From Mesostigma viride (lineage: Eukaryota > Streptophyta > Mesostigmatophyceae > Mesostigmatales > Mesostigmataceae): DNA of 64,000 bases. A model generated the notes under the pieces. The model was not told the origin of the DNA. It searched no databases and saw only the letters and a list, made by a program, of their open reading frames with translations. Of the stretch, positions 1-64,000 are shown piece by piece. The stretch is taken from NCBI GenBank assembly GCA_009746045.1, contig RPFO01000059.1, positions 620,501 to 684,500 of the forward strand, read 5' to 3'. The translations under genes and the position numbers were made by a program. The stretch's first letter is position 1. The number at the start of each line of letters is the position of its first letter.

Positions 1-3000
1 AACTGCAACTGCAACTGCAACTGCAACTGCAACTGCAACTGCAACTGCAACTGCAACTGCAACTGCAACTGCAACTGCAACTGCAACTGCAACTGCAACT
101 GCAACTGCAACTGCAACTGCAACTGCAACTGCAACTGCAACTGCAACTGCAACTGCAACTGCAACTGCAACTGCAACTGCAACTGCAACTGCAACTGCAA
201 CTGCAACTGCAACTGCAACTGCAACTGCAACTGCAACTGCAACTGCAACTGCAACTGCAACTGCAACTGCAACTGCAACTGCAACTGCAACTGCAACTGC
301 AACTGCAACTGCAACTGCAACTGCAACTGCAACTGCAACTGCAACTGCAACTGCAACTACAGATACAGATACAGATACAGATACAGATACAGATACAGAT
401 ACAGATACAGATACAGATACAGATACAGATACAGATACAGATACAGATACAGATACAGATACAGATACAGATACAGATACAGATACAGATACAGATACAG
501 ATACAGATACAGATACAGATACAGATACAGATACAGATACAGATACAGATACAGATACAGATACAGATACAGATACAGATACAGATACAGATACAGATAC
601 AGATACAGATACAGATACAGATACAGATACAGATACAGATACAGATACAGATACAGATACAGATACAGATACAGATACAGATACAGATACAGATACAGAT
701 ACAGATACAGATACAGATACAGATACAGATACAGATACAGATACAGATACAGATACAGATACAGATACAGATACAGATACAGATACAGATACAGATACAG
801 ATACAGATACAGATACAGATACAGATACAGATACAGATACAGATACAGATACAGATACAGATACAGATACAGATACAGATACAGATACAGATACAGATAC
901 AGATACAGATACAGATACAGATACAGATACAGATACAGATACAGATACAGATACAGATACAGATACAGATACAGATACAGATACAGATACAGATACAGAT
1001 ACAGATACAGATACAGATACAGATACAGATACAGATACAGATACAGATACAGATACAGATACAGATACAGATACAGATACAGATACAGATACAGATACAG
1101 ATACAGATACAGATACAGATACAGATACAGATACAGATACAGATACAGATACAGATACAGATACAGATACAGATACAGATACAGATACAGATACAGATAC
1201 AGATACAGATACAGATACAGATACAGATACAGATACAGATACAGATACAGATACAGATACAGATACAGATACAGATACAGATACAGATACAGATACAGAT
1301 ACAGATACAGATACAGATACAGATACAGATACAGATACAGATACAGATACAGATACAGATACAGATACAGATACAGATACAGATACAGATACAGATACAG
1401 ATACAGATACAGATACAGATACAGATACAGATACAGATACAGATACAGATACAGATACAGATACAGATACAGATACAGATACAGATACAGATACAGATAC
1501 AGATACAGATACAGATACAGATACAGATACAGATACAGATACAGATACAGATACAGATACAGATACAGATACAGATACAGATACAGATACAGATACAGAT
1601 ACAGATACAGATACAGATACAGATACAGATACAGATACAGATACAGATACAGATACAGATACAGATACAGATACAGATACAGATACAGATACAGATACAG
1701 ATACAGATACAGATACAGATACAGATACAGATACAGATACAGATACAGATACAGATACAGATACAGATACAGATACAGATACAGATACAGATACAGATAC
1801 AGATACAGATACCGATACCGATACCGATACCGATACCGATACCGATACCGATACCGATACCGATACCGATACCGATACCGATACCGATACCGATACCGAT
1901 ACCGATACCGATACCGATACCGATACCGATACCGATACCGATACCGATACCGATACCGATACCGATACCGATACCGATACCGATACCGATACCGATACCG
2001 ATACCGATACCGATACCGATACCGATACCGATACCGATACCGATACCGATACCGATACCGATACCGATACCGATACCGATACCGATACCGATACCGATAC
2101 CGATACCGATACCGATACCGATACGGATACGGATACGGATACGGATACGGATACGGATACAGATACAGATACAGATACAGATACAGATACAGATACAGAT
2201 ACAGATACAGATACAGATACAGATACAGATACAGATACAGATACAGATACAGATACAGATACAGATACAGATACAGATACAGATACAGATACAGATACAG
2301 ATACAGATACAGATACAGATACAGATACAGATACAGATACAGATACAGATACAGATACAGATACAGATACAGATACAGATACAGATACAGATACAGATAC
2401 AGATACAGATACAGATACAGATACAGATACAGATACAGATACAGATACAGATACAGATACAGATACAGATACAGATACAGATACAGATACAGATACAGAT
2501 ACAGATACAGATACAGATACAGATACAGATACAGATACAGATACAGATACAGATACAGATACAGATACAGATACAGATACAGATACAGATACAGATACAG
2601 ATACAGATACAGATACAGATACAGATACAGATACAGATACAGATACAGATACAGATACAGATACAGATACAGATACAGATACAGATACAGATACAGATAC
2701 AGATACAGATACAGATACAGATACAGATACAGATACAGATACAGATACAGATACAGATACAGATACAGATACAGATACAGATACAGATACAGATACAGAT
2801 ACAGATACAGATACAGATACAGATACAGATACAGATACAGATACAGATACAGATACAGATACAGATACAGATACAGATACAGATACAGATACAGATACAG
2901 ATACAGATACAGATACAGATACAGATACAGATACAGATACAGATACAGATACAGATACAGATACAGATACAGATACAGATACAGATACAGATACAGATAC

Positions 3001-4896
3001 AGATACAGATACAGATACAGATACAGATACAGATACAGATACAGATACAGATACAGATACAGATACAGATACAGATACAGATACAGATACAGATACAGAT
3101 ACAGATACAGATACAGATACAGATACAGATACAGATACAGATACAGATACAGATACAGATACAGATACAGATACAGATACAGATACAGATACAGATACAG
3201 ATACAGATACAGATACAGATACAGATACAGATACAGATACAGATACAGATACAGATACAGATACAGATACAGATACAGATACAGATACAGATACAGATAC
3301 AGATACAGATACAGATACAGATACAGATACAGATACAGATACAGATACAGATACAGATACAGATACAGATACAGATACAGATACAGATACAGATACAGAT
3401 ACAGATACAGATACAGATACAGATACAGATACAGATACAGATACAGATACAGATACAGATACAGATACAGATACAGATACAGATACAGATACAGATACAG
3501 ATACAGATACCGATACCGATACCGATACCGATACCGATACCGATACCGATACCGATACAGATACAGATACAGATACAGATACAGATACAGATACAGATAC
3601 AGATACAGATACAGATACAGATACAGATACAGATACAGATACAGATACAGATACAGATACAGATACAGATACAGATACAGATACAGATACAGATACAGAT
3701 ACAGATACAGATACAGATACAGATACAGATACAGATACAGATACAGATACAGATACAGATACAGATACAGATACAGATACAGATACAGATACAGATACAG
3801 ATACAGATACAGATACAGATACAGATACAGATACAGATACAGATACAGATACAGATACAGATACAGATACAGATACAGATACAGATACAGATACAGATAC
3901 AGATACAGATACAGATACAGATACAGATACAGATACAGATACAGATACAGATACAGATACAGATACAGATACAGATACAGATACAGATACAGATACAGAT
4001 ACAGATACAGATACAGATACAGATACAGATACAGATACAGATACAGATACAGATACAGATACAGATACAGATACAGATACAGATACAGATACAGATACAG
4101 ATACAGATACAGATACAGATACAGATACAGATACAGATACAGATACAGATACAGATACAGATACAGATACAGATACAGATACAGATACAGATACAGATAC
4201 AGATACAGATACAGATACAGATACAGATACAGATACAGATACAGATACAGATACAGATACAGATACAGATACAGATACAGATACAGATACAGATACAGAT
4301 ACAGATACAGATACAGATACAGATACAGATACAGATACAGATACAGATACAGATACAGATACAGATACAGATACAGATACAGATACAGATACAGATACAG
4401 ATACAGATACAGATACAGATACAGATACAGATACAGATACAGATACAGATACAGATACAGATACAGATACAGATACAGATACAGATACAGATACAGATAC
4501 AGATACAGATACAGATACAGATACAGATACAGATACAGATACAGATACAGATACAGATACAGATACAGATACAGATACAGATACAGATACAGATACAGAT
4601 ACAGATACAGATACAGATACAGATACAGATACAGATACAGATACAGATACAGATACAGATACAGATACAGATACAGATACAAATACGAATACGAATACGA
4701 ATACGAATACGAATACGAATACGAATACGAATACGAATACGAATACGAATACGAATACGAATACGAATACGAATACGAATACGAATACGAATACGAATAC
4801 GAATACGAATACGAATACGAATACGAATACGAATACGAATACGAATACGAATACGAATACGAATACAAATGCAAATGCAAATACAAATACAAATAC
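1..4896. repeat. Hexanucleotide satellite array, 816 units, continuing past the left edge
   Basis: Unbroken 6-bp array with no register slip. Variants sit in pure blocks: AACTGC x59 (1-354), AACTAC x1, AGATAC x242 (361-1812), CGATAC x52 (1813-2124), GGATAC x6 (2125-2160), AGATAC x225 (2161-3510), CGATAC x8 (3511-3558), AGATAC x187 (3559-4680), AAATAC x1, GAATAC x30 (4687-4866), then AAATGC x2 and AAATAC x3. The long minus-strand Tyr-Leu reading frame through it is an artefact of a 6-bp repeat that contains no stop codon. Confidence 0.98.
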
Positions 4897-6052
4897 AAGT
4901 AATGAAGTAAATACTACTATGAATATAAATATGAAAAGCAAGAAGCCTCCAGGGTGGGAGGGAGGGGAAATAAACAATTGCAGATCATCGCCAGCCTAGC
5001 TTGCTTAAGGCATGGTCCGCCGACACACAAGCTGACATCATCCTAAATTAAGTAACACCGGCATGCGTCACACGCCGGCCTGAACAGTACTGAAAACGCC
5101 ACTACAAACAACGAGGCCACGCACCCCCAGGCTAGTGCGTTAACCGTACAGATAGTTGTACAAGGTTCCCAAGACTGACAAACATAAAACTCGCCCATCG
5201 ACCCCTTGGGCCGGTCCGAATCCACTACACAATAATTAATCACGACTCACTAAAGAACCCAAATCAGTCAAGGATTCGTTGAGCAACCAGCCGACCCTAC
5301 AGGTCCCCAGCTAGTCTCAGCCGGTGCAACCAAATACAAATCTTTGCAAGCAAGTCGTATAAAACCTACAATTAAATTTCTCGGACCACTAATTAATAGC
5401 CACCGACCCTTATAAACAACCGCGTGATCCAAGGAAACTTCTGGCGAGCATGAAACCCTTTGTACAGATCGAATTAGTCAGCCCATGTCGCAGTCAGCCT
5501 TCCACATGCAGGCCAAGGCATAGCGGCCCTATCTTTCCCGCATGCGTTGATTAAACTATATTCAGAGAAAACCGATATAAATATAAACATAAATATAAAT
5601 ATAAATATCATCTATACCTGGGGATAAGTGCGCCTCACCACCATGGACGGCGTGAGTACGATCACACAAGAAACAAATACTTATGCATGCATGCAAAAGC
5701 AACAAGAACTTGGACAGTGAGGATCACCGAGAGCCAGTAAACGCCGAAACTGACCCATCTCCTGCCCCATGTTTTGCTCCTGCTTATACCCCACCCTCCG
5801 CCATGCTGACCACACGTATGTGTGTGCGTGACAATAAGTGACCTGGACGCGCGGTCATCGCCGCTCCCAGTGAGTGTCATGGTCCCGTTATTGGGTCCAT
5901 GGCACATTGGCATGCCTGGTATGTGCAGTCAACCCCTCCCTTGGCTCATGCTGAGCATGTGCCCCGCCTCCGCCAGGCATGCACGCTACCATCTGGCACA
6001 GCAAGTAAGCGCCCACCTGGCTCATGCTTTTGTACCGCTGGCCCCCACCTAC
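4897..6052. other. Non-coding stretch between the satellite and the first candidate exon
   Basis: No reading frame here resembles a known protein or is bounded by good splice signals. It holds an AT-rich patch (about 5575-5610). Near 5942-6030 there are two partial copies of the donor edge of the exon at 6053-6163. It may be intron of the PDAT gene, whose 3' part is missing from the window. Confidence 0.5.
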
Positions 6053-6163
6053 CTGGCTCATGCTGAGCACGCGGCCGATGGACAACTCCACGGCGGACAC
6101 GTTGGCCTGCACGCTGGTGGCACTCGAGTGCGCGTGCAGCTCGAGGAGGGACGCCTGCAGCGC
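6053..6163 (-). CDS. Candidate internal exon, possibly of the PDAT gene
   Basis: A 37-codon open segment lies between a good acceptor (ctacag) and a good donor (CAG|GTAGGT). It encodes a peptide with A/L/S/V-rich helical character, including HAHSSATSVQANVSAVELS. Both boundaries are phase 0, which fits the phase-0 end of the last supported PDAT exon at 8110. The peptide does not match a part of PDAT that I recognise, so it could belong to another minus-strand gene. Two degenerate copies of its donor edge follow at about 6015-6030 and 5942-5960. Confidence 0.35.
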
Positions 6164-6317
6164 CTGTAGATGCGCCGTGCATGCACGCACACGCGCGCCC
6201 AGAGACGCACAAACAGCACTGAAAGGGGTGTTAGTTGACCGGACACTATAAGGACACTATAAAGCGGGTGCTAGTTGTACGGTAGCGAAAAGGGAGGTAT
6301 GACCGCTCATCATTGTC

Positions 6318-7442
6318 GTGGGCTATGTCATGCGCAAGGCGCGCGCCCGCTTCGCCAGCGTTGTAGGGCATGCGCCTGGCGGGTGGTCATGCAGATGGGA
6401 CGGACTACCGCCTGGCCCATTGATCTACGCCGATGATACCACTCTCATCGAGGATACCGCGAGCTTGTCCAGCTCTGGTTGGACTGCCTGGCCCTGGAAG
6501 CACAAGCAGTTGGCCTGGAAATCAGCAAGAAGACTGAAGCGATGGCCTTGGGGCTTGATGATCGCCCCCCACCGCTTTTACACCTGGACGGCACAGCAGT
6601 TCCCAACACCGAGCGTTTTAAACTCTTGGGCAGTTGGCTTCCTAGCACCAAGGATGACATCGACACACGCATACGTCTTGCATGGACGGCTATGCGTGAA
6701 TTAGACAGAGTGTTGCACGCCGAGGACCTGGGCGCTGGCCGGAAACGGGATCTTTTCAATGTTCTTACTATTCTGACCTACGGTGCGGAAGCCTGGACAC
6801 TCACTCATCATCTCGAGTCCAGATTGAATGGGACAGTTACTAGGATGCTTAAGTATATCTTGGGGGTGAAGTACGGCGAACACCCCCACTTGGCGGCTTT
6901 GTATGATGGGATGCCCCGTGTGTCTGATATTATTAGGCAGCGTATACTACAGTTTGCAGGCCATCTAGACCACACTAATCAGGTTGATACAGATGAGGGC
7001 CCTGCTGGTTCCTTCACTTCCTTGCGGACTGGCAAGCCCGGGAGATATCTTCGTACATGGTCAGGCCCTGCCAGGGTTAGGCGACGCGATGGCCTATACC
7101 GACATATCATTTTGGCTGACATGCAGAGCAAAGACGCTGTTGGCGTCATCCGCTCAACCCCTCTTACTCAGATATGGTCGGATATGCTGGATAAGCAGCG
7201 TCGGGCGGACATTCTCAAAGACTACGACCCCCCAACCATGTGGGTCCCAGGAAATATAAAAAGCATGGTAGGCATAGTTAGCGTGCAAGATTAGCTCGAG
7301 GCCTTATGTGAGGCCCATATTTTAGACTAGCTGTGGGCATACATGTACATATGGATGTCTTGGGGAGACGTCCACTATATCTTCATTGGGGAATTCAGTG
7401 CTCCGTGGTCCCCCAACGGGGACACGAGATAACTAATTAATC
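6318..7442 (+). mobile_element. 5'-truncated non-LTR retrotransposon (RTE/Jockey-like RT end)
   Basis: The segment encodes the end of a LINE reverse transcriptase. A YADD catalytic box (YADDTTLIE) lies at about 6430-6460. After a frameshift near 6470 comes the thumb and C-terminal region, with the typical YGAEAWTL motif followed by RMLKYILGV, and a stop at 7292-7294. About 100 bp of 3' UTR follow. They end in a stem-loop, GTCCCC-CAAC-GGGGAC at 7408-7423, and a taattaat tail. The 5' part (endonuclease and palm motifs A and B) is missing, as expected from incomplete reverse transcription. It is inserted antisense in the presumed PDAT intron 6164-8109. Confidence 0.85.
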
Positions 7443-8109
7443 AAAAAATGACCGCTCAAAATAGTCAAGATGGGATGAATCAGGCGTCTGTAAGGTAGAT
7501 GAACATCGGTGAGAAGGCAACTCGGCAGTGACGAAAAACAAAGCCTCCTTCTAGCATTATCCAAAACTCTCCTCCTCGCTCTTCTGCCCCCCCACAAAGC
7601 GACCCGAAACCAGAAAACATCACTATACTGCATCACTATACTGGCCCTCTACGTAAACTTGTCATCCGTGACTCAGGGGCCGGACCCTTACACACTTACG
7701 TCCATGCAAGCGCATTCGGCAGACCTCATCCAGAGCTGCCACTCTTTGAAAGCGATGGCACCACACCATCATTACAAAACAGACGGCACCGCATCCTTAT
7801 GGCAAACGTTCCGTGCTACTCCGAGGTGCTGCGTTCCCACACAGGGCAGCCGCACAACATCTCACCGCATCGTGTGTGCCGGCTGTGCAAAGCTGTGGAT
7901 GCGGCTTTCTTTGGCCCCGGCCCGCTTCTCGCCACTTATCCTTCCTGGCCCTCTCTACAACCCCTTCTTACTCACCCCACCACACCCCAACCCATCATCT
8001 CTCAGGCCCACTCATTCCTCCCCCTCCCCCCACCCGATTCCTCCCCCCTCCCCCCACCCCACCTCCCTCTCTCTCTTTCTCACCCAACTCCCTCCCTCCT
8101 CCCCCTTAC
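7443..8109. other. Intron sequence without further genes
   Basis: The presumed PDAT intron continues here. 7930-8105 is strongly C/T-rich on the plus strand. I see no exon-like segment and no recognisable element. Confidence 0.5.
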
Positions 8110-11100
8110 CGTGCAGTTTGGCGGCGGGTCGGCCCCGCTCCACTCCGCCAGCACATGCTCCGCCTGCTCCCTGTCATCTGCCCCCTCCAACATCTCTGCG
8201 AGCCGCTCGCACTCCAGCAGCTCCAGCGTGGTGAAGTTGACGGGGGCCCCGTACACGACGTGGAAACGCAGCGTTTGGCCAAACGAGGTGTTGTGGCGCT
8301 CCATGAACGCCTGCTCCGTGTGGGGTCGCATGCTGATGCCGTCGCCAGTATTAACGCTGCCCCTTTCGCTGCCACCCGCCCCAACACCAACCGCATCACC
8401 ACCACTCCCGTTGGCAGACCCCCTTTTGTCATCCGCACCCCCTTCCGCCATATCCCCCGACACTCCTGCCGCCTCGTTCCCTGGGTCCCTGGAACCCCCC
8501 CCCGCCGCTTGCCTCCCAGTTGTCCCCCCCTTGTCACGTCCCGACGCACTCCCCTCTGGCCCACCGCCATCACCCGTGCCAGGGGCCAGGTCACCAAGCG
8601 CACCGGCACCGTCGCCCGAGGGTGTGCCCCCTTGTGAAGGGTCGGAGGAAGAGGCTGACCCACAGGGAGCAGCAACAAAGCCGTTTGCATGGCTGGAGGG
8701 TTCCTGCAGCCTCAGGGACGCTGCACACGCGTGGTCGCCCGCCGCGGCGGCCGCGCGGGCCATCACGCGGGTGGACCTCTCGGGGTCATCAGGTGCAAAC
8801 GTGGAGTTGCCTGCAGGGGGAAAGCACAGGGTGTATGTGTGTGTGTGTGGGGGGGGGGGGGGCGGAGGAGCGACGTTGCATGCCAGTGGGAGTAGGGTGT
8901 AAAGACGGGGGCGCAGCGCGATGCGGTTGGCCACAGGGGACGAATGCCAGGGTCGGCGGCAAGGGAGGAGCCGTGAGGCGAGAGCGGAGCAGCGCGGCAA
9001 GGGAGGAGCCAACGATGCATGGTGTGATAACCTGCCCCGATGTCCCACTCGGGCGCGGCGCCATACATGGACTGCCACCCGGCTAAGACAAGGGACAACC
9101 ACCCTGGTCGCACGCACGACTCCGCCGCCTGTTGCGTACATCACTCCTGTCACGTACATCTCGTACAAGACTCTCGGGCATGACGTGGCGGGAAATCTGG
9201 GCATGACAGCCGATGGAAGGTCGACGTGCACGGCCCGGGCGACTGCTACCGTGCACACCGCGCAGCACAACATGGCCGGCAGGACAGTCTTGCGATACCA
9301 CCAATGGGGTATGTTCCACCCGACAGCCAGGTTGATGGAAAGGCAGCCACCTTTAATTGAAGTCCATTAATGACACAACAGACAGCGGACGTCACGAGGG
9401 GCGCAGCCTAATCTGGTTGGCCACAGGGCTTCGCTACTCGCTACAGCCAAGAACCCACCCCAGACGGCCTCGCCCCCCTTGGGCAGCATGGAGGCCAGGG
9501 ACCCCCAGGACCGGAACAGCGAGCGCGCGAGCGGCATGGTCAGGGCGTGGACCGGATCCGCGAACCAGGGCGTGGCCGCGCGCATGTTGGCGGTGTCCAT
9601 CGTCTCGCCTGACAGGAGCGAAGGGATCGACTTGGCCACACCCAGAAAGGGGGGCCCGATGTTGACCACCGACTTGATGTGGGCATCCACCCAGCCAAGG
9701 GGGCGCCCCCCCCCGGACCAGTAGGGGTCGACGGAACTATCTGCCAAGGAGCCGAACGCGTGCTTCGGGTCGGCTTCCACCCACTTCATGCTGCGCATGA
9801 GTTTTGTTGTGTTTCGGGTTTCGGGGGGAGTGGGGAGAAGGGGTGGGGTAGAACAGGCCCAGGGGGAGCGGTGTGCGGCCGTAGGTGGATGGTTACGATG
9901 CAACGTACAGCAAGGGCACACGGCAGGTATGGGTTTAGGGTCACACTAAATGTCCACATCGTACAACGGGCGTCTCTTCATCAGCAAACGTGTTTATATT
10001 GCGCGTGAAACTTTGCTCTTGATTCGGCTGGCTGGAATGCTTCTCAACAAAGTGTGCTACCATCGGCATGATAAGGACTCGCCCGTCCATCTTATATCTA
10101 TCTTATATCCATCTTATATCCATCTTATATTCATCTTATATTCATCTTATATCCATCTTATGTCCATCTTATATCCATTTTATATCCATCTTATATTCAT
10201 CTTATATTCATCTGATATCCATCTTATATTCATCTTATATTCATCTTATATCCATCTTAAATCCATCTTATATCCATCTTATATCCATCTTATATTCATC
10301 TTATATTCATCTTATATCCATCTTATATCCATCTTATATTCATCTTATGTCCATCTTATATTAATCTTATATAAATCTTATATTCATCTGATATCCATCT
10401 TATATTCATCTTATATTCATCTTATATCCATCTTATATCCATCTTATATTCATCTTATATTCATCTTATATCCATCTTATATCCATCTTATATCCATCTT
10501 ATATCCATCTTATATTCATCTTATATTCATCTTATATCCATCTTATATCCATCTTATATTCATCTTATATCCATCTTATATCCATCTTATATCCATCCTA
10601 TATTCATCTTATATCCATCTTATATCCATCTTATATCCTACATGATTATCATTATCATCAAACTTCCACAGAGGGGCAGGGGTGCGGCCGTTATAGGCCC
10701 ACCGCCTCACAAGGCAAGCCGTGGTTGGACTACTCTACGTTGTATAAGAATCAAACAGATGCGCAGACCCGTTACGCCAAGAATGGCAAGTCATGCTGCC
10801 TTCCGCAGGGCCGAGGGACCCAGAAATGCTGTTCAACATTATTATAGGAGGCAGGCTCATGGGTGACCACCAACACTGGGCAGAGCCACGGATATTCTGG
10901 ACGAGTGACGTTGACGAGTGAATTGATACTGGACACTGTGCCATGCGCAGGTATGCCACCAACCACATGGTGGGGTGGCCTTGCCAGACTACATGCCAGA
11001 GTAATGGGCGTGACACTCACACGGAGAGGAACACGAGGACGTGACACTCACACGAATCGGAAGAACAGGAGGGCGTGATATGATGACACAAAAATGTCAT

Positions 11101-14100
11101 ACTCACAAGTAGAGGAACACGAGGGAGCCCATCGAGTGGGTGACCACCACCACCGGCTGCTCCCCGTTCAGCGCCTTGAGGTCCTCGATCGTGTTCGCAA
11201 GCCGGCTGAAGTAGCGGTCCCTCAGCTCCAGGTTGGGGAACGCCAGCCGCCAGTCGTACGAGGCCATGTAGAGCGAGCTCTCGTCGTGGCCCGCCGCCGC
11301 CAGTGCTTCAATAAGTGGGGCGAAGACGTAAAAGTTTTGGACAAAGTAGTCGGCCGCACCCAGGCCTGTGGGGGGGTGACAAACATGATTGTGTGCAGGT
11401 GACGTGCGTGTTTGACTGTTAGCCTTATGTGCGTTGATGTGAAAGGGTTGGCGGTAGACCGGTCTACTATCGTAGACAGGGTCTCGAAAATCAACCCCGA
11501 ATTTTATTTTGAGTAGTGCAATCGACAGATCTCCGCGAGACCATCCTGGATCATACCTTAGAAACTGGAAAGTACATTTCCGGTGGGGAGATAGTGTGGC
11601 TACAAGGCTGGTGAAAATGGCTGTATGCTGACCCCTTTGCATCAAACGGGCCAGAGTCAAGACAACCCTAGTAGGACATTGGGGGGGCCAATCTTAACTT
11701 TAAGTAGCGCAATCGACAGATCTCGATGAGGGAACTCAGAATCTAAACCTTACACGCCAGGAATGGTCGACACTTGGGTGGCAGGGGTCAAAATACAACA
11801 CTCCCGACGCCAAAAATGAATTTCGCCGAAATGTGCTTTTTAAATAGGGTAGACCGGTCTATCACCAACTCTTTTATGTGTCTACGTGTGTATGCGTGAG
11901 CGTGGTGGGGAGCAAGGTAGCCGGGTCATTCGGAGTCCCTGCTACGCGATGCAGTTCGATCCCATCCGGACAAACGGACAAACGTACGAATGTCTGCGCA
12001 CTGCACAGGGAGGTGGGGGTGGGGGCGGACTTGCAAGGTGTGAAATCTACACTGCACTGTTCAAGACATGACAAACTAGCCAGCCTCTAAATGCTGCGGC
12101 AAACTGCTCACAATTTTCATCGCGAACGCAAGATCCGACCGTTTCCTACGGCTGCCACGTGAGCAAAACCCAGTGCTTGGGTGCACAAGTGGCGGGCCCT
12201 TGCCTACGCTTGTGATAAAGCAAAGCATTGATGAGCGCAGCATATAGTCAAACCACTGTGTGGCCAAGCATGGCAGCCCCACCCAAGGCTGCCCACCCAA
12301 AAATGCTTAGAAGCACTGTGGGAATCGGGAGCAGGCACGGGGAACACTATTGGAGAGATGGGGGAGTACGCATGGAGCTATTGCCGGGCGCCAACGGACA
12401 CACGAGTGCCCGTTGCCACCGTCCAATGGATCACGAGGCCTGGCGGCACGAAAGGAGAACCACTCTCAGATAATGGAAAGGGTATCTCAAATAAAGACTG
12501 TACTGAAGCACAAAACCATACTGTAATTGGAATAGCCAGTTAAGGGGTCCGGACACACCGGAATTATTTCGCGCCAAAAAATTCGCGCCGGTACCCGGCA
12601 CGTGAAATTGTGGTGCACGATGCGCGTAGCCCTTGCGCCAAGTTGGCCATGGCGACGTGCGTTAGGTAATAAATGCAGTAATATGGCAATAAGACCGCAT
12701 AAAATTATGCAGATGCGTCAAATCAAAGTTTCATCATGATCTTGCGTAGCCGAAGATGCATTATTGACGAGATCGATGCCATTTTTCATCCGCGTTTGCG
12801 AGGGGGTCTGGCCCGGAAATCTTGCCGCAACGAATAAGCAGCAATACATGCCTACAGCGATAATTACAAAGGTTCTTAGTCCCTAGCGATGCAGAAAGCA
12901 ACGTTCATTAACGGGGAGATTGAAAATGTTAAAGAACCTTTTATTTTATTACTTTTCCTCGTCATTTTCGGAAAGAAAACGCCAGGTCCTGCTTTATGCG
13001 CTGTCAACCCGTCCATGGGTGGCTGGCATTTCTTGCGCGCCTTGTCAGGAAAGATAGCATGCCATTGTACGTCTATTATCCAGTGGTTACCCCCGAAGTC
13101 TATTGCGTTTAGAAATCCCTTTATTCTAAGCTTTCAGCACGGTTTCCTGGAAGGGTGCGTTGTTTTGTTCGCCGCTTGCTGCATGCACGTCTCTAGTTTT
13201 CCGGCAGCTTTCAACCGATTCGCTTACGTTATGCGTGGCAAGCTCTGAAATCCTGTCTAGGATTGGGTAATATCAAGGTAAGCTGCTACGTTAATGTAAT
13301 GATATATGGAAGGATTTGGATGGCAGAGTGCTTATATTGCATATTCAACACGTACCCCGGCATGCCTCGAGGGCGGCATGCAACAAGCTGGCGAGCATAT
13401 GAACCGTGCGTCTCAACGTGCTGGGAAACAAGGTGGCTATACTTCTCTTGCTGGCCATGCTTTGTATATGTGTAAGCTATGCTTACGTGTGTGTCCTCTT
13501 TAGATTTGTGGATCACAGCCACTATGCTTCACAATCAATGTGCTCTCAAGGATGCTAGCCATGCTTATGAGGATGGCTGCAAGCCATTTCTCTTATGGCT
13601 TTGCTGTATTTCGTGTTTGCGCTTACAGTTCTGTTTTGTTGGTTGGTTTTTGAACGGGGTGATGTGAACCTGCAGGGTTAGAACATTGTGTTATTATTGC
13701 TGGTTGATTGAGGCATCATCCTCTACTCTAAGTCAGCATAGCACGTGTAGATGAGCATGCTGTTTATGCACCTTATTGTTGAGCATGGTTTACAACCATG
13801 GTGAGGTGTGGGGTGTGGCTAGCATGTACGAGTCACCCATCTAATCCCACATGTTTCTGTTGCTATTGAACGTTGCTTGGGCCTCTAAACATTTCTGTTA
13901 TTACCAATGAAGATTGCCAACTATGCTACCATAGTGTGGTGCTGCATGCTATGAATGACCTCTCTAGTACTCAAGGCTCATGCTCAGCTTGATCCTGCAT
14001 TTGGTGGCTGTTTGTATAACTCAATTGGCAGCCGTCTATGTTAGGATTCTGATGATTTGTGGTGGGCAGGTGATGAAAAGGGTTATGTTTGAGCTCATGC

Positions 14101-17003
14101 CAGTCTATACTAGGGTTGAGGGGTGGCAGTTGAGGACACTAGTTTATGCCATCAGTCTAGCTCAGAATGACCTGAATTTTGATTCCAAGATAGTTTGCAT
14201 GATAAATAACTTGCTGGCACCTTGTTTGCCCCACTTGGTGGTGGGCAAGGGTGATTGGTGCAGCCATTTGGCATAAAACCGTATTTTCGTGCATTTTTTT
14301 TTTCATACAAAAGTGATGTTTGTTCACATACGTGGTCAGAATGAGCTGAAAATTGGTCCCATTGATATTCCCACCCTGTGGAAGTTATCTATATCTCCCT
14401 GGGCCCAACCCATGCGTATTTGATTTGATTTTTTTTTTTTAGTCACAAAAAAGACGTATTTTTCGGTAAACTGCCAAAGTATGCCCAGACGTGCGATTTT
14501 GGTGCTGCAAATTAGCTCCATTCCTTGGTCTGGGTGGGGATTTTACTGGAATATGGTGTTTGGTCCACAAGTGTGGGGGGGTTGTCCTAGGCAATCCGTG
14601 CTTTTAGGGGGTGTGCGCGCTAAAAATAGCTCCGTGCACATGGATGGTGATGGGCCTTGAACTCAAAAAGTAGCCAGATGCATGCCCAAGGGTCATATTT
14701 ATGGTCCCCCATCATAATTTGCATTGCCAGAATGGGTATTGAGTGCAAAACATGTGTATTCAATTTGGGGGGGTTCAGGTGTGTCCGGACCCCTTAAACA
14801 GTGAAACAGCCACCCTGCATGGGCACAGCTAAACTTGCCCTTGTCTAGCGACCATATACTACCATACTCTCTGTTCAAACACAACCATACACAACTATAC
14901 AGCAGCAAAGTCTACCATACACTGCAATGTTCATACAAATATTGTCTCCTTGATACGTACACCGCAATGCACACCTACCCAAGATTTGGCCTCCCTTTGA
15001 TGCCATGTCTCCCACATCAGTTAGCATCACGCCATACCACACCCTGGTTCTATTCATAGCTGCCCTGGTACCCGCATGTGACATCGGCCACAATGCTGGA
15101 CACACCCCACATCTCTGCACAGCGGTGCTTGCATACCTGATATGGGCCGGACCTTGATGCCCGGGAAACCGCCCATCCACATATGCACGCGTGCTGGTTG
15201 TCTTATGGGACCTGATGTGAACCTGATATAGGCCCGGCAACCAACTTGTCTTAATTCTATCCCCCTTGTCTACACACCACTGTCGATGTCTCACCAGATA
15301 TCGGCCGGACCTTGATGCCCGGTGGGTCCAACCCCGTCTCTGGGTCCAGCATGATGTGCTCCTTCCAGCAGTTGGTGTCCACCAGCAGCTTGAGCATGAA
15401 GCTGCCGATGCTGCCGCCCCACCTGCGCACGCGGGCCCCATCCACCGACAGCGAGGGGGCCATAGCCGGCAGCCATGACGGATTATTGGTTATTGCACGC
15501 CTCAAACACAACAAACCAGGCAGGAACAGGACAGGCGTATACCCTTGATACACAGATACTGAAAATGCCTCGCGGGCACCGAACAGGTACCATACACCGG
15601 CATGCGCACAGATGCGTTAGTGTCCCGGAAGTAACTGATGAACCCAATCCTACCACCTTAATATCATCTTATATGCGCTCAATCCTACTACCTTAATAAC
15701 ATCTTATATGCGCTCAATCCTACTACCTTAATAACATCTTATATGCGCTCAATCCTACTACCTTAATATCATCTTATATGCGCTCAATCCTACTACCTTA
15801 ATATCATCTTATATGCGCTCAGTCCTACTACCTCAATAACATCTTATATGCGCTCAATCCTACCACCTTAATATCATCTTATATGCGCTCAAGTGCGCTG
15901 TACAGGCACTCATCAAGCGTACATACAACGTCGGCATGGGTACGCCATGGGTGAAATGGCAGCAAGTAGTGTAGATAATTAGGCTGCACTGAAATAATTT
16001 TCATAAGCACGCGGCACTCGACTTGATGGAGCACGACCCAGCAACCAACTGTGGGGGCACCATAATTAAATACATGCAGGTAGCAACATGGCATATTCGA
16101 GAGTGTACTAATACGCGCTGGCCCCGTAAGTTGTCCCAGGTAGCAACCGAGTGCAGGAGGGAACACAATCGCGTGGTGCATTTTCTCCTGGGCAGTCAGG
16201 GAACCGTGCGACCAAGATGCCACAAAGGGATGCTAAGGCTCCTGGCTACGCATGACCGCACGCGTGCACACGCCACTTGAAACACAGCGCCGGCCCTTGC
16301 TGTGAAAATTATTAATGCTGGGGAATATGTACAGGGCCTTCAAAAGTGTACACCCAAAACCATTTCAAGTTCAATTAATTACTGTACTTTACGAGAGTTC
16401 GCTTTGGATGCACTTCAAGGCTGCAAATAGTAATGTGGCCACGGGGAAAACTCACATGTGTTTCCGAAACGAATTCTTCGCGCATTCCTTCCCCTCCCAC
16501 AGCTCCAGCCCCGATGTGATAATGCCGGGAACGAAGACCACCGGATGCTTCCTGGTTAGGTTCGCGCCTCGGACAAGGTCGGATATCCGTACATGATCAC
16601 CCGCAAGGCGGGTGGCAATCATTTCTGGGGACAGGTCTGGATGCATCATGGCTAGCATGATGGAAATGTACAAGATGGTCAGCGCCCCAACCCACCACAG
16701 GCACGCCTCGGAGCACTTCCGCACGCCATGACATCGTTTCTTACGCTTCTTCTTACTAGTAGCACGCTTCTCTGGTTCAGCGGGGGCACTGGGAAAAAGA
16801 GGGCTGGATGCCTTGTCCTCAGCTATCTCATGGGAAGCGCCTTTTCGACGCCTGGGAACCGACCCAAACTGAACCGCTGGACCTGGGGACACACTTGCAA
16901 TCTCCCCACCGTCTGCGTCCTCTTGTAAATCTCGCAGGGCATCAAAAGAATGCCGGCGAGATTGAGCTATGCTCCTTGGATTGAGACTGCTTCCGCGAGC
17001 CAT
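8110..17003 (-). CDS. PDAT: Phospholipid:diacylglycerol acyltransferase (PDAT), 3' part missing
   Basis: LCAT-family enzyme that moves an acyl group from phospholipid to diacylglycerol to make triacylglycerol, usually in the ER. Exons: 17003-16456, 15422-15295, 11365-11107, 9790-9459, 8810-8110. All have GT-AG borders and phases that join (656 codons). The N-terminus is basic, with one membrane span at about residues 101-120. The lumenal part begins HPVVFVPGIITSGLELWEG (near 153-171). The lipase-type nucleophile lies in THSMG (Ser about 303). ETGLDPPGIKVRP, SYDWRLAFPN, HIKSVVNIGPPFLGV and LPKGGEAVWG are PDAT signatures. The last exon holds a long Gly/Ser-rich insert. The C-terminal Asp and His of the triad are not found, so the gene either continues left of 6053 or is broken. 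Its introns carry two inverted-repeat elements and several minisatellites. It is divergent from NOL. Confidence 0.88.
8834..8866. repeat. GT run followed by a 12-G run
   Basis: Short simple-sequence tract in the PDAT intron, just upstream (in gene sense) of the 8810 acceptor. On the coding strand it forms a pyrimidine-rich lead into the splice site. Confidence 0.8.
10085..10640. repeat. 11-bp tandem array, about 50 units
   Basis: Units atcttatatcc and atcttatattc alternate in an irregular pattern with few other changes. The array lies in the PDAT intron between the exons ending at 11107 and starting at 9790. Confidence 0.95.
11007..11125 (-). repeat. Tandem copies of a PDAT exon end plus donor site
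   Basis: The authentic junction at 11107 (exon tail CTCTACTT, then GTGAGT) is followed in the intron by two degenerate copies at about 11041-11080 and 11007-11040. Each keeps a CCTC-TGTTC-TC exon-like stretch followed by GTGAGTGTCAC. Confidence 0.75.
11450..11865. mobile_element. Possible small inverted-repeat element
   Basis: The palindrome GTAGACCGGTCTAC at about 11453 recurs at about 11850, and they bracket 0.4 kb. Inside are two diverged direct repeats sharing gcaatcgacagatctc (about 11519 and 11709). It has no coding capacity. It could also be a local duplication rather than a transposon. Confidence 0.35.
12540..14797. mobile_element. TTAA-flanked inverted-repeat element 1 (2.26 kb, non-autonomous)
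   Basis: Both ends carry TTAA (12540-12543 and 14794-14797) next to a perfect 16-bp terminal inverted repeat, GGGGTCCGGACACACC at 12544-12559 and its complement at 14778-14793. Duplicated TTAA targets are typical of piggyBac-type transposition. The interior has only short frames (largest about 119 codons) and none looks like a transposase, so any movement would need an enzyme from elsewhere. It lies in a PDAT intron. Confidence 0.75.
15135..15300 (-). repeat. Copies of the second PDAT exon edge inside its intron
   Basis: The exon tail encoding PPGIKVRPIS with its donor (15295) recurs at 15135-15164, nearly identical over about 28 bp and again followed by GT. A shorter copy lies at 15220-15238. 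Confidence 0.8.
15645..15892. repeat. 35-bp minisatellite, about 7 copies
   Basis: Tandem unit containing catcttatatgcgctcaatc, with small changes (taata/taaca) between copies. It lies in the first PDAT intron. Confidence 0.93.
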
Positions 17004-17574
17004 TTCTACTCATAATTAATTTCGTTTCGTTTGCAGTTTCGTCGCAGCTTCCATGGCTAGTTATTATCATCTTAGTTGTTATTGCATCAGTGCGGTACTG
17101 TAGTCGACTGGCCTCAGACCTCAGTGGCCTGAGTGGCCTCGCGACCTCCACTGTTTGTTGAGGCGATCACATTTTTATGCTCCCGACCCAGAAACCAGTG
17201 TCGATTGTTCAAAATGCTGGCAAACCTAAGTCTGACCGAGTGACGTAACGTGACATCTCGTGACATCACGTCATCCGACTGACAGTCATGATGTTGTCCA
17301 CTTGGATGATTGTGGCTGGGGAAAGAGGGATACTTCCACGATGCCCTCGTAGATTTTTCTACAAGTGCGAAGGAGCCACACATTCTTGCCTCTCCGTACT
17401 TAAATCTAGTAGAGCTTTTGTCGTTTGCATGCCACGGCGGTCCGACCGTAGCGTCGTGGGCTCCAGCAGGTCGAGCACTCTCGATTGCGTCCCGCATTTC
17501 CTTCATGGATTTGGTGCAAAACGTCGATCACCGTCTCACGCAATCCGCTGGGTTGCCAGGTTACCACCGTCGCC
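17004..17574. promoter_or_regulatory. Shared divergent promoter region of PDAT and NOL
   Basis: Only 571 bp separate the two start codons, so both promoters must lie here. 17241-17273 holds three direct decamers of pattern TGACNTNNCG followed by TCA, which creates bZIP-like TGACGT and ACGTCA sites spaced one helical turn apart. No TATA box is convincing. Regulation is inferred from arrangement only. Confidence 0.6.
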
Positions 17575-20266
17575 ATGGCTGCCACTCTCGTCGCCGTCGC
17601 TTCCAACGTCCATGCTTTGAAGCTGAATGCAGCTTCTTCGCCATCAGTGCCCGCACGGGCATCATCCAAGGCATGTGCTGTCCGGCCATCACATAGAAGC
17701 GGCAGGCGTAGCCGGGTCGAGTCTGTCGACGGCGGCTTCCTCGGGCAAACGCTGACCACAGTTCCCGTGAGGGCTTCAACATCAGCGACTGCCACCACCA
17801 CCCGTGCCTCCGCAGATGGAGCAGTCAAAGCCAAAAAGGGAGGGGCTGTGGTCACTGGAGGGGCTGCTGGCGTCGGTTTTGGAATGGCAGAGGAATTTCT
17901 CGTAAATGGCTATGACGTCGTAATTTGCGACATTAATGGCGACAAAGTGCAGGCAGCGGGGGAGTACCTTGGAAAAAAGTACCCATCCCAACGTATTTTC
18001 TCCATTCGGTGCGATATTGGAGATGAAAACGATGTCCAAGCTCTAGCTGATCTCGCACGGGAAAAACTTGAACCTGCCGGCGGGGTGCGGATTTGGGTGA
18101 GTATGACTCGTGCATTCCCCAGTTTCCATAAGTATGCGCCAATTGTGCGCAGCTCCCCCCCCCCCCCCCCCCGCGAATGCAGTGCGTTTCTGGAAATACT
18201 TGAACCATCAGCGTGTGCGCGTCAGAATAGATGCCCTGGACATGACGTCCTCGATGACCATGTTTCCTGCGACACGCGCGATATGGCAAGGGCGTCGAGA
18301 GCTGGCCCATATTTACCTGGAAGGTTCCAATAAGCACATTTACCTCAGCCTTGGCCTGCAGGGCCTTCTGGGGGCAGGAGTTCCAGATTTCTCTAGAATG
18401 GAATGGTTCCAACAAGCAGGCATCCTGAACCTTAAATTGCAGCTCCGCCCGCTATGCCTCCCATCAACCCACTATATCTCGCACTGCCCTTGTACCCACT
18501 AAGGGATTCCTATTTTTATGCTCCTGCAGCAGCAGCAACCTGCCCATGTCCCTTACCGTTTTGTGTATCTTTGTCCCTTTCTCGGCCCCTCTCTCGGCCG
18601 ATGACTTTTCTTGACCCTTGTCCGCCACCCCCTGCCCCCTCGCTCCCCCCCCTGCCCCCCCCCAGGTGAACAACGCGGGCATCAACGGCGGCAAGGTGCC
18701 CGTGCGCAAGCAAACAGTGGCCAACATCCGCCGCGTGGTCAACACCAACCTGACAGGGACCATCCTGACCACGCGCGCCGCCATCAACACCATGCTGGAC
18801 GCGGCCAAGGAGTTCGTGGCCAAGAACCCCGGCCAGGTGGCGCCGCGCGGGCACATCTTTGTGGTCACGGGGTCGGGGGTGAAGGGAGAGCCGACGCCAG
18901 GTAGGTGCTGGTGGGGGTGTCGATGCTGGGTTGATTTTGCTGAGAACATTTCCTAAAGAACCAGGCACTCGTGAGGCTCTGATGTGCTGTCTTGTGTGCT
19001 TTTGTCCTGTAGTACCCTTTTCTCCCGTACTGCGTGTGAATGCAACATGCGACTAACAACTCCTGCAGGAAGCAACACGGTCACCGAGACGAGTCGTGCT
19101 GTCATTCCTTGCCCGCTGCTGTCAGTGACCACCTGCTGCTTGAATCTTGGGGTGGTCGTGTCATTGAACCAATCGCCGCATCATGCCTACAACCCCCAGG
19201 GTGGGCCACCTACGGCGCCACCAAGCGCGGCCTGCCCCAGCTGGTGGCCTCCCTCAACAAGGAGCTGTCCGAAGAGAAGCCTGATACAGAGTCGGCCGTG
19301 GCCGCGCCAAACTGGAAGCCTTCCGACGTGGTGGCCGTGCACACGGTGAGGGGGGGGGGGGGGATGTGTAAAGTCTGCGGATAAGGGGATGAGGGCGTGA
19401 GGAGATGATGGTTTGTTGTGGTTTATAGTGATGGCTTAATGTTTGCACACCGTGAGGGGTGTTATGGAAAGCCTAAGTGGTGGAGTGAGTGATGGACGCA
19501 GTGAGGGTTGCACCGTGCACACGGGGAGGGGGGGGGAAGGGGTGCACACAGTGAGTGGAGGATGGGTGCACCGTGCCCACAGGGAGGGGGGTACACACAG
19601 CGAGGGGGAACCCGACGGTCAGTTGCTTGGACGTAACATTTGCGATGGCATGCTACCGCGTTGGTTTGTGTGAGCTGTCTAAGTAGGTAAGTATGCGCGT
19701 GCCATGGGCAGGGGCTTGTCACAAAGTGATATTTAAAGCTCCGTGATAAAATTGATGCAACTGCTAAAAACAACTATCTTATGTATCCTGCCCCAGCCCT
19801 AGCGGCGTAATCTAGATGGGGGGCTGTCTCCCACATCGCATATCCACTGTTCGTACCAGCATCAGACCATGACGCTGACATGGCGCCGTTGCCGCAACCC
19901 TTTTCTTCTTTCTTTCCGTGCCTCCCTTCACCGTGCCCCCAGATGTCGCCCGGCATGGTGTTCACTGACCTGCTGCTGGAGGACTCCACGCCGCGCCTGC
20001 GCCAGTTCTTCGACATTCTCGCCGACGAGCCCGACGTGGTGGCGCGTGACCTGGTCCCCCAAATGTGCGCGCTCGTGGAGGCCAATGCGGCGCCGGGAGC
20101 CAAGGTGGAGTACCTGTCGCCGCCGCGCATCGCCAGCCGTATGCTGTCGCTGGACATGGTCAAGTTCCTCATCGGCATTGGTCCGCAGAAGCACTTTGAC
20201 GCCAAGGGCAACCGCATTAGCAAGGGGGAGAAGTACAAGGACAATGGCGTCAAGGTGCTCTACTGA
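17575..20266 (+). CDS. NOL: Chlorophyll(ide) b reductase, NOL/NYC1-type SDR, plastid
   Basis: Short-chain dehydrogenase that reduces chlorophyll(ide) b to the 7-hydroxymethyl form, the first step of chlorophyll b breakdown. Four exons, 17575-18096, 18666-18900, 19200-19345 and 19943-20266, join in phase to 408 residues. The start at 17575 (cgccATGG) is preferred over 17485 because it opens a Ser/Ala/Arg-rich transit peptide of about 75 residues. SDR landmarks: cofactor motif TGGAAGVG (near 94-101), NNAG (176-179), a Ser in FVVTGSG, and YGATK (257-261). The closest family signature is SPGMVFTDLLL followed by VARDLVPQM and YLSPPRI, as in plant NOL. There is no membrane segment, which favours NOL over NYC1. 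Intron 3 holds degenerate copies of the exon 3 edge. Confidence 0.88.
19444..19610 (+). repeat. Degenerate copies of the NOL exon 3 edge in intron 3
   Basis: The junction at 19345 (GTGCACACG|GTGAGG) is echoed at about 19444, 19512, 19542, 19568 and 19591 by variants of ccgtgcacacgg/agtgagg, interleaved with G-rich tracts. Confidence 0.6.
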
Positions 20267-21303
20267 GGACTAATTGGCTAGATGCTGGGGGGCCGAGACG
20301 GAATGGGCCAGGTCCACTGTTGCATTTGTGCTTCTTTTCTAGGAGGCGGGAGAAATGAACAGTATCCCCTTTCATCCCATCTGATCGAGCAACACTAATT
20401 AATTTATTTGTGAAAAGCAATGAAAGAAGGGTGTCGAATGCCAATTTCAACTGTCAAGACTTGAAGAATTGACAAGAATGATCAAGAGAAAGCTACTGCG
20501 AGCCGTATCGCGAGAGGGCCTTCCCTCGACTCCCCGTTGTGTACAGGAGTTTCTTTTGTTGGTACCGACATGTGTGGCGCAGTCGTGTGTTCAATTCAAA
20601 ATCGATCAATGTGTTGCCTGCACCTAAATCTACTGCTGCTTATGAAAAGCCGACTGAACTGACTAGCAAAAGCCCCAATAATACTAGTGCTATCAGTTCA
20701 ACAAAGATAAGACAAGGCCGGAAATCCCCGCCCTGCCCAGATCATGACCTGCTCCCCATGGGCAACCACGCTAAGGGCAACCCCCCCCTGGGACCCACAT
20801 GCAACATTTACACCTTATTGGCAGGGGCTTGCAGGGGCTTTTTTTCTGTCGACACCGTAGCCTCATGGAACAAGTACAACTAACGAGAAGAAAAAGAGAG
20901 ACGGGCGCCGTTGCCCACAGGGTAAAGTCTCATCCTCTGACCATGCTGACCCACCAAAATCCATTGCACCTGGCTTCAGTGGCCAGGCAAAGTTGTCACA
21001 TTCAAGTCGCAAGTTACACTCCTACCCAGTCTCAACCGTGTGTGCCTGGCCAGCAGGTAGCCCCTCGCCTGGTTGTCCGTTAGATAACCCTCTCACCGCC
21101 CATCTCAAGGCCATTCGCCGGGGTGCCCGCTTCAGGGGTACCCTAAGCCCTGCTTGACCTAGAGTTGCGCAGCCATTACAAGCAACGGCCGCAACAGCTG
21201 ACACCGCAACCAGGGCCATACCCCTTCACATTTAACAATCTCTGGTTTTACTCGTATGGCTTCATATCTTCTTCTCTGTCTGGGAAAACTTTTGGACCGA
21301 TGT
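20267..21303. other. Intergenic spacer between convergent genes
   Basis: This holds the 3' ends of NOL and of the VPS10 receptor. I see no coding segment, inverted repeat or RNA gene, and no TGTAA-type poly(A) signal close to either stop codon. Confidence 0.6.
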
Positions 21304-24300
21304 TCACGGGTATCCAAGGCCGCGTGCCGTGTTGAAGTTCATCGCGCGGGGCGGCGAGTCCTCTGGCGGCACGCGGAAGAAGTCCTGGTCCGCCCCGCCA
21401 CCGCCACGATCCCCCGTGAGCGAGGGGAACCGCGCGCGCAGGTTCTGGAACTGTATGTCCCGCACGTTGGACCAGGACGGGAGCCGGTCAAAGATGGCAC
21501 CAAGCGAGGGCATCTCCCAGCGGCCCGTCTGCACCATGTACAGCGCCATGATCCCGGCCAGGATGACGAGGGTGATGAGGAAGGATCCCAGCCAGAAGTG
21601 GCCACCGGAGGCGCCCGCGGTCGGGTGGTCCACGTAGTGCCCGTACCCAGTGACCTTGCCCACGCAGACGTCACCGGCAACCAGCCGCTTGCGCTTCCTG
21701 CGGGGGGGGGGGGGGGGGGGGGGGCGGGGACTAGTCAAGTAATTAGCGGAAACGATGAGTGAAACGATGGATGGAACGCAGAGATGCAAGGAAAAGGAGG
21801 GCCAACCAGATATGGACTATACGGACTATGCCCCCTTTGGTGGGGGGCGTGAGCACTGCCTGGGGCGATAGTTAGCTTCACTTCTCACTTAATGGTTCAA
21901 CCCCTGATGGCCAGCACATCCTGGGGTGGACGCATCAAGGAGCGACCCCTTTCGCACCAAGTGGCTAATATTAGAGCTGCACAGGCCAACCGCCCCAAGC
22001 AAAGAACGCCTACGAAACCTCAGAGGACCGGATCACTGGGCATGGTATGTATGATGCCAACTGGCTTGATGCCCATTGCGATACTCGCGAATGCCAATTG
22101 CAGGAAAGCACGGGGAGGCACAAGGGAGGGTGGGGCACCCAGGGGGGAATCCGCGGTCCACCCAGTTTACAACCTTGTCGTTAGCACAGTCAGAAACACA
22201 AGCAGGTACATCACCACGCGACAAGGGAAGCAGGCATGTCACAATACAGGTTCAGACACTGGAAGCAGGCATCGGTCCACGTACTCTCCAATCTTGTAGC
22301 GGCCCTCATCAACCACAGGGCACGAGTAGGGCAGGCCGATCGGTTGGCAGTAGGAAATGGCTCCTTTGTGCTCGCTGCCAAAGTCACTGCTCGGGGACAC
22401 ACAGGGTGAAGGATTGGGGGGGGGGGGACCACTCGGGGGGGTGAGGGAGGAGCATGTCAGGGGCCCACCAGCCGCGCACCGAGGGGAGGACGGCGTCTGG
22501 AGAGAGTTTCCGTGCCTACCGCCAACAATATGCGTTCCTGCAGGGCACATTGTGATGCCAAACGTACATGCGATGCTAAGATATCATCTTCTTCTTGTGC
22601 GTGGGGTACATACTAAAATATATACTGTGATGCCAAACATACATGCAGCACCGCGATAACATCTTCTTCTTGTGCGTGGGGTACATACTAAAATATATAC
22701 TGTGATGCCAAACATACATGCAGCACCGCGATAACATCTTCTTGTGTGTGGGGTACATACTAAAATATTTACTGTGATGCCAAACATACATGCAGCACCG
22801 CGATAACATCTTCTTCTTGTGTGTGGGGTACATACTAGAATATATACTGTGATGCCAAACATACATGCAGCACCGCGATAACATCGTCTTCTTGTGTGTG
22901 GGATACCCCCTTAGCCCACAGGGACGTGGCATGCATGCGCCATGTGCACGGCCCACACGTGTCGTAGCCACTTGCACGCGGCGGGTTGCATGTCCGTGGA
23001 CAAGAGAACACCCAATGGGTCGCCAGTGAGCGGCACACCTCATACCAGCTACCAACTGCCGCTGTCCCCTGAACGCAAAATAAGGGCCCCCTTCCCTGCC
23101 CCTCTGTGTTCCATGGCACAGACAGACCAGCACGCACAGCCCTAGCAAGTCTGCGCGTCCCTCCCACCAATGCATGTGCCAATAAGAGCTTGCGTTCAAA
23201 TAAGCCTCTGGCGGCATGAATGTATTGACAAATAACCATTCAATGAGGAGCCAGAGGCCATTACTTGGACGATTTCACCGCGCACATCACCACGGGATTC
23301 ACCAGAAAAACAGGGGGGCAGCAAACAGCCCTCGCGTACACAGCCACCACCCGTCAGCCATCTAAGCTCAGCATCAGTATACTCTTGACAGGCGATCAAT
23401 ACATGAAACATGCCCTATATTCAAATAAGCATCAAAGCTGTGCCCCTATCCCCTTCTGCACCCAAGCCACGCTTTGTACCCAAACCGCGTCCATGCACCA
23501 CTCCACTCGTAGTCGACAGCGGCGCAGTCAGCGTACCGCCGACGTGCTGTCGCTACAGACCAGCACGCCACTATGGTACCGGCACGATGTCTACGTCCAC
23601 ATACCATTTGTAGTCAGCGGCGGTGCACTTAGCACATATACAATATACTGCCAACATACCAGCTTAGCCAATTTACTGTCAAAATACCCCACGTGCCACC
23701 AATACAGGAGTCAACGTACCACTCGTAGTCGGCGGCGGTGCACTCGCACTGGCTGCTGAGCGCCGTCAGGTTGGGCCGCACGTACGCCTTGCCGTTGTAG
23801 CACTTGGACTCCCGCTTCTGACGCTGCAGCGTGAAGTTGCGGCCCAGCAGGCAGTGGGTGGTCGTGCTGCCGCCGCCATGGGTCGTAACCACGTCACAAC
23901 GCCGGAAGCAAATGCAACCAAGGCCATGTCGCCACAGCGCACGTGAAGCGTTTCAGAGGATCGCCAACAAATGTGCACAACGGGGTTGGTGTGCGATTGT
24001 GATGAAGCTACGCAGGGACCCGCGGAAAAGGATTTACTTTGTACTTAGCCCCCGGAAAGGGGGCGCCCTCATGGGCTCATGGGCCCCCAGCCTCAGGTGA
24101 GCACCCCAGAACACCAATCTCCATATATGTAGCGTCTCAGGAATGGGGCGCGCGCACTCGCGGGGACCCGTCCTCACAAGAACATGCAGGATCGAGATGT
24201 ATACATGCGAGTCATGGAATGCAAACCATGCAAGAAAGGGGCCGCGCGCACTCACGGGGACCAGTCCTCATAGTCGCTCTCGCGGCATGGCGGGAAGCCG

Positions 24301-27300
24301 ACCTGGTCGCGAGCAAAGTCGACCGCGATGATGCGCCCGCGACGCGAGTCGTTGGGCACGTTGGCCTTCTCCAGCGCCTGCACGAGGAACACGCGGCCCG
24401 CGCTGTCCTGGTGGGGGGCAGATGGGGGTAGGGGGGGGGGAGATAAATGAAGTTGAAGCATGTGACGGGGCGCGGTGTGTGTGTGTGTGTGGAATCACGT
24501 TAAATCACGTCATGCGGGGGGAGAGAGAGGAGGATTGGACACATGGGCAGAGGCCAGTGGCCAAGGACAAAGGCGCAGGGGTCCGGGGGTCCGGGGGTCA
24601 GGGGTCAGGGGTCAGGGGTCAGGGGTCAGGGGTCAGGGGTCAGGGGTCAGGGGTCAGGGGTCAGGGGTCAGGGGTCAGGGGTCAGGGGTCAGGGGTCAGG
24701 GGTCAGGGGTCAGGGGTCAGGGGTCAGGGGTCAGGGGTCAGGGGTCAGGGGTCAGGGGTCAGGGGTCAGGGGTCAGGGGTCAGGGGTCAGGGGTCAGGGG
24801 TCAGGGGTCAGGGGTCAGGGGTGACAGGGCACGGGGCACGGATGATGTGGGGGGGCAAGGAAGGGGGAGGGGCCAATGGCAGAGGCGAGGCGTGAGAGAC
24901 GGCAGCACAGGCACGCACGGGGCAAGTTGCAGCCATGTTGGCGGGATGGAGCAGAGAAAGAAACGGCGGGCGGGCATGCATATGGAAATGCTTCACATGC
25001 CCCACAGGCAGGCGTTTTCTCTTTCTGTCTCGTCTCATGCAAACAAGTCCCCTCCCATCTTTCTTATCCATTCACGCATGCAACGTCTTCTACGCGCGCA
25101 CGCACCGGCTCAACGCGGATATTGTGCACAAACACAGGCTCCTCGCTGAAGGTGAGGTCGACCCAGGTCAGGCCCTCATCCAAAGTGTAGCTGCACAGTG
25201 TGTGTGCGCAGGGAGGGAAGGGGGGGGGATGCAAGCGAGCAAAGGGAAAGTGAGATGGAGCAAGATGTGTCACTGTGCAGCTTGATAGGGGGCGGGCAGC
25301 AGGGTATAACAAGCAAACGAGGAAGCAGGGAGTGAGATGGGCAGCATTGGGGGGGGGGGGGGGGGGGGGACAGCCAAGCGCGCAAACGAAAGAAGATGAG
25401 ATGGGGCCTCGCGTGTCGTCGCGCACACAGCGAGCAAGCAAGCAAGCAACATCAGGTGGGAGATCAAATAGGGCATGGCATGTAGCACCCTGGTAGGGGG
25501 GGAGGGGGGGGGAGGGCCGCCGGGTAAAAGACGCAAAGGGGGTGGGCGGGTTTCAGACGCTAAGGGGGTGGGAGGGTTTAAGACGCTAAGGGGATGGGAG
25601 GGTATGAGACGCACAGGGGAGGGGAGGGTAAAACAAGCAAGCCCAGGGGCTATGAGACCGGGCCAAATGTGTAGCTGCATGGACGTGTAAAGAAACATGT
25701 GGGGCAGGATGAACAACTGTACATCAGCTTGTAAGCCAGCCTACTGACGCTGTGTAGGTAAGGCACTTACATCAGCTTGGTGGTCAGCTCGTACATGGGC
25801 GCCATCAGGATGACGCCGCCCTGGTCGCCGATCTCAAAGATGAAGGGGCCCTGGCAGGCGGGTCGCGGGCGACAGCAAAAGGCACGCAGAGGCGTCAGCA
25901 AAGAAAGCCTTGGTCAGATAAGCGAGACGCAGACACAAGGCGCGGAAGCACACAAAGTAACGATAATTGCAAACTCAGACAATGGCATGCAAAGTATAAA
26001 CACACGTTGAAATTGCAAACACAGATTCCTACCACACAGCCTTGGCTAAGCTACTTTCTACCGTAATAACAGGGTACGCTCGTCCAACCCATGTCCCCTG
26101 GCTTATGGTAAAACAACACCAAAGCACTTCTGAGCACGATTGCCCTACCTTGCGGATCTCCTCCCAGGTCATCCCACCATCCCTTGTCAGGTACGTGTTG
26201 ACCTGCGGGGGAGGAACGGTGACGCGCAAGCATAAACACGAGCGCAAGCATGCACGACAGGTGCGCAAGCATAAACATGTCTGCAAGCATAAACACGCGT
26301 GCAAGGCAAAAGTCGCAGCGTCCAAGTGTGAGAAGAGGGAGCCACAAGGATGATGCCGCAGCGACGCAGCGCGGAGGCGGCCATGACTTTGTCGGCATGG
26401 CAACGAACGCACTAGGCGAAACCATTTGTAACAGCTCAGCAACAGCAGGCTTCAAAATCCTCTTGCCTTGGCAATAGGCACAAGTGCGCCACAACCCTGC
26501 ACAATAACAACTTCTGCCCTGCACAGATGTCGCCAAAGGCCTCCCCAACCAGGCCATGTACCTGTTGTGCTACAAAGGTTTCCATAGGTTTTCAAACGTG
26601 CTCAACGATCGGAATGGTACCCCAGTCTCCATACAGTAGATACTCATCCTCGCACGCATCGCGCATGAGAGAGGATGATACTCATCCTCGCATGCATCGC
26701 GCATGAGAGAGGATGAGCAAAGTAGAACTCACCTCCCCCCCCCGCGTAGGCACATGCACACACACAGACGCGCAAACATAATTCGTAATCATGCACATCG
26801 CCTTCCCACACACAAGTGTGGACAAGGGCCCGTACTCACATCGCCCTGCTCGCAAACACACACTCGCCCTTACTGTTGGTCATCACGCACACACACCGCA
26901 CACACACCTCCTCATAAACACACACAAATAAATGGGGAAGGCCCATTCACATCCCCATCCTCGTAAACGCGCACGCATGCTACTACGTAATGGTCACTCA
27001 CATCGCCCTCCTCATACAGGTATCGCCCCATGTTGCCGGTCGCAAGCACAATGCCCGGCGCGTTCTCGTGCGAGTAAAAGCTCGCAAACGGAGGCTTGAG
27101 TCCCAGCCCACGCCAGCTCGTCGGGCCATGCAGGTGCAGCTGGCACTCGGGGCTGCCACGGCTGCAAGTGATCGGCCTCTCTTCCGCGTCCACCGCGGGT
27201 GGGTTCAACGGCTCCCACTGCGCCCCCCCGCTGAAGCTGATGCGTGTGGTCACCTTCAGGTCATCCATGTCCTCACTGTCAAACGCCAGGTCGTCGCCGA

Positions 27301-28654
27301 CCTGGTTCGCGATTATGACACCTGGCAGACCGTGGACCGTGTCAAAATCGATTGCGCTGCTCGTTGTTCGCGCATTGCGGCGCAGGCTCAGGCTGAAGAG
27401 CAGGCCGCGCGAGTCGCTGCTGTACACGTTGCCAAAGGGGCCGCGCCGGCCGTCCTCGGCGTCGTGGTCCACGTTGATGTAGACGGCGCCGGTGGACTCC
27501 ACACTCACAAGCGAGTAGCCCCGCTGGGCGAGCGGCACGGGGAAGCAGACCTGCTCAAAGTTGCGCCCGCTGTCGTGGCTCACGTGCAGGTTGACGGCGA
27601 ACGCGTCGCGCGCGGTGCCCGCGCCCTGCGCCACCGCCTGCAGGGATGGAGGTGCAGAAGAAAACGACAGACGCAGAGGGCAAGGGATCGAAAACAAGAG
27701 ACAGGGGGCAGGGGGGTGGCGATAGAGAGGCGGGATGTAGGAATAAGAAAGGACACAAGAACGCCGCGTTGCAGGCAGGTTGAGCGAGGTGGGAAGGGAG
27801 GAAACGTGGTCGATGGGAAAAGGTCCTGTGTGCTGGGGTAACGGGGGGCGATGCGCCGAGAGAGGGGGCCCAGGCACAACATCAAAACAACATACCATGC
27901 ATGTCCCCAGGCGTGTCAGGCCCCTTCCCCGCAACAGCTGTCATCTATCCCACCCCTCACCAGGAGCAGCTGTCATCCGCCCCACCCCTCACCTGCAAGA
28001 ACTTTCGTCCACCCCACCCCTCACCAGGAACAGCTGTCATCCACCCCGACCCTCACCAGAAACAGCTGTCATCCACCCCGACCCTCACCAGAAACAGCTG
28101 TCATCCGCCCCACCCCTCACCAGGAACAGCTGTCATCCACCCCACCCCTCACCAGGAACAGCTTGGAGCCGACGATCTCAAACTGGTTCCCCCCCTTCAT
28201 CTCCAGCGCGTGCTTGCTCTTGAAGAAGTCGCTGCTGCGCACAAAGTTGACCTGCCGGTCCCACCCCACCACGGTGCGCCGCTTGTGCGGATCCAGCGTC
28301 GCGCTGCTCTCCACCACGGTCGCCAGAATCGTGTCCGCATTGTATTGCTCGTCCGCGCGCGCGTGGGCGTTGCGCTCCGCCGCGTCCTGGGGCAGGGGCA
28401 GGGGCAGGGGCAGGGGCAGGGGCAGGGGCAGGGGCAGGGGCAGGGGCAGGGGCAGGGGCAGGGGCAGGGGCAGGGGCAGGGCAGGGGCAGGGGCAGGGGC
28501 AGGGGCAGGGGCAGGGGCAGGGGCAGGGGCAGGGGCAGGGGCAGGGGCAGGCGGTAACAGGGGCAGGGGCAGCGGTGGTACCACAAGGTGAGTACAGCTA
28601 ACAAGACGCTCTTCTACAAACAGTGGTACTGAGACATGGGGGGTCGCGGGGGAA

Positions 28655-28694
<40 letters not shown>

Positions 28695-30514
28695 AGGGGG
28701 TTAAACGTACACTACCCCATGAGCGTGTCGCCACAAGGGGGTAAGCACCACAGCGGGTCCACTGCGTGCGCCAAGGGACGGGAGGCTGAGGACATGGGGT
28801 TGAGGCTCTCGTCTTCAAGGAAAGAGAGCCACAAGAGAAGCCCCGCTCCGCTGCAGCTGAGAAGACGAGGTGGAGACCATTTTATTACCAGACACATGCA
28901 TCAACCTGCGCATGCTTGCTTGAGACGTACCTTGGAGAACCCCCAGTCAAAGTCGACGAAGTTGAGGATGCGACCCTGTGGTGGCCATGGGGGGGACAGC
29001 AACCGCCGCAAAAGGGGTGAGGGAGAAGGCAAGAGACTAAAGTATGGAGCAGGATACCCGGCCGAGAAGCAGCCATCAGAATGACCTACACAAGCGCGAA
29101 GCTGCCCAACAGCCCAACACAAGAGTGAGGCTGTATGGCGCAGTCAACGCCGTGCGATGACAAGTTGCCAAGATGCAGTGCCACGGACTCCCACCATGGC
29201 AAACCGCCTTGTTACGACCAGCGGCATGACCGAGCGAACGAGAGAGCGAACAAGCCTAGTGAACGTGTGCAAAATGATTATTTAGGATTATTTAGGATTA
29301 TTTAGGATCTACTAACAAATATTATGCCCCCCCCGGCCTGGGAGCACAGGAAGGGAGCTGTCGAACAGTTTGCAACTAGACCATACTTCGCAGGTGATGG
29401 GGGAATGCCGCTCTGTGTCGCATGCTGCTATCGATTAATTAAAAAATTAAAAGCACGCACACTGCGTCACGTAGGTACCAATAAAGGAACCTTCAACCCC
29501 TATACACGACGAGAAGACCCCTACTGCTATCGACAGACACCAGGAACAGACCTTGCAGCCACAGAGTCGCCCCTGGAAGCACCAACAACCACACAGGAGC
29601 TGCCAGAGACCCGATAGAAAACACCGTTCGGTTGCGATGATATCCCTCACCATCAAAAGGAGCTCTGCAGCACTGTGCCAGGCGCCAGAGTGCTGGCCAT
29701 GTGCCACACGGGCCAAGGCGTATTGCTGCATGCTCCTCCGTTAGCGCGCGTGCTGCTGTGGCATATAGCGCCATCCTCTTCCTGCACTAGATTGCCCTAG
29801 TACTCGATTTTCATACCCCATTCCCGTACAACGACTCCCTACTACCTAACTTGCCCCTACGTGCACAAAGGCAGCTTGACGATGTGCCCGCGTTCTGGGC
29901 TCCTGTGCCCCCATGCTCAACCACCCCGCACCTGCGCGTTGGCGGTCATGTTCGTCCACGAGACGCCAAAGTCGTCCGAGTAGAAGAGCTGGAGCAGCGC
30001 GCGAACAAAGGCAACAAGTAAACAAGAACAGAGACAACAACAGAAACAAGAACATAAACAAAGAGTTGGCGTATTTTAGGGGAGCCCGGGGCGCGGTTGA
30101 CAGGGGTACCCCCGCCCAAATGGTGCTGCATATATTAGAAAGGTTGGGGCCACACATGGGGTTGACGAGAACAAAGCGTTCAGGGGTGGGGCTTTGGGTG
30201 GGGGATGTGATCGAAGGGGGAGCGGGTAGAACGGCAGGCGCGTGTACGCACTACAGGCGCGCTCGCTCGTGCGCAAACGTCTGGCCATGCAAACCACATT
30301 TAGCAAAAACCATTAAAACGCTGAATAGGCATTTAAATATATCCCATCACCAACCAAGCAACTGCTGGCATGGTGTGCCAAGTGGCAGCAATACCACGAT
30401 GCGCTGTGACGGCTTCATGACCCTTGCAATCTTGCTACATCACCATTTCTCGTGAAGGATTCCCTACATGTTTGCGCAAGCAGGCTCCGCGTCGGCGGCT
30501 ATCGCGCGCGCGCG

Positions 30515-30566
<52 letters not shown>

Positions 30567-33500
30567 GGCGGGGGCCTGCAACACCTAAGAGACCCGAGCC
30601 AGTGGGCGAAAACCCACTGCAGGCAGAGGCAGCGAGAATCGCCCTCGACCCTCCCTCACGGCAGGACGCATGTACCCCGGTGGCAGGAAGGGATGAGGAT
30701 GAGGATAGGGCGCACCAGTGGCAAGAGAACCAGCCTTTATCGTGCCGATGCGCTGGAACCCCACCCTAAGCCAATTCTGGTACCCGAATGGATGAGAGGG
30801 CATACCTTACCACTCAGACCAAGGGCGTTCTTCACACTCGGACAAGGGAATATCTCCAAAAGAGCCTACGGGTTTCCTGAGAGCATCCTCAAGGTGCGAC
30901 ACGCATGCAGGGTACTTGCGGTGCGCACGGCGAGCATCTACCTAGGTAGAAAGGCTACACTATTGTCGTGCATGGGGGGCACTCTGCCAACCAGTGGGGG
31001 TAGCCCTGAGAAGCCATCGCTGGCCATGCAGGGAAGGCAGCCGCGGCATGCGTGCTGGCCAGCCAACCACGTGCGTGAGAAGCTTACATCGTCGGCGCAC
31101 AGCGGGTTGGTCAGGAAGTCGGTCAGGTAGCACGCCCAGCGGCGCACGGACGTGAGGATCTGCGCGTACCATGTCACCATCATGGGGGGGGGGTGCCAGC
31201 AGGGAAATGGGGAGGAATGTCCGCATTACCATGGGGTGGGTGATGGCATGGAAATGGGGACAAATGTCCGCATGAACTTGGGAGGATGTCGGCATTATCA
31301 CAAAGAGGCCGGGCGCCATGCTCACACATACGTTGCGCTCAGGAACGAGCAACTCGACGTCATCCCATGGAGTTCTCTGTCTTCACAACCACGTCAGGCG
31401 GCCTGCAAGCTGTGTACTACACAACGAGGACAAGCACCCATCCCATGGGTGCTATCCACGTGCCCCTATCCACGTATCCCTGTGGAAGCCCTGTCCACGT
31501 ACCCTCCCTGGGATCGTCGGGTGCAGCCGGATGGTCTGGTGCCCGATGGTGCCTGCGGGCCCCTTGACCTGCTTGTACGTCTTGCCTGCGACAAGGCATG
31601 ACAGAGGCATGAGCGAGAAAGCACGAGGGACCCATAAATTGGTGGGTGACATCGGTGGGCAAGCAGGAATGTGGTGGCCGTACAAAGCAGGAACATGGTG
31701 GCCGTACAAAGCAGGAACATGGTGGCCGTGCCCGCTTGGGAAATTATTAGGAAGGTGCCCTATAAGTTATATTGATTATGTATTACGACATCAGGTATTC
31801 ATCAAGACATTGTGCACAGCCCGTGTGGGCTATTAGGAAGGTGCCCTATAAGTTAAATTGATTATGTATTGAGACATTAGGTATTCATCAAGACATTGTG
31901 TACAGCCCGTGTGGGCCAACACGGAAACTGACGATGCACGTCCAGCCACCCAAGGTCCACACACACGGAGCAGCAAGCAGTCGCGCAATGCTACCGTGCC
32001 TGGGTGCGGCAAGCGGCATACAGCGGACAGCATACAGCATGCACGGCCACATGCCCCAGGCATGGCCCGTGATACCGCAGGGATGAGCGCGGCCGGCTAC
32101 CCAAATATAGCCTCAAGGTCGGACAAGTGCTTAAAGAAGGAGTCCTATGTTGCCGCGCGCACACATCCTGTGCTGCCGACAGCAGTGACATGTCCGGCAC
32201 GGCAAGGATGAGCGCGCACCGACGCATGAAGCAAAAGAGCCTGGGACTTGCCCAAGAGGGCCAAGCTTGCGACATCCAAAGCAAAAGACAGGGGATGCAC
32301 TGCCCCACCTCGTCTTCCTGCCCCCCCTTGCCTTCTAAACCCCGCTTGACTTCCCAGCCCCCTTTGTCATCCCGCCCCCCCTTGCCTCCCCCCCCCCCCC
32401 CCCGATTGTCTTCCCCCGCCACACACACACCTCGGTCCTGCGTGCTCCAGTGGAGGGAGCCGTAGCCGCGGAAAAAGATCTGTGCATGCACGTAAGCACG
32501 CATGCACAAGCACGTACGCACAAGCACGCATTTACACAAGCACGCATGCACGGGATAAGAATCACACACGCGGGTGAGCCACCAGACCATGGCCTTGCGA
32601 TGCTGATCTCCACTCACCCACGCGGGCTATGATGCGTGGAGCTCCTAGCACACTCAAGTACGCGGGCTATGCAGCGTGGAGGGTACTCACCCACTCGGGC
32701 TTGATGGGGCTCCAGATCACTTGCGCGACGCCCTTCTGTGCAGTGGAGCTGTTGGCGGGGCGGGAGAGCCAAGGGGTGACAAGCGCAAGCACACGCGAAA
32801 GCGCGGGCCGGAGAGAACGTCAAGGAAGCGGGACATAGACAAGAACCTGACAGAAATTGTAACAGGGTGCCTTCACGATCACGCTCGCGCGCGAAGGCTG
32901 CATGCGAGATGGCTACACTCATGACAGCTAGATGTGTGATGGCTAGACGCGCAGCCTAGACCAGAAGACACGGTACTTTGCTTCAAACCAGAAGGTTGGC
33001 TGGTGCCGTCAAGACGACAAGTGCCGCTCCGCGCGGACCCGGCTCCGCATGGCCCAAGCGGGACACCCCAACACCCCATATGAGAGGGCAGCGGGAACAG
33101 GCAGGCGGGTACGGTCGCACTGCGTTGCCAATACACAGGGGACCCTGTCCTTCCCCTCAAGCTTCTTTACAGGGAGCGTGCTCCTTGACGGGGAGCATGT
33201 CACACGACAATCCCACCGGTACAAAACCTGGTTTCATGCATATGGTCATGAAACAACTCATCCAACCCTCTCCCTTTCCCCTTTCCCACATGACCCTTAT
33301 CAGCCACCATTCATGCCGGACCTGTCCCTGCATCCAACCACAACACACCCTCTCCCCTCACACATAGACCCATCTGCCCATCACAGCCACCCAGCCCCCC
33401 TCACGTACACTTGCATGCCATCGGGGAACTGCTGGGTGCTCGACTCGAGCGCGCCCACCAGCTGGCGTGTGGCAGGGATGTCGCGGATAGGTGCCAGGGA

Positions 33501-35869
33501 GGCCAGCATACCCACGCACCAGCATGCACCAGCATGCACAGGCAGTGGGGCACGAGAGACACCGCTCAGCATCAACACAACACGGGGTAGCGCACAACAA
33601 GGTAGCGCACAGCCTCAGCAGGTTTCACAAACACACACAAACACATACACACAACAACAACAAAAAAAAAAAAATAATAATAATAATAATAAATAAATAA
33701 ATAGATAAATAAATAACTCATGTCAACCCCTGCGTTCAATCATGCAGATGCTGCACCCAATTGTCATGAGGACCACACGGGTGGCTGCGGCTCCCTCACC
33801 AGGACCTCTGTCCCGTCGCGCAGACCCCGCCGCTGCCTGACAAGACAAGACGAGGGGAATGCTACGAGGGTGGTGTGAGGGTAAAGCGATGGGGGCCGAC
33901 AGGAATGGGATCTCAGTGGCCAATGGTGGCCAATGAGAGAGACAGCTCGCCACGGGGATGGCCACCTGGCTTCTACCAGCGCACATGGGATGGCCACCTG
34001 GCTTCTACCAGCGCACATGATGGCCAGCGATTCATGGGGAGGCGCCCTATGCATGCGGCGAAAGCAGACATGTCTTGGGTGGGGGAGCCAAGAACATGGG
34101 GGGGGGGGGGGCAGGTGGGGCCAAGCGGAATGGCCGGGGCAGAAGAAAGCGGTCAGGTTCACCAGAGCCGGTTCCTGTGGCTCAACCAACAGGGGAAACA
34201 GTTTCACAATCCAAGGGGGTTGCCTTGCCAAGCCGTAGGAAACCAGTCCCCCACCGTATTGGGCCGCATGTTCTACCCCCCACCTCGTTAACCACCCGCC
34301 CGCCACACACACCCCCCCTTCCCACCCGCCTTCCGGTGTCCTATCCTACAACCCTTATCCATCCTCCACCACAGCCACCTTGTTGGCCGCTGTCTCGTCG
34401 CTCCACTCGGCGCCCCCGCTGTCAGAGCGCCACAGGTGGCCTGCCTCTGTGGTCGCAAACACCACCTGTGTGCGCACGGGTGGGGGGCGGGGGAGGGATA
34501 CGGGAGAGCGCGAGAAAGGAAAGAGGCGAGGAGAAGCAAGATGAGGGCGCGAGCGGTGGGTAGACACGCTTGGGATAGACCCCACACATCGCACGCAACG
34601 CTGGGTTAGTATCCTGTCAGAACTTGGAAGCAAAAGGGGCAGCAACCGCGGCAGTGACGACAGCAACGGCAGCACCCAGGGCAGGGAAAGAGCCGAGACG
34701 CGGTCCTCACCCCTTGCCTAGGGCTGATGTCACCGGTGCATCATGGATGGGACGCTCACGTGTCTGACACAGCCAGCATGCAAGTGGCTGCAAACGAAGG
34801 GAACACCACCACGCGCCAGTCCTTGCAAATGAGGAAGCAGTTCCTATGGTAGAACGCAGCTTTACTATGAGTTCACCCCATGAAACCACGCTGGCTACCG
34901 TTGTTCACCCCGTGAAGCTAGCCAGCAAGAAAAGAAAGGGGGAACAGGCACGAATGCGTTCAGTGGTCTGCACCAGGACTGTCCGCCATGCATTACAGTA
35001 AACCAGTCCATGTGCCAGACTGGGAACCTCTATGAACCATTGATGTGTTCAAGGGAACTCTTTGCAATCAAACTGGTGTGAGACACCTTCACGGCAAATG
35101 TAGGGTGCAGGACATCCTGGCTGTACAGCCACAATGTGTACATGAGGCGTGGTTGAAGTGGGGGCGTGGGGTGAGCGCATGCGCAGTGTAGGGTGAGGGC
35201 AAGGAGTAAGGGTAGGATGTGGGGGTGAGAAGATGGCTGTTTGAGGGAGGGAAGTGGTAGGAAAGCGGGGTATAAAGTAGGCTGAATAGGCCGGGTGTGG
35301 CGCCAATCAAATGAATATAGATATCTACTAGGACAATTCCAATGCCTTCAGACACGCAATACCGTTCGTAAGGTTCAAAAGCAAAGAAGACATAGCTACG
35401 TTGCATACCATGTCATCCTCGCCAATCCACTCAAGGTTCACGATCCTGCTTTCGAAGTCGACCTGGAAGATATCAGCCACGGACCACGAAAAAAAAGGGT
35501 CGACACAACCACCATGAGCTCGATACAGTCCGTTTGTCGTTCGACCGGATCGTAGTCTCGATCCCGCTAAGGAAAGACGACGCAGGATTTAAACTAGTTG
35601 TACACGGATCCAGAATGGCCCCTTCAACGCTACCACAAGGGATCCCACAGGCCACGCCAAATACCACAGCCTTGCAAAGCCAGTCATGGATGGGGTAGTC
35701 ACAAGCACCTCCAATCGCCGGCAAGAAAATCAATGTCATCCAAGTTTCAACGGGAACTCACGGCGCTATATATCGTGGCAATATCTTCTGTTGCATTCCC
35801 AGACAACGCAAGCGCGAGCAAGGTCGCCAGAACCGCCAGAAACCTCCCCCACATCATCCCCCTCGTCAT
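21304..35869 (-). CDS. VPS10: VPS10/sortilin-type sorting receptor, complete, 20 exons
   Basis: Type I membrane receptor that carries lumenal cargo between Golgi, endosome and vacuole. Exons: 35869-35762, 35462-35409, 34465-34379, 33832-33800, 33461-33405, 32735-32691, 32479-32431, 31585-31503, 31159-31088, 29988-29932, 28975-28931, 28386-28153, 27637-27002, 26202-26149, 25850-25771, 25190-25106, 24407-24256, 23866-23720, 22386-22285, 21697-21304. Phases join throughout to 857 residues, close to sortilin length. It opens with a signal peptide (WGRFLAVLATLLALALS). The propeller shows Asp-box repeats (RSDSGGAEW, STQDRGKTY, YSDDFGVSW, TRDGGMTW, TLDEGLTW) and VYSSDSRGLLFSLSL. A Cys-rich 10CC region (HCLLG, CECTAADYEC) precedes one membrane span (about 760-782) and a 75-residue tail. 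Exons 4 and 5 are the least certain. It is divergent from the USP gene. Confidence 0.92.
21701..21724. repeat. G-run before the last VPS10 exon
   Basis: About 23 G on the plus strand (21702-21724) form a C-run directly ahead of the acceptor at 21697, acting as its polypyrimidine tract. Confidence 0.85.
22551..22902. repeat. 75-bp minisatellite, 5 copies
   Basis: Units begin tgtgatgccaaac at 22551, 22626, 22701, 22773 and 22848. One copy lacks a ctt triplet. It lies in the VPS10 intron between the exons at 23720 and 22386. The unit does not resemble either exon edge. Confidence 0.93.
23498..23750 (-). repeat. Copies of the VPS10 exon 18 edge in its intron
   Basis: The real edge (23711-23750, encoding ECTAADYE plus donor GTACGT) is repeated at 23597-23636, about 80 percent identical over 40 bp with a GTATGT donor. 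A shorter copy lies at 23498-23532. Confidence 0.8.
24144..24275 (-). repeat. Copy of the VPS10 exon 17 edge
   Basis: The junction at 24256 (GAGGACTGGTCCCC|GTGAGT plus a CG-rich start of the intron) has one close copy at 24144-24177, about 95 bp into the intron. Confidence 0.75.
24578..24824. repeat. 7-bp GGGGTCA array, about 35 units
   Basis: Near-perfect heptamer array in a VPS10 intron (between the exons at 25106 and 24407). It starts with a few variant ggggtcc units. Confidence 0.97.
25721..25780 (-). repeat. Duplicate of the VPS10 exon 15 edge
   Basis: CAAGCTGAT|GT occurs at the real donor (25771) and again 48 bp into the intron (25721-25732). Confidence 0.6.
26640..26716. repeat. Two-copy direct repeat of about 38 bp
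   Basis: Adjacent near-identical copies containing catcgcgcatgagagaggat. They lie in the VPS10 intron 26203-27001. Confidence 0.8.
26836..27000 (-). repeat. Degenerate copies of the VPS10 exon 13 edge
   Basis: The real edge encodes YEEGD followed by GTGAGT (27002). Copies at about 26949-26975 (YEDGD-like, then GTGAAT) and 26836-26862 (CEQGD-like, then GTGAGT) follow in the intron. Confidence 0.65.
27926..28165 (-). repeat. 32-bp minisatellite built on the VPS10 exon 12 donor
   Basis: Seven copies at exact 32-bp spacing (cacc at 27958, 27990, 28022, 28054, 28086, 28118, 28150). In gene sense each unit reads AGCTGTTCCTG|GTGAGG. The copy at 28150 is the real exon end. The copy at 27990 is the most diverged. 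Confidence 0.92.
28389..28555. repeat. GGGGCA hexanucleotide array abutting the VPS10 exon 12 acceptor
   Basis: About 27 units. Read in gene sense, (CCCCTG)n runs directly into the acceptor TGCCCCAG|GAC at 28386, so the repeat itself supplies the splice-site sequence. Confidence 0.95.
28655..28693. repeat. 39-G homopolymer
   Basis: Uninterrupted G run on the plus strand in a VPS10 intron. Its exact length may be unreliable in the assembly. Confidence 0.9.
30501..30565. repeat. (GC)n-(AC)n tract
   Basis: A purine/pyrimidine alternating run, cgcg then acac, with Z-DNA potential. It lies in a VPS10 intron. Confidence 0.95.
31450..31512 (-). repeat. Short copies of the VPS10 exon 8 donor
   Basis: tgtccacgtaccct at the real donor (31503) is preceded on the plus strand by tatccacgtgcccc (31450) and tatccacgtatccc (31468). 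Confidence 0.5.
31745..31916. repeat. 86-bp direct repeat, two copies
   Basis: Tandem copies starting at 31745 and 31831, differing at a few positions. Origin unknown. Confidence 0.9.
32608..32700 (-). repeat. Degenerate copies of the VPS10 exon 6 edge
   Basis: The real junction (exon tail CCCGAGTGG, then GTGAGT, 32691) is echoed at about 32649-32682 and 32608-32642. The latter keeps CGCGTGG|GTGAGT. Confidence 0.65.
33661..33717. repeat. A-rich simple repeat
   Basis: A-run, then (TAA)n and (TAAA)n, in a VPS10 intron. It could be the tail of a decayed retroelement, but no body is recognisable. Confidence 0.85.
33956..34020. repeat. Two-copy repeat of about 32 bp
   Basis: gatggccacctggcttctac occurs twice in tandem in the VPS10 intron after exon 3. 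A faint resemblance to the exon 3 donor is not convincing. Confidence 0.8.
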
Positions 35870-36681
35870 GTTTTTCACCAAAAGGCTGTAAGACTTCTAG
35901 CTTATGGACCCGACATCCGAACAAACCGGAAACACTGGCCAAAAATCGAAAGAGGGCAGTTTTCCAGCAAATTTCCTGCAGTGGTCTCCGATGTTATCAA
36001 GGGCTGGTTACCATTGTCGTGCTACTGAAAAAACATATGACCTCGTGTATTCGCGCATCGCGCGGGGCAATCCACCGTCCAGGCAAGCGCCGTACGGCCC
36101 TAGGGTCTCCCTACTCGAAGCAAATAGCAAAATCGTCTCTACGGTACAGTACTGTGCAGATGTGCGGCGTGGGCCACAACAACAACAACAACAACAACTG
36201 TGCAGATGTGACGTCTGATGATGTGAAAAGGATCTTCCGTCGTGATGAGTTGAGTTCCCTCGTTATGGTGGGAACGGGAAGTCAGGGAAGAACTGTGGGA
36301 AGAATCTTCTCCGGTGTGGGCGAGTCTGTCCTAGGACTGATTGGTGTGCTGCCACGTGCTTACGTAAAAATGGCTCCAAGTGGCGGAGAGAAACAAATCC
36401 AAGAATAATTGCGCGGGATCTCTGGAAAAACACGTCTTGCTGACTGCTGACAGCCATGGCATGCAAAATATACAAATATCAGCTACGCGTAGCAATGCCA
36501 AATGACCTCGGAGAAATATTCGGTTGTCTGGTAACCGTTCCGTGGTTTATTAACCTTTTTTTCAATGGATACAAACCAATGGTGGAAAAACCGGCATTTC
36601 AACGAACGAATTCCGTGAGAACTTCGCTGTGGTGACCCCAGAGCCTAAGAGGAAACGGGGAGATGTAGATAACGACCTACC
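35870..36681. promoter_or_regulatory. Divergent spacer of the VPS10 and USP genes
   Basis: 812 bp between two start codons on opposite strands. It contains a CAA-triplet run (about 36177-36198). I see no TATA box or convincing upstream exon. An in-frame TAA lies 12 bases upstream of the USP ATG. Confidence 0.5.
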
Positions 36682-39600
36682 ATGACTCGAGGCGACCTTG
36701 ACGAACGGGAAATCCACTTTGTACCGGGGCTGTCAAATGCAAGCGGAAAGTTTTGCTGGTTGAACTCCGCTCTTCAAGTAAGATTGCTGTTCAATGCCGT
36801 TATGCCCAGGAAGACTTACTTCAGGCCTGGATTTGCAGCATGCTTTTTATGCTGTTGTAGTCCTAGCGCGTATGCTGCTCCAAACAGCCGCATGTATGGT
36901 CTGACACGCTTTTTGAATTGGACTTGGTTGTTGCAGGCCCTTGCCAGCGCGGAGACGATTACCAGCTACCTGTCCGCTGTGATCGCTTTAAATGACGAAG
37001 CCGACCCAGCTGGCCACCCGCGGGGCCTTACCGCAACCCCCGGCAACGGCATCCCTCGATCGGAGATACTGCGCAGCTTGCAGTCTCTGCTTCGCGGTAT
37101 GTCCGTCGGAAACTATCCGTTTGCTCTCCGCCACAGTAGTCAATCGCAACCACTTGTTCCTTGCAGGCGCGAAATGTTATCAGATAAATATCCACCCCTT
37201 CGATCAGGCACCATACTAAGCCACAGCATCAGCACCTCCTGCGGTGCAGCACCCAGCCCAGGCGGGCAGGAAGTAGCAAGAAGATAGATTCAGCCTCCAC
37301 AAGGGAAGCGGTTATCCGAGAGCGCATGGCAGCATGCGTGGCCATAGGTAACTTGGTTAGATTCTGGGGCTACCAGTTTTGCTTGTTTGTACGAGTGCTC
37401 CAACCTTCACGTGATTTCTGATGCATCCACTCTCCCCCATAGCTAAGGGGAGAGTGACTTTATTTATCAGTTCAGTTTGCTTGTTGTTTGCTGCCTGGCT
37501 GTGAGTCACTTCCCACACGCCTCATGGCACCCTCTTGACCTCCGGTCATCCTCATTACCTGTCTTCCGTTAATGCACCGCTTCTTTTGGTGCAGTAGCTT
37601 CCCACCAGGCAGAACCCCCCCGTCACCCTCTCCCCTTCTACTTCTCCTCCTGTCGCCGTTATTCCCTTCATGCCCCCTTACATTACTTACCATATTCTAG
37701 ACGCTCTTCCTTGCCCGGTGCACGCAAGTGCAACAATCCTCGCCTCCCCATCCCGGAGGTATGAGTCATCATCCTCAAGGTTTGTCGTGCGTCTACCAAC
37801 TGCACGTCTCTAATGATAAACAACTTCCCTTTCACCGGCCTTAACGAGCACCTACACATGCCCTCTGCGATCTCTTCCATCCATGCCACCCCCAGACCTG
37901 GCCACCCCCAGCCGTGAACCGCGCGTGCTGAGCGCCCACCCCGTGGCGTATGCGCTTCAGTCCGCACTGGCCCAGACGTCGCCCTCTCGCCGCGCTGTTT
38001 TCGACCTGTACGCGGAACAGGACGCGTCGGAGGCGCTGACCCACCTGCTGGCGCATGCAGAGGACGAGGTCCTGACGATACGCGACAGGTGGCACGCGGC
38101 GCACCACCTCTCGCTGCGTTCGCTGCTGGCCGAGGGAGGGGAAGATCCCAGGGACGTCCAGGGAAGGAGTTGCTGCTGCCATACGCGGCCGGAGGCGAGC
38201 CTGGTACGCAGAGGAGACGTCAGAGAGCAAGGCCCGCCCAAAGGATGGGATGCCACTTCGAGACGGGAGGGTGAGGCAAGAGGTCAGGGCGAGGGGGATC
38301 ATGCCGACAATGAGGGGGGGCGTGACACTTGTGGACGGTCAGGGGTCCCCTCCCTCCGCTTGCACGGGGATGCAACGGCGCAAGCCTATGCATTTCCTGC
38401 GGCAGCGGCAGGTCACCTCCACGGAGCGGCCGCTGCTGGGCAGGAAAGCACCGCCTCGGATGGGCGCACGTCCACTGCCCAGTCACCCCCGTTGTCGTCG
38501 CCATCGTCCGCACGGGATTCCCCCTCTCCGCAACAAAGTGACGTGGGCCAAGGATGGGAGGCAGGGTGGCAGAAGACGGGGGCGTCCGCGGATGCGGCGT
38601 GTCGCGCGCCCAGGGTGCCACATGGCGACGCGGCAGGCGGCCCAGGGGTCGTCGACCCTCTCCCCTGGCTGGGGTACTCGGTGTCCCTGCTGATATGCAT
38701 GAGCTGCGGCCACAAGGTGAGGGTGGGCAGCACAAAACGTGCAACCAGTCGATAGCTTGTTACTAGTAGCTTGTAATTACATCTGTGTATAGTTACAGCT
38801 GCTCTGTAGTAGGGGTTGCCCTGGGAAGTGGTACAAGGATGAGGAATGCAAGTATAACTAAGAATATAGGCAAGGGCGAGAAAAGCAAGGTTGAGCAAAG
38901 GATCTGTGTGCTCTTGACCCCACCGGTCATGTCTCACGGTTGCGCCTGCTCCTGTGACCTTGGTGCGCCTTCACATCAATGACCTTGGTGCGCCTTCACA
39001 TCAATGACCTTGATGCCTTCACATCAATGACCTTGGTGCCTTCACATCAATGACCTTGGTGCCTTCACATCAATGACCTTGGTGCGCCGGCATGCATGGC
39101 ACCGGCATGTGCGCGCCCGTGGCATGCCCACACGTCTGCATCCCGCCCCGCTTTTAGCGTACAGGGAGATGGATGGCCAGGGTCCCAATCGGCCAGGGTT
39201 TTAATGGGGCAGGGGCTGCCAGCTTCATCCGTCCGTGCAAGTAGTTTCTCCGCCCCCGCTTCCCAATCAGTTTCCTTTCTCCCTCGCACTGGACTCCGCT
39301 GTCCCCATTCCCTGTACTTTGGCTTCTTGGCGACGACCGCCTGTTTTTCTGTGCCAACTTGCGTTCTTGCTCTCCTTCTGTTTTGGTCGTGCACGTCGCA
39401 TCCCTTGCATCCCCAGTTCACGCTGCAGCTGTCGCCATTCTGCCAGCTGTCCCTGTCACCGCCCGAATCCGTCACGCAGGTAGGGCGCGGGCAGGAACGA
39501 CGAGGCAGTGCTTCAGAAAGCAGCTGGGGGCTGCTCGGCAGTGTTTTAGAACGCAGATTAGGGAGCAGCAGCATCTCACACAGAGGGCATGTGTTTATGG

Positions 39601-42600
39601 GGGGGGGGATGTGTGCTGTCTGGTAAGTGACGTGCAGGGGTAGTAACCTGATGTCACGAGCCAGCAAGCGGTGCCGCGATTTGGTGGAGGGCAGGCTGTG
39701 TGAGGTAGGGGGATATAAATCTTCATGCCTGTTTCCATGTTTGGCAATCGATGCTTGGAAGGGGTCAGCTCCAGCTGATATGTGTTCCCCTCCTGGATTC
39801 CCTGTCCTCGGTTCTGTACTGGTGTACCGTACCAAACCAGTATGGCTCAATTTCATGACGTAAACATTTTAATGGTAGTGTTCTTCAGGTTTCGCGCTCA
39901 TTGCGATCCAGATCTTCGTATTTCACACCAACAGTGGCTGCTTTGGCGTTAATGCCACTTTTCTGCAGCAGAAGGGTGGCACACAGTCACATACATGCAC
40001 ATGTGTTTGTGCAGCCAACGACCAGTAAGCGGCATCGCATGCTACGTATGCTGGCCATTGATAGGAGGGCCTGGGAGTGGGAGATCCACAGCCTCCCCGT
40101 CTCCGGTGGTGTGTCGCCATGGGGGTGTGTGGCCATGGGGATGTGTTTCAAAAGCATCCCATGAGCTCCTGCGCACGTGTCTGCACATGGATCTGAACTC
40201 CCTGCATCTTCCAAGAAAAAAAAACATGGCGTGTACGTAGGGCATCCTGTTGAGGAAGGCTGATGCACGTTAACCCATAGTCCGCTGACCCATTTTTGGC
40301 ACTTTTATACCCCTGAAAATGAAAAAAATCATAACTTACAGGCCACAACTCCAAATACCCCCAACCAAGATGCTAGGAGTATCTACACTTCAAGGGCTTT
40401 CAGAATATGCAATAATACCTTGGCTTTATCAAAGCATTTGGATGATAGCTCCAGTCAAAGCTGGCCAAAAGACGATCTTTTTTCCCCAAGGAAAAGTCTA
40501 CCCCCCCCTAACTTCCCAGGGAGGGCAGGGAATCTCAATACCAACATTGGACAACTTAGTTGGATAGTCCAATGGGGGTTTCCTTGGGTCAGACCACCCG
40601 GATAACCCATTCCCCCTAAATAACGTGCTCATACATGTGTGTGGGTTACGCGCGTGAAAACAGCTATCTATGACATGCAGCACAATAATGCATTATAACA
40701 AGCTATCAAAGGCTGCCAAAAGTGCTGGAATACAAACACGTTGCCTACCTGCACTGACGGAGTGGTATACTCCAAAGAAATGCCCAAAACTGGGCACTTT
40801 CAGGGCTAATACCACTCTTTACAACAGGCATGGAACTTGCTGAAATATGCATGGATGAAATCGTCATTCATAATGCATGGGATACGTATTCCGCTGCAAA
40901 CAACACGCAAATACGTTGTCGTACCTGGCTCGTTCATGCCCTACCCGGATTCCGCTGGCCGGGACCCTCATATCTCACACATACTGATGCTCTACAGGCA
41001 AAGGTCGCCATAGCCGCATACTTCATGATCCGCCATGGCTACCAGGTCGATGTTCCGTGCAAAGATGGCCACTAAACTAGTCCGCATTCTCAGCAAACGC
41101 TGCAGCTGACGTCCCTTACCCAAACTGGATGCCCGGGCTGGCGCAGATTGCCCGGCCATAGGGAGAAAATCGACCTATGACAAGCTATGACTCATCTGGA
41201 ACTGACGACCAGGAAAGTCATATTTTCCTACCTGTATTTTCCTAACCCTATAAACCTGGCGGAGCCTGACCTACGAAAATCATGCATCGTCATTCTGAGC
41301 AACATTCTGAACCGTTTCAAGCCGTGAGACGCAAAAATTTCGTGACAGCGGCATGTTGTCAGCCATATCTCATTACGCGCGCGCGCGAGCGAAATTTTCC
41401 CGCCAAAGTCACGTGATACATTCTCAATGCACGTTGTAATTACCAGGCTATGGCGAATATTACCCCCAAACCTATGCGTCACCTTCGTCCCTAAGTGTTC
41501 CCGGACCCACCGGACCACTGACATCCGTCACAGGTGGCGCGGCGCTCACGGCGCGGCGCGAAATTCGACCGTTAGTCAAACTACCCGACAGGTCGGGTAG
41601 TTTACGGACTATGGGTTAAACTGTCTTAGTGGCTACGTGTGGTGGCATCGCGTACCTTGTTCACGAAGCGGAACTGTATCCATGGGCCAGGCGCCAGGTA
41701 CCCCTCCTCGCCATCACTGAATTGTTGTTTCCCAGTGTGTCTGGTCACCGTCACGGAACTGTTGTTTCCCAGTGTGCCTGGTCGCCGTCACGGAACTGTT
41801 GTTTCCCAGTGTGCCCGGTCACCGTCACGGAACTGTTGTTTCCCGGTTTGCCTGGTCACCGTCACGGAACTGTTGTTTCCCGGTGTGCCTGGTCGCCGTC
41901 ACGGAACTGTTGTTTCCCGGTGTGCCCGGTCACCGTCACGGAACTGTTGTTTCCCGGTGTGCCTGGTCGCCGTCACGGAACTGTTGTTTCCCGGTGTGCC
42001 TGGTCGCCGTCACGGAACTGTTGTTTCCCGGTGTGTCTTGTCGCCGTCACGGAACTGTTGTTTCCCGGTGTGCCTGGTCACCATGCTTTTGGCACCTATC
42101 CCCTGGTGCCGTGCAGAGGCGGCCATATGGCAGGCCCTCCCAGCTGCATGACTGGCTGGAGCACTCCACCGCATGGGAGGTGGTGGATGGCGTGCGCTGT
42201 GCCAAGTGCAGCCACCGGGACACAGCGGACGCGCTTGCTCATGCTGCTACTGCTGCCCGTGCTGCGCATGGGACGGTGCTGCTTGGAGGCAGCACGGTGC
42301 CCGGCACGCCGGAGCCTGAGGTAAGCCGGAGCCAGAGGTAGGCACGACTGGGCACAGCGCCAAGTTCACACAGACCCTGTGTGGGGCTGTGCCTGCGTGT
42401 GGGCGCGCTGGTCCTGTTGGGAAGGTTGCCCGCACGTATGGCAGCAGAAGGGAGGCGTGGTTTTCCGTGGTTGCCAGGCACGCGTGCGCGGGGGAAGATA
42501 CCTGGCCCTGTGCCTGCACATGCTCATGCGTGCTGCCAGTAAAGAAATGGTTGACGCCGCTACTCCTCTCCACGTTGTACAGGGTGCATTCTAGTGCTCA

Positions 42601-45600
42601 CTACGTCGCGCAGGAGGTGATGGGCTTCAAATATATCGATGAAAGTCCGCCGCTTTCAGAGTCCTGTGCGCCCCCTTGTCGTACTAGAGAGGAGAAGTCA
42701 GACACGTCACAACTCACAAGGGAGCGGAGGTCAGACACATTGCCAGGCCCAAGGGAGCGGGCTGGAATACTCACTGCCACCTTTTCACTTGTGCATCCAA
42801 TTCGCAAGCAGAGGGCATAGGGTTCTTCCTCTGCTCCTGGGTCGCTGCCTGCTTTCTTTGTTTTGTTTGTCCCGGGCCTCCAGATGGTCCTGACACCTGG
42901 CCCTTCTCTCTCTGGTTCTCACAGCGTTTCCACGACAGTGTGTGCTGCCCATCTTATACATCCCCGCACTGAACTGAGCAGTGATCCATTGCAGCTGAAG
43001 CCATGAAACGAGTCCGTCATGCCGCTGTGCTGCCCCTGTGCCTTGCCTGCTGCACCATGGGCCCCTGTGGTGTCCTCTGCCCCCACAGGCCACAGCCGAG
43101 ACGTGGGTGCATCTGCGGCGAAGGGTGCGTGACTGCCCCATACCAGACTCTTGCCGCTGCAAGCAAGCAGTGCAGTCGGCTGGCGCCACTTGGCACCCCT
43201 GCCTTCGGCGTGCGCAGAAACGCCTGTTAATCGCAAAGGCGCCTGAGGTGGGCAATGGCGCATGGCCCAGCATAGGTAGCAAGCTATAGTGGGACCAAAT
43301 GCTAGCCAACTGCCATGGGGTCTCAAACCCACCTACCAGCTTGTGGCATTTTATTATGCATCTAGTGCCAGAAAAATCGGTTTTCCGACCCCTTGGAGGG
43401 GTCCGTCTTGTGGCTCGTTGCCGCATCATCCTAGTGATTGGTTTACTTGTCACTTTAAGCTTTGCAAGTGGTCAGAGGTGCCGACGTGGGTCTGTTGTCC
43501 ACGTGCTGGTTGCTTGCTGTTGCACTCTGTCCTCATGGCAGTATTGTCCGTGCATGCATCGGCCTGCGTGCAGGTCCTGTGCCTATCGCTGAACCGTGCG
43601 GTTGCTACATACAGCGGCATTCGGAAGATTGAGGTGAGATCCAGCTGCTTGTGGGTATAACATGTGCCCATTCGTCCAGGGTATAGTGAACCATGGAAGT
43701 GGGTTTCTTGTCGGTATCACGTGTGCCCATTCGTCCAGGCTAAAGTGACCCATGGAAGTGCGACTCCTATCCACGGGAAGTTGGTGTGGGACACACTGCA
43801 CCCTCCTCGTTTCTGCGCCCGGAGTGTTCTTGCGCATAGCATGGCATGTGCTGGCAGGACAGAAAGGTGGTATCACGCATGACGTGACTGCAGCTACATC
43901 GTGCAATGAGAGGCTTAAATGGACGCTATATTGCGCACTTCGCCTGCATTTGATGACTGGCAGAAGTGTGGGTATATGCAACGTGCCTTTCTATCATAGA
44001 ACATTTTGCTTCAAAGGTGTTCTCCACTCTTCTCTATTGGTTGTATTGGTCATTCAGAATTTTCTATATTCTCTACTGGTTCTTCTCTCTTCTCAATTGG
44101 TGCCTCGGCCCAGTGGCTGGGTTGCTACTATCACCCAATGCTATCATTCTCGTTGCTGTCCCCACCCAACAGCGCCTATGCCAGGCGCATTGTGCGCACA
44201 TGGCCATGCCCTGCCTGGCAACTTGCCTTGTTGGACCGCACGCTTTATAGCACATTTATCAACGGCTCGAAACCTGCGACAAGATCTTACAGTATTTACA
44301 CCCCTTGAGCACTCGTGTGCCTACATGCTGTAAAGACGCATGACAAGACGCACTGTGACACTCTCTTGTGGGCACTTCAACGTGGGCACTCCGATGTTTC
44401 CCTCTCTGCTGCGCACACAGGACCACGTGGCGTTCCCCCAACGACTGAGCGTGGCAGAGTTCACACTCGGATCGGCACTCAAGCTGCACAGGAGGGAGGG
44501 AGCCACCCTGGTGGACCCTGGCGGTGCTGCCAGGGAGGATGGCGTCCGCGGCGGCGTGTGTTCTGCCAGTACCGAATGTTACCGTGATCGACCGCGCGCA
44601 CATGCTGCCGGCGAGAATGCGACACTGGGGGACGAGGCATCCCATGGGGACCACCCCGTAGCAGGCGGCAGTAACAACCCCGTAGCAGGCGGTGGGGATC
44701 AGCTGCATGCGGAGGCGGGCACATGTGCGGACAGGTCACGCCCACCCGATGGTTTTGCACGACAGACGCCCCTTTGCGCCGCTGTCCACCCCCAGCCTGC
44801 GATTGGCTGTGAACGCCAAATGGGAGCTGGCAGTGACATCCGACAGGGCTCCGGACCCGCACGAGTGGGTCATCAGCCATCACAGCCCAGTTCTCCAAGT
44901 CTGCCTGTCACCGAGGAGAGCAAGTGCGGTCCTCATGAGTATCAGCTGGCCGCCGTCATCGTCCACTTGGGGGCGATCGGGGGGGCAGGGGGTCACTGGA
45001 TTGCCTATCGCCGCAGCAACGCTACAGTGACCCCATCCAATGGCTCCCTCGACCGGGTGGCCGAGTGGGCGGTGCAAGCAGCATCGTGGCAGCCGCGAGG
45101 CAAGGCATCCTTGTTAGAGGACGACGCAGCGTCGGCCGACACAGCAAGCTCTGGTGTGGGTGTCATGGATGCTGAATGTGCCCATGGCCCCCTGGACAAC
45201 GGGCAGGGTGAGCAGATAGAATTGGGTCATGGGATTGGCATGCATTCCCAACAAGAGCCAGGTCATTTGACCAAGACACGACAGAATTGTACAGAGAAAT
45301 CGCCGTCGACCTGTGAAGATGCAAGCTGTAAGAAATGCCGGGGCGCAGATAATCCCAAGGTCATGCGTCAGCCAGCTGGAGCGTGCGTGCCGGCTGGGGG
45401 GCTTGGGGTGCGTGCGGCCCAGGAATCGGGTGTGCCTTTCTTTCCTGCGTCATCAGGTGCCACAATAATGCCAACGATTGCATGCCATGTGTCCTCAGGA
45501 CGAGGCCTCCAGCAGCTACTTCATCCTGAACCCATTGGCACCCCGGGTTGTGCTTTCAGCAGTTGGACCAAGGCTGGCAGTGGGGCATCTGGTCATCGGC

Positions 45601-45713
45601 CAGCTTCCGCCCGGGAGGCCGTCTGGTTTATGGTGTCAGACAAGTATGTGCAGGTTGTCACATGGGAGCAAGTTGCCGCCGTGCAAGCAAGCTTGTTGCT
45701 ATACTCAAGGTAG
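36682..45713 (+). CDS. Ubiquitin carboxyl-terminal hydrolase, USP family (UBP27/USP30-like)
   Basis: Cysteine protease that removes ubiquitin from proteins. Exons: 36682-36777, 36937-37096, 37896-38716, 39417-39479, 42117-42320, 43089-43247, 43574-43633, 44421-45713. Phases join to 951 residues. Cys box GLSNASGKFCWLNSALQ (Cys25) is followed by ALAS, as in plant UBP27. QDASEAL matches the usual QDAHEFL. CMSCG and CAKC give the zinc-ribbon cysteines. Then come VLCLSLNRA and the His box GGHWIAYRR (His at 44994-44996), and the end WFMVSDKYVQVV. Three oddities: one extra residue between the conserved Gly and Cys, a Ser- and Gly-rich insert in exon 3, and about 203 residues between the His box and the C-terminal motif, where only a few are usual. 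No membrane anchor precedes the Cys box, unlike UBP27/USP30. Confidence 0.85.
37428..37456. other. Strong hairpin in USP intron 2
   Basis: Perfect 10-bp stem CACTCTCCCC / GGGGAGAGTG with a 9-base loop. There is no T-run and no known role. Confidence 0.8.
38956..39088. repeat. 23-25-bp minisatellite, about 5-6 copies
   Basis: Unit gaccttggtgcgccttcaca plus tcaat, with a shorter variant lacking cg. It lies in USP intron 3. Confidence 0.93.
40270..41619. mobile_element. TTAA-flanked inverted-repeat element 2 (1.35 kb, non-autonomous)
   Basis: TTAA at 40270-40273 and 41616-41619 flank an 11-bp terminal inverted repeat, CCCATAGTCCG (40274-40284) and its complement (41605-41615). TTAA followed by CCC is the classic piggyBac layout. 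A further 9-bp inverted pair, CTACCCGAC/GTCGGGTAG, sits just inside the right end (41581-41600). No transposase-like frame. It lies in USP intron 4. Confidence 0.8.
41724..42081. repeat. 37-bp minisatellite, 10 copies
   Basis: Units start gttgtttccc at exact 37-bp steps from 41724 to 42057 and alternate between ggtcacc/ggtcgcc and cag/cgg variants. It lies just upstream of USP exon 5. Confidence 0.96.
42309..42345 (+). repeat. Duplicate of the USP exon 5 edge
   Basis: CCGGAGCCTGAG|GTAAG (real, 42320) is followed directly by CCGGAGCCAGAG|GTAGG, an 18-bp shift. Confidence 0.7.
43655..43762. repeat. Two-copy repeat of about 64 bp
   Basis: gtgcccattcgtccaggg/ct and the following catggaagtg occur twice in USP intron 7. 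Confidence 0.8.
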
Positions 45714-46237
45714 TACTCTGAGCTTCGACTAACAAAGTCGGCAAATCAGGCCCTAATCATATATAGTATACAGTCCCTAGTCATCTACTCTGCTACCCTG
45801 GCAGAATGCATGTTGACGGAACTCTGCGTTGATTTCGCTCAACGGCCTTCTGCAAACCATTGGGCAGCCTTACGCACACCCATCCTCTCCCAATACCACG
45901 TACTGGCTAACTTCAGCAAAGTGACTGTGTCACGTAGGTAGAAATGAAGGAACCTGGAAACCATTATACACAACAAGGTATGAGGCCGCCCTAGCTAGCT
46001 TCTCTGACTGCTTCAAGTGGGCACGCCACAGCGGTACTCCCTGAGGCCACCTTGGGTATGCCCCTAAAAACCCTCAGGCTCCGGGAGAAGCCTTTATATA
46101 TTCCTGGGCTACCGGGGGTTAGCATGCAACCCACCCACACACCCGCCATCATGGCCGAGCGTACAGTCTTGGATAGTCCGGATGACGCGGAGTTGCTATG
46201 TGCAACTTCAGGCATGTGTAAGTGAGTCGCGCCACCC
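45714..46237. other. Spacer downstream of the USP gene
   Basis: The start of a 13.7-kb gene-poor tract. No feature recognised in this part. Confidence 0.5.
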
Positions 46238-46525
46238 TAAACCCTAAACCCATCCATCCATCCATCCATCCATCCATCCATCCATCCATCCATCCATCCA
46301 TCCATCCATCCATCCATCCATCCATCCATCCATCCATCCATCCATCCATCCATCCATCCATCCATCCATCCATCCATCCATCCATCCATCCATCCATCCA
46401 TCCATCCATCCATCCATCCATCCATCCATCCATCCATCCATCCATCCATCCATCCATCCATCCATCCATCCATCCATCCATCGGGGTTAATACTCCGTGA
46501 CTCCCCAACAGGAGCATGAGTTTAA
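46238..46525 (+). mobile_element. LINE 3'-end fragment with an expanded CCAT microsatellite
   Basis: Two plant-telomere-type CCCTAAA units (about 46238-46251) lead into roughly 58 CCAT units (to 46482). Then cggggttaatactccgtgac and the stem CTCC-CCAACA-GGAG (46501-46514) follow. The same order, with only four CCAT units, occurs on the minus strand at 58420-58470, so the microsatellite is an internal part of this LINE end. Confidence 0.8.
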
Positions 46526-46884
46526 TTCACCCGTGTAGGGTTAGAACGCGATGTGTCGCGTTGTAATCTGACACGTGGCAGACATAGTAGATACGAGATT
46601 TTCGGTCTGAAACTCGGTGGACGGACTCCTTACATCCCGTAGAACTCAAGAACAAATCCTGGTAGTTTTTCAATTTTTTTTTGTGACAGCTGCAAACAAA
46701 ATTATATACCACTGAAATCAGGCATTTTCGCGGGACGACTTCAGGTGAAGACGACGGCGATGGGGGTGCCCAGGTAGATCTTGCCAGTTTTCCCGCGAGT
46801 TTCAGTGGCTGTACTGGGTGGCACGACCATGACATGGATGATCGATGCATTCATATGTTCATAAAGTAGGTTAATTTCTACGAG

Positions 46885-47456
46885 CTAGTATATATATATT
46901 AAAAATATAATTACTTACAGCAGAGTGAAATCACTCAAACCAAAGCAAACGCCCAGCTATAAACCTATATACAGAGCCATGTCAAAGCGCTATACTACGA
47001 TAAGACCAATGGAAACGCCTAACGGGAGGAACCTAATAGCCCTGCTGCACCGCAAAATCAGCCCGCGTACGGCGGAGCATGATGTCAGCCATGGCCCGAG
47101 TCAGCGCCACCGACAAGCGCTGACGCCAATATGACGCCCAGGTCCGCGCCGACCATGGGGCCCGCTGGCCCTCCAGGTCCAGCCGGTCCTCCCGGAGCCG
47201 GCAACACTCCTTGAAGAAGGCGGAGGTCAGGGGCCCCATGGCCCCAAACTCCTCCAGGACAAAGGGCACCACACGATGGTGCCCGACGTCGCTGTAGGCC
47301 AGGAGCTTGGCCCGCTCCGCCCGGTCCGCCGTGTAACCTGCCGTGAGGGAGGCCCCAGCCACGTGGCTAAGAGCCAAGGGCCGCGCCACCGAAACGTCAA
47401 TAAGCAGATGCCGGCCACCCCCCTCAAAGTCCAGCACCACGATGTCAGGCCGGTGG
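46885..47456 (-). mobile_element. 5'-truncated copy of the REL-endonuclease LINE
   Basis: Nearly identical to 52936-53505. It covers the endonuclease-like C-terminus (RPDIVVLDFEG, then IDVSVARPLA), the stop at about 47033 and about 150 bp of 3' UTR ending in an AT-rich tatata tail. Homology stops abruptly at 47456. Confidence 0.88.
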
Positions 47457-48156
47457 CTAGTATATATATGTCGAGGTACTGGGGCATGCGCAAGGGAGAT
47501 GTACTATGTTTCCAGTTACTCACCGGCCCAACTTTTCTGCGGAAACCCTGGAAACCGGCATACACATATTACGGCAAGACTCGGGTCTGCTGCGGCACCA
47601 TGCTTGCATGGTATTTCCATTGTGTGTCGACTTTGACGTAACACATGTTTATATTCATTCCGAACGCCGGCCCGGACTCTCGGCTATACGGAGATTTGTG
47701 CAGACTTTTAATTACTGGGTAGCTCCGGGCACGATGGTGCCTGCAAATAGCGTAAGGCGTGACGCCGTGACCGTGGCTATCATTGCTACGTTATTAAATT
47801 AGATTAAATAAAATTATAACATGACTCCGTTGGGAGATCATGTAGCACATATTCCCTTGCTGCATGGATGGATGGAAGTGGGCGAAGCCGCGAAACCGAA
47901 CTAAGCTAACTCTACAATCTAATCTAATCTAATCTAGAAACCCCTAACTGATCTACTCAGCAAAGCGCCCCTTCCTCTTGGGGGGAGGGGGCAATTGCCC
48001 GCAGGGGCTGGCGTGTGCATGCGTGGTCGAGCCTGGACAACCGTCTTCCATGCACCTCTTCTTGTTCTGCATAGCAGTCCAAGCAAGAGAGAGGGATCGA
48101 GTGAATGTGGTGTTCAAACGGAGCTGGGACCACGAGGTCGGGCAGCAACTGCTGTG
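47457..48156. other. Short LINE relics and unassigned sequence
   Basis: A minus-strand LINE 3' end with the CAAC-loop stem (CTCC-GTTG-GGAG at 47825-47836 on the plus strand) and a ttaaatctaat-like tail lies at about 47795-47850. An AATCT pentamer run lies at about 47915-47937. The rest is unassigned. Confidence 0.55.
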
Positions 48157-49853
48157 TTAACCCCTAAATGGTCTTGCGGCCGATTTTCCGCCAAAAATCG
48201 AGTTCCAGCCGATGCATCGGCCCCTTCTCGGGCGACCAAATGCCGCGAAAACTATTGAGAATTAGGAAACGTTTAGCTGAGAAGATCGAAAGTTTATAAA
48301 ATACTCTAAAGCATGGTATATGGGTTTGCATACTTCTGACAAAGTTATAGAGGTGTTCTGGCCGGTCAAAGTACAAGGGGTCAGGGTACTTTTTCACGTA
48401 CAACGTGCATTCCGGAAAACGACGACCTGGCCATGGCGGCTTGCGCCCACGCATGGCATTTACGTTTTCGTTCGAATTTTCTGACCAAACTTCGGATATT
48501 GATTTTATACGTCCTAAAGATCATACAGGCCAATTTCTGGTTCGCGGGAATGCCCTTTGATAGGTGTCGGCAGCGTTCTTGCTGGAAAAAACTGCGATCA
48601 GGCCGGACGATAGAAACGTTGACAGCAATACCTTTCCGGCGTATTTTAAAGGATATATCGGTTTCTTTATACTTTTTATGATACATAGTAGTCGTAAACG
48701 TGCAAGGGTGGCCAGAAATCGCCGAATCCAGCGACCATGCTGCACAACTTTGGTGTGCCGAAATGCGCCATTTTGCGGCCACCGCCTGGGCCAAGGTAAC
48801 GCCATCCATGCCTGGTAAAGCTTAAGCATCGTTTTCCTATCGATGTTTGACGTTTATATATACGTTCTAGCTTGTGTAGCACATTCTTTTTGCATTATTC
48901 ATGCTCTTTCTTGACCCTGGCCTGGCCCCTTTCTAAAACACCCTTCTTAGATGCTTCCCTCAGTCAGTTGACCTGCCACAGGGTGATGGTGATAAGTTTT
49001 AGAGGCTGTATGGGTTTGAATACCTCCATATATGTTTGTTATACATTTCCCATACACATATTGCATGAGTGTGAGGCAGTTGGCTGGTCGCTGTGGCATC
49101 ATCAAGCACGTAACTGGTGAGTAAAAGCTTCCCATTGACAGCATGTGCCACCAGGTGTGCTGGCCATCACCTGGCAAGCTATAGCAGCTTAGGCCTAGTT
49201 TATCCTTGCTAGGGCAGGCTGAAATAGGCTCAACATCACTAGTTTGTTGGTGGCTGCCTCCTAGAATGCATGCCTTGCGTAGGGTATCCGTACCACGTTA
49301 CCTACGTGCATGGACAAGGTAGCACCTGCACATAGGTGCCATGTAAGGGCAGTGTGATGATGCAGTTATGTTTCCCCATCATTGTGGAAGGGAAATGTAT
49401 TGTTTGGCATGGTTGGTGGCCATATTAGTAGGTAGTATGCCCACCCCTACCCCCTTGGTTGCTTTTTACCAACGGTACCCCTATGGGCTGTACTGGGTGT
49501 AACTGCTGGTATACCCACCCAAATGATGACCCCAATGGCTCAAACTGTTCAGCAACTAATTGTTTATCATCCCTGAAGTGGTAGGTGCCTAGGTCTTATA
49601 ACATAATTCAAAATGCACATTCTACCAAAAATGAAAACGCGCGTCTTGACCCCCCTGACTTTGACGGCAGTTATACATGGCCTACCCTGCATATATGTGA
49701 GGTTGTGATATACCAACCCGAAGGGGAACTCATGGACATGCTTGGCCCCCAAGGACAGCCATTGGATATGGGTAGGTTGGATGGCATCTGGTTTGCAAAA
49801 TTGTGAAGATCCAGCCGATTTATCGGCAGGATCTCAGACCATTTAGGGGTTAA
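48157..49853. mobile_element. TTAA-flanked inverted-repeat element 3 (1.70 kb, non-autonomous)
   Basis: TTAA at 48157-48160 and 49850-49853 with a 14-bp terminal inverted repeat, CCCCTAAATGGTCT (48161-48174; complement 49836-49849). Subterminal copies of the palindromic motif CCAGCCGATnnATCGGC lie near both ends (about 48205 and 49811). No transposase frame is recognisable. Confidence 0.82.
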
Positions 49854-49886
49854 GCTCATGGCAGGTTTATACCCATCTTTCTAGGA

Positions 49887-50330
49887 ATGTCCTTGGGGCC
49901 ATCGCAACCCACTGGCAAACTTGCGCGCGCCGGGCACCGGCGCGGCGCGCCCCGGACCTATGTGACACAACTGGTTGAAGATGCAGGGCTTCCGGGACTA
50001 TCCGTACTCCGCGCCCGCATGATTGACAAGGAGAAATGGGGTGCCATCTGCGATAAGCACCTTCCCGAGGGGTATGCTCCTATTTTCTCCCCACGGTCCC
50101 CGCGGCCCGTTGCCAGCCAGGGTAGAAGTCCGCAGGTGGAGGTTATTGGTCCTGAGGATAGCCGCTACACTACCGCCTCGTCTGCCATGACAGTACTTAG
50201 AGGACAGCTCGGATGAGGATTACATCCCCATCTAGTGCTTAACGGTTGGGGGATGATGCCGACGATATTTGTGTAACTTTTGTGTAATTATTTTTCTAAT
50301 GAGATTAGCATAGTACTCTGTGGCATGATG
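49887..50330 (+). pseudogene. LINE reverse-transcriptase C-terminus relic
   Basis: The frame to 50216 contains PRTYVTQLVEDAGLPGL and RARMIDKEKWGAI, the pattern (TYV-QL-EDTG, then MxDRxxW) that ends many RTE- and Jockey-type LINE proteins. About 100 bp of 3' sequence follows. Its end, taatgagattagcat plus gtactc, recurs at 56328-56360. No RT core is present. Confidence 0.65.
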
Positions 50331-50340
50331 CCTTTGCGCC

Positions 50341-52320
50341 TTAATTAATTATCAACATCACTCCGTTGGGAGTAGATGTAGCACATAGCCCTGAGAAGGG
50401 GCATATGGCTTTTAATACATTCTAGGCTACTTCATGCAAGGGTGGGAATGTAAGCTACCCCTGCTCTAGGTGCACCAGGGCACCCGCGCCCTCATGGTCT
50501 ATCACGCTATGCCCGGGTAAGGGGGGAGCATGCCTGTGAGGGGGAAGATCATCATGGCTATACAAAAACTAGAGCGTGGCATCTCAGCAGAGAGCAGCTC
50601 TCTGCATGGGCACAGCATTACTAAATAAAACTAGGCATCGTCTGGAGTGTGGCTCATCATAGGCACACATGTACATGACTAAAAAGGCTAGGCCTAAGCT
50701 GGGATAGTGCCTGTAGTAGGCGGGCATGTACAAGGCCACTGTCTAACTATTCTACACTACTGCTGTATTCCCCTAGGCTGGGGCTGGAGTTGCTGGGGCC
50801 GCGGTGGTCGAGGGGGTCGCTTGCCAGGGCTTGTGGCCGACGTAGATGGCCGCCCCCTTCCAGTACACCGGCTGGCCCGCCTTGGTCTGCCGGAGCTGGG
50901 TGTAGGTCGGCCATAGCTCCCGTCGCCGTTGTTGCTGGGCCAGGGTCAAGTCGTCGTCCACGGTGAAGGGAGTATTCGCGAGCCGCTTGCGGCGTCTGAG
51001 AAACGAAAGCTTGTCCGCTGGGCTATCAAAGATGAGAAGAAGCGGAGGCGCCCCTGCCTTACCCCGCGCGCGGGGGAGGCGGTGGGCGGTCAGCTTGATC
51101 TCACCAAGAAGGCCCATGCGTGCAAGGATTTTGCTCTCAAACGCACGTGCAAGCTTCTCGGAATTCTCACCTTCTTCCATGTCCAAGTTCTTGAGTATGG
51201 CGTTGAGGCTGCGCTTGGCGAGCTCGGCCTCCTCGCGGAGGTCAAGCGTCTGCCGCTGGAGCTGGGCTGCGACGGCGGAGGTGGTGGAGGTGGTATGTTG
51301 CTTAAGCATGTCCGCCCAGGTCGTGATGGGAGGAGCCTCGCCGGCCGGGCCAGCCGAGGCTGGCTTGGCGGCAATGTCCTTCACTGCCTGGGCGGTGAGG
51401 CCTGCCGTGTTCTGCAAGACCTCGATAGCGATTGCATTATCCTTGAGGCGCTGGTCGATGTCGCGGAGCTGGGCGGTGATGGAGTCGGTGGAGGCGGAGG
51501 GGGGGGGGGGTGGAGGCGAGGAGGGTGGCGGTGGCGGTGGGGATGGTGGGAAGCTCAGCAGCCAGCGTGCCACCAATTGCCGCCACATCTGCGGCAAGAG
51601 GGGTCACGTGCTGCTCGAAAGCTTCCTTGAGGAGGGTGCGGATGGTGGCTTCGGTGGGGAAGGTGGAGGGGGGCGGTTTGGAAGCCCAGATCTCGGCTTC
51701 GGAGCGGCCAACAAGGGAGCAGAGGGCGAAGCGTTGGAGGTTGGGGCGACTCATGCGGGGAAGGACGGGGAGAGTCTCGGCGGGGTCGACAAGCTGGCCA
51801 AGACCAGGCCCGCGGCCGCGGTTGTGGGACGTGAGGTACACGCACAGGGCTAGAAGCGAGGCGTGATTGCCGTGGAACACGTCTTCCATGAACCGACTGG
51901 GGCTGCGTTGCCAGAAGCCGGGGCTGTTGACGTCGAAGGAGGTCTCTTCCCAGGGCGGCTTAGCAGAGCGACTGCGCTTAGGATCAGGCGATGTAGATGG
52001 CGAGGCAAGCCCGGGAGGCTGGGCGAGCACCAGTGCACGACGAGTGTCACCGTTGCCATCTGGGCCGGTGGGCGAAGCTGCAGCCGAAGCTGCAGGCGTA
52101 TTTTCATTGCCGAGCGCAGCCGCCAGGCTGCGTTGCGTCGAGAGGCGTTTGCTCATCGTATATTGCGTAATAGCGTCGGAAAATTATATCAGCATGTGCG
52201 TCGTAGAAAGACGCATCGATTGTGATATTCACGGCTAAATTCGGTGCTCAAACGTGAAAGTTATGAGCTCCGCCGTCAGCCATGGCTATCTCGTGGCTCG
52301 TGGCTCGTGGCTCGTAGTGT
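50341..52320 (-). mobile_element. HAL1-like element copy 1 (ORF1 only)
   Basis: Order in element sense: about 165 bp of 5' UTR, ORF1, about 400 bp of 3' UTR, stem ACTCC-CAAC-GGAGT (50360-50373) and a ttaattaatt tail. No reverse transcriptase lies between ORF1 and the 3' UTR, and copy 2 at 56425 has the same structure, so ORF2 absence is ancestral rather than a local deletion. Confidence 0.8.
50773..52156 (-). pseudogene. LINE ORF1p (L1-type RNA-binding protein), one frameshift
   Basis: About 460 codons from ATG at 52156 to the stop at 50773. The N-terminus is Ala/Pro/Ser-rich and contains SPDPKRSR. A middle coiled-coil-prone stretch (AQLRDIDQRLKDNAIAIEVL) is followed by an L1 ORF1p-like domain (AHRLPRARGKAGAPPLLLIF, then DDDLTLAQQQRRRELW). 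In L1 this protein coats the element RNA. The frame breaks once, in an 11-G run (51499-51509 on the plus strand), which could be a sequencing error. Not recognised to a named family. Confidence 0.75.
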
Positions 52321-52324
52321 GTCA

Positions 52325-52570
52325 TATTGGCGTCAGCGCTTGTCGGTGGCGCTGACTCGGGCCATGGCTGACATCATGCTCCGCCGTACGCGGGCTGATT
52401 TTGCGGTGCAGCAGGGCTATTAGGTTCCTCCCGTTAGGTGTTTCCATTGGTCTTATCGTAGTATAGAGCTTTGACATGGCTCTGTCTATAGGTTTATAGC
52501 TGAGCGAGTTTGCTTTGGTTTGAGTGATTTCACTCTGCTGTAAGTAATTATATTATTAACATATATATTC
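52325..52570 (+). mobile_element. Short plus-strand 3' fragment of the REL LINE
   Basis: Matches the last about 30 codons and the 3' UTR of the 53081-56292 element in opposite orientation. It starts directly at the 5' end of HAL1-like copy 1. Confidence 0.85.
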
Positions 52571-52935
52571 ATTGAGAATGATAGATTACGGAGGTGAGAT
52601 GGGCATGCAACATAAGGAAAAAACCGATAACTGGGAGAATAACCCTGAAAAATTAATAGTAATCTGACACGGACATCCGGATCACGCCAGCTGCACAAGG
52701 TACAACTAACTATACATCACAAAACTACACGCAGCAACAGCGCTGCCGACCCACCATGCAGCCCTGGAAGCGATCTAGACCGCATGGGTCGCGACAAAGT
52801 CGGCCCGGGTGCGGCGGAATAACACATCAGCCACGGTGCGAGTGAGGGCGAGTGACAGGCGCTGAATATATATATTCATTGAGAATGATAGATTACGGAG
52901 GTGAGATAGGCATGCAACTGTGAGACAGGCGCTGA
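52571..52935 (-). mobile_element. Relic of a second, diverged REL-LINE subfamily
   Basis: 52778-52866 in minus sense encodes QRLSLALTRTVADVLFRRTR and a few more residues before a stop. This is clearly related to QRLSVALTRAMADIMLRRTR of the neighbouring copy but strongly diverged in DNA. About 40 bp (attcattgagaatgatagat onward) occurs twice, at 52568 and 52872. Confidence 0.7.
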
Positions 52936-55900
52936 ATATATATATATTAAAAATATAATTACTTACAGCAGAGTGAAATCACTCAAACCAAAGCAAACGC
53001 CCAGCTATAAACCTATATACAGAGCCATGTCAAAGCTCTATACTACGATAAGACCAATGGAAACGCCTAACGGGAGGAACCTAATAGCCCTGCTGCACCG
53101 CAAAATCAGCCCGCGTACGGCGGAGCATGATGTCAGCCATGGCCCGAGTCAGCGCCACCGACAAGCGCTGACGCCAATATGACGTCCAGGTCCGCGCCGA
53201 CCATGGGGCCCGCTGGCCCTCCAGGTCCAGCCGGTCCTCCCGGAGCCGGCAGCACTCCTTGAAGAAGGCGGAGGTCAGGGGCCCCATGGCCCCAAACTCC
53301 TCCAGGACAAAGGGCACCACACGATGGTGCCCGACGTCGCCGTAGGCCAGGAGCTTGGCCCGCTCCGCCCGGTCCGCCGTGTAACCTGCCGTGAGGGAGG
53401 CCCCAGCCACGTGGCTAAGAGCCAAGGGCCGCGCCACCGAAACGTCAATAAGCAGATGCCGGCCACCCCCCTCAAAGTCCAGCACCACGATGTCAGGCCG
53501 GTGGTTGGGGGAATAGAAGGCAGCGCCATCCGCATCCTCGGACCGGATGTTCGCGTGGGGGAAAACCGACCGAATCATGGCGAGCACCACCGTCAGGAGG
53601 ACAGTGTGCAAATACAAATACCAATTCTGATTCTGTTGGCCCCCCATGCAGGCAAGGTAGTGAGTCCCCGTGGGATCCAGCGGCTGCCCACAGCTACCAC
53701 AAGGCCGCCCGGCCGGAACAAGAGGCTGCGGGGCAAATAGCTGGTGCCGGAGCGCCACCGAGTAGTGGCTGGGAGCCAAGGCGAATGGGGGGGCCATGGG
53801 AAGAGCACGAAGGTACGCCGAGCCCACACTCCGCAAGGAAAGCGAGAACAGCCACGCACGTCCCTGGGCGTTGAGGTCCGCGAAAAGAGCAATCCAATCA
53901 GCCGTGTGCAGAATACCCGCGTAGGTTTTCTGGTGTTTATCGATGACGCGAGCAGGGAATGCGGCGGGAGATTGAACGGAGGCGACCGAGGGAGTGCCGC
54001 GAGGGAGGTGGCGCTGTACCGCCTGAGCGGCACGGACGGGAGAACAGGCCTGCTGGATCTCAGCATAGGCCTCCTGGATGGCGGTGACGAAGGGCAAAGG
54101 GCTGCTGGGGTCCAGGAGGTCAGGCGCTGCCGTTGCCAAAAGGGGCAGGAGCCGGCAGCTTTCCGCCCACGACTGAGCGACGGAGCCCAAAAATGCTGCT
54201 GGGGCCAGCCGGGCGGCACGAGTCAGACCGCAGCCACCCATCCGTGCAGGCAGGGAGGCAATGCGAATAGCATGTGGCGGGAGGTCGGGGCCCGGGACCA
54301 GCTGCGCCAAGGCCGACTGGATGCGTTCGTCGTGGCCCTCGGCGGCCAGCCGGACCTGAGCCGGAAGAGCGCCCCGGAGCCAGTGAACGACGCGAGGGTG
54401 AGCGCAAAACCACAGAAGCAGACCCTTGGTCTGCGAATCATGAAGGCGCGCAATCAAGGGCAGTACCTCAGTGCGTGCCTCGAGGGCGGCCCGCAGAGCA
54501 TCGATGACAAACGCGGGGTCGCCAACCGGAACGCCGAGGACATCCAACCCATGGAGGCGCTCGTCCCGGCCCAAGAGCTGGGGCGGAAAGCCGGAGCAAT
54601 CACCTTGGGGCGAGTACACCGCGCACTTGGCCAGGGTCAACTGGAGGTTGATGTCGGCCACCGCGGTCTGCAGTGCCAGCAGAGCCGCGGTGGTGTCCGG
54701 CACAGGGCCCAGAAGGTAGATATCATCCAAGTAGGCCTGAATAGCGACCGCCGGGTGGGCAGCATGGACCGCTTGGAGGCAACCCTGGAGGGGGGCGGCA
54801 AAGTACAGGGGTCCCAGGGGGTCCCCTTGCTGGGTGCCCGACCGCGACAGCAGGCCGCCGCGAGTGCCGTCCTCCATGATGTGAACCAGTTGGCCGGGCT
54901 GGCCGTAGCACACGGCTGTCCAAGCGTACAAGTCCTCGAAGGACTCCATGACGGCCGCAAACATGCTGGCGCGGGACAGACTGTTGAACGCGTTGTGGCA
55001 GTCGACCTTGACGACAGCGTGGGTGGGGTGGGCCTCGAGGTAGGCCTGCACCGAATGGATGAGGATATCCGCCCCGCCTGGAGTCGTCACCCCCAGCTGG
55101 GCCGCCACCGAGGTCTCACCCGCTGCGAGGGGCGGGCAGAAAAAGGCACGGAGCTCGGGCGCCTTTTGGCGGCAGATCACTTTGCCCACGAGCTTGCGGA
55201 GCACCTCACCGCAGGCGATCGGGCGCACCTTGCCCTCGGGGGGGGCAAGACACCCTTGAGCAGAGCGAGGAGGCGAGCGCCCGCTAACCACTCGCGCGCA
55301 GCGGGAGGAACGCGACCAGCCGCCAGGTCAATGAGGGTGTCAAAGAGAATGTCCTCGCCCCCATGCCCCACCAGGACCTCCAAGTGCTCGTAGCGCCAGC
55401 CCGACGGCCCGGTAGAGGAAGCCCGCGGGACCGCACGCATCACCTCCAGGAAGCAGTCGCGGTCCAGCCGGAGGGGGGCCGGCAGGGGGTCCGGCACGGG
55501 CAGCTGGAATCCGGGCTCCGCAGGGTGAAGAGCCTCCAAGGCCGCCAGGGTAGCCGCATTGGCGGGGGCCAGCTTGGCCATTTCCAAGCGGGTCATGGCC
55601 CGGCTGAGCTGCCCCTCGCGGACGAGGCGGATGACGTCGGCGGCCACCCGCTCGAAGTTGACCTCCCCCGACAGCCGGGCCGTGCGCGGGGGCGGCACGC
55701 CAAACAGCCCCTCCCAGTCCCCCTGCAGAAAGCGTCGGCAACGGGCAATAACCGCACCCTGGAGGCCGCGCACACCACGCCCGAGAGGGGTGAGGAGCAG
55801 GCGGGGGGTCACCATGTGCAGTTTAAAGCCCAGCGGGTCGTCCGGAGCGGCGTGCATGCGCCGGAGAGAAACGATTGCACATTGCGCGAAAAGGCTACGC

Positions 55901-56292
55901 GCGCGGTGGGGGAGGTCGGTCAGGGTAGACGTCGGGTTGATGGCGCATGCATCCCAGGGAACCGTGTCAAGCCAACGCCAACTGGCCGAGTAGTCGGGCG
56001 GCGGGGGCTGGGAGCCGGTGGGAGCCGAGGCGGGAGGGGGGGAGGGGGCCGGGACTGCTGGCCGGTTGAGGGGCCGTTGAGCAACACAGGCGCGTGCGTG
56101 CTGAGCGCGCCCGTGAATGGAGTACACCCGCTGGCAGTGAGCTTCCGGGCACCGGTAACAGCTCATGGCCTGCAGATCCGCCGCGCCGAGATCGGGGTGC
56201 ACAGCGCGAAGGTGCTGGCAGAGGAGGTTACGGTTGTGGAACACACCATATATATGCACATGCATGTGTGGCTGCACTGGCCGGCATCGCAC
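52936..56292 (-). mobile_element. Non-LTR retrotransposon with RT and restriction-like endonuclease
   Basis: Element body from about 56260 (5' truncated) to an AT-rich tail near 52940. The 3' UTR is about 150 bp and identical in layout to 46885-47033. Unlike the HAL1-like family it lacks the CAAC stem-loop, so it is a separate family. Confidence 0.85.
53081..56292 (-). pseudogene. LINE polyprotein: zinc finger, reverse transcriptase, REL endonuclease
   Basis: About 1070 codons in two frames. N-terminal part: C2HC-type finger (CPEAHCQ...HARAC). RT motifs: KVRPIACGEVLRKL, motif A VKVDCHNAFNSL, motif B SGTQQGDPLGPLYF, motif C AYLDDIYLLG. C-terminal part: CCHC knuckle CGSCGQPLDPTGTHYLAC and a PD-(D/E)XK-like core, RPDIVVLDFEG then LLIDVSV. 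RT followed by CCHC and this nuclease is the order seen in R2-, NeSL- and CRE-type LINEs, which cut and prime at the target. The only break is a single-base shift in an 8-G run (55238-55245), so the copy may be nearly intact. The clade was not determined. Confidence 0.87.
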
Positions 56293-56327
56293 ACCATAGA
56301 ACGCATGGCATGCAATATTTTCAAGTC

Positions 56328-56362
56328 TTTAATGAGATTAGCATGGTACTCCGTGGAATGCA
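56328..56362 (+). repeat. Second copy of the RTE-like LINE 3' end
   Basis: taatgagattagcat, then gtactc, then gtgg matches 50298-50325 with three differences. It sits between the REL LINE and HAL1-like copy 2. Confidence 0.7.
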
Positions 56363-56600
56363 TGCCCATGCGTATGACACGCAAGTACTATTATCAGTAT
56401 TATGGCATGCAAGGTGCATGAACACGAGCCACGAGGTAGCCATGGCTGACGGCGGAGCTCAGAACTTTCGCGTCTGAGCCCCAAATTCCGTCAGTCACTT
56501 GCAACCGATGCATCTTTTCTAGGCGCATCTGCTACTATAAACGGTTACAGCTGTAACGCAGTATTGTGACCAGCCTGCAGCTATTACGCGAACTGCTATT

Positions 56601-58030
56601 ATGACGAGCAAACGCACAACCACGCAACGCAGCCTGGCGAATGCGTTAGGCAATGAAAATACGTCTGCAGCTCCGGCTGCAGCTTCGCCATCAGGGCCGG
56701 AAGGCAGTGGTGACACTAGTCGCGCACTGGTGGTCGCCCAGAACCCTCCCGGGCTCTCCTCGCCCTCTGCATCGCCTGACCCAAAGCGCAGTCGCCCAGG
56801 CGAACCTGGCTGGTCTGAGCGAGATTTTGACGTCGAGAGGCTCTTTACCACCAGTTCGACGCCAACAGGCCTGCCTTTTTCGACATGCCACCCATCAAGA
56901 TACTGGAGCTCGTGTTTTACGGGTCACACGCCTCACTGCTGGCCCTGTGCCAGCAACTCCATTTCCACACCCAGCTTTTCCGCAACGGAGCTGACGGCCG
57001 GTATTCCCACCGCGTCTCAGACTCGTCGACCAACCTGGCCGGCTGGTCTCGCCCCCGCCTTCAGCTCGCCGCTCTCTTTACCCTCACTAAGCGCTCGGCC
57101 GAGGACCTTCTGCACCCCGCCCCCATCACCGAATCCACCTTCGATCGTCCACCACCTCCACGCCGCCCTATCACAGCACGTGATGCCCATTGCTGCAGAT
57201 GTGGCGGCAATTGGCGGCACGCTGGCTGCTGAGCTCCCCACCATCCCCGGGCACCGCCACCGCCGCCCTCCTCGCCTCCACCCCCCCCCCCTCCGCCTCC
57301 ACCGACTCCATCACCGCCCAGCTCCGCGACATCGACCAGCGCCATTGCTATCGAGGTTCTGCAGAACACCGCAGGCCTCGCCGCCCAGGCGGTGAAGGAC
57401 ATTGCCACCAAGCCAGCCCCGGCTGGCCTGGCCGGCGATGCTCCTCCCATCACCACCTGGGCGGACATGCTTAAGCAACACACCACCTCCACCACCTCCG
57501 CCGTCGCAGCCCAGCTCCAACGGCAGACGCTTGACCTCCGCGAGGAGGCCGAGCTCGCCAAGCATAGCCTCAACGTCATTGTCAAGAACCTCAAGATGGA
57601 GGAAGGTGAGAATTCCGAAAAGCTTGCGCGCGCTTTTGAGAGAGAAATCCTTGATCGCATGGGCCTTACTGGTGAGATCGAGCTGGTCGCCCACCGCCTT
57701 CCCCGCGCGCGGGGTAAGGCCGGGCCGCCCCCGCTCCTTCTCACCTTTAAGACCCCGGCGGACAAGATTTCTTTTCTCAGACGCCGCAAGCGGCTCGAGA
57801 AGACTCTCTTCACCCTTGATGACGACTTGACCCTGGCGCAGCAACAACGGCAACGGGAGCTATGGCCGACCTACCTCCAGCTCCGGCAGACCAAGGCGGG
57901 GCAGCCGGTGTACTGGAAGCTAGGGGGCGGCCATCTACGTCGGCCACAGGCCCTGGCAGGCGACCCCCGCGGCCCCAGCGACTCCAGACGCCCCAGCTTA
58001 GGGGAATACAGCAGTAGTAGTGTAGCATAG
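56601..58030 (+). pseudogene. Decayed ORF1p of HAL1-like copy 2
   Basis: Homologous to 50773-52156 but with several frame changes (about 56850, 57230 and 57340) and an altered end at 57920-58030. Retained blocks include TQRSLANALGNENTS, ITTWADMLKQHTTS and DDDLTLAQQQRQRELW. No longer able to encode the full protein. Confidence 0.8.
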
Positions 58031-58392
58031 ATAGACCGTGGCCATGTACATGTACGCCTCCTAGAGGCACTATCCCAGCTAAGCCATGCGCTTTATTTAA
58101 TCATGTACATGTGTGCCTATGATGAGCCACACTCCAGATGATGCCTAGCTTTATTTAGTTATGTTGTGCCCACTGCAGGGAGTAACTCTCTGCTGAGACG
58201 CCATGCCCTAGCTTTTGTATAGCTATGCTGATCTTCCCCCCCATGACAGGCTCCCCCTTCGCTGGGCATAGCTTGAAGATCATGGGGATGCAAGTGCCCT
58301 GGTGCACCTAGAGCAAGGGTCCTTTACATCCCCACCCTTGCAGGAAGTAGCTTAGGATGTATGATAGGCCATATGCCCCCTCTCAAGGGCTA

Positions 58393-58662
58393 TTAATTAA
58401 TTAATTAATTAGACTCGTGCTCCCGTTGGGGAGTCACGGAGCATTAACCCCGATGGATGGATGGATGGATGGGTGCAAACATTCCTACCGGTCTAATCTA
58501 TCTACATTGGCTACATACTACATCTATCTAACAGAATTCTAACTACAACATCTATCTAGGCAGCCGCACGCTGCCCTAGGGGGAGCTATCTGGCGTGCCT
58601 CCCGCGGGATTGCACACGCGGGCGCTTCCCCACTGGGGGGGGCTCGTTGTCCTCTAGGGCTA
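58393..58662 (-). mobile_element. Small LINE insertion inside HAL1-like copy 2
   Basis: Minus-oriented 263-bp 3' fragment. It has a TTAA-repeat tail (58393-58411), stem CTCCC-GTTG-GGGAG read on plus (58420-58433), and four CCAT-type units. Perfect 7-bp target duplications AGGGCTA flank it at 58386-58392 and 58656-58662. Confidence 0.82.
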
Positions 58663-58718
58663 TGTGCTACATATACTCCCAACGGAGTTATGGTATAATT
58701 CAATTCAATTCAATTCAA

Positions 58719-59385
58719 GGTGCATGTGCGCGGACAAATATCTAGACCTTACCTGTACATACACTACACGTACATATGCAAATTACATGCATGTATTCCA
58801 TCGATCCATGCCTGTGGCTAACAATCCCACCATCAAAATATCGTATCTGCACCATCAGCCATCTGTGTAAATGAATATCTAGGACTGGAATGATAGAATG
58901 TAATTGCACAAACCACAAATTAACATGTACTGCAGTTGATACGGCATCTACATATTCTAATCATTCACCTCGTGCATGCCTCCAGCACTGGGCTGGGAGC
59001 TTGGAGACGACGTTTCCAGACCGACCTGTGGTCTACCGAATAAAGCTGAATGCACCATGCTGCAGCTAGCATCAATTTCCTGATGCTGTCATATTGCCCA
59101 GATATTACTGGCTGGTAGGCTAGAGACCTTTGACATTCACAATATTCTTACCTGTCATCAGCACATGCCTGCTGCAGAATCAGCTCCATGATGATCTGAG
59201 TAACTGGCCAAAACAATATTGCAAAACCAGCAAATAGCTATACCCGCCACATGTGGCGGGATTGTCAAAATCACGTAGTGTCTTCCTAAAGGTTGCACCG
59301 GCCGATTGCATCTTTGCAAAGGCTGCTCGCCAGGCTTCCACCAACTGTTGGATTACCAGACTCATCAACGCAACAAGGTGCTGTG
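58719..59385. other. Spacer downstream of RAD1
   Basis: No coding segment. It contains a perfect 18-bp palindrome CCCGCCACATGTGGCGGG at 59244-59261, about 125 bp beyond the RAD1 stop. Confidence 0.6.
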
Positions 59386-61595
59386 CTAGTCACCAGCAGG
59401 CCCCCCTTGCTCTTCCGCTGGCATGACAAAGAACTCCACGTGGGTGACCCTGGCCGCGTCCTGCGAGACCTGCGCGCCACCCTGGGCGCCACCCTGTGCC
59501 GCCGTTGACGTTCCGTCTGGATTCCTGTCCCCCCGCCGCCCGGCTGAGTGACCCCCCCCCCACCCCCCATTGAGTTGCTGCCCCCACCGCCCATGCCAAA
59601 CACCGGGTGTCCCCTCATGGATATGATGTGCTGCACCTTGAGCAGGCCGCGGTAGTCCATGGACACTTTACTGCCGCGGTGGTCCCGCAGCACCCCTGCG
59701 GGAATGTTGCAGGTGGTGGCCTTGAGGTACTTGTGCTTGTAGCTGCTTGCATGCCACGGAGTGGACAAGTGGGGGCCATCACATGCATGCCAAAAAACAA
59801 GCCAGGTGGGCAGGCCGCACCCAGAACCATCAGATGGCCACGTTTCGCTATTCTCACTGTTGCCACGGTGACACGCTACAGTTGATCATCGAACTGTTAA
59901 TAACCGAACTGTAACCCTGCCCCATGGCCTCGTGCAACTAACTACTGCCGCAATGCCTGGGATGCATTCTCCTAGACGCAACCAGCACACAGTTTACCCA
60001 TGCTGCCATGCTGCTGCCATGCTTGCAAACTTGCTCATGATGCCACCCTTAGGTGCGCCCCCCCCCCAAAAAAAAGAAAGGGCCAGATGGGACATACCCA
60101 TCCATCCCCCTCTCGTGGTCCAAGCAAGCATGTACTATGGAGTACTACCACATTCCATGGATGTACCACCATGTAGGCTCTGATCCTGATTCCTGGCCCA
60201 ACCAGGGCAGGCGGGCGTACAAACAGATGCGCTAGCCCATGGCCATAACAAGCAGGTGAGACGGACGCAGGACCACCACGTGCACAACCCGATCAAGAAC
60301 ACAAAAAGCAAAATCGCGCACACGTACGAGCACGTGCCCTAGGCACAAGCTGCAATCAACAAGGAACGGACGTGAGCAACTGGGTGATGTGCACGTACGA
60401 GCTGGCAAGCTTGCTCTCGCACACAAAGTTGATGAAGAGATCGGACTCATAGCTGTTGATCAGCTCGATCTGGCGGCGCGCGGCACAAGGGGGCGCGAGT
60501 GGCAGCGCAAGGAGGACAAGAGAGGCACAAGTGAAGATCCACGCGTAAGCAACTGGCAGTCGCTTACGGAAGCATCAGTGATGCGAGGGCGGTCAGCAAT
60601 TTCAAGGGGGGGGGGGGGGCATCGATTCTGGCCATCACGTCTCCAGCGCGCCAGGAGTGCTGACCCAAATTTCCAGGGGTTGGGGAGCAATAAAATATGG
60701 ACATGTTGATGGAAAGAGCAGGGTTTAAGATTCCGAAGGAACTCTCAAAAAGCTTTTCTATGGAAGCAGGTCTGCATGAGCCACCGTGCGACTGGTGTCA
60801 CTGAACATTGTGTTTTCTAGTACCTGCCAACGAAAATAAAAAATTTTATTAATTTATGCGATTGTGAATTGTAATTTTTTTAAATGAGTTGCAATATTGA
60901 AGAATCTTCTATATTATAGAATTCATCCTCAGTAGCTCAGTGGTAGAGCGGTCGGCTGTTAACCAAGCCGCTGCTACCAAGTGCACACAAGAGCGCCAAC
61001 CAAGGAAAGGTTAGAGTTTGCTGGCTGCATGGAGACCGGAGCGTCAACCTGTGGGGGCGTGACATGGTTGCATCAGACATGGGCAGATACCTGCGGCTGA
61101 CATGACCATTCATACCTGCAGGCTGCCGTGCCCGTCCGCGTTGAAGACGACCTCCTGTGGGTCGGGTGAGATGATCACGTCCACGTTGCTGGCGGGCCAC
61201 TCGAGGTCTTCGATCACCTCCTTGAGCGCGCTGGCCTGTGGGTGTGTCGCAAACACAGGGGTAAAGCACCCACAGACACACACACACACACACACACATG
61301 CTTGAGCGCGCTGGCCTGTGGGCAGGAGTAAAGCACCCACAGACACACACACACACACACACATGCTTGAGCGCGCTGGCCTGTGGGCAGGAGTAAAGCA
61401 CCCACGGACACACACACACACACACACACATGCTTGAGCGCGCTGGCCTGTGGGCAGGAGTAAAGCACCCACGGACACACACACACACACACATGCTTGA
61501 GCGCGCTTGCCTGTGGGCAGGAGTAAAGCACCCACAGACACACACACACACACACACACATGCTTGAGCGCGCTGGCCTGTGGGCAGGAGTAAAG

Positions 61596-61631
<36 letters not shown>

Positions 61632-63485
61632 CTTGAGCGCGCTGGCCTGTGGGCAGGAGTAAAGCACCCACGGACACACACACACACACACACATGCTTG
61701 AGCGCGCTGGCCTGTGGGCAGGAGTAAAGCACCCACAGACACACACACACACACACACATGCTTGAGCGCGCTGGCCTGTGGGCAGGGGTAAAGCACCCA
61801 CGGACACACACACACACACACACACATGCTTGAGCGCGCTGGCCTGTGGGCAGGAGTAAAGCACTCACGGACACACACACACACACACATGCTTGAGCGC
61901 GCTGGCCTGTCGGAGCTACGCCACGCATGGCCGACACGGGGGTCAGAGGCGCAACAGGTGCAAACATGGACACAGACTTCTGGGAGATCACCCCTTGCAT
62001 GATGGCCTGGAGAGTTCCACACATATCAAGCATTGGTTGTCTCCTTGATATCAAGGGCATGCTTCATTTTTAGTAATTTTTCTGGAAGAGCACACTTCGA
62101 AGAATTTGCGAAGCCAATTTATTTGGAGAGGCGTGAATAGCGGACGCATTTTGAGCATTTCCATGGGCATCGACCAGTTGGACGGTGGATCTTGGCGCAA
62201 AACTCTTGACTCTACGGCTAAGATGGTACGACAAAAACAGGATCGAGGGAGTTCGGGGAAAACGCACGTCAAACTGTAACCCATCCATCCATCCATCCGG
62301 CATCCATCCATCCATCCCTGGTCCATCCAAATAATTTGCGCATCTTTGCAAGTATATAAGGGTGGCCTGCAAACTGTGCTCCGCCACTGTGGTCTTCACG
62401 GGCAAGTTAGAACGCACGTTACATGATATTCTCTAAGTTTGTTACACATCGCACACATAGATACAATTATAGATCAAATGCAATCGGAAAATGTACGTGG
62501 CACGTCCTCCGCATGGACGGGCATGCCCACAGAAGCACACAACTTGTTACACGTAGCTCTAGCACACCACCGTGACATGGTCATGGTCAGGAGCGCACGG
62601 TGTCGACCCCAGGCCCTTGGCTTCCCCAGACCCCGGGCCCTTGTCTTCTGTAGACCCATTCCCTATTCCCTATTCCCTATTCCCTATTCCCTATTCCCTA
62701 TTCCCTATTCCCTATTCCCTATTCCCTATTCCCTATTCCCTATTCCCTATTCCCTATTCCCTATTCCCTATTCCCTATTCCCTATTCCCTATTCCCTATT
62801 CCCTATTCCCTATTCCCTATTCCCTATTCCCTATTCCCTATTCCCTATTCCCTAATCCCTATTCCCTATTCCCTATTCCCTATTCCCTATTCCCTATTCC
62901 CTATTCCCTATACCCTATTCCCTATTCCCTATTCCCTATTCCCTATTCCCTATTCCCTATTCCCTATTCCCTATTCCCTATTCCCTAATCCCTATTCCCT
63001 ATTCCCTATTCCTTATTCCCTATTCCTTATTCCCTATTCCCTATTCCCTATTCCCTATTCCCTATTCCCTATTCCCTATTCCCTATTCCCTATTCCCTAT
63101 TCCCTATTCCCTATTCCCTATTCCCTATTCCCTATTCCCTATTCCCTATTCCCCATTCCCTTTTCCCTAGACCCTAGACCCTAGACCCTAGACCCTAGAC
63201 CCTAGACCCTAGACCCTAGACCCTAGACCCTAGACCCTAGACCCTTAACCCTTAACCCTACCCCCTGCGCTTCCCTACCTCCTGCCCCCCCGCTTCTATA
63301 CCCTTTGCTTCCCTAGCCCCTAGACCCTCAGCCCTTGGCCTCACCTTGACCGCAAACGAGGCGGGTGGCACCCCGTCCTCATCGTCCTTCAACGCGAACT
63401 CGGTCGGTAGGTCCTCCAGGTCCAGCATGCTCGTCTTCACGTACGCGTCCATGGAGGAGTAGGTGCTGCCGCCCGCGCCTGAGTC
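59386..63485 (-). CDS. RAD1: RAD1, checkpoint clamp (9-1-1) subunit, 5' end outside the window
   Basis: RAD1 forms a PCNA-like ring with RAD9 and HUS1 at damaged DNA and activates the checkpoint kinase. Visible exons: 63485-63345 (ending PPASFAVK), 61235-61116 ([20 protein letters not shown] to GHGSLQ), 60469-60399 ([15 protein letters not shown]), 59742-59386. Phases join. The third border was set by donor GTACGT so that [16 protein letters not shown] reads through. [19 protein letters not shown] and [13 protein letters not shown] are strong RAD1 signatures, and ALKE-DLEWP is closest to plants. The last exon shifts frame once in a 10-C run (59552-59561, plus strand). This is either an assembly error or a real break in a Gly-rich linker. 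The exon at 61235 has its acceptor repeated tenfold upstream. Confidence 0.88.
60926..60964 (+). pseudogene. trnN: 5' half of plastid tRNA-Asn(GUU)
   Basis: 39 bases match the start of chloroplast trnN-GUU as I know it (acceptor arm, D arm and the anticodon loop CTGTTAA) and then stop. The anticodon-stem 3' side, the T arm and the acceptor 3' strand are absent, so it cannot fold as a tRNA. The AT-rich flank at 60833-60925 may be part of the same plastid-derived insert. It lies in a RAD1 intron. Confidence 0.8.
61236..61914 (-). repeat. Minisatellite of the RAD1 acceptor and exon start, 10 extra copies
   Basis: Each unit of about 56-66 bp reads, in gene sense, CCCACAG|GCCAGCGCGCTCAAG followed by a (TG)n run and a short unique part. 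The first 22 bases equal the real splice acceptor and the first five codons of the exon at 61235. Confidence 0.93.
62650..63160. repeat. ATTCCCT heptamer array, about 73 units
   Basis: Long near-perfect 7-bp array with scattered a/t changes. On the other strand it reads TAGGGAA. It lies in a RAD1 intron. Confidence 0.97.
63165..63262. repeat. CCCTAGA heptamer array with CCCTTAA units
   Basis: About 11 CCCTAGA units followed by cccttaa variants. On the other strand it reads TCTAGGG, one base from the plant telomere unit TTTAGGG. Confidence 0.93.
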
Positions 63486-63601
63486 CTGCCGTGCGCTGCG
63501 CACGACATTGCCCCATGGGTAGAGGGTGAGGGGCGATGGGTAGATGGCCGGGATGCAAGGATGGCATCGGAAAGGAAAAGGGTTGCAAGACGTGGAAGGA
63601 T

Positions 63602-63788
63602 ATGGGTGGGTGGGTGGGTGGGTGGGTGGGTGGGTGGGTGGGTGGGTGGGTGGGTGGGTGGGTGGGTGGGTGGGTGGGTGGGTGGGTGGGTGGGTGGGTG
63701 GGTGGGTGGGTGGGTGGGTGGGTGGGTGGGTGGGTGGGTGGGTGGGTGGGTGGGTGGGTGGGTGGGTGGGTGGGTGGGTGGGTGGGTG
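63602..63788. repeat. GGGT tetranucleotide array, about 46 units
   Basis: Perfect GGGT run upstream of the first visible RAD1 exon, in the intron leading to it. Confidence 0.97.
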
Positions 63789-64000
63789 GCCGCATGGATG
63801 ACATTGAAGTGTGTAAGAAGCCATGTGTGGGTAGCAGGGAAGGGGGTGAGTGCTACCGTCATACTGACACATGTGCAGGGGCCAGCAGGGGTTCCACGTG
63901 AGACTGTGTGGGTTGCTGTGACATGTTCTGCTGCACACAGCAGGGCAGGCCGGTAGGGGCGCATGCCAAGGGTTATCGATCTATGCACTGAATGCGGCCA

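Follow-up and report, generated by a model that had tools for sequence, protein, structure and literature searches.

Exon edges are copied into the adjoining introns of Mesostigma viride, donor edges more often than acceptor edges

Results

Exon-edge copies in the genes of the window

We analysed a stretch of 64,000 nucleotides from Mesostigma viride (contig RPFO01000059.1, positions 620,501 to 684,500; hereafter the window), in which five genes, labelled PDAT, NOL, VPS10, USP and RAD1, have introns that hold copies of the adjoining exon edges. Pfam matches were obtained for the PDAT gene (LCAT), the NOL gene (short-chain dehydrogenase at the family level, the NOL subfamily being the label of the preliminary description), the VPS10 gene (Sortilin-Vps10) and the USP gene (UCH/USP); Pfam and PDB searches gave no confirmation of the RAD1 identity. 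The genome also contains rbcL, which indicates a photosynthetic organism. The junctions of the window were re-derived with a codon and splice-site model whose training set consisted of other genes from this genome, and they mostly stand without homology proof; a low-penalty gene finder run over the whole window over-spliced, and its exon coordinates served only as leads for the window models.

Each donor edge, taken as 20 exon and 10 intron bases, was compared with its own intron and with foreign introns, and the 150 foreign draws per test set the lowest reachable p value at 0.007. The own intron gives the better match at p ≤ 0.01 for nine of the 37 donor edges and at p ≤ 0.05 for 11 of them; own-intron copies are found for 2 of the 37 acceptor edges, namely the RAD1 exon start at 61235, with ten copies, and the VPS10 exon start at 25190. 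Because intron bases 1–10 are outside the donor test, repeats with a very short unit, for instance the one at USP 42320, escape it; this site and PDAT 6053, both missed by the foreign-intron test, each reach p = 0.003 against 300 dinucleotide shuffles. The sites are as follows:

6053–6072, minus strand: PDAT exon end with donor GTAGGT, read downwards from 6052; copied at 6028–6012 and 5957–5935; p = 0.003 versus shuffled sequence; without an assigned downstream acceptor
11107–11126, minus strand: PDAT exon end, donor GTGAGT; copies at 11038–11015 and 11073–11046; p = 0.007
15295–15314, minus strand: PDAT exon end, donor GTGAGA; copy at 15156–15135, followed by GTATGC; p = 0.007
19326–19345, plus strand: exon end of the NOL gene (short-chain dehydrogenase), donor GTGAGG; copied five times in degenerate form within 19444–19608; p = 0.007
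23720–23749, minus strand: VPS10 exon end, donor GTACGT; copies at 23624–23595 and 23522–23503; p = 0.007
24256–24275, minus strand: VPS10 exon end, donor GTGAGT; copy at 24176–24152; p = 0.007
25771–25790, minus strand: VPS10 exon end, donor GTAAGT; short copy at 25731–25720; p = 0.007
25190, minus strand: VPS10 acceptor edge (exon start), in the intron of the 25771 donor; short copy at 25679–25663; p = 0.007
27002–27021, minus strand: VPS10 exon end, donor GTGAGT; copies at 26965–26944, 26851–26834 and 26812–26794, and a weaker one at 26916–26907; p = 0.007
27933–28163, minus strand: VPS10 32-bp minisatellite; each unit includes approximately 11 bases from the end of the exon that finishes at 28153, together with GTGAGG; donor edge 28153 matches its own intron at p ≤ 0.01
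32691–32710, minus strand: VPS10 exon end, donor GTGAGT; copy at 32634–32612; p = 0.007; the border may be off by 4 bases (another donor-like GT has the higher score)
42308–42340, plus strand: USP donor 42320, 17-bp tandem duplication of the exon end plus GTAAG; p = 0.003 against shuffles
39479: USP donor edge, weak match to its own intron (p ≤ 0.05 class)
61116: RAD1 donor edge, weak match to its own intron (p ≤ 0.05 class)
61256–61910, minus strand: RAD1-like gene (identity unconfirmed), minisatellite with a 67-bp unit present about 10 times; every unit includes the acceptor CCCACAG and approximately 18 bases from the start of the exon that begins at 61235; p = 0.007

The preliminary description had listed exon-edge copies at 13 sites. 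Judged by gene and count, the earlier account being without per-site coordinates, 12 of these are recovered (three in PDAT, one in NOL, six of seven in VPS10, one in USP and one in RAD1), VPS10 having six significant donor sites and not seven.

Donor and acceptor edges across the junction set

We assembled 132 exon–intron–exon pairs, 95 of them outside the window and placed by protein homology, and 37 inside it. The outside junctions come from profile matches with a consecutive neighbour close by, using, among the matches listed, 56 of 58 for chaperonin, 68 of 129 for kinesin, 44 of 51 for HSP70 and 31 of 44 for dynein; PF00004 and PF00069 matches, mostly single-exon, were left out, as were those of PF00063. 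From the chaperonin and kinesin sets together, 15 of 68 pairs were removed (11 because they were weak and 4 because they lay on duplicate contigs), along with 4 of 27 for HSP70 and 2 of 21 for dynein. Contig C1580 carries several of the HSP70 genes, possibly related copies of one another, and independence therefore does not extend to every pair. The fit of a donor to the protein alignment was a selection criterion and is no independent result. Low-complexity windows were excluded, hence denominators differ slightly.

Significant own-intron copies are found for 39 of 132 donor edges and 13 of 132 acceptor edges (30 and 11 of 95 outside the window alone), confirming that exon-edge copies are real and extend beyond the window. 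Paired by intron, 32 introns have a copy of the donor edge only, 6 of the acceptor edge only and 7 of both (p = 2e-5), and the difference amounts to 19 percentage points with a 95% interval of 10–28 (bootstrap over 64 clusters, each a contig plus 20-kb bin). The same holds for purely exonic sequence: the last 24 exon bases are copied in 30 of 131 cases versus 11 of 132 for the first 24 bases of the next exon (p = 0.001). The last 24 intron bases have copies in 4 of 123 cases versus 20 of 129 for the first 24, a comparison that is weakened by the pyrimidine-rich last bases and on which we do not rely. The donor rate is uneven, at 23 of 53 in the chaperonin and kinesin genes versus 16 of 79 elsewhere (p = 0.006).

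Exon stretches lying 25–48 bases off the junction are copied in 8 of 260 cases (7/130 and 1/130). Among 67 pairs of consecutive introns, the exon end has a copy in the downstream intron 14 times and in the upstream intron never (0/67), and the exon start has one in the upstream intron four times and in the downstream intron once. The controls in exon interiors and in upstream introns both lie near zero. Copying of exon borders, as put forward in the preliminary description, is uneven, acceptor edges being copied less often than donor edges. This asymmetry may reflect a donor excess, an acceptor deficit or both.

Donor windows share a motif, and the borders inside the window come mostly from an ab initio model, so that chance resemblance, a shared splice consensus or wrongly placed borders might pass for copying. 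However, foreign introns match only 7 of 660 donor windows (1.1%, versus 25% for the own intron) and 0 of 660 acceptor windows, the best donor copies reach identities of 54/58 and 60/64, and the 95 outside junctions are placed by protein homology. We therefore reject chance similarity, and consider this whole line of explanation scarcely credible.

Orientation and layout of the copies

The copies at donors are exclusively direct (33 of 132 donor windows, with 0 of 132 inverted), and those of intron interiors are largely so (218 direct and 25 inverted among 1440 windows). Of 44 donors at p ≤ 0.05, 43 yielded a copy for which the layout could be tabulated from gapped extents, ungapped ones having made some true tandem arrays look spaced. 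Two structural classes emerge: the nearest good copy is a contiguous repeat at 13 donors, and a junction-spanning patch, a spacer and a second patch at the other 30. The tandem nature claimed for the border copies therefore applies to the first class and not to the second. The VPS10 (27933–28163) and RAD1 (61256–61910) minisatellites and some other loci are contiguous multi-copy arrays; the 30 spaced donor copies are not. Copy distance has a median of about 95 bp over all 43 donors, and all but one of the 17 spaced copies with high similarity are no farther than 200 bp away. In the better-matched donor copies the patches measure roughly 20–70 bp and stand back to back or around a spacer of roughly 20–170 bp. 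Spaced copies are commoner at donors (17/25) than in interiors (32/92), although the two were measured differently.

The frequent spacers and the short distances would fit template switching or polymerase-theta templated insertion, by which nearby patches are placed into intron breaks with no in-place duplication; a review describes rice insertions that can originate within 200 bp of a break (PMC7407515), and some interior copies are indeed inverted. The lack of any inverted copy among the 132 donor windows nevertheless rules out inverted templated copies at donors, and exon patches without the junction are seldom copied (7/130 and 4/122), although they would be harmless if put into an intron. 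We accordingly regard templated insertion as a doubtful source of the copies.

The succession of patch, spacer and patch is also what an insertion with target duplications on either side would leave, as expected if small, introner-like mobile elements had entered at donors with long target-site duplications. Such elements should form a family, but 18 spacers matched nothing beyond their own locus when searched against about 360 kb of sequence (one also occurs on its duplicate contig), and one spacer searched in the 440-Mb genome found only itself, in a search that skips very common words. Patch lengths, moreover, vary widely. With no spacer family in the sequence searched, we reject mobile-element insertion as an exceedingly improbable account.

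Intron interiors and the undirected-duplication model

Duplication is not confined to the borders. Copies are found for 61 of 377 intron-interior 24-mers; compared with the 30 of 131 for exon-end 24-mers the p value is 0.09, and without the window genes (42 of 274 and 24 of 94) it is 0.03. Interior duplication is flat along introns, at 15–17% of windows versus less than 1% for foreign introns, and a 5'-to-3' repeat gradient hinted at by a profile of 53 junctions is gone in the larger set. An undirected model tuned to the interior rate predicts donor-spanning copies at 10–13%, whereas the observed figure is 33 of 132, or 25% (p = 1e-4 and 2e-6). Under patch-plus-filler settings it predicts between 10% and 20%, and the excess is non-significant only at the top of this range (p = 0.15). 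By this modelling, undirected duplication may under-predict donor copies. Windows spanning the acceptor (6/132) fall significantly short of the model in 4 of 5 settings, though they hold pyrimidine-rich bases absent from the model; purely exonic windows behind the acceptor (10/132) do so in 1 of 5.

A shortfall of the undirected model at donors could point to donor-directed mutation, in which transcription-linked breaks or R-loops at the exon–intron border place duplications preferentially at donors. The excess is significant in 4 of 5 model settings, and the 53-junction profile has a sharp peak at the last 24 exon bases. Yet significance is lost when the model runs at its highest rate, copies of the opening 24 intron bases are no commoner than those of interiors (20/129 versus 61/377), and rates differ between gene sets. 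We judge such directed mutation unlikely, though worth keeping in view. Its fuller form, in which donors are a hot spot of in-place duplication, the breaks are tied to co-transcriptional splicing, and introns grow from their 5' end while stocking spare donors, seems to us slightly less likely still.

Duplications that distinguish diverged contigs

Two contigs, C887 and C1641, differ by 111 substitutions in 5,742 aligned bp (about 2%), by one 3.1-kb insertion and, besides this, by seven indels of at least 5 bp. Four of these match the adjacent sequence, one of 43 bp at 98%, one of 7 bp at 100%, one of 18 bp at 78% and one of 5 bp at 80%; the remaining three match at 50% or less. The rate implied rests on two to four events, and the contigs may be paralogous. 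The near-identical pair C2 and C622 shows no repeat change. The standing tandem duplication of exon–intron borders that had been proposed thus survives in part: duplication acts widely in the genome, and C887 and C1641 differ by adjacent tandem duplications of 43 and 7 bp, but a process particular to borders is not supported, interiors being affected to a comparable degree.

Splice signals carried by the copies

The GT is kept in 33 of 44 copies, eight of them in one array, and 19 of 26 donors have at least one GT-keeping copy; the match rate at +5 is 0.95. The duplication process lengthens introns and leaves additional donor-like sites, as the preliminary description had suggested. Such well-preserved signals might mean that copies are retained as functional decoy or alternative donors. 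We find no sign of selection on the GT, however, its retention being about that expected from the identity of the exon part (a rough estimate from match rates); copies show no link with the strength of the authentic donor (p = 0.61), and frame-preserving spacing is not enriched, 10 of 43 being in frame (modulo 3, p = 0.20). Retention for function is, on this evidence, very unlikely.

Discussion

The earlier interpretation of this locus is partly supported. The explanation we favour, with slightly better than even confidence, is a general process of local duplication by staggered-break repair with fill-in, filtered by splicing. Short local direct duplications would arise widely in the introns of this genome, probably through two nearby nicks, overhang fill-in and end joining with or without filler, and those falling within exons would be eliminated. 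A duplication straddling a donor would copy the exon end and its GT downstream into the intron, where it could be tolerated, as the upstream donor, transcribed first, would stay in use in the RNA and the protein would be unchanged. A duplication straddling an acceptor would instead create a decoy upstream of the real one, and would more often be eliminated; the strong decoy acceptors carried by RAD1 count against this last step. Some duplications may later grow into minisatellites. Donor edges are thus probably copied more than acceptor edges because the first splice signal stays in use and the copies are nearly harmless, with selection as the presumed cause of the asymmetry.

If this is true, short duplications provide a readout of splice-site choice, as a border copy survives only if splicing ignores it. 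The donor–acceptor asymmetry, which we regard as the interesting part of the result, would then show, over a large sample of natural sequence, which of two identical competing sites wins. The duplications would also offer a simple route to intron growth, with spare donors as a starting point for alternative splicing.

Among the literature matches listed, we recognised by title or abstract start no description of exon-edge copies in introns or of a donor–acceptor asymmetry of duplication. Related processes are nonetheless known. Vaughn and Bennetzen reportedly described, in 2014, tandem and near-tandem short insertions in rice, attributed to patch-mediated double-strand break repair. As here, these are short direct duplications, contiguous or with intervening sequence and mostly within 200 bp; among our contigs, one diverged pair, either alleles or paralogues, differs by adjacent duplications of this kind, and a near-identical pair shows none. 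Unlike the rice case, ours is read through splice borders, so that the kind of splice site copied matters, and its repair pathway is a presumed one.

Small tandem duplications formed by fill-in and end joining in mammalian cells are, in the passages available, likewise below 100 bp, in place and direct (PMC8355091); there the enzymes were shown in mouse and human cells. In Chlamydomonas and Volvox, tandem repeats are concentrated in introns near intron–exon junctions (PMC3887541), which resembles the repeat-rich introns and the greater repeat content near junctions seen here. The pattern described there is U-shaped, rising at both intron ends, whereas ours has a flat interior and donor edges above acceptor edges; the passages considered make no mention of copies of exon sequence. 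Finally, intron gain by tandem genomic duplication of AGGT (PMC3443670; PMC4974935) shares with our case, in the parts of those accounts considered, a tandem duplication that doubles splice signals (PMC3443670). The creation of a new intron is not what we see at our loci: here the copies sit within introns, and the borders of these introns agree with the protein alignment. In the AGGT mechanism an exon-internal duplication makes a new intron (PMC3443670), whereas in Mesostigma viride existing introns grow and carry spare donors.

Exon edges recur in introns inside and outside the window

The preliminary description had held that exon edges with their splice sites, mostly donors, recur in the adjoining introns of all five window genes (PDAT, NOL, VPS10, USP and RAD1), and 12 of its 13 sites stand, by gene and count. 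All 64 kb were read, junctions were set by a model combining codons and splice sites, with other genes in this genome as its training set, and each edge was compared with foreign introns of equal length. By this measure, 9 of the 37 donor edges (20 exon and 10 intron bases) have a copy in their own intron at p ≤ 0.01 and 11/37 at p ≤ 0.05, against 2/37 acceptor edges; the donors PDAT 6053 and USP 42320 fail this test and pass against shuffles. Pfam backs LCAT, short-chain dehydrogenase, Sortilin-Vps10 and UCH domains in the window genes, and neither Pfam nor PDB confirmed the RAD1 identity. Other features of the window are:

1–4896: very long hexanucleotide arrays (AACTGC x60, TACAGA x721, ATACGA x37)
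6307–7053: retrotransposon-like-looking repeat, at least 44 other matches in the genome, with 40 out of 744 candidates scored; the top match among those listed is 87% identical
47050–47460 and 53110–53510: near-identical by eye, close to long open frames of retrotransposon-like look

The surrounding genome comprises 440 Mb in 2243 contigs and contains rbcL genes. Individual exons of conserved Pfam families (chaperonins, kinesins, HSP70 and dynein heavy chains) were located, and an intron counts as placed by homology when the exons on either side of it match successive segments of the same profile. A subset of the profile matches, with weak and duplicate cases removed, yielded 95 junction pairs (53 + 23 + 19), which with the 37 inside the window make 132. 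Counting copies at p ≤ 0.01, the donor edge is copied in 39/132 and the acceptor edge in 13/132 (11/95 outside the window). The last 24 exon bases are copied in 30/131 cases and the first 24 of the following exon in 11/132; exon bases 25–48 from the donor and from the acceptor give 7/130 and 1/130, and intron interiors 61/377. The donor-copy rate is uneven, as the gene sets differ (chaperonin/kinesin 23/53 vs 16/79 elsewhere, p = 0.006). The same genome holds 22 protein-kinase-domain matches within 660 kb, all on one strand (G000:C1107:650000-1310000), and a contig (G000:C2011) with chaperonin, HSP70 and AAA genes as single open frames, as expected of a contig from a bacterial contaminant or symbiont.

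Donor copies are direct and lie in the following intron

The donor–acceptor asymmetry itself is firm. Paired within introns, 32 have a donor copy only, 6 an acceptor copy only and 7 both (p = 2e-5); the difference persists when window junctions are removed (p = 5e-4) and when 64 clusters are bootstrapped. In 67 consecutive-intron pairs, matched via the shared exon, the exon end is copied in the following intron in 14/67 and in the preceding one in 0/67, and the exon start in 1/67 and 4/67, respectively. Donor-window copies are direct in 33/132 and inverted in 0/132, against 218/1440 and 25/1440 for interior windows. Together, these controls of position and direction indicate that donor copies are made in place, in a single orientation.

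Among 43 donors with a copy at p ≤ 0.05, taking the nearest good copy of each, 13 show contiguous tandem repeats and 30 a spaced layout, in which a patch (exon end plus first intron bases) is followed by a spacer and the patch again. In three clear spaced cases the two patches agree at 60/64, 54/58 and 54/58 bases and are separated by 89, 45 and 39 bp, respectively. Eighteen spacers had no match beyond their own locus in ~360 kb of genome sequence (one also on a duplicate contig), and one searched across the whole genome found only itself. Some copies are minisatellites, such as a 32-bp array in VPS10 and a 67-bp array in RAD1, the latter containing:

61256–61910, minus strand: units that could each encode an 18-nt microexon (ASALKH) flanked by an acceptor and a GT of its own, five of which the gene finder joined in frame

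Candidate explanations: general duplication or a donor hot spot

Interior intron windows are duplicated at 15–17% along their whole length, against <1% for foreign introns. The proposal of a standing process that duplicates exon–intron borders is thus upheld in part: duplication is common outside the window too (donor edge 30/95), but it affects intron interiors as well. Tuned to about the interior level, simulated in-place duplication predicts donor-spanning copies at 10–13% and acceptor-spanning ones at 11–13%; a patch-plus-filler model at three rates predicts 10–20% and 9–15%. The observed values are 25% (33/132) and 4.5% (6/132). The deficit of acceptor-spanning copies is significant in four of five model settings (p 0.0002 to 0.07), and purely exonic windows are in excess on the donor side (25/131) in three settings and short on the acceptor side (10/132) in one. 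The main rival reading, that duplications arise preferentially at donors, draws on a donor-spanning excess that is significant in four of five settings, although not at the highest simulated rate (p = 0.15). General duplication followed by a splicing filter is the best supported explanation of the copies; the asymmetry may reflect donor excess, acceptor deficit or both.

Two contigs ~2% apart, C887 and C1641, differ by seven indels of at least 5 bp in 5,742 aligned bases, besides a 3.1-kb insertion in a C1641 intron that the C887 counterpart lacks. The 43-bp and 7-bp indels are adjacent tandem duplications, the 18-bp and 5-bp ones partly so, and three are not. Two events of at least 15 bp against 111 substitutions lie near the ~0.018 per substitution at which simulations reproduce the interior level, a tiny count from contigs that are possibly paralogues. 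The near-identical pair C2/C622 showed no change.

Discussion

We envision that a duplication over a donor would leave a spare donor downstream, ignored as the first-transcribed donor wins, whereas one over an acceptor would leave a spare acceptor upstream, prone to be used; if the first-transcribed donor does win, this would account for the asymmetry. Judged from sequence, the copies appear to carry no sign of use in splicing, since GT is retained in 33/44, roughly what we estimate copy decay would yield, copy spacing has no significant frame bias (10/43, p = 0.20), and copies are unrelated to how strong the real donor is (p = 0.61).

Among the papers listed in literature searches, none was recognisable by its title or abstract opening as treating exon-edge copies in introns or donor–acceptor asymmetry of duplications. 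Intron gain through tandem duplication has been described (PMC3443670), and repeats are reported to crowd intron ends in Chlamydomonas and Volvox (PMC3887541). The layout seen here, of direct copies that lie in place, either contiguous or spaced and mostly within 200 bp, resembles that of short insertions in rice, ascribed to staggered nicks and end joining (PMC7407515), and that of small tandem duplications described from mammalian cells (PMC8355091).
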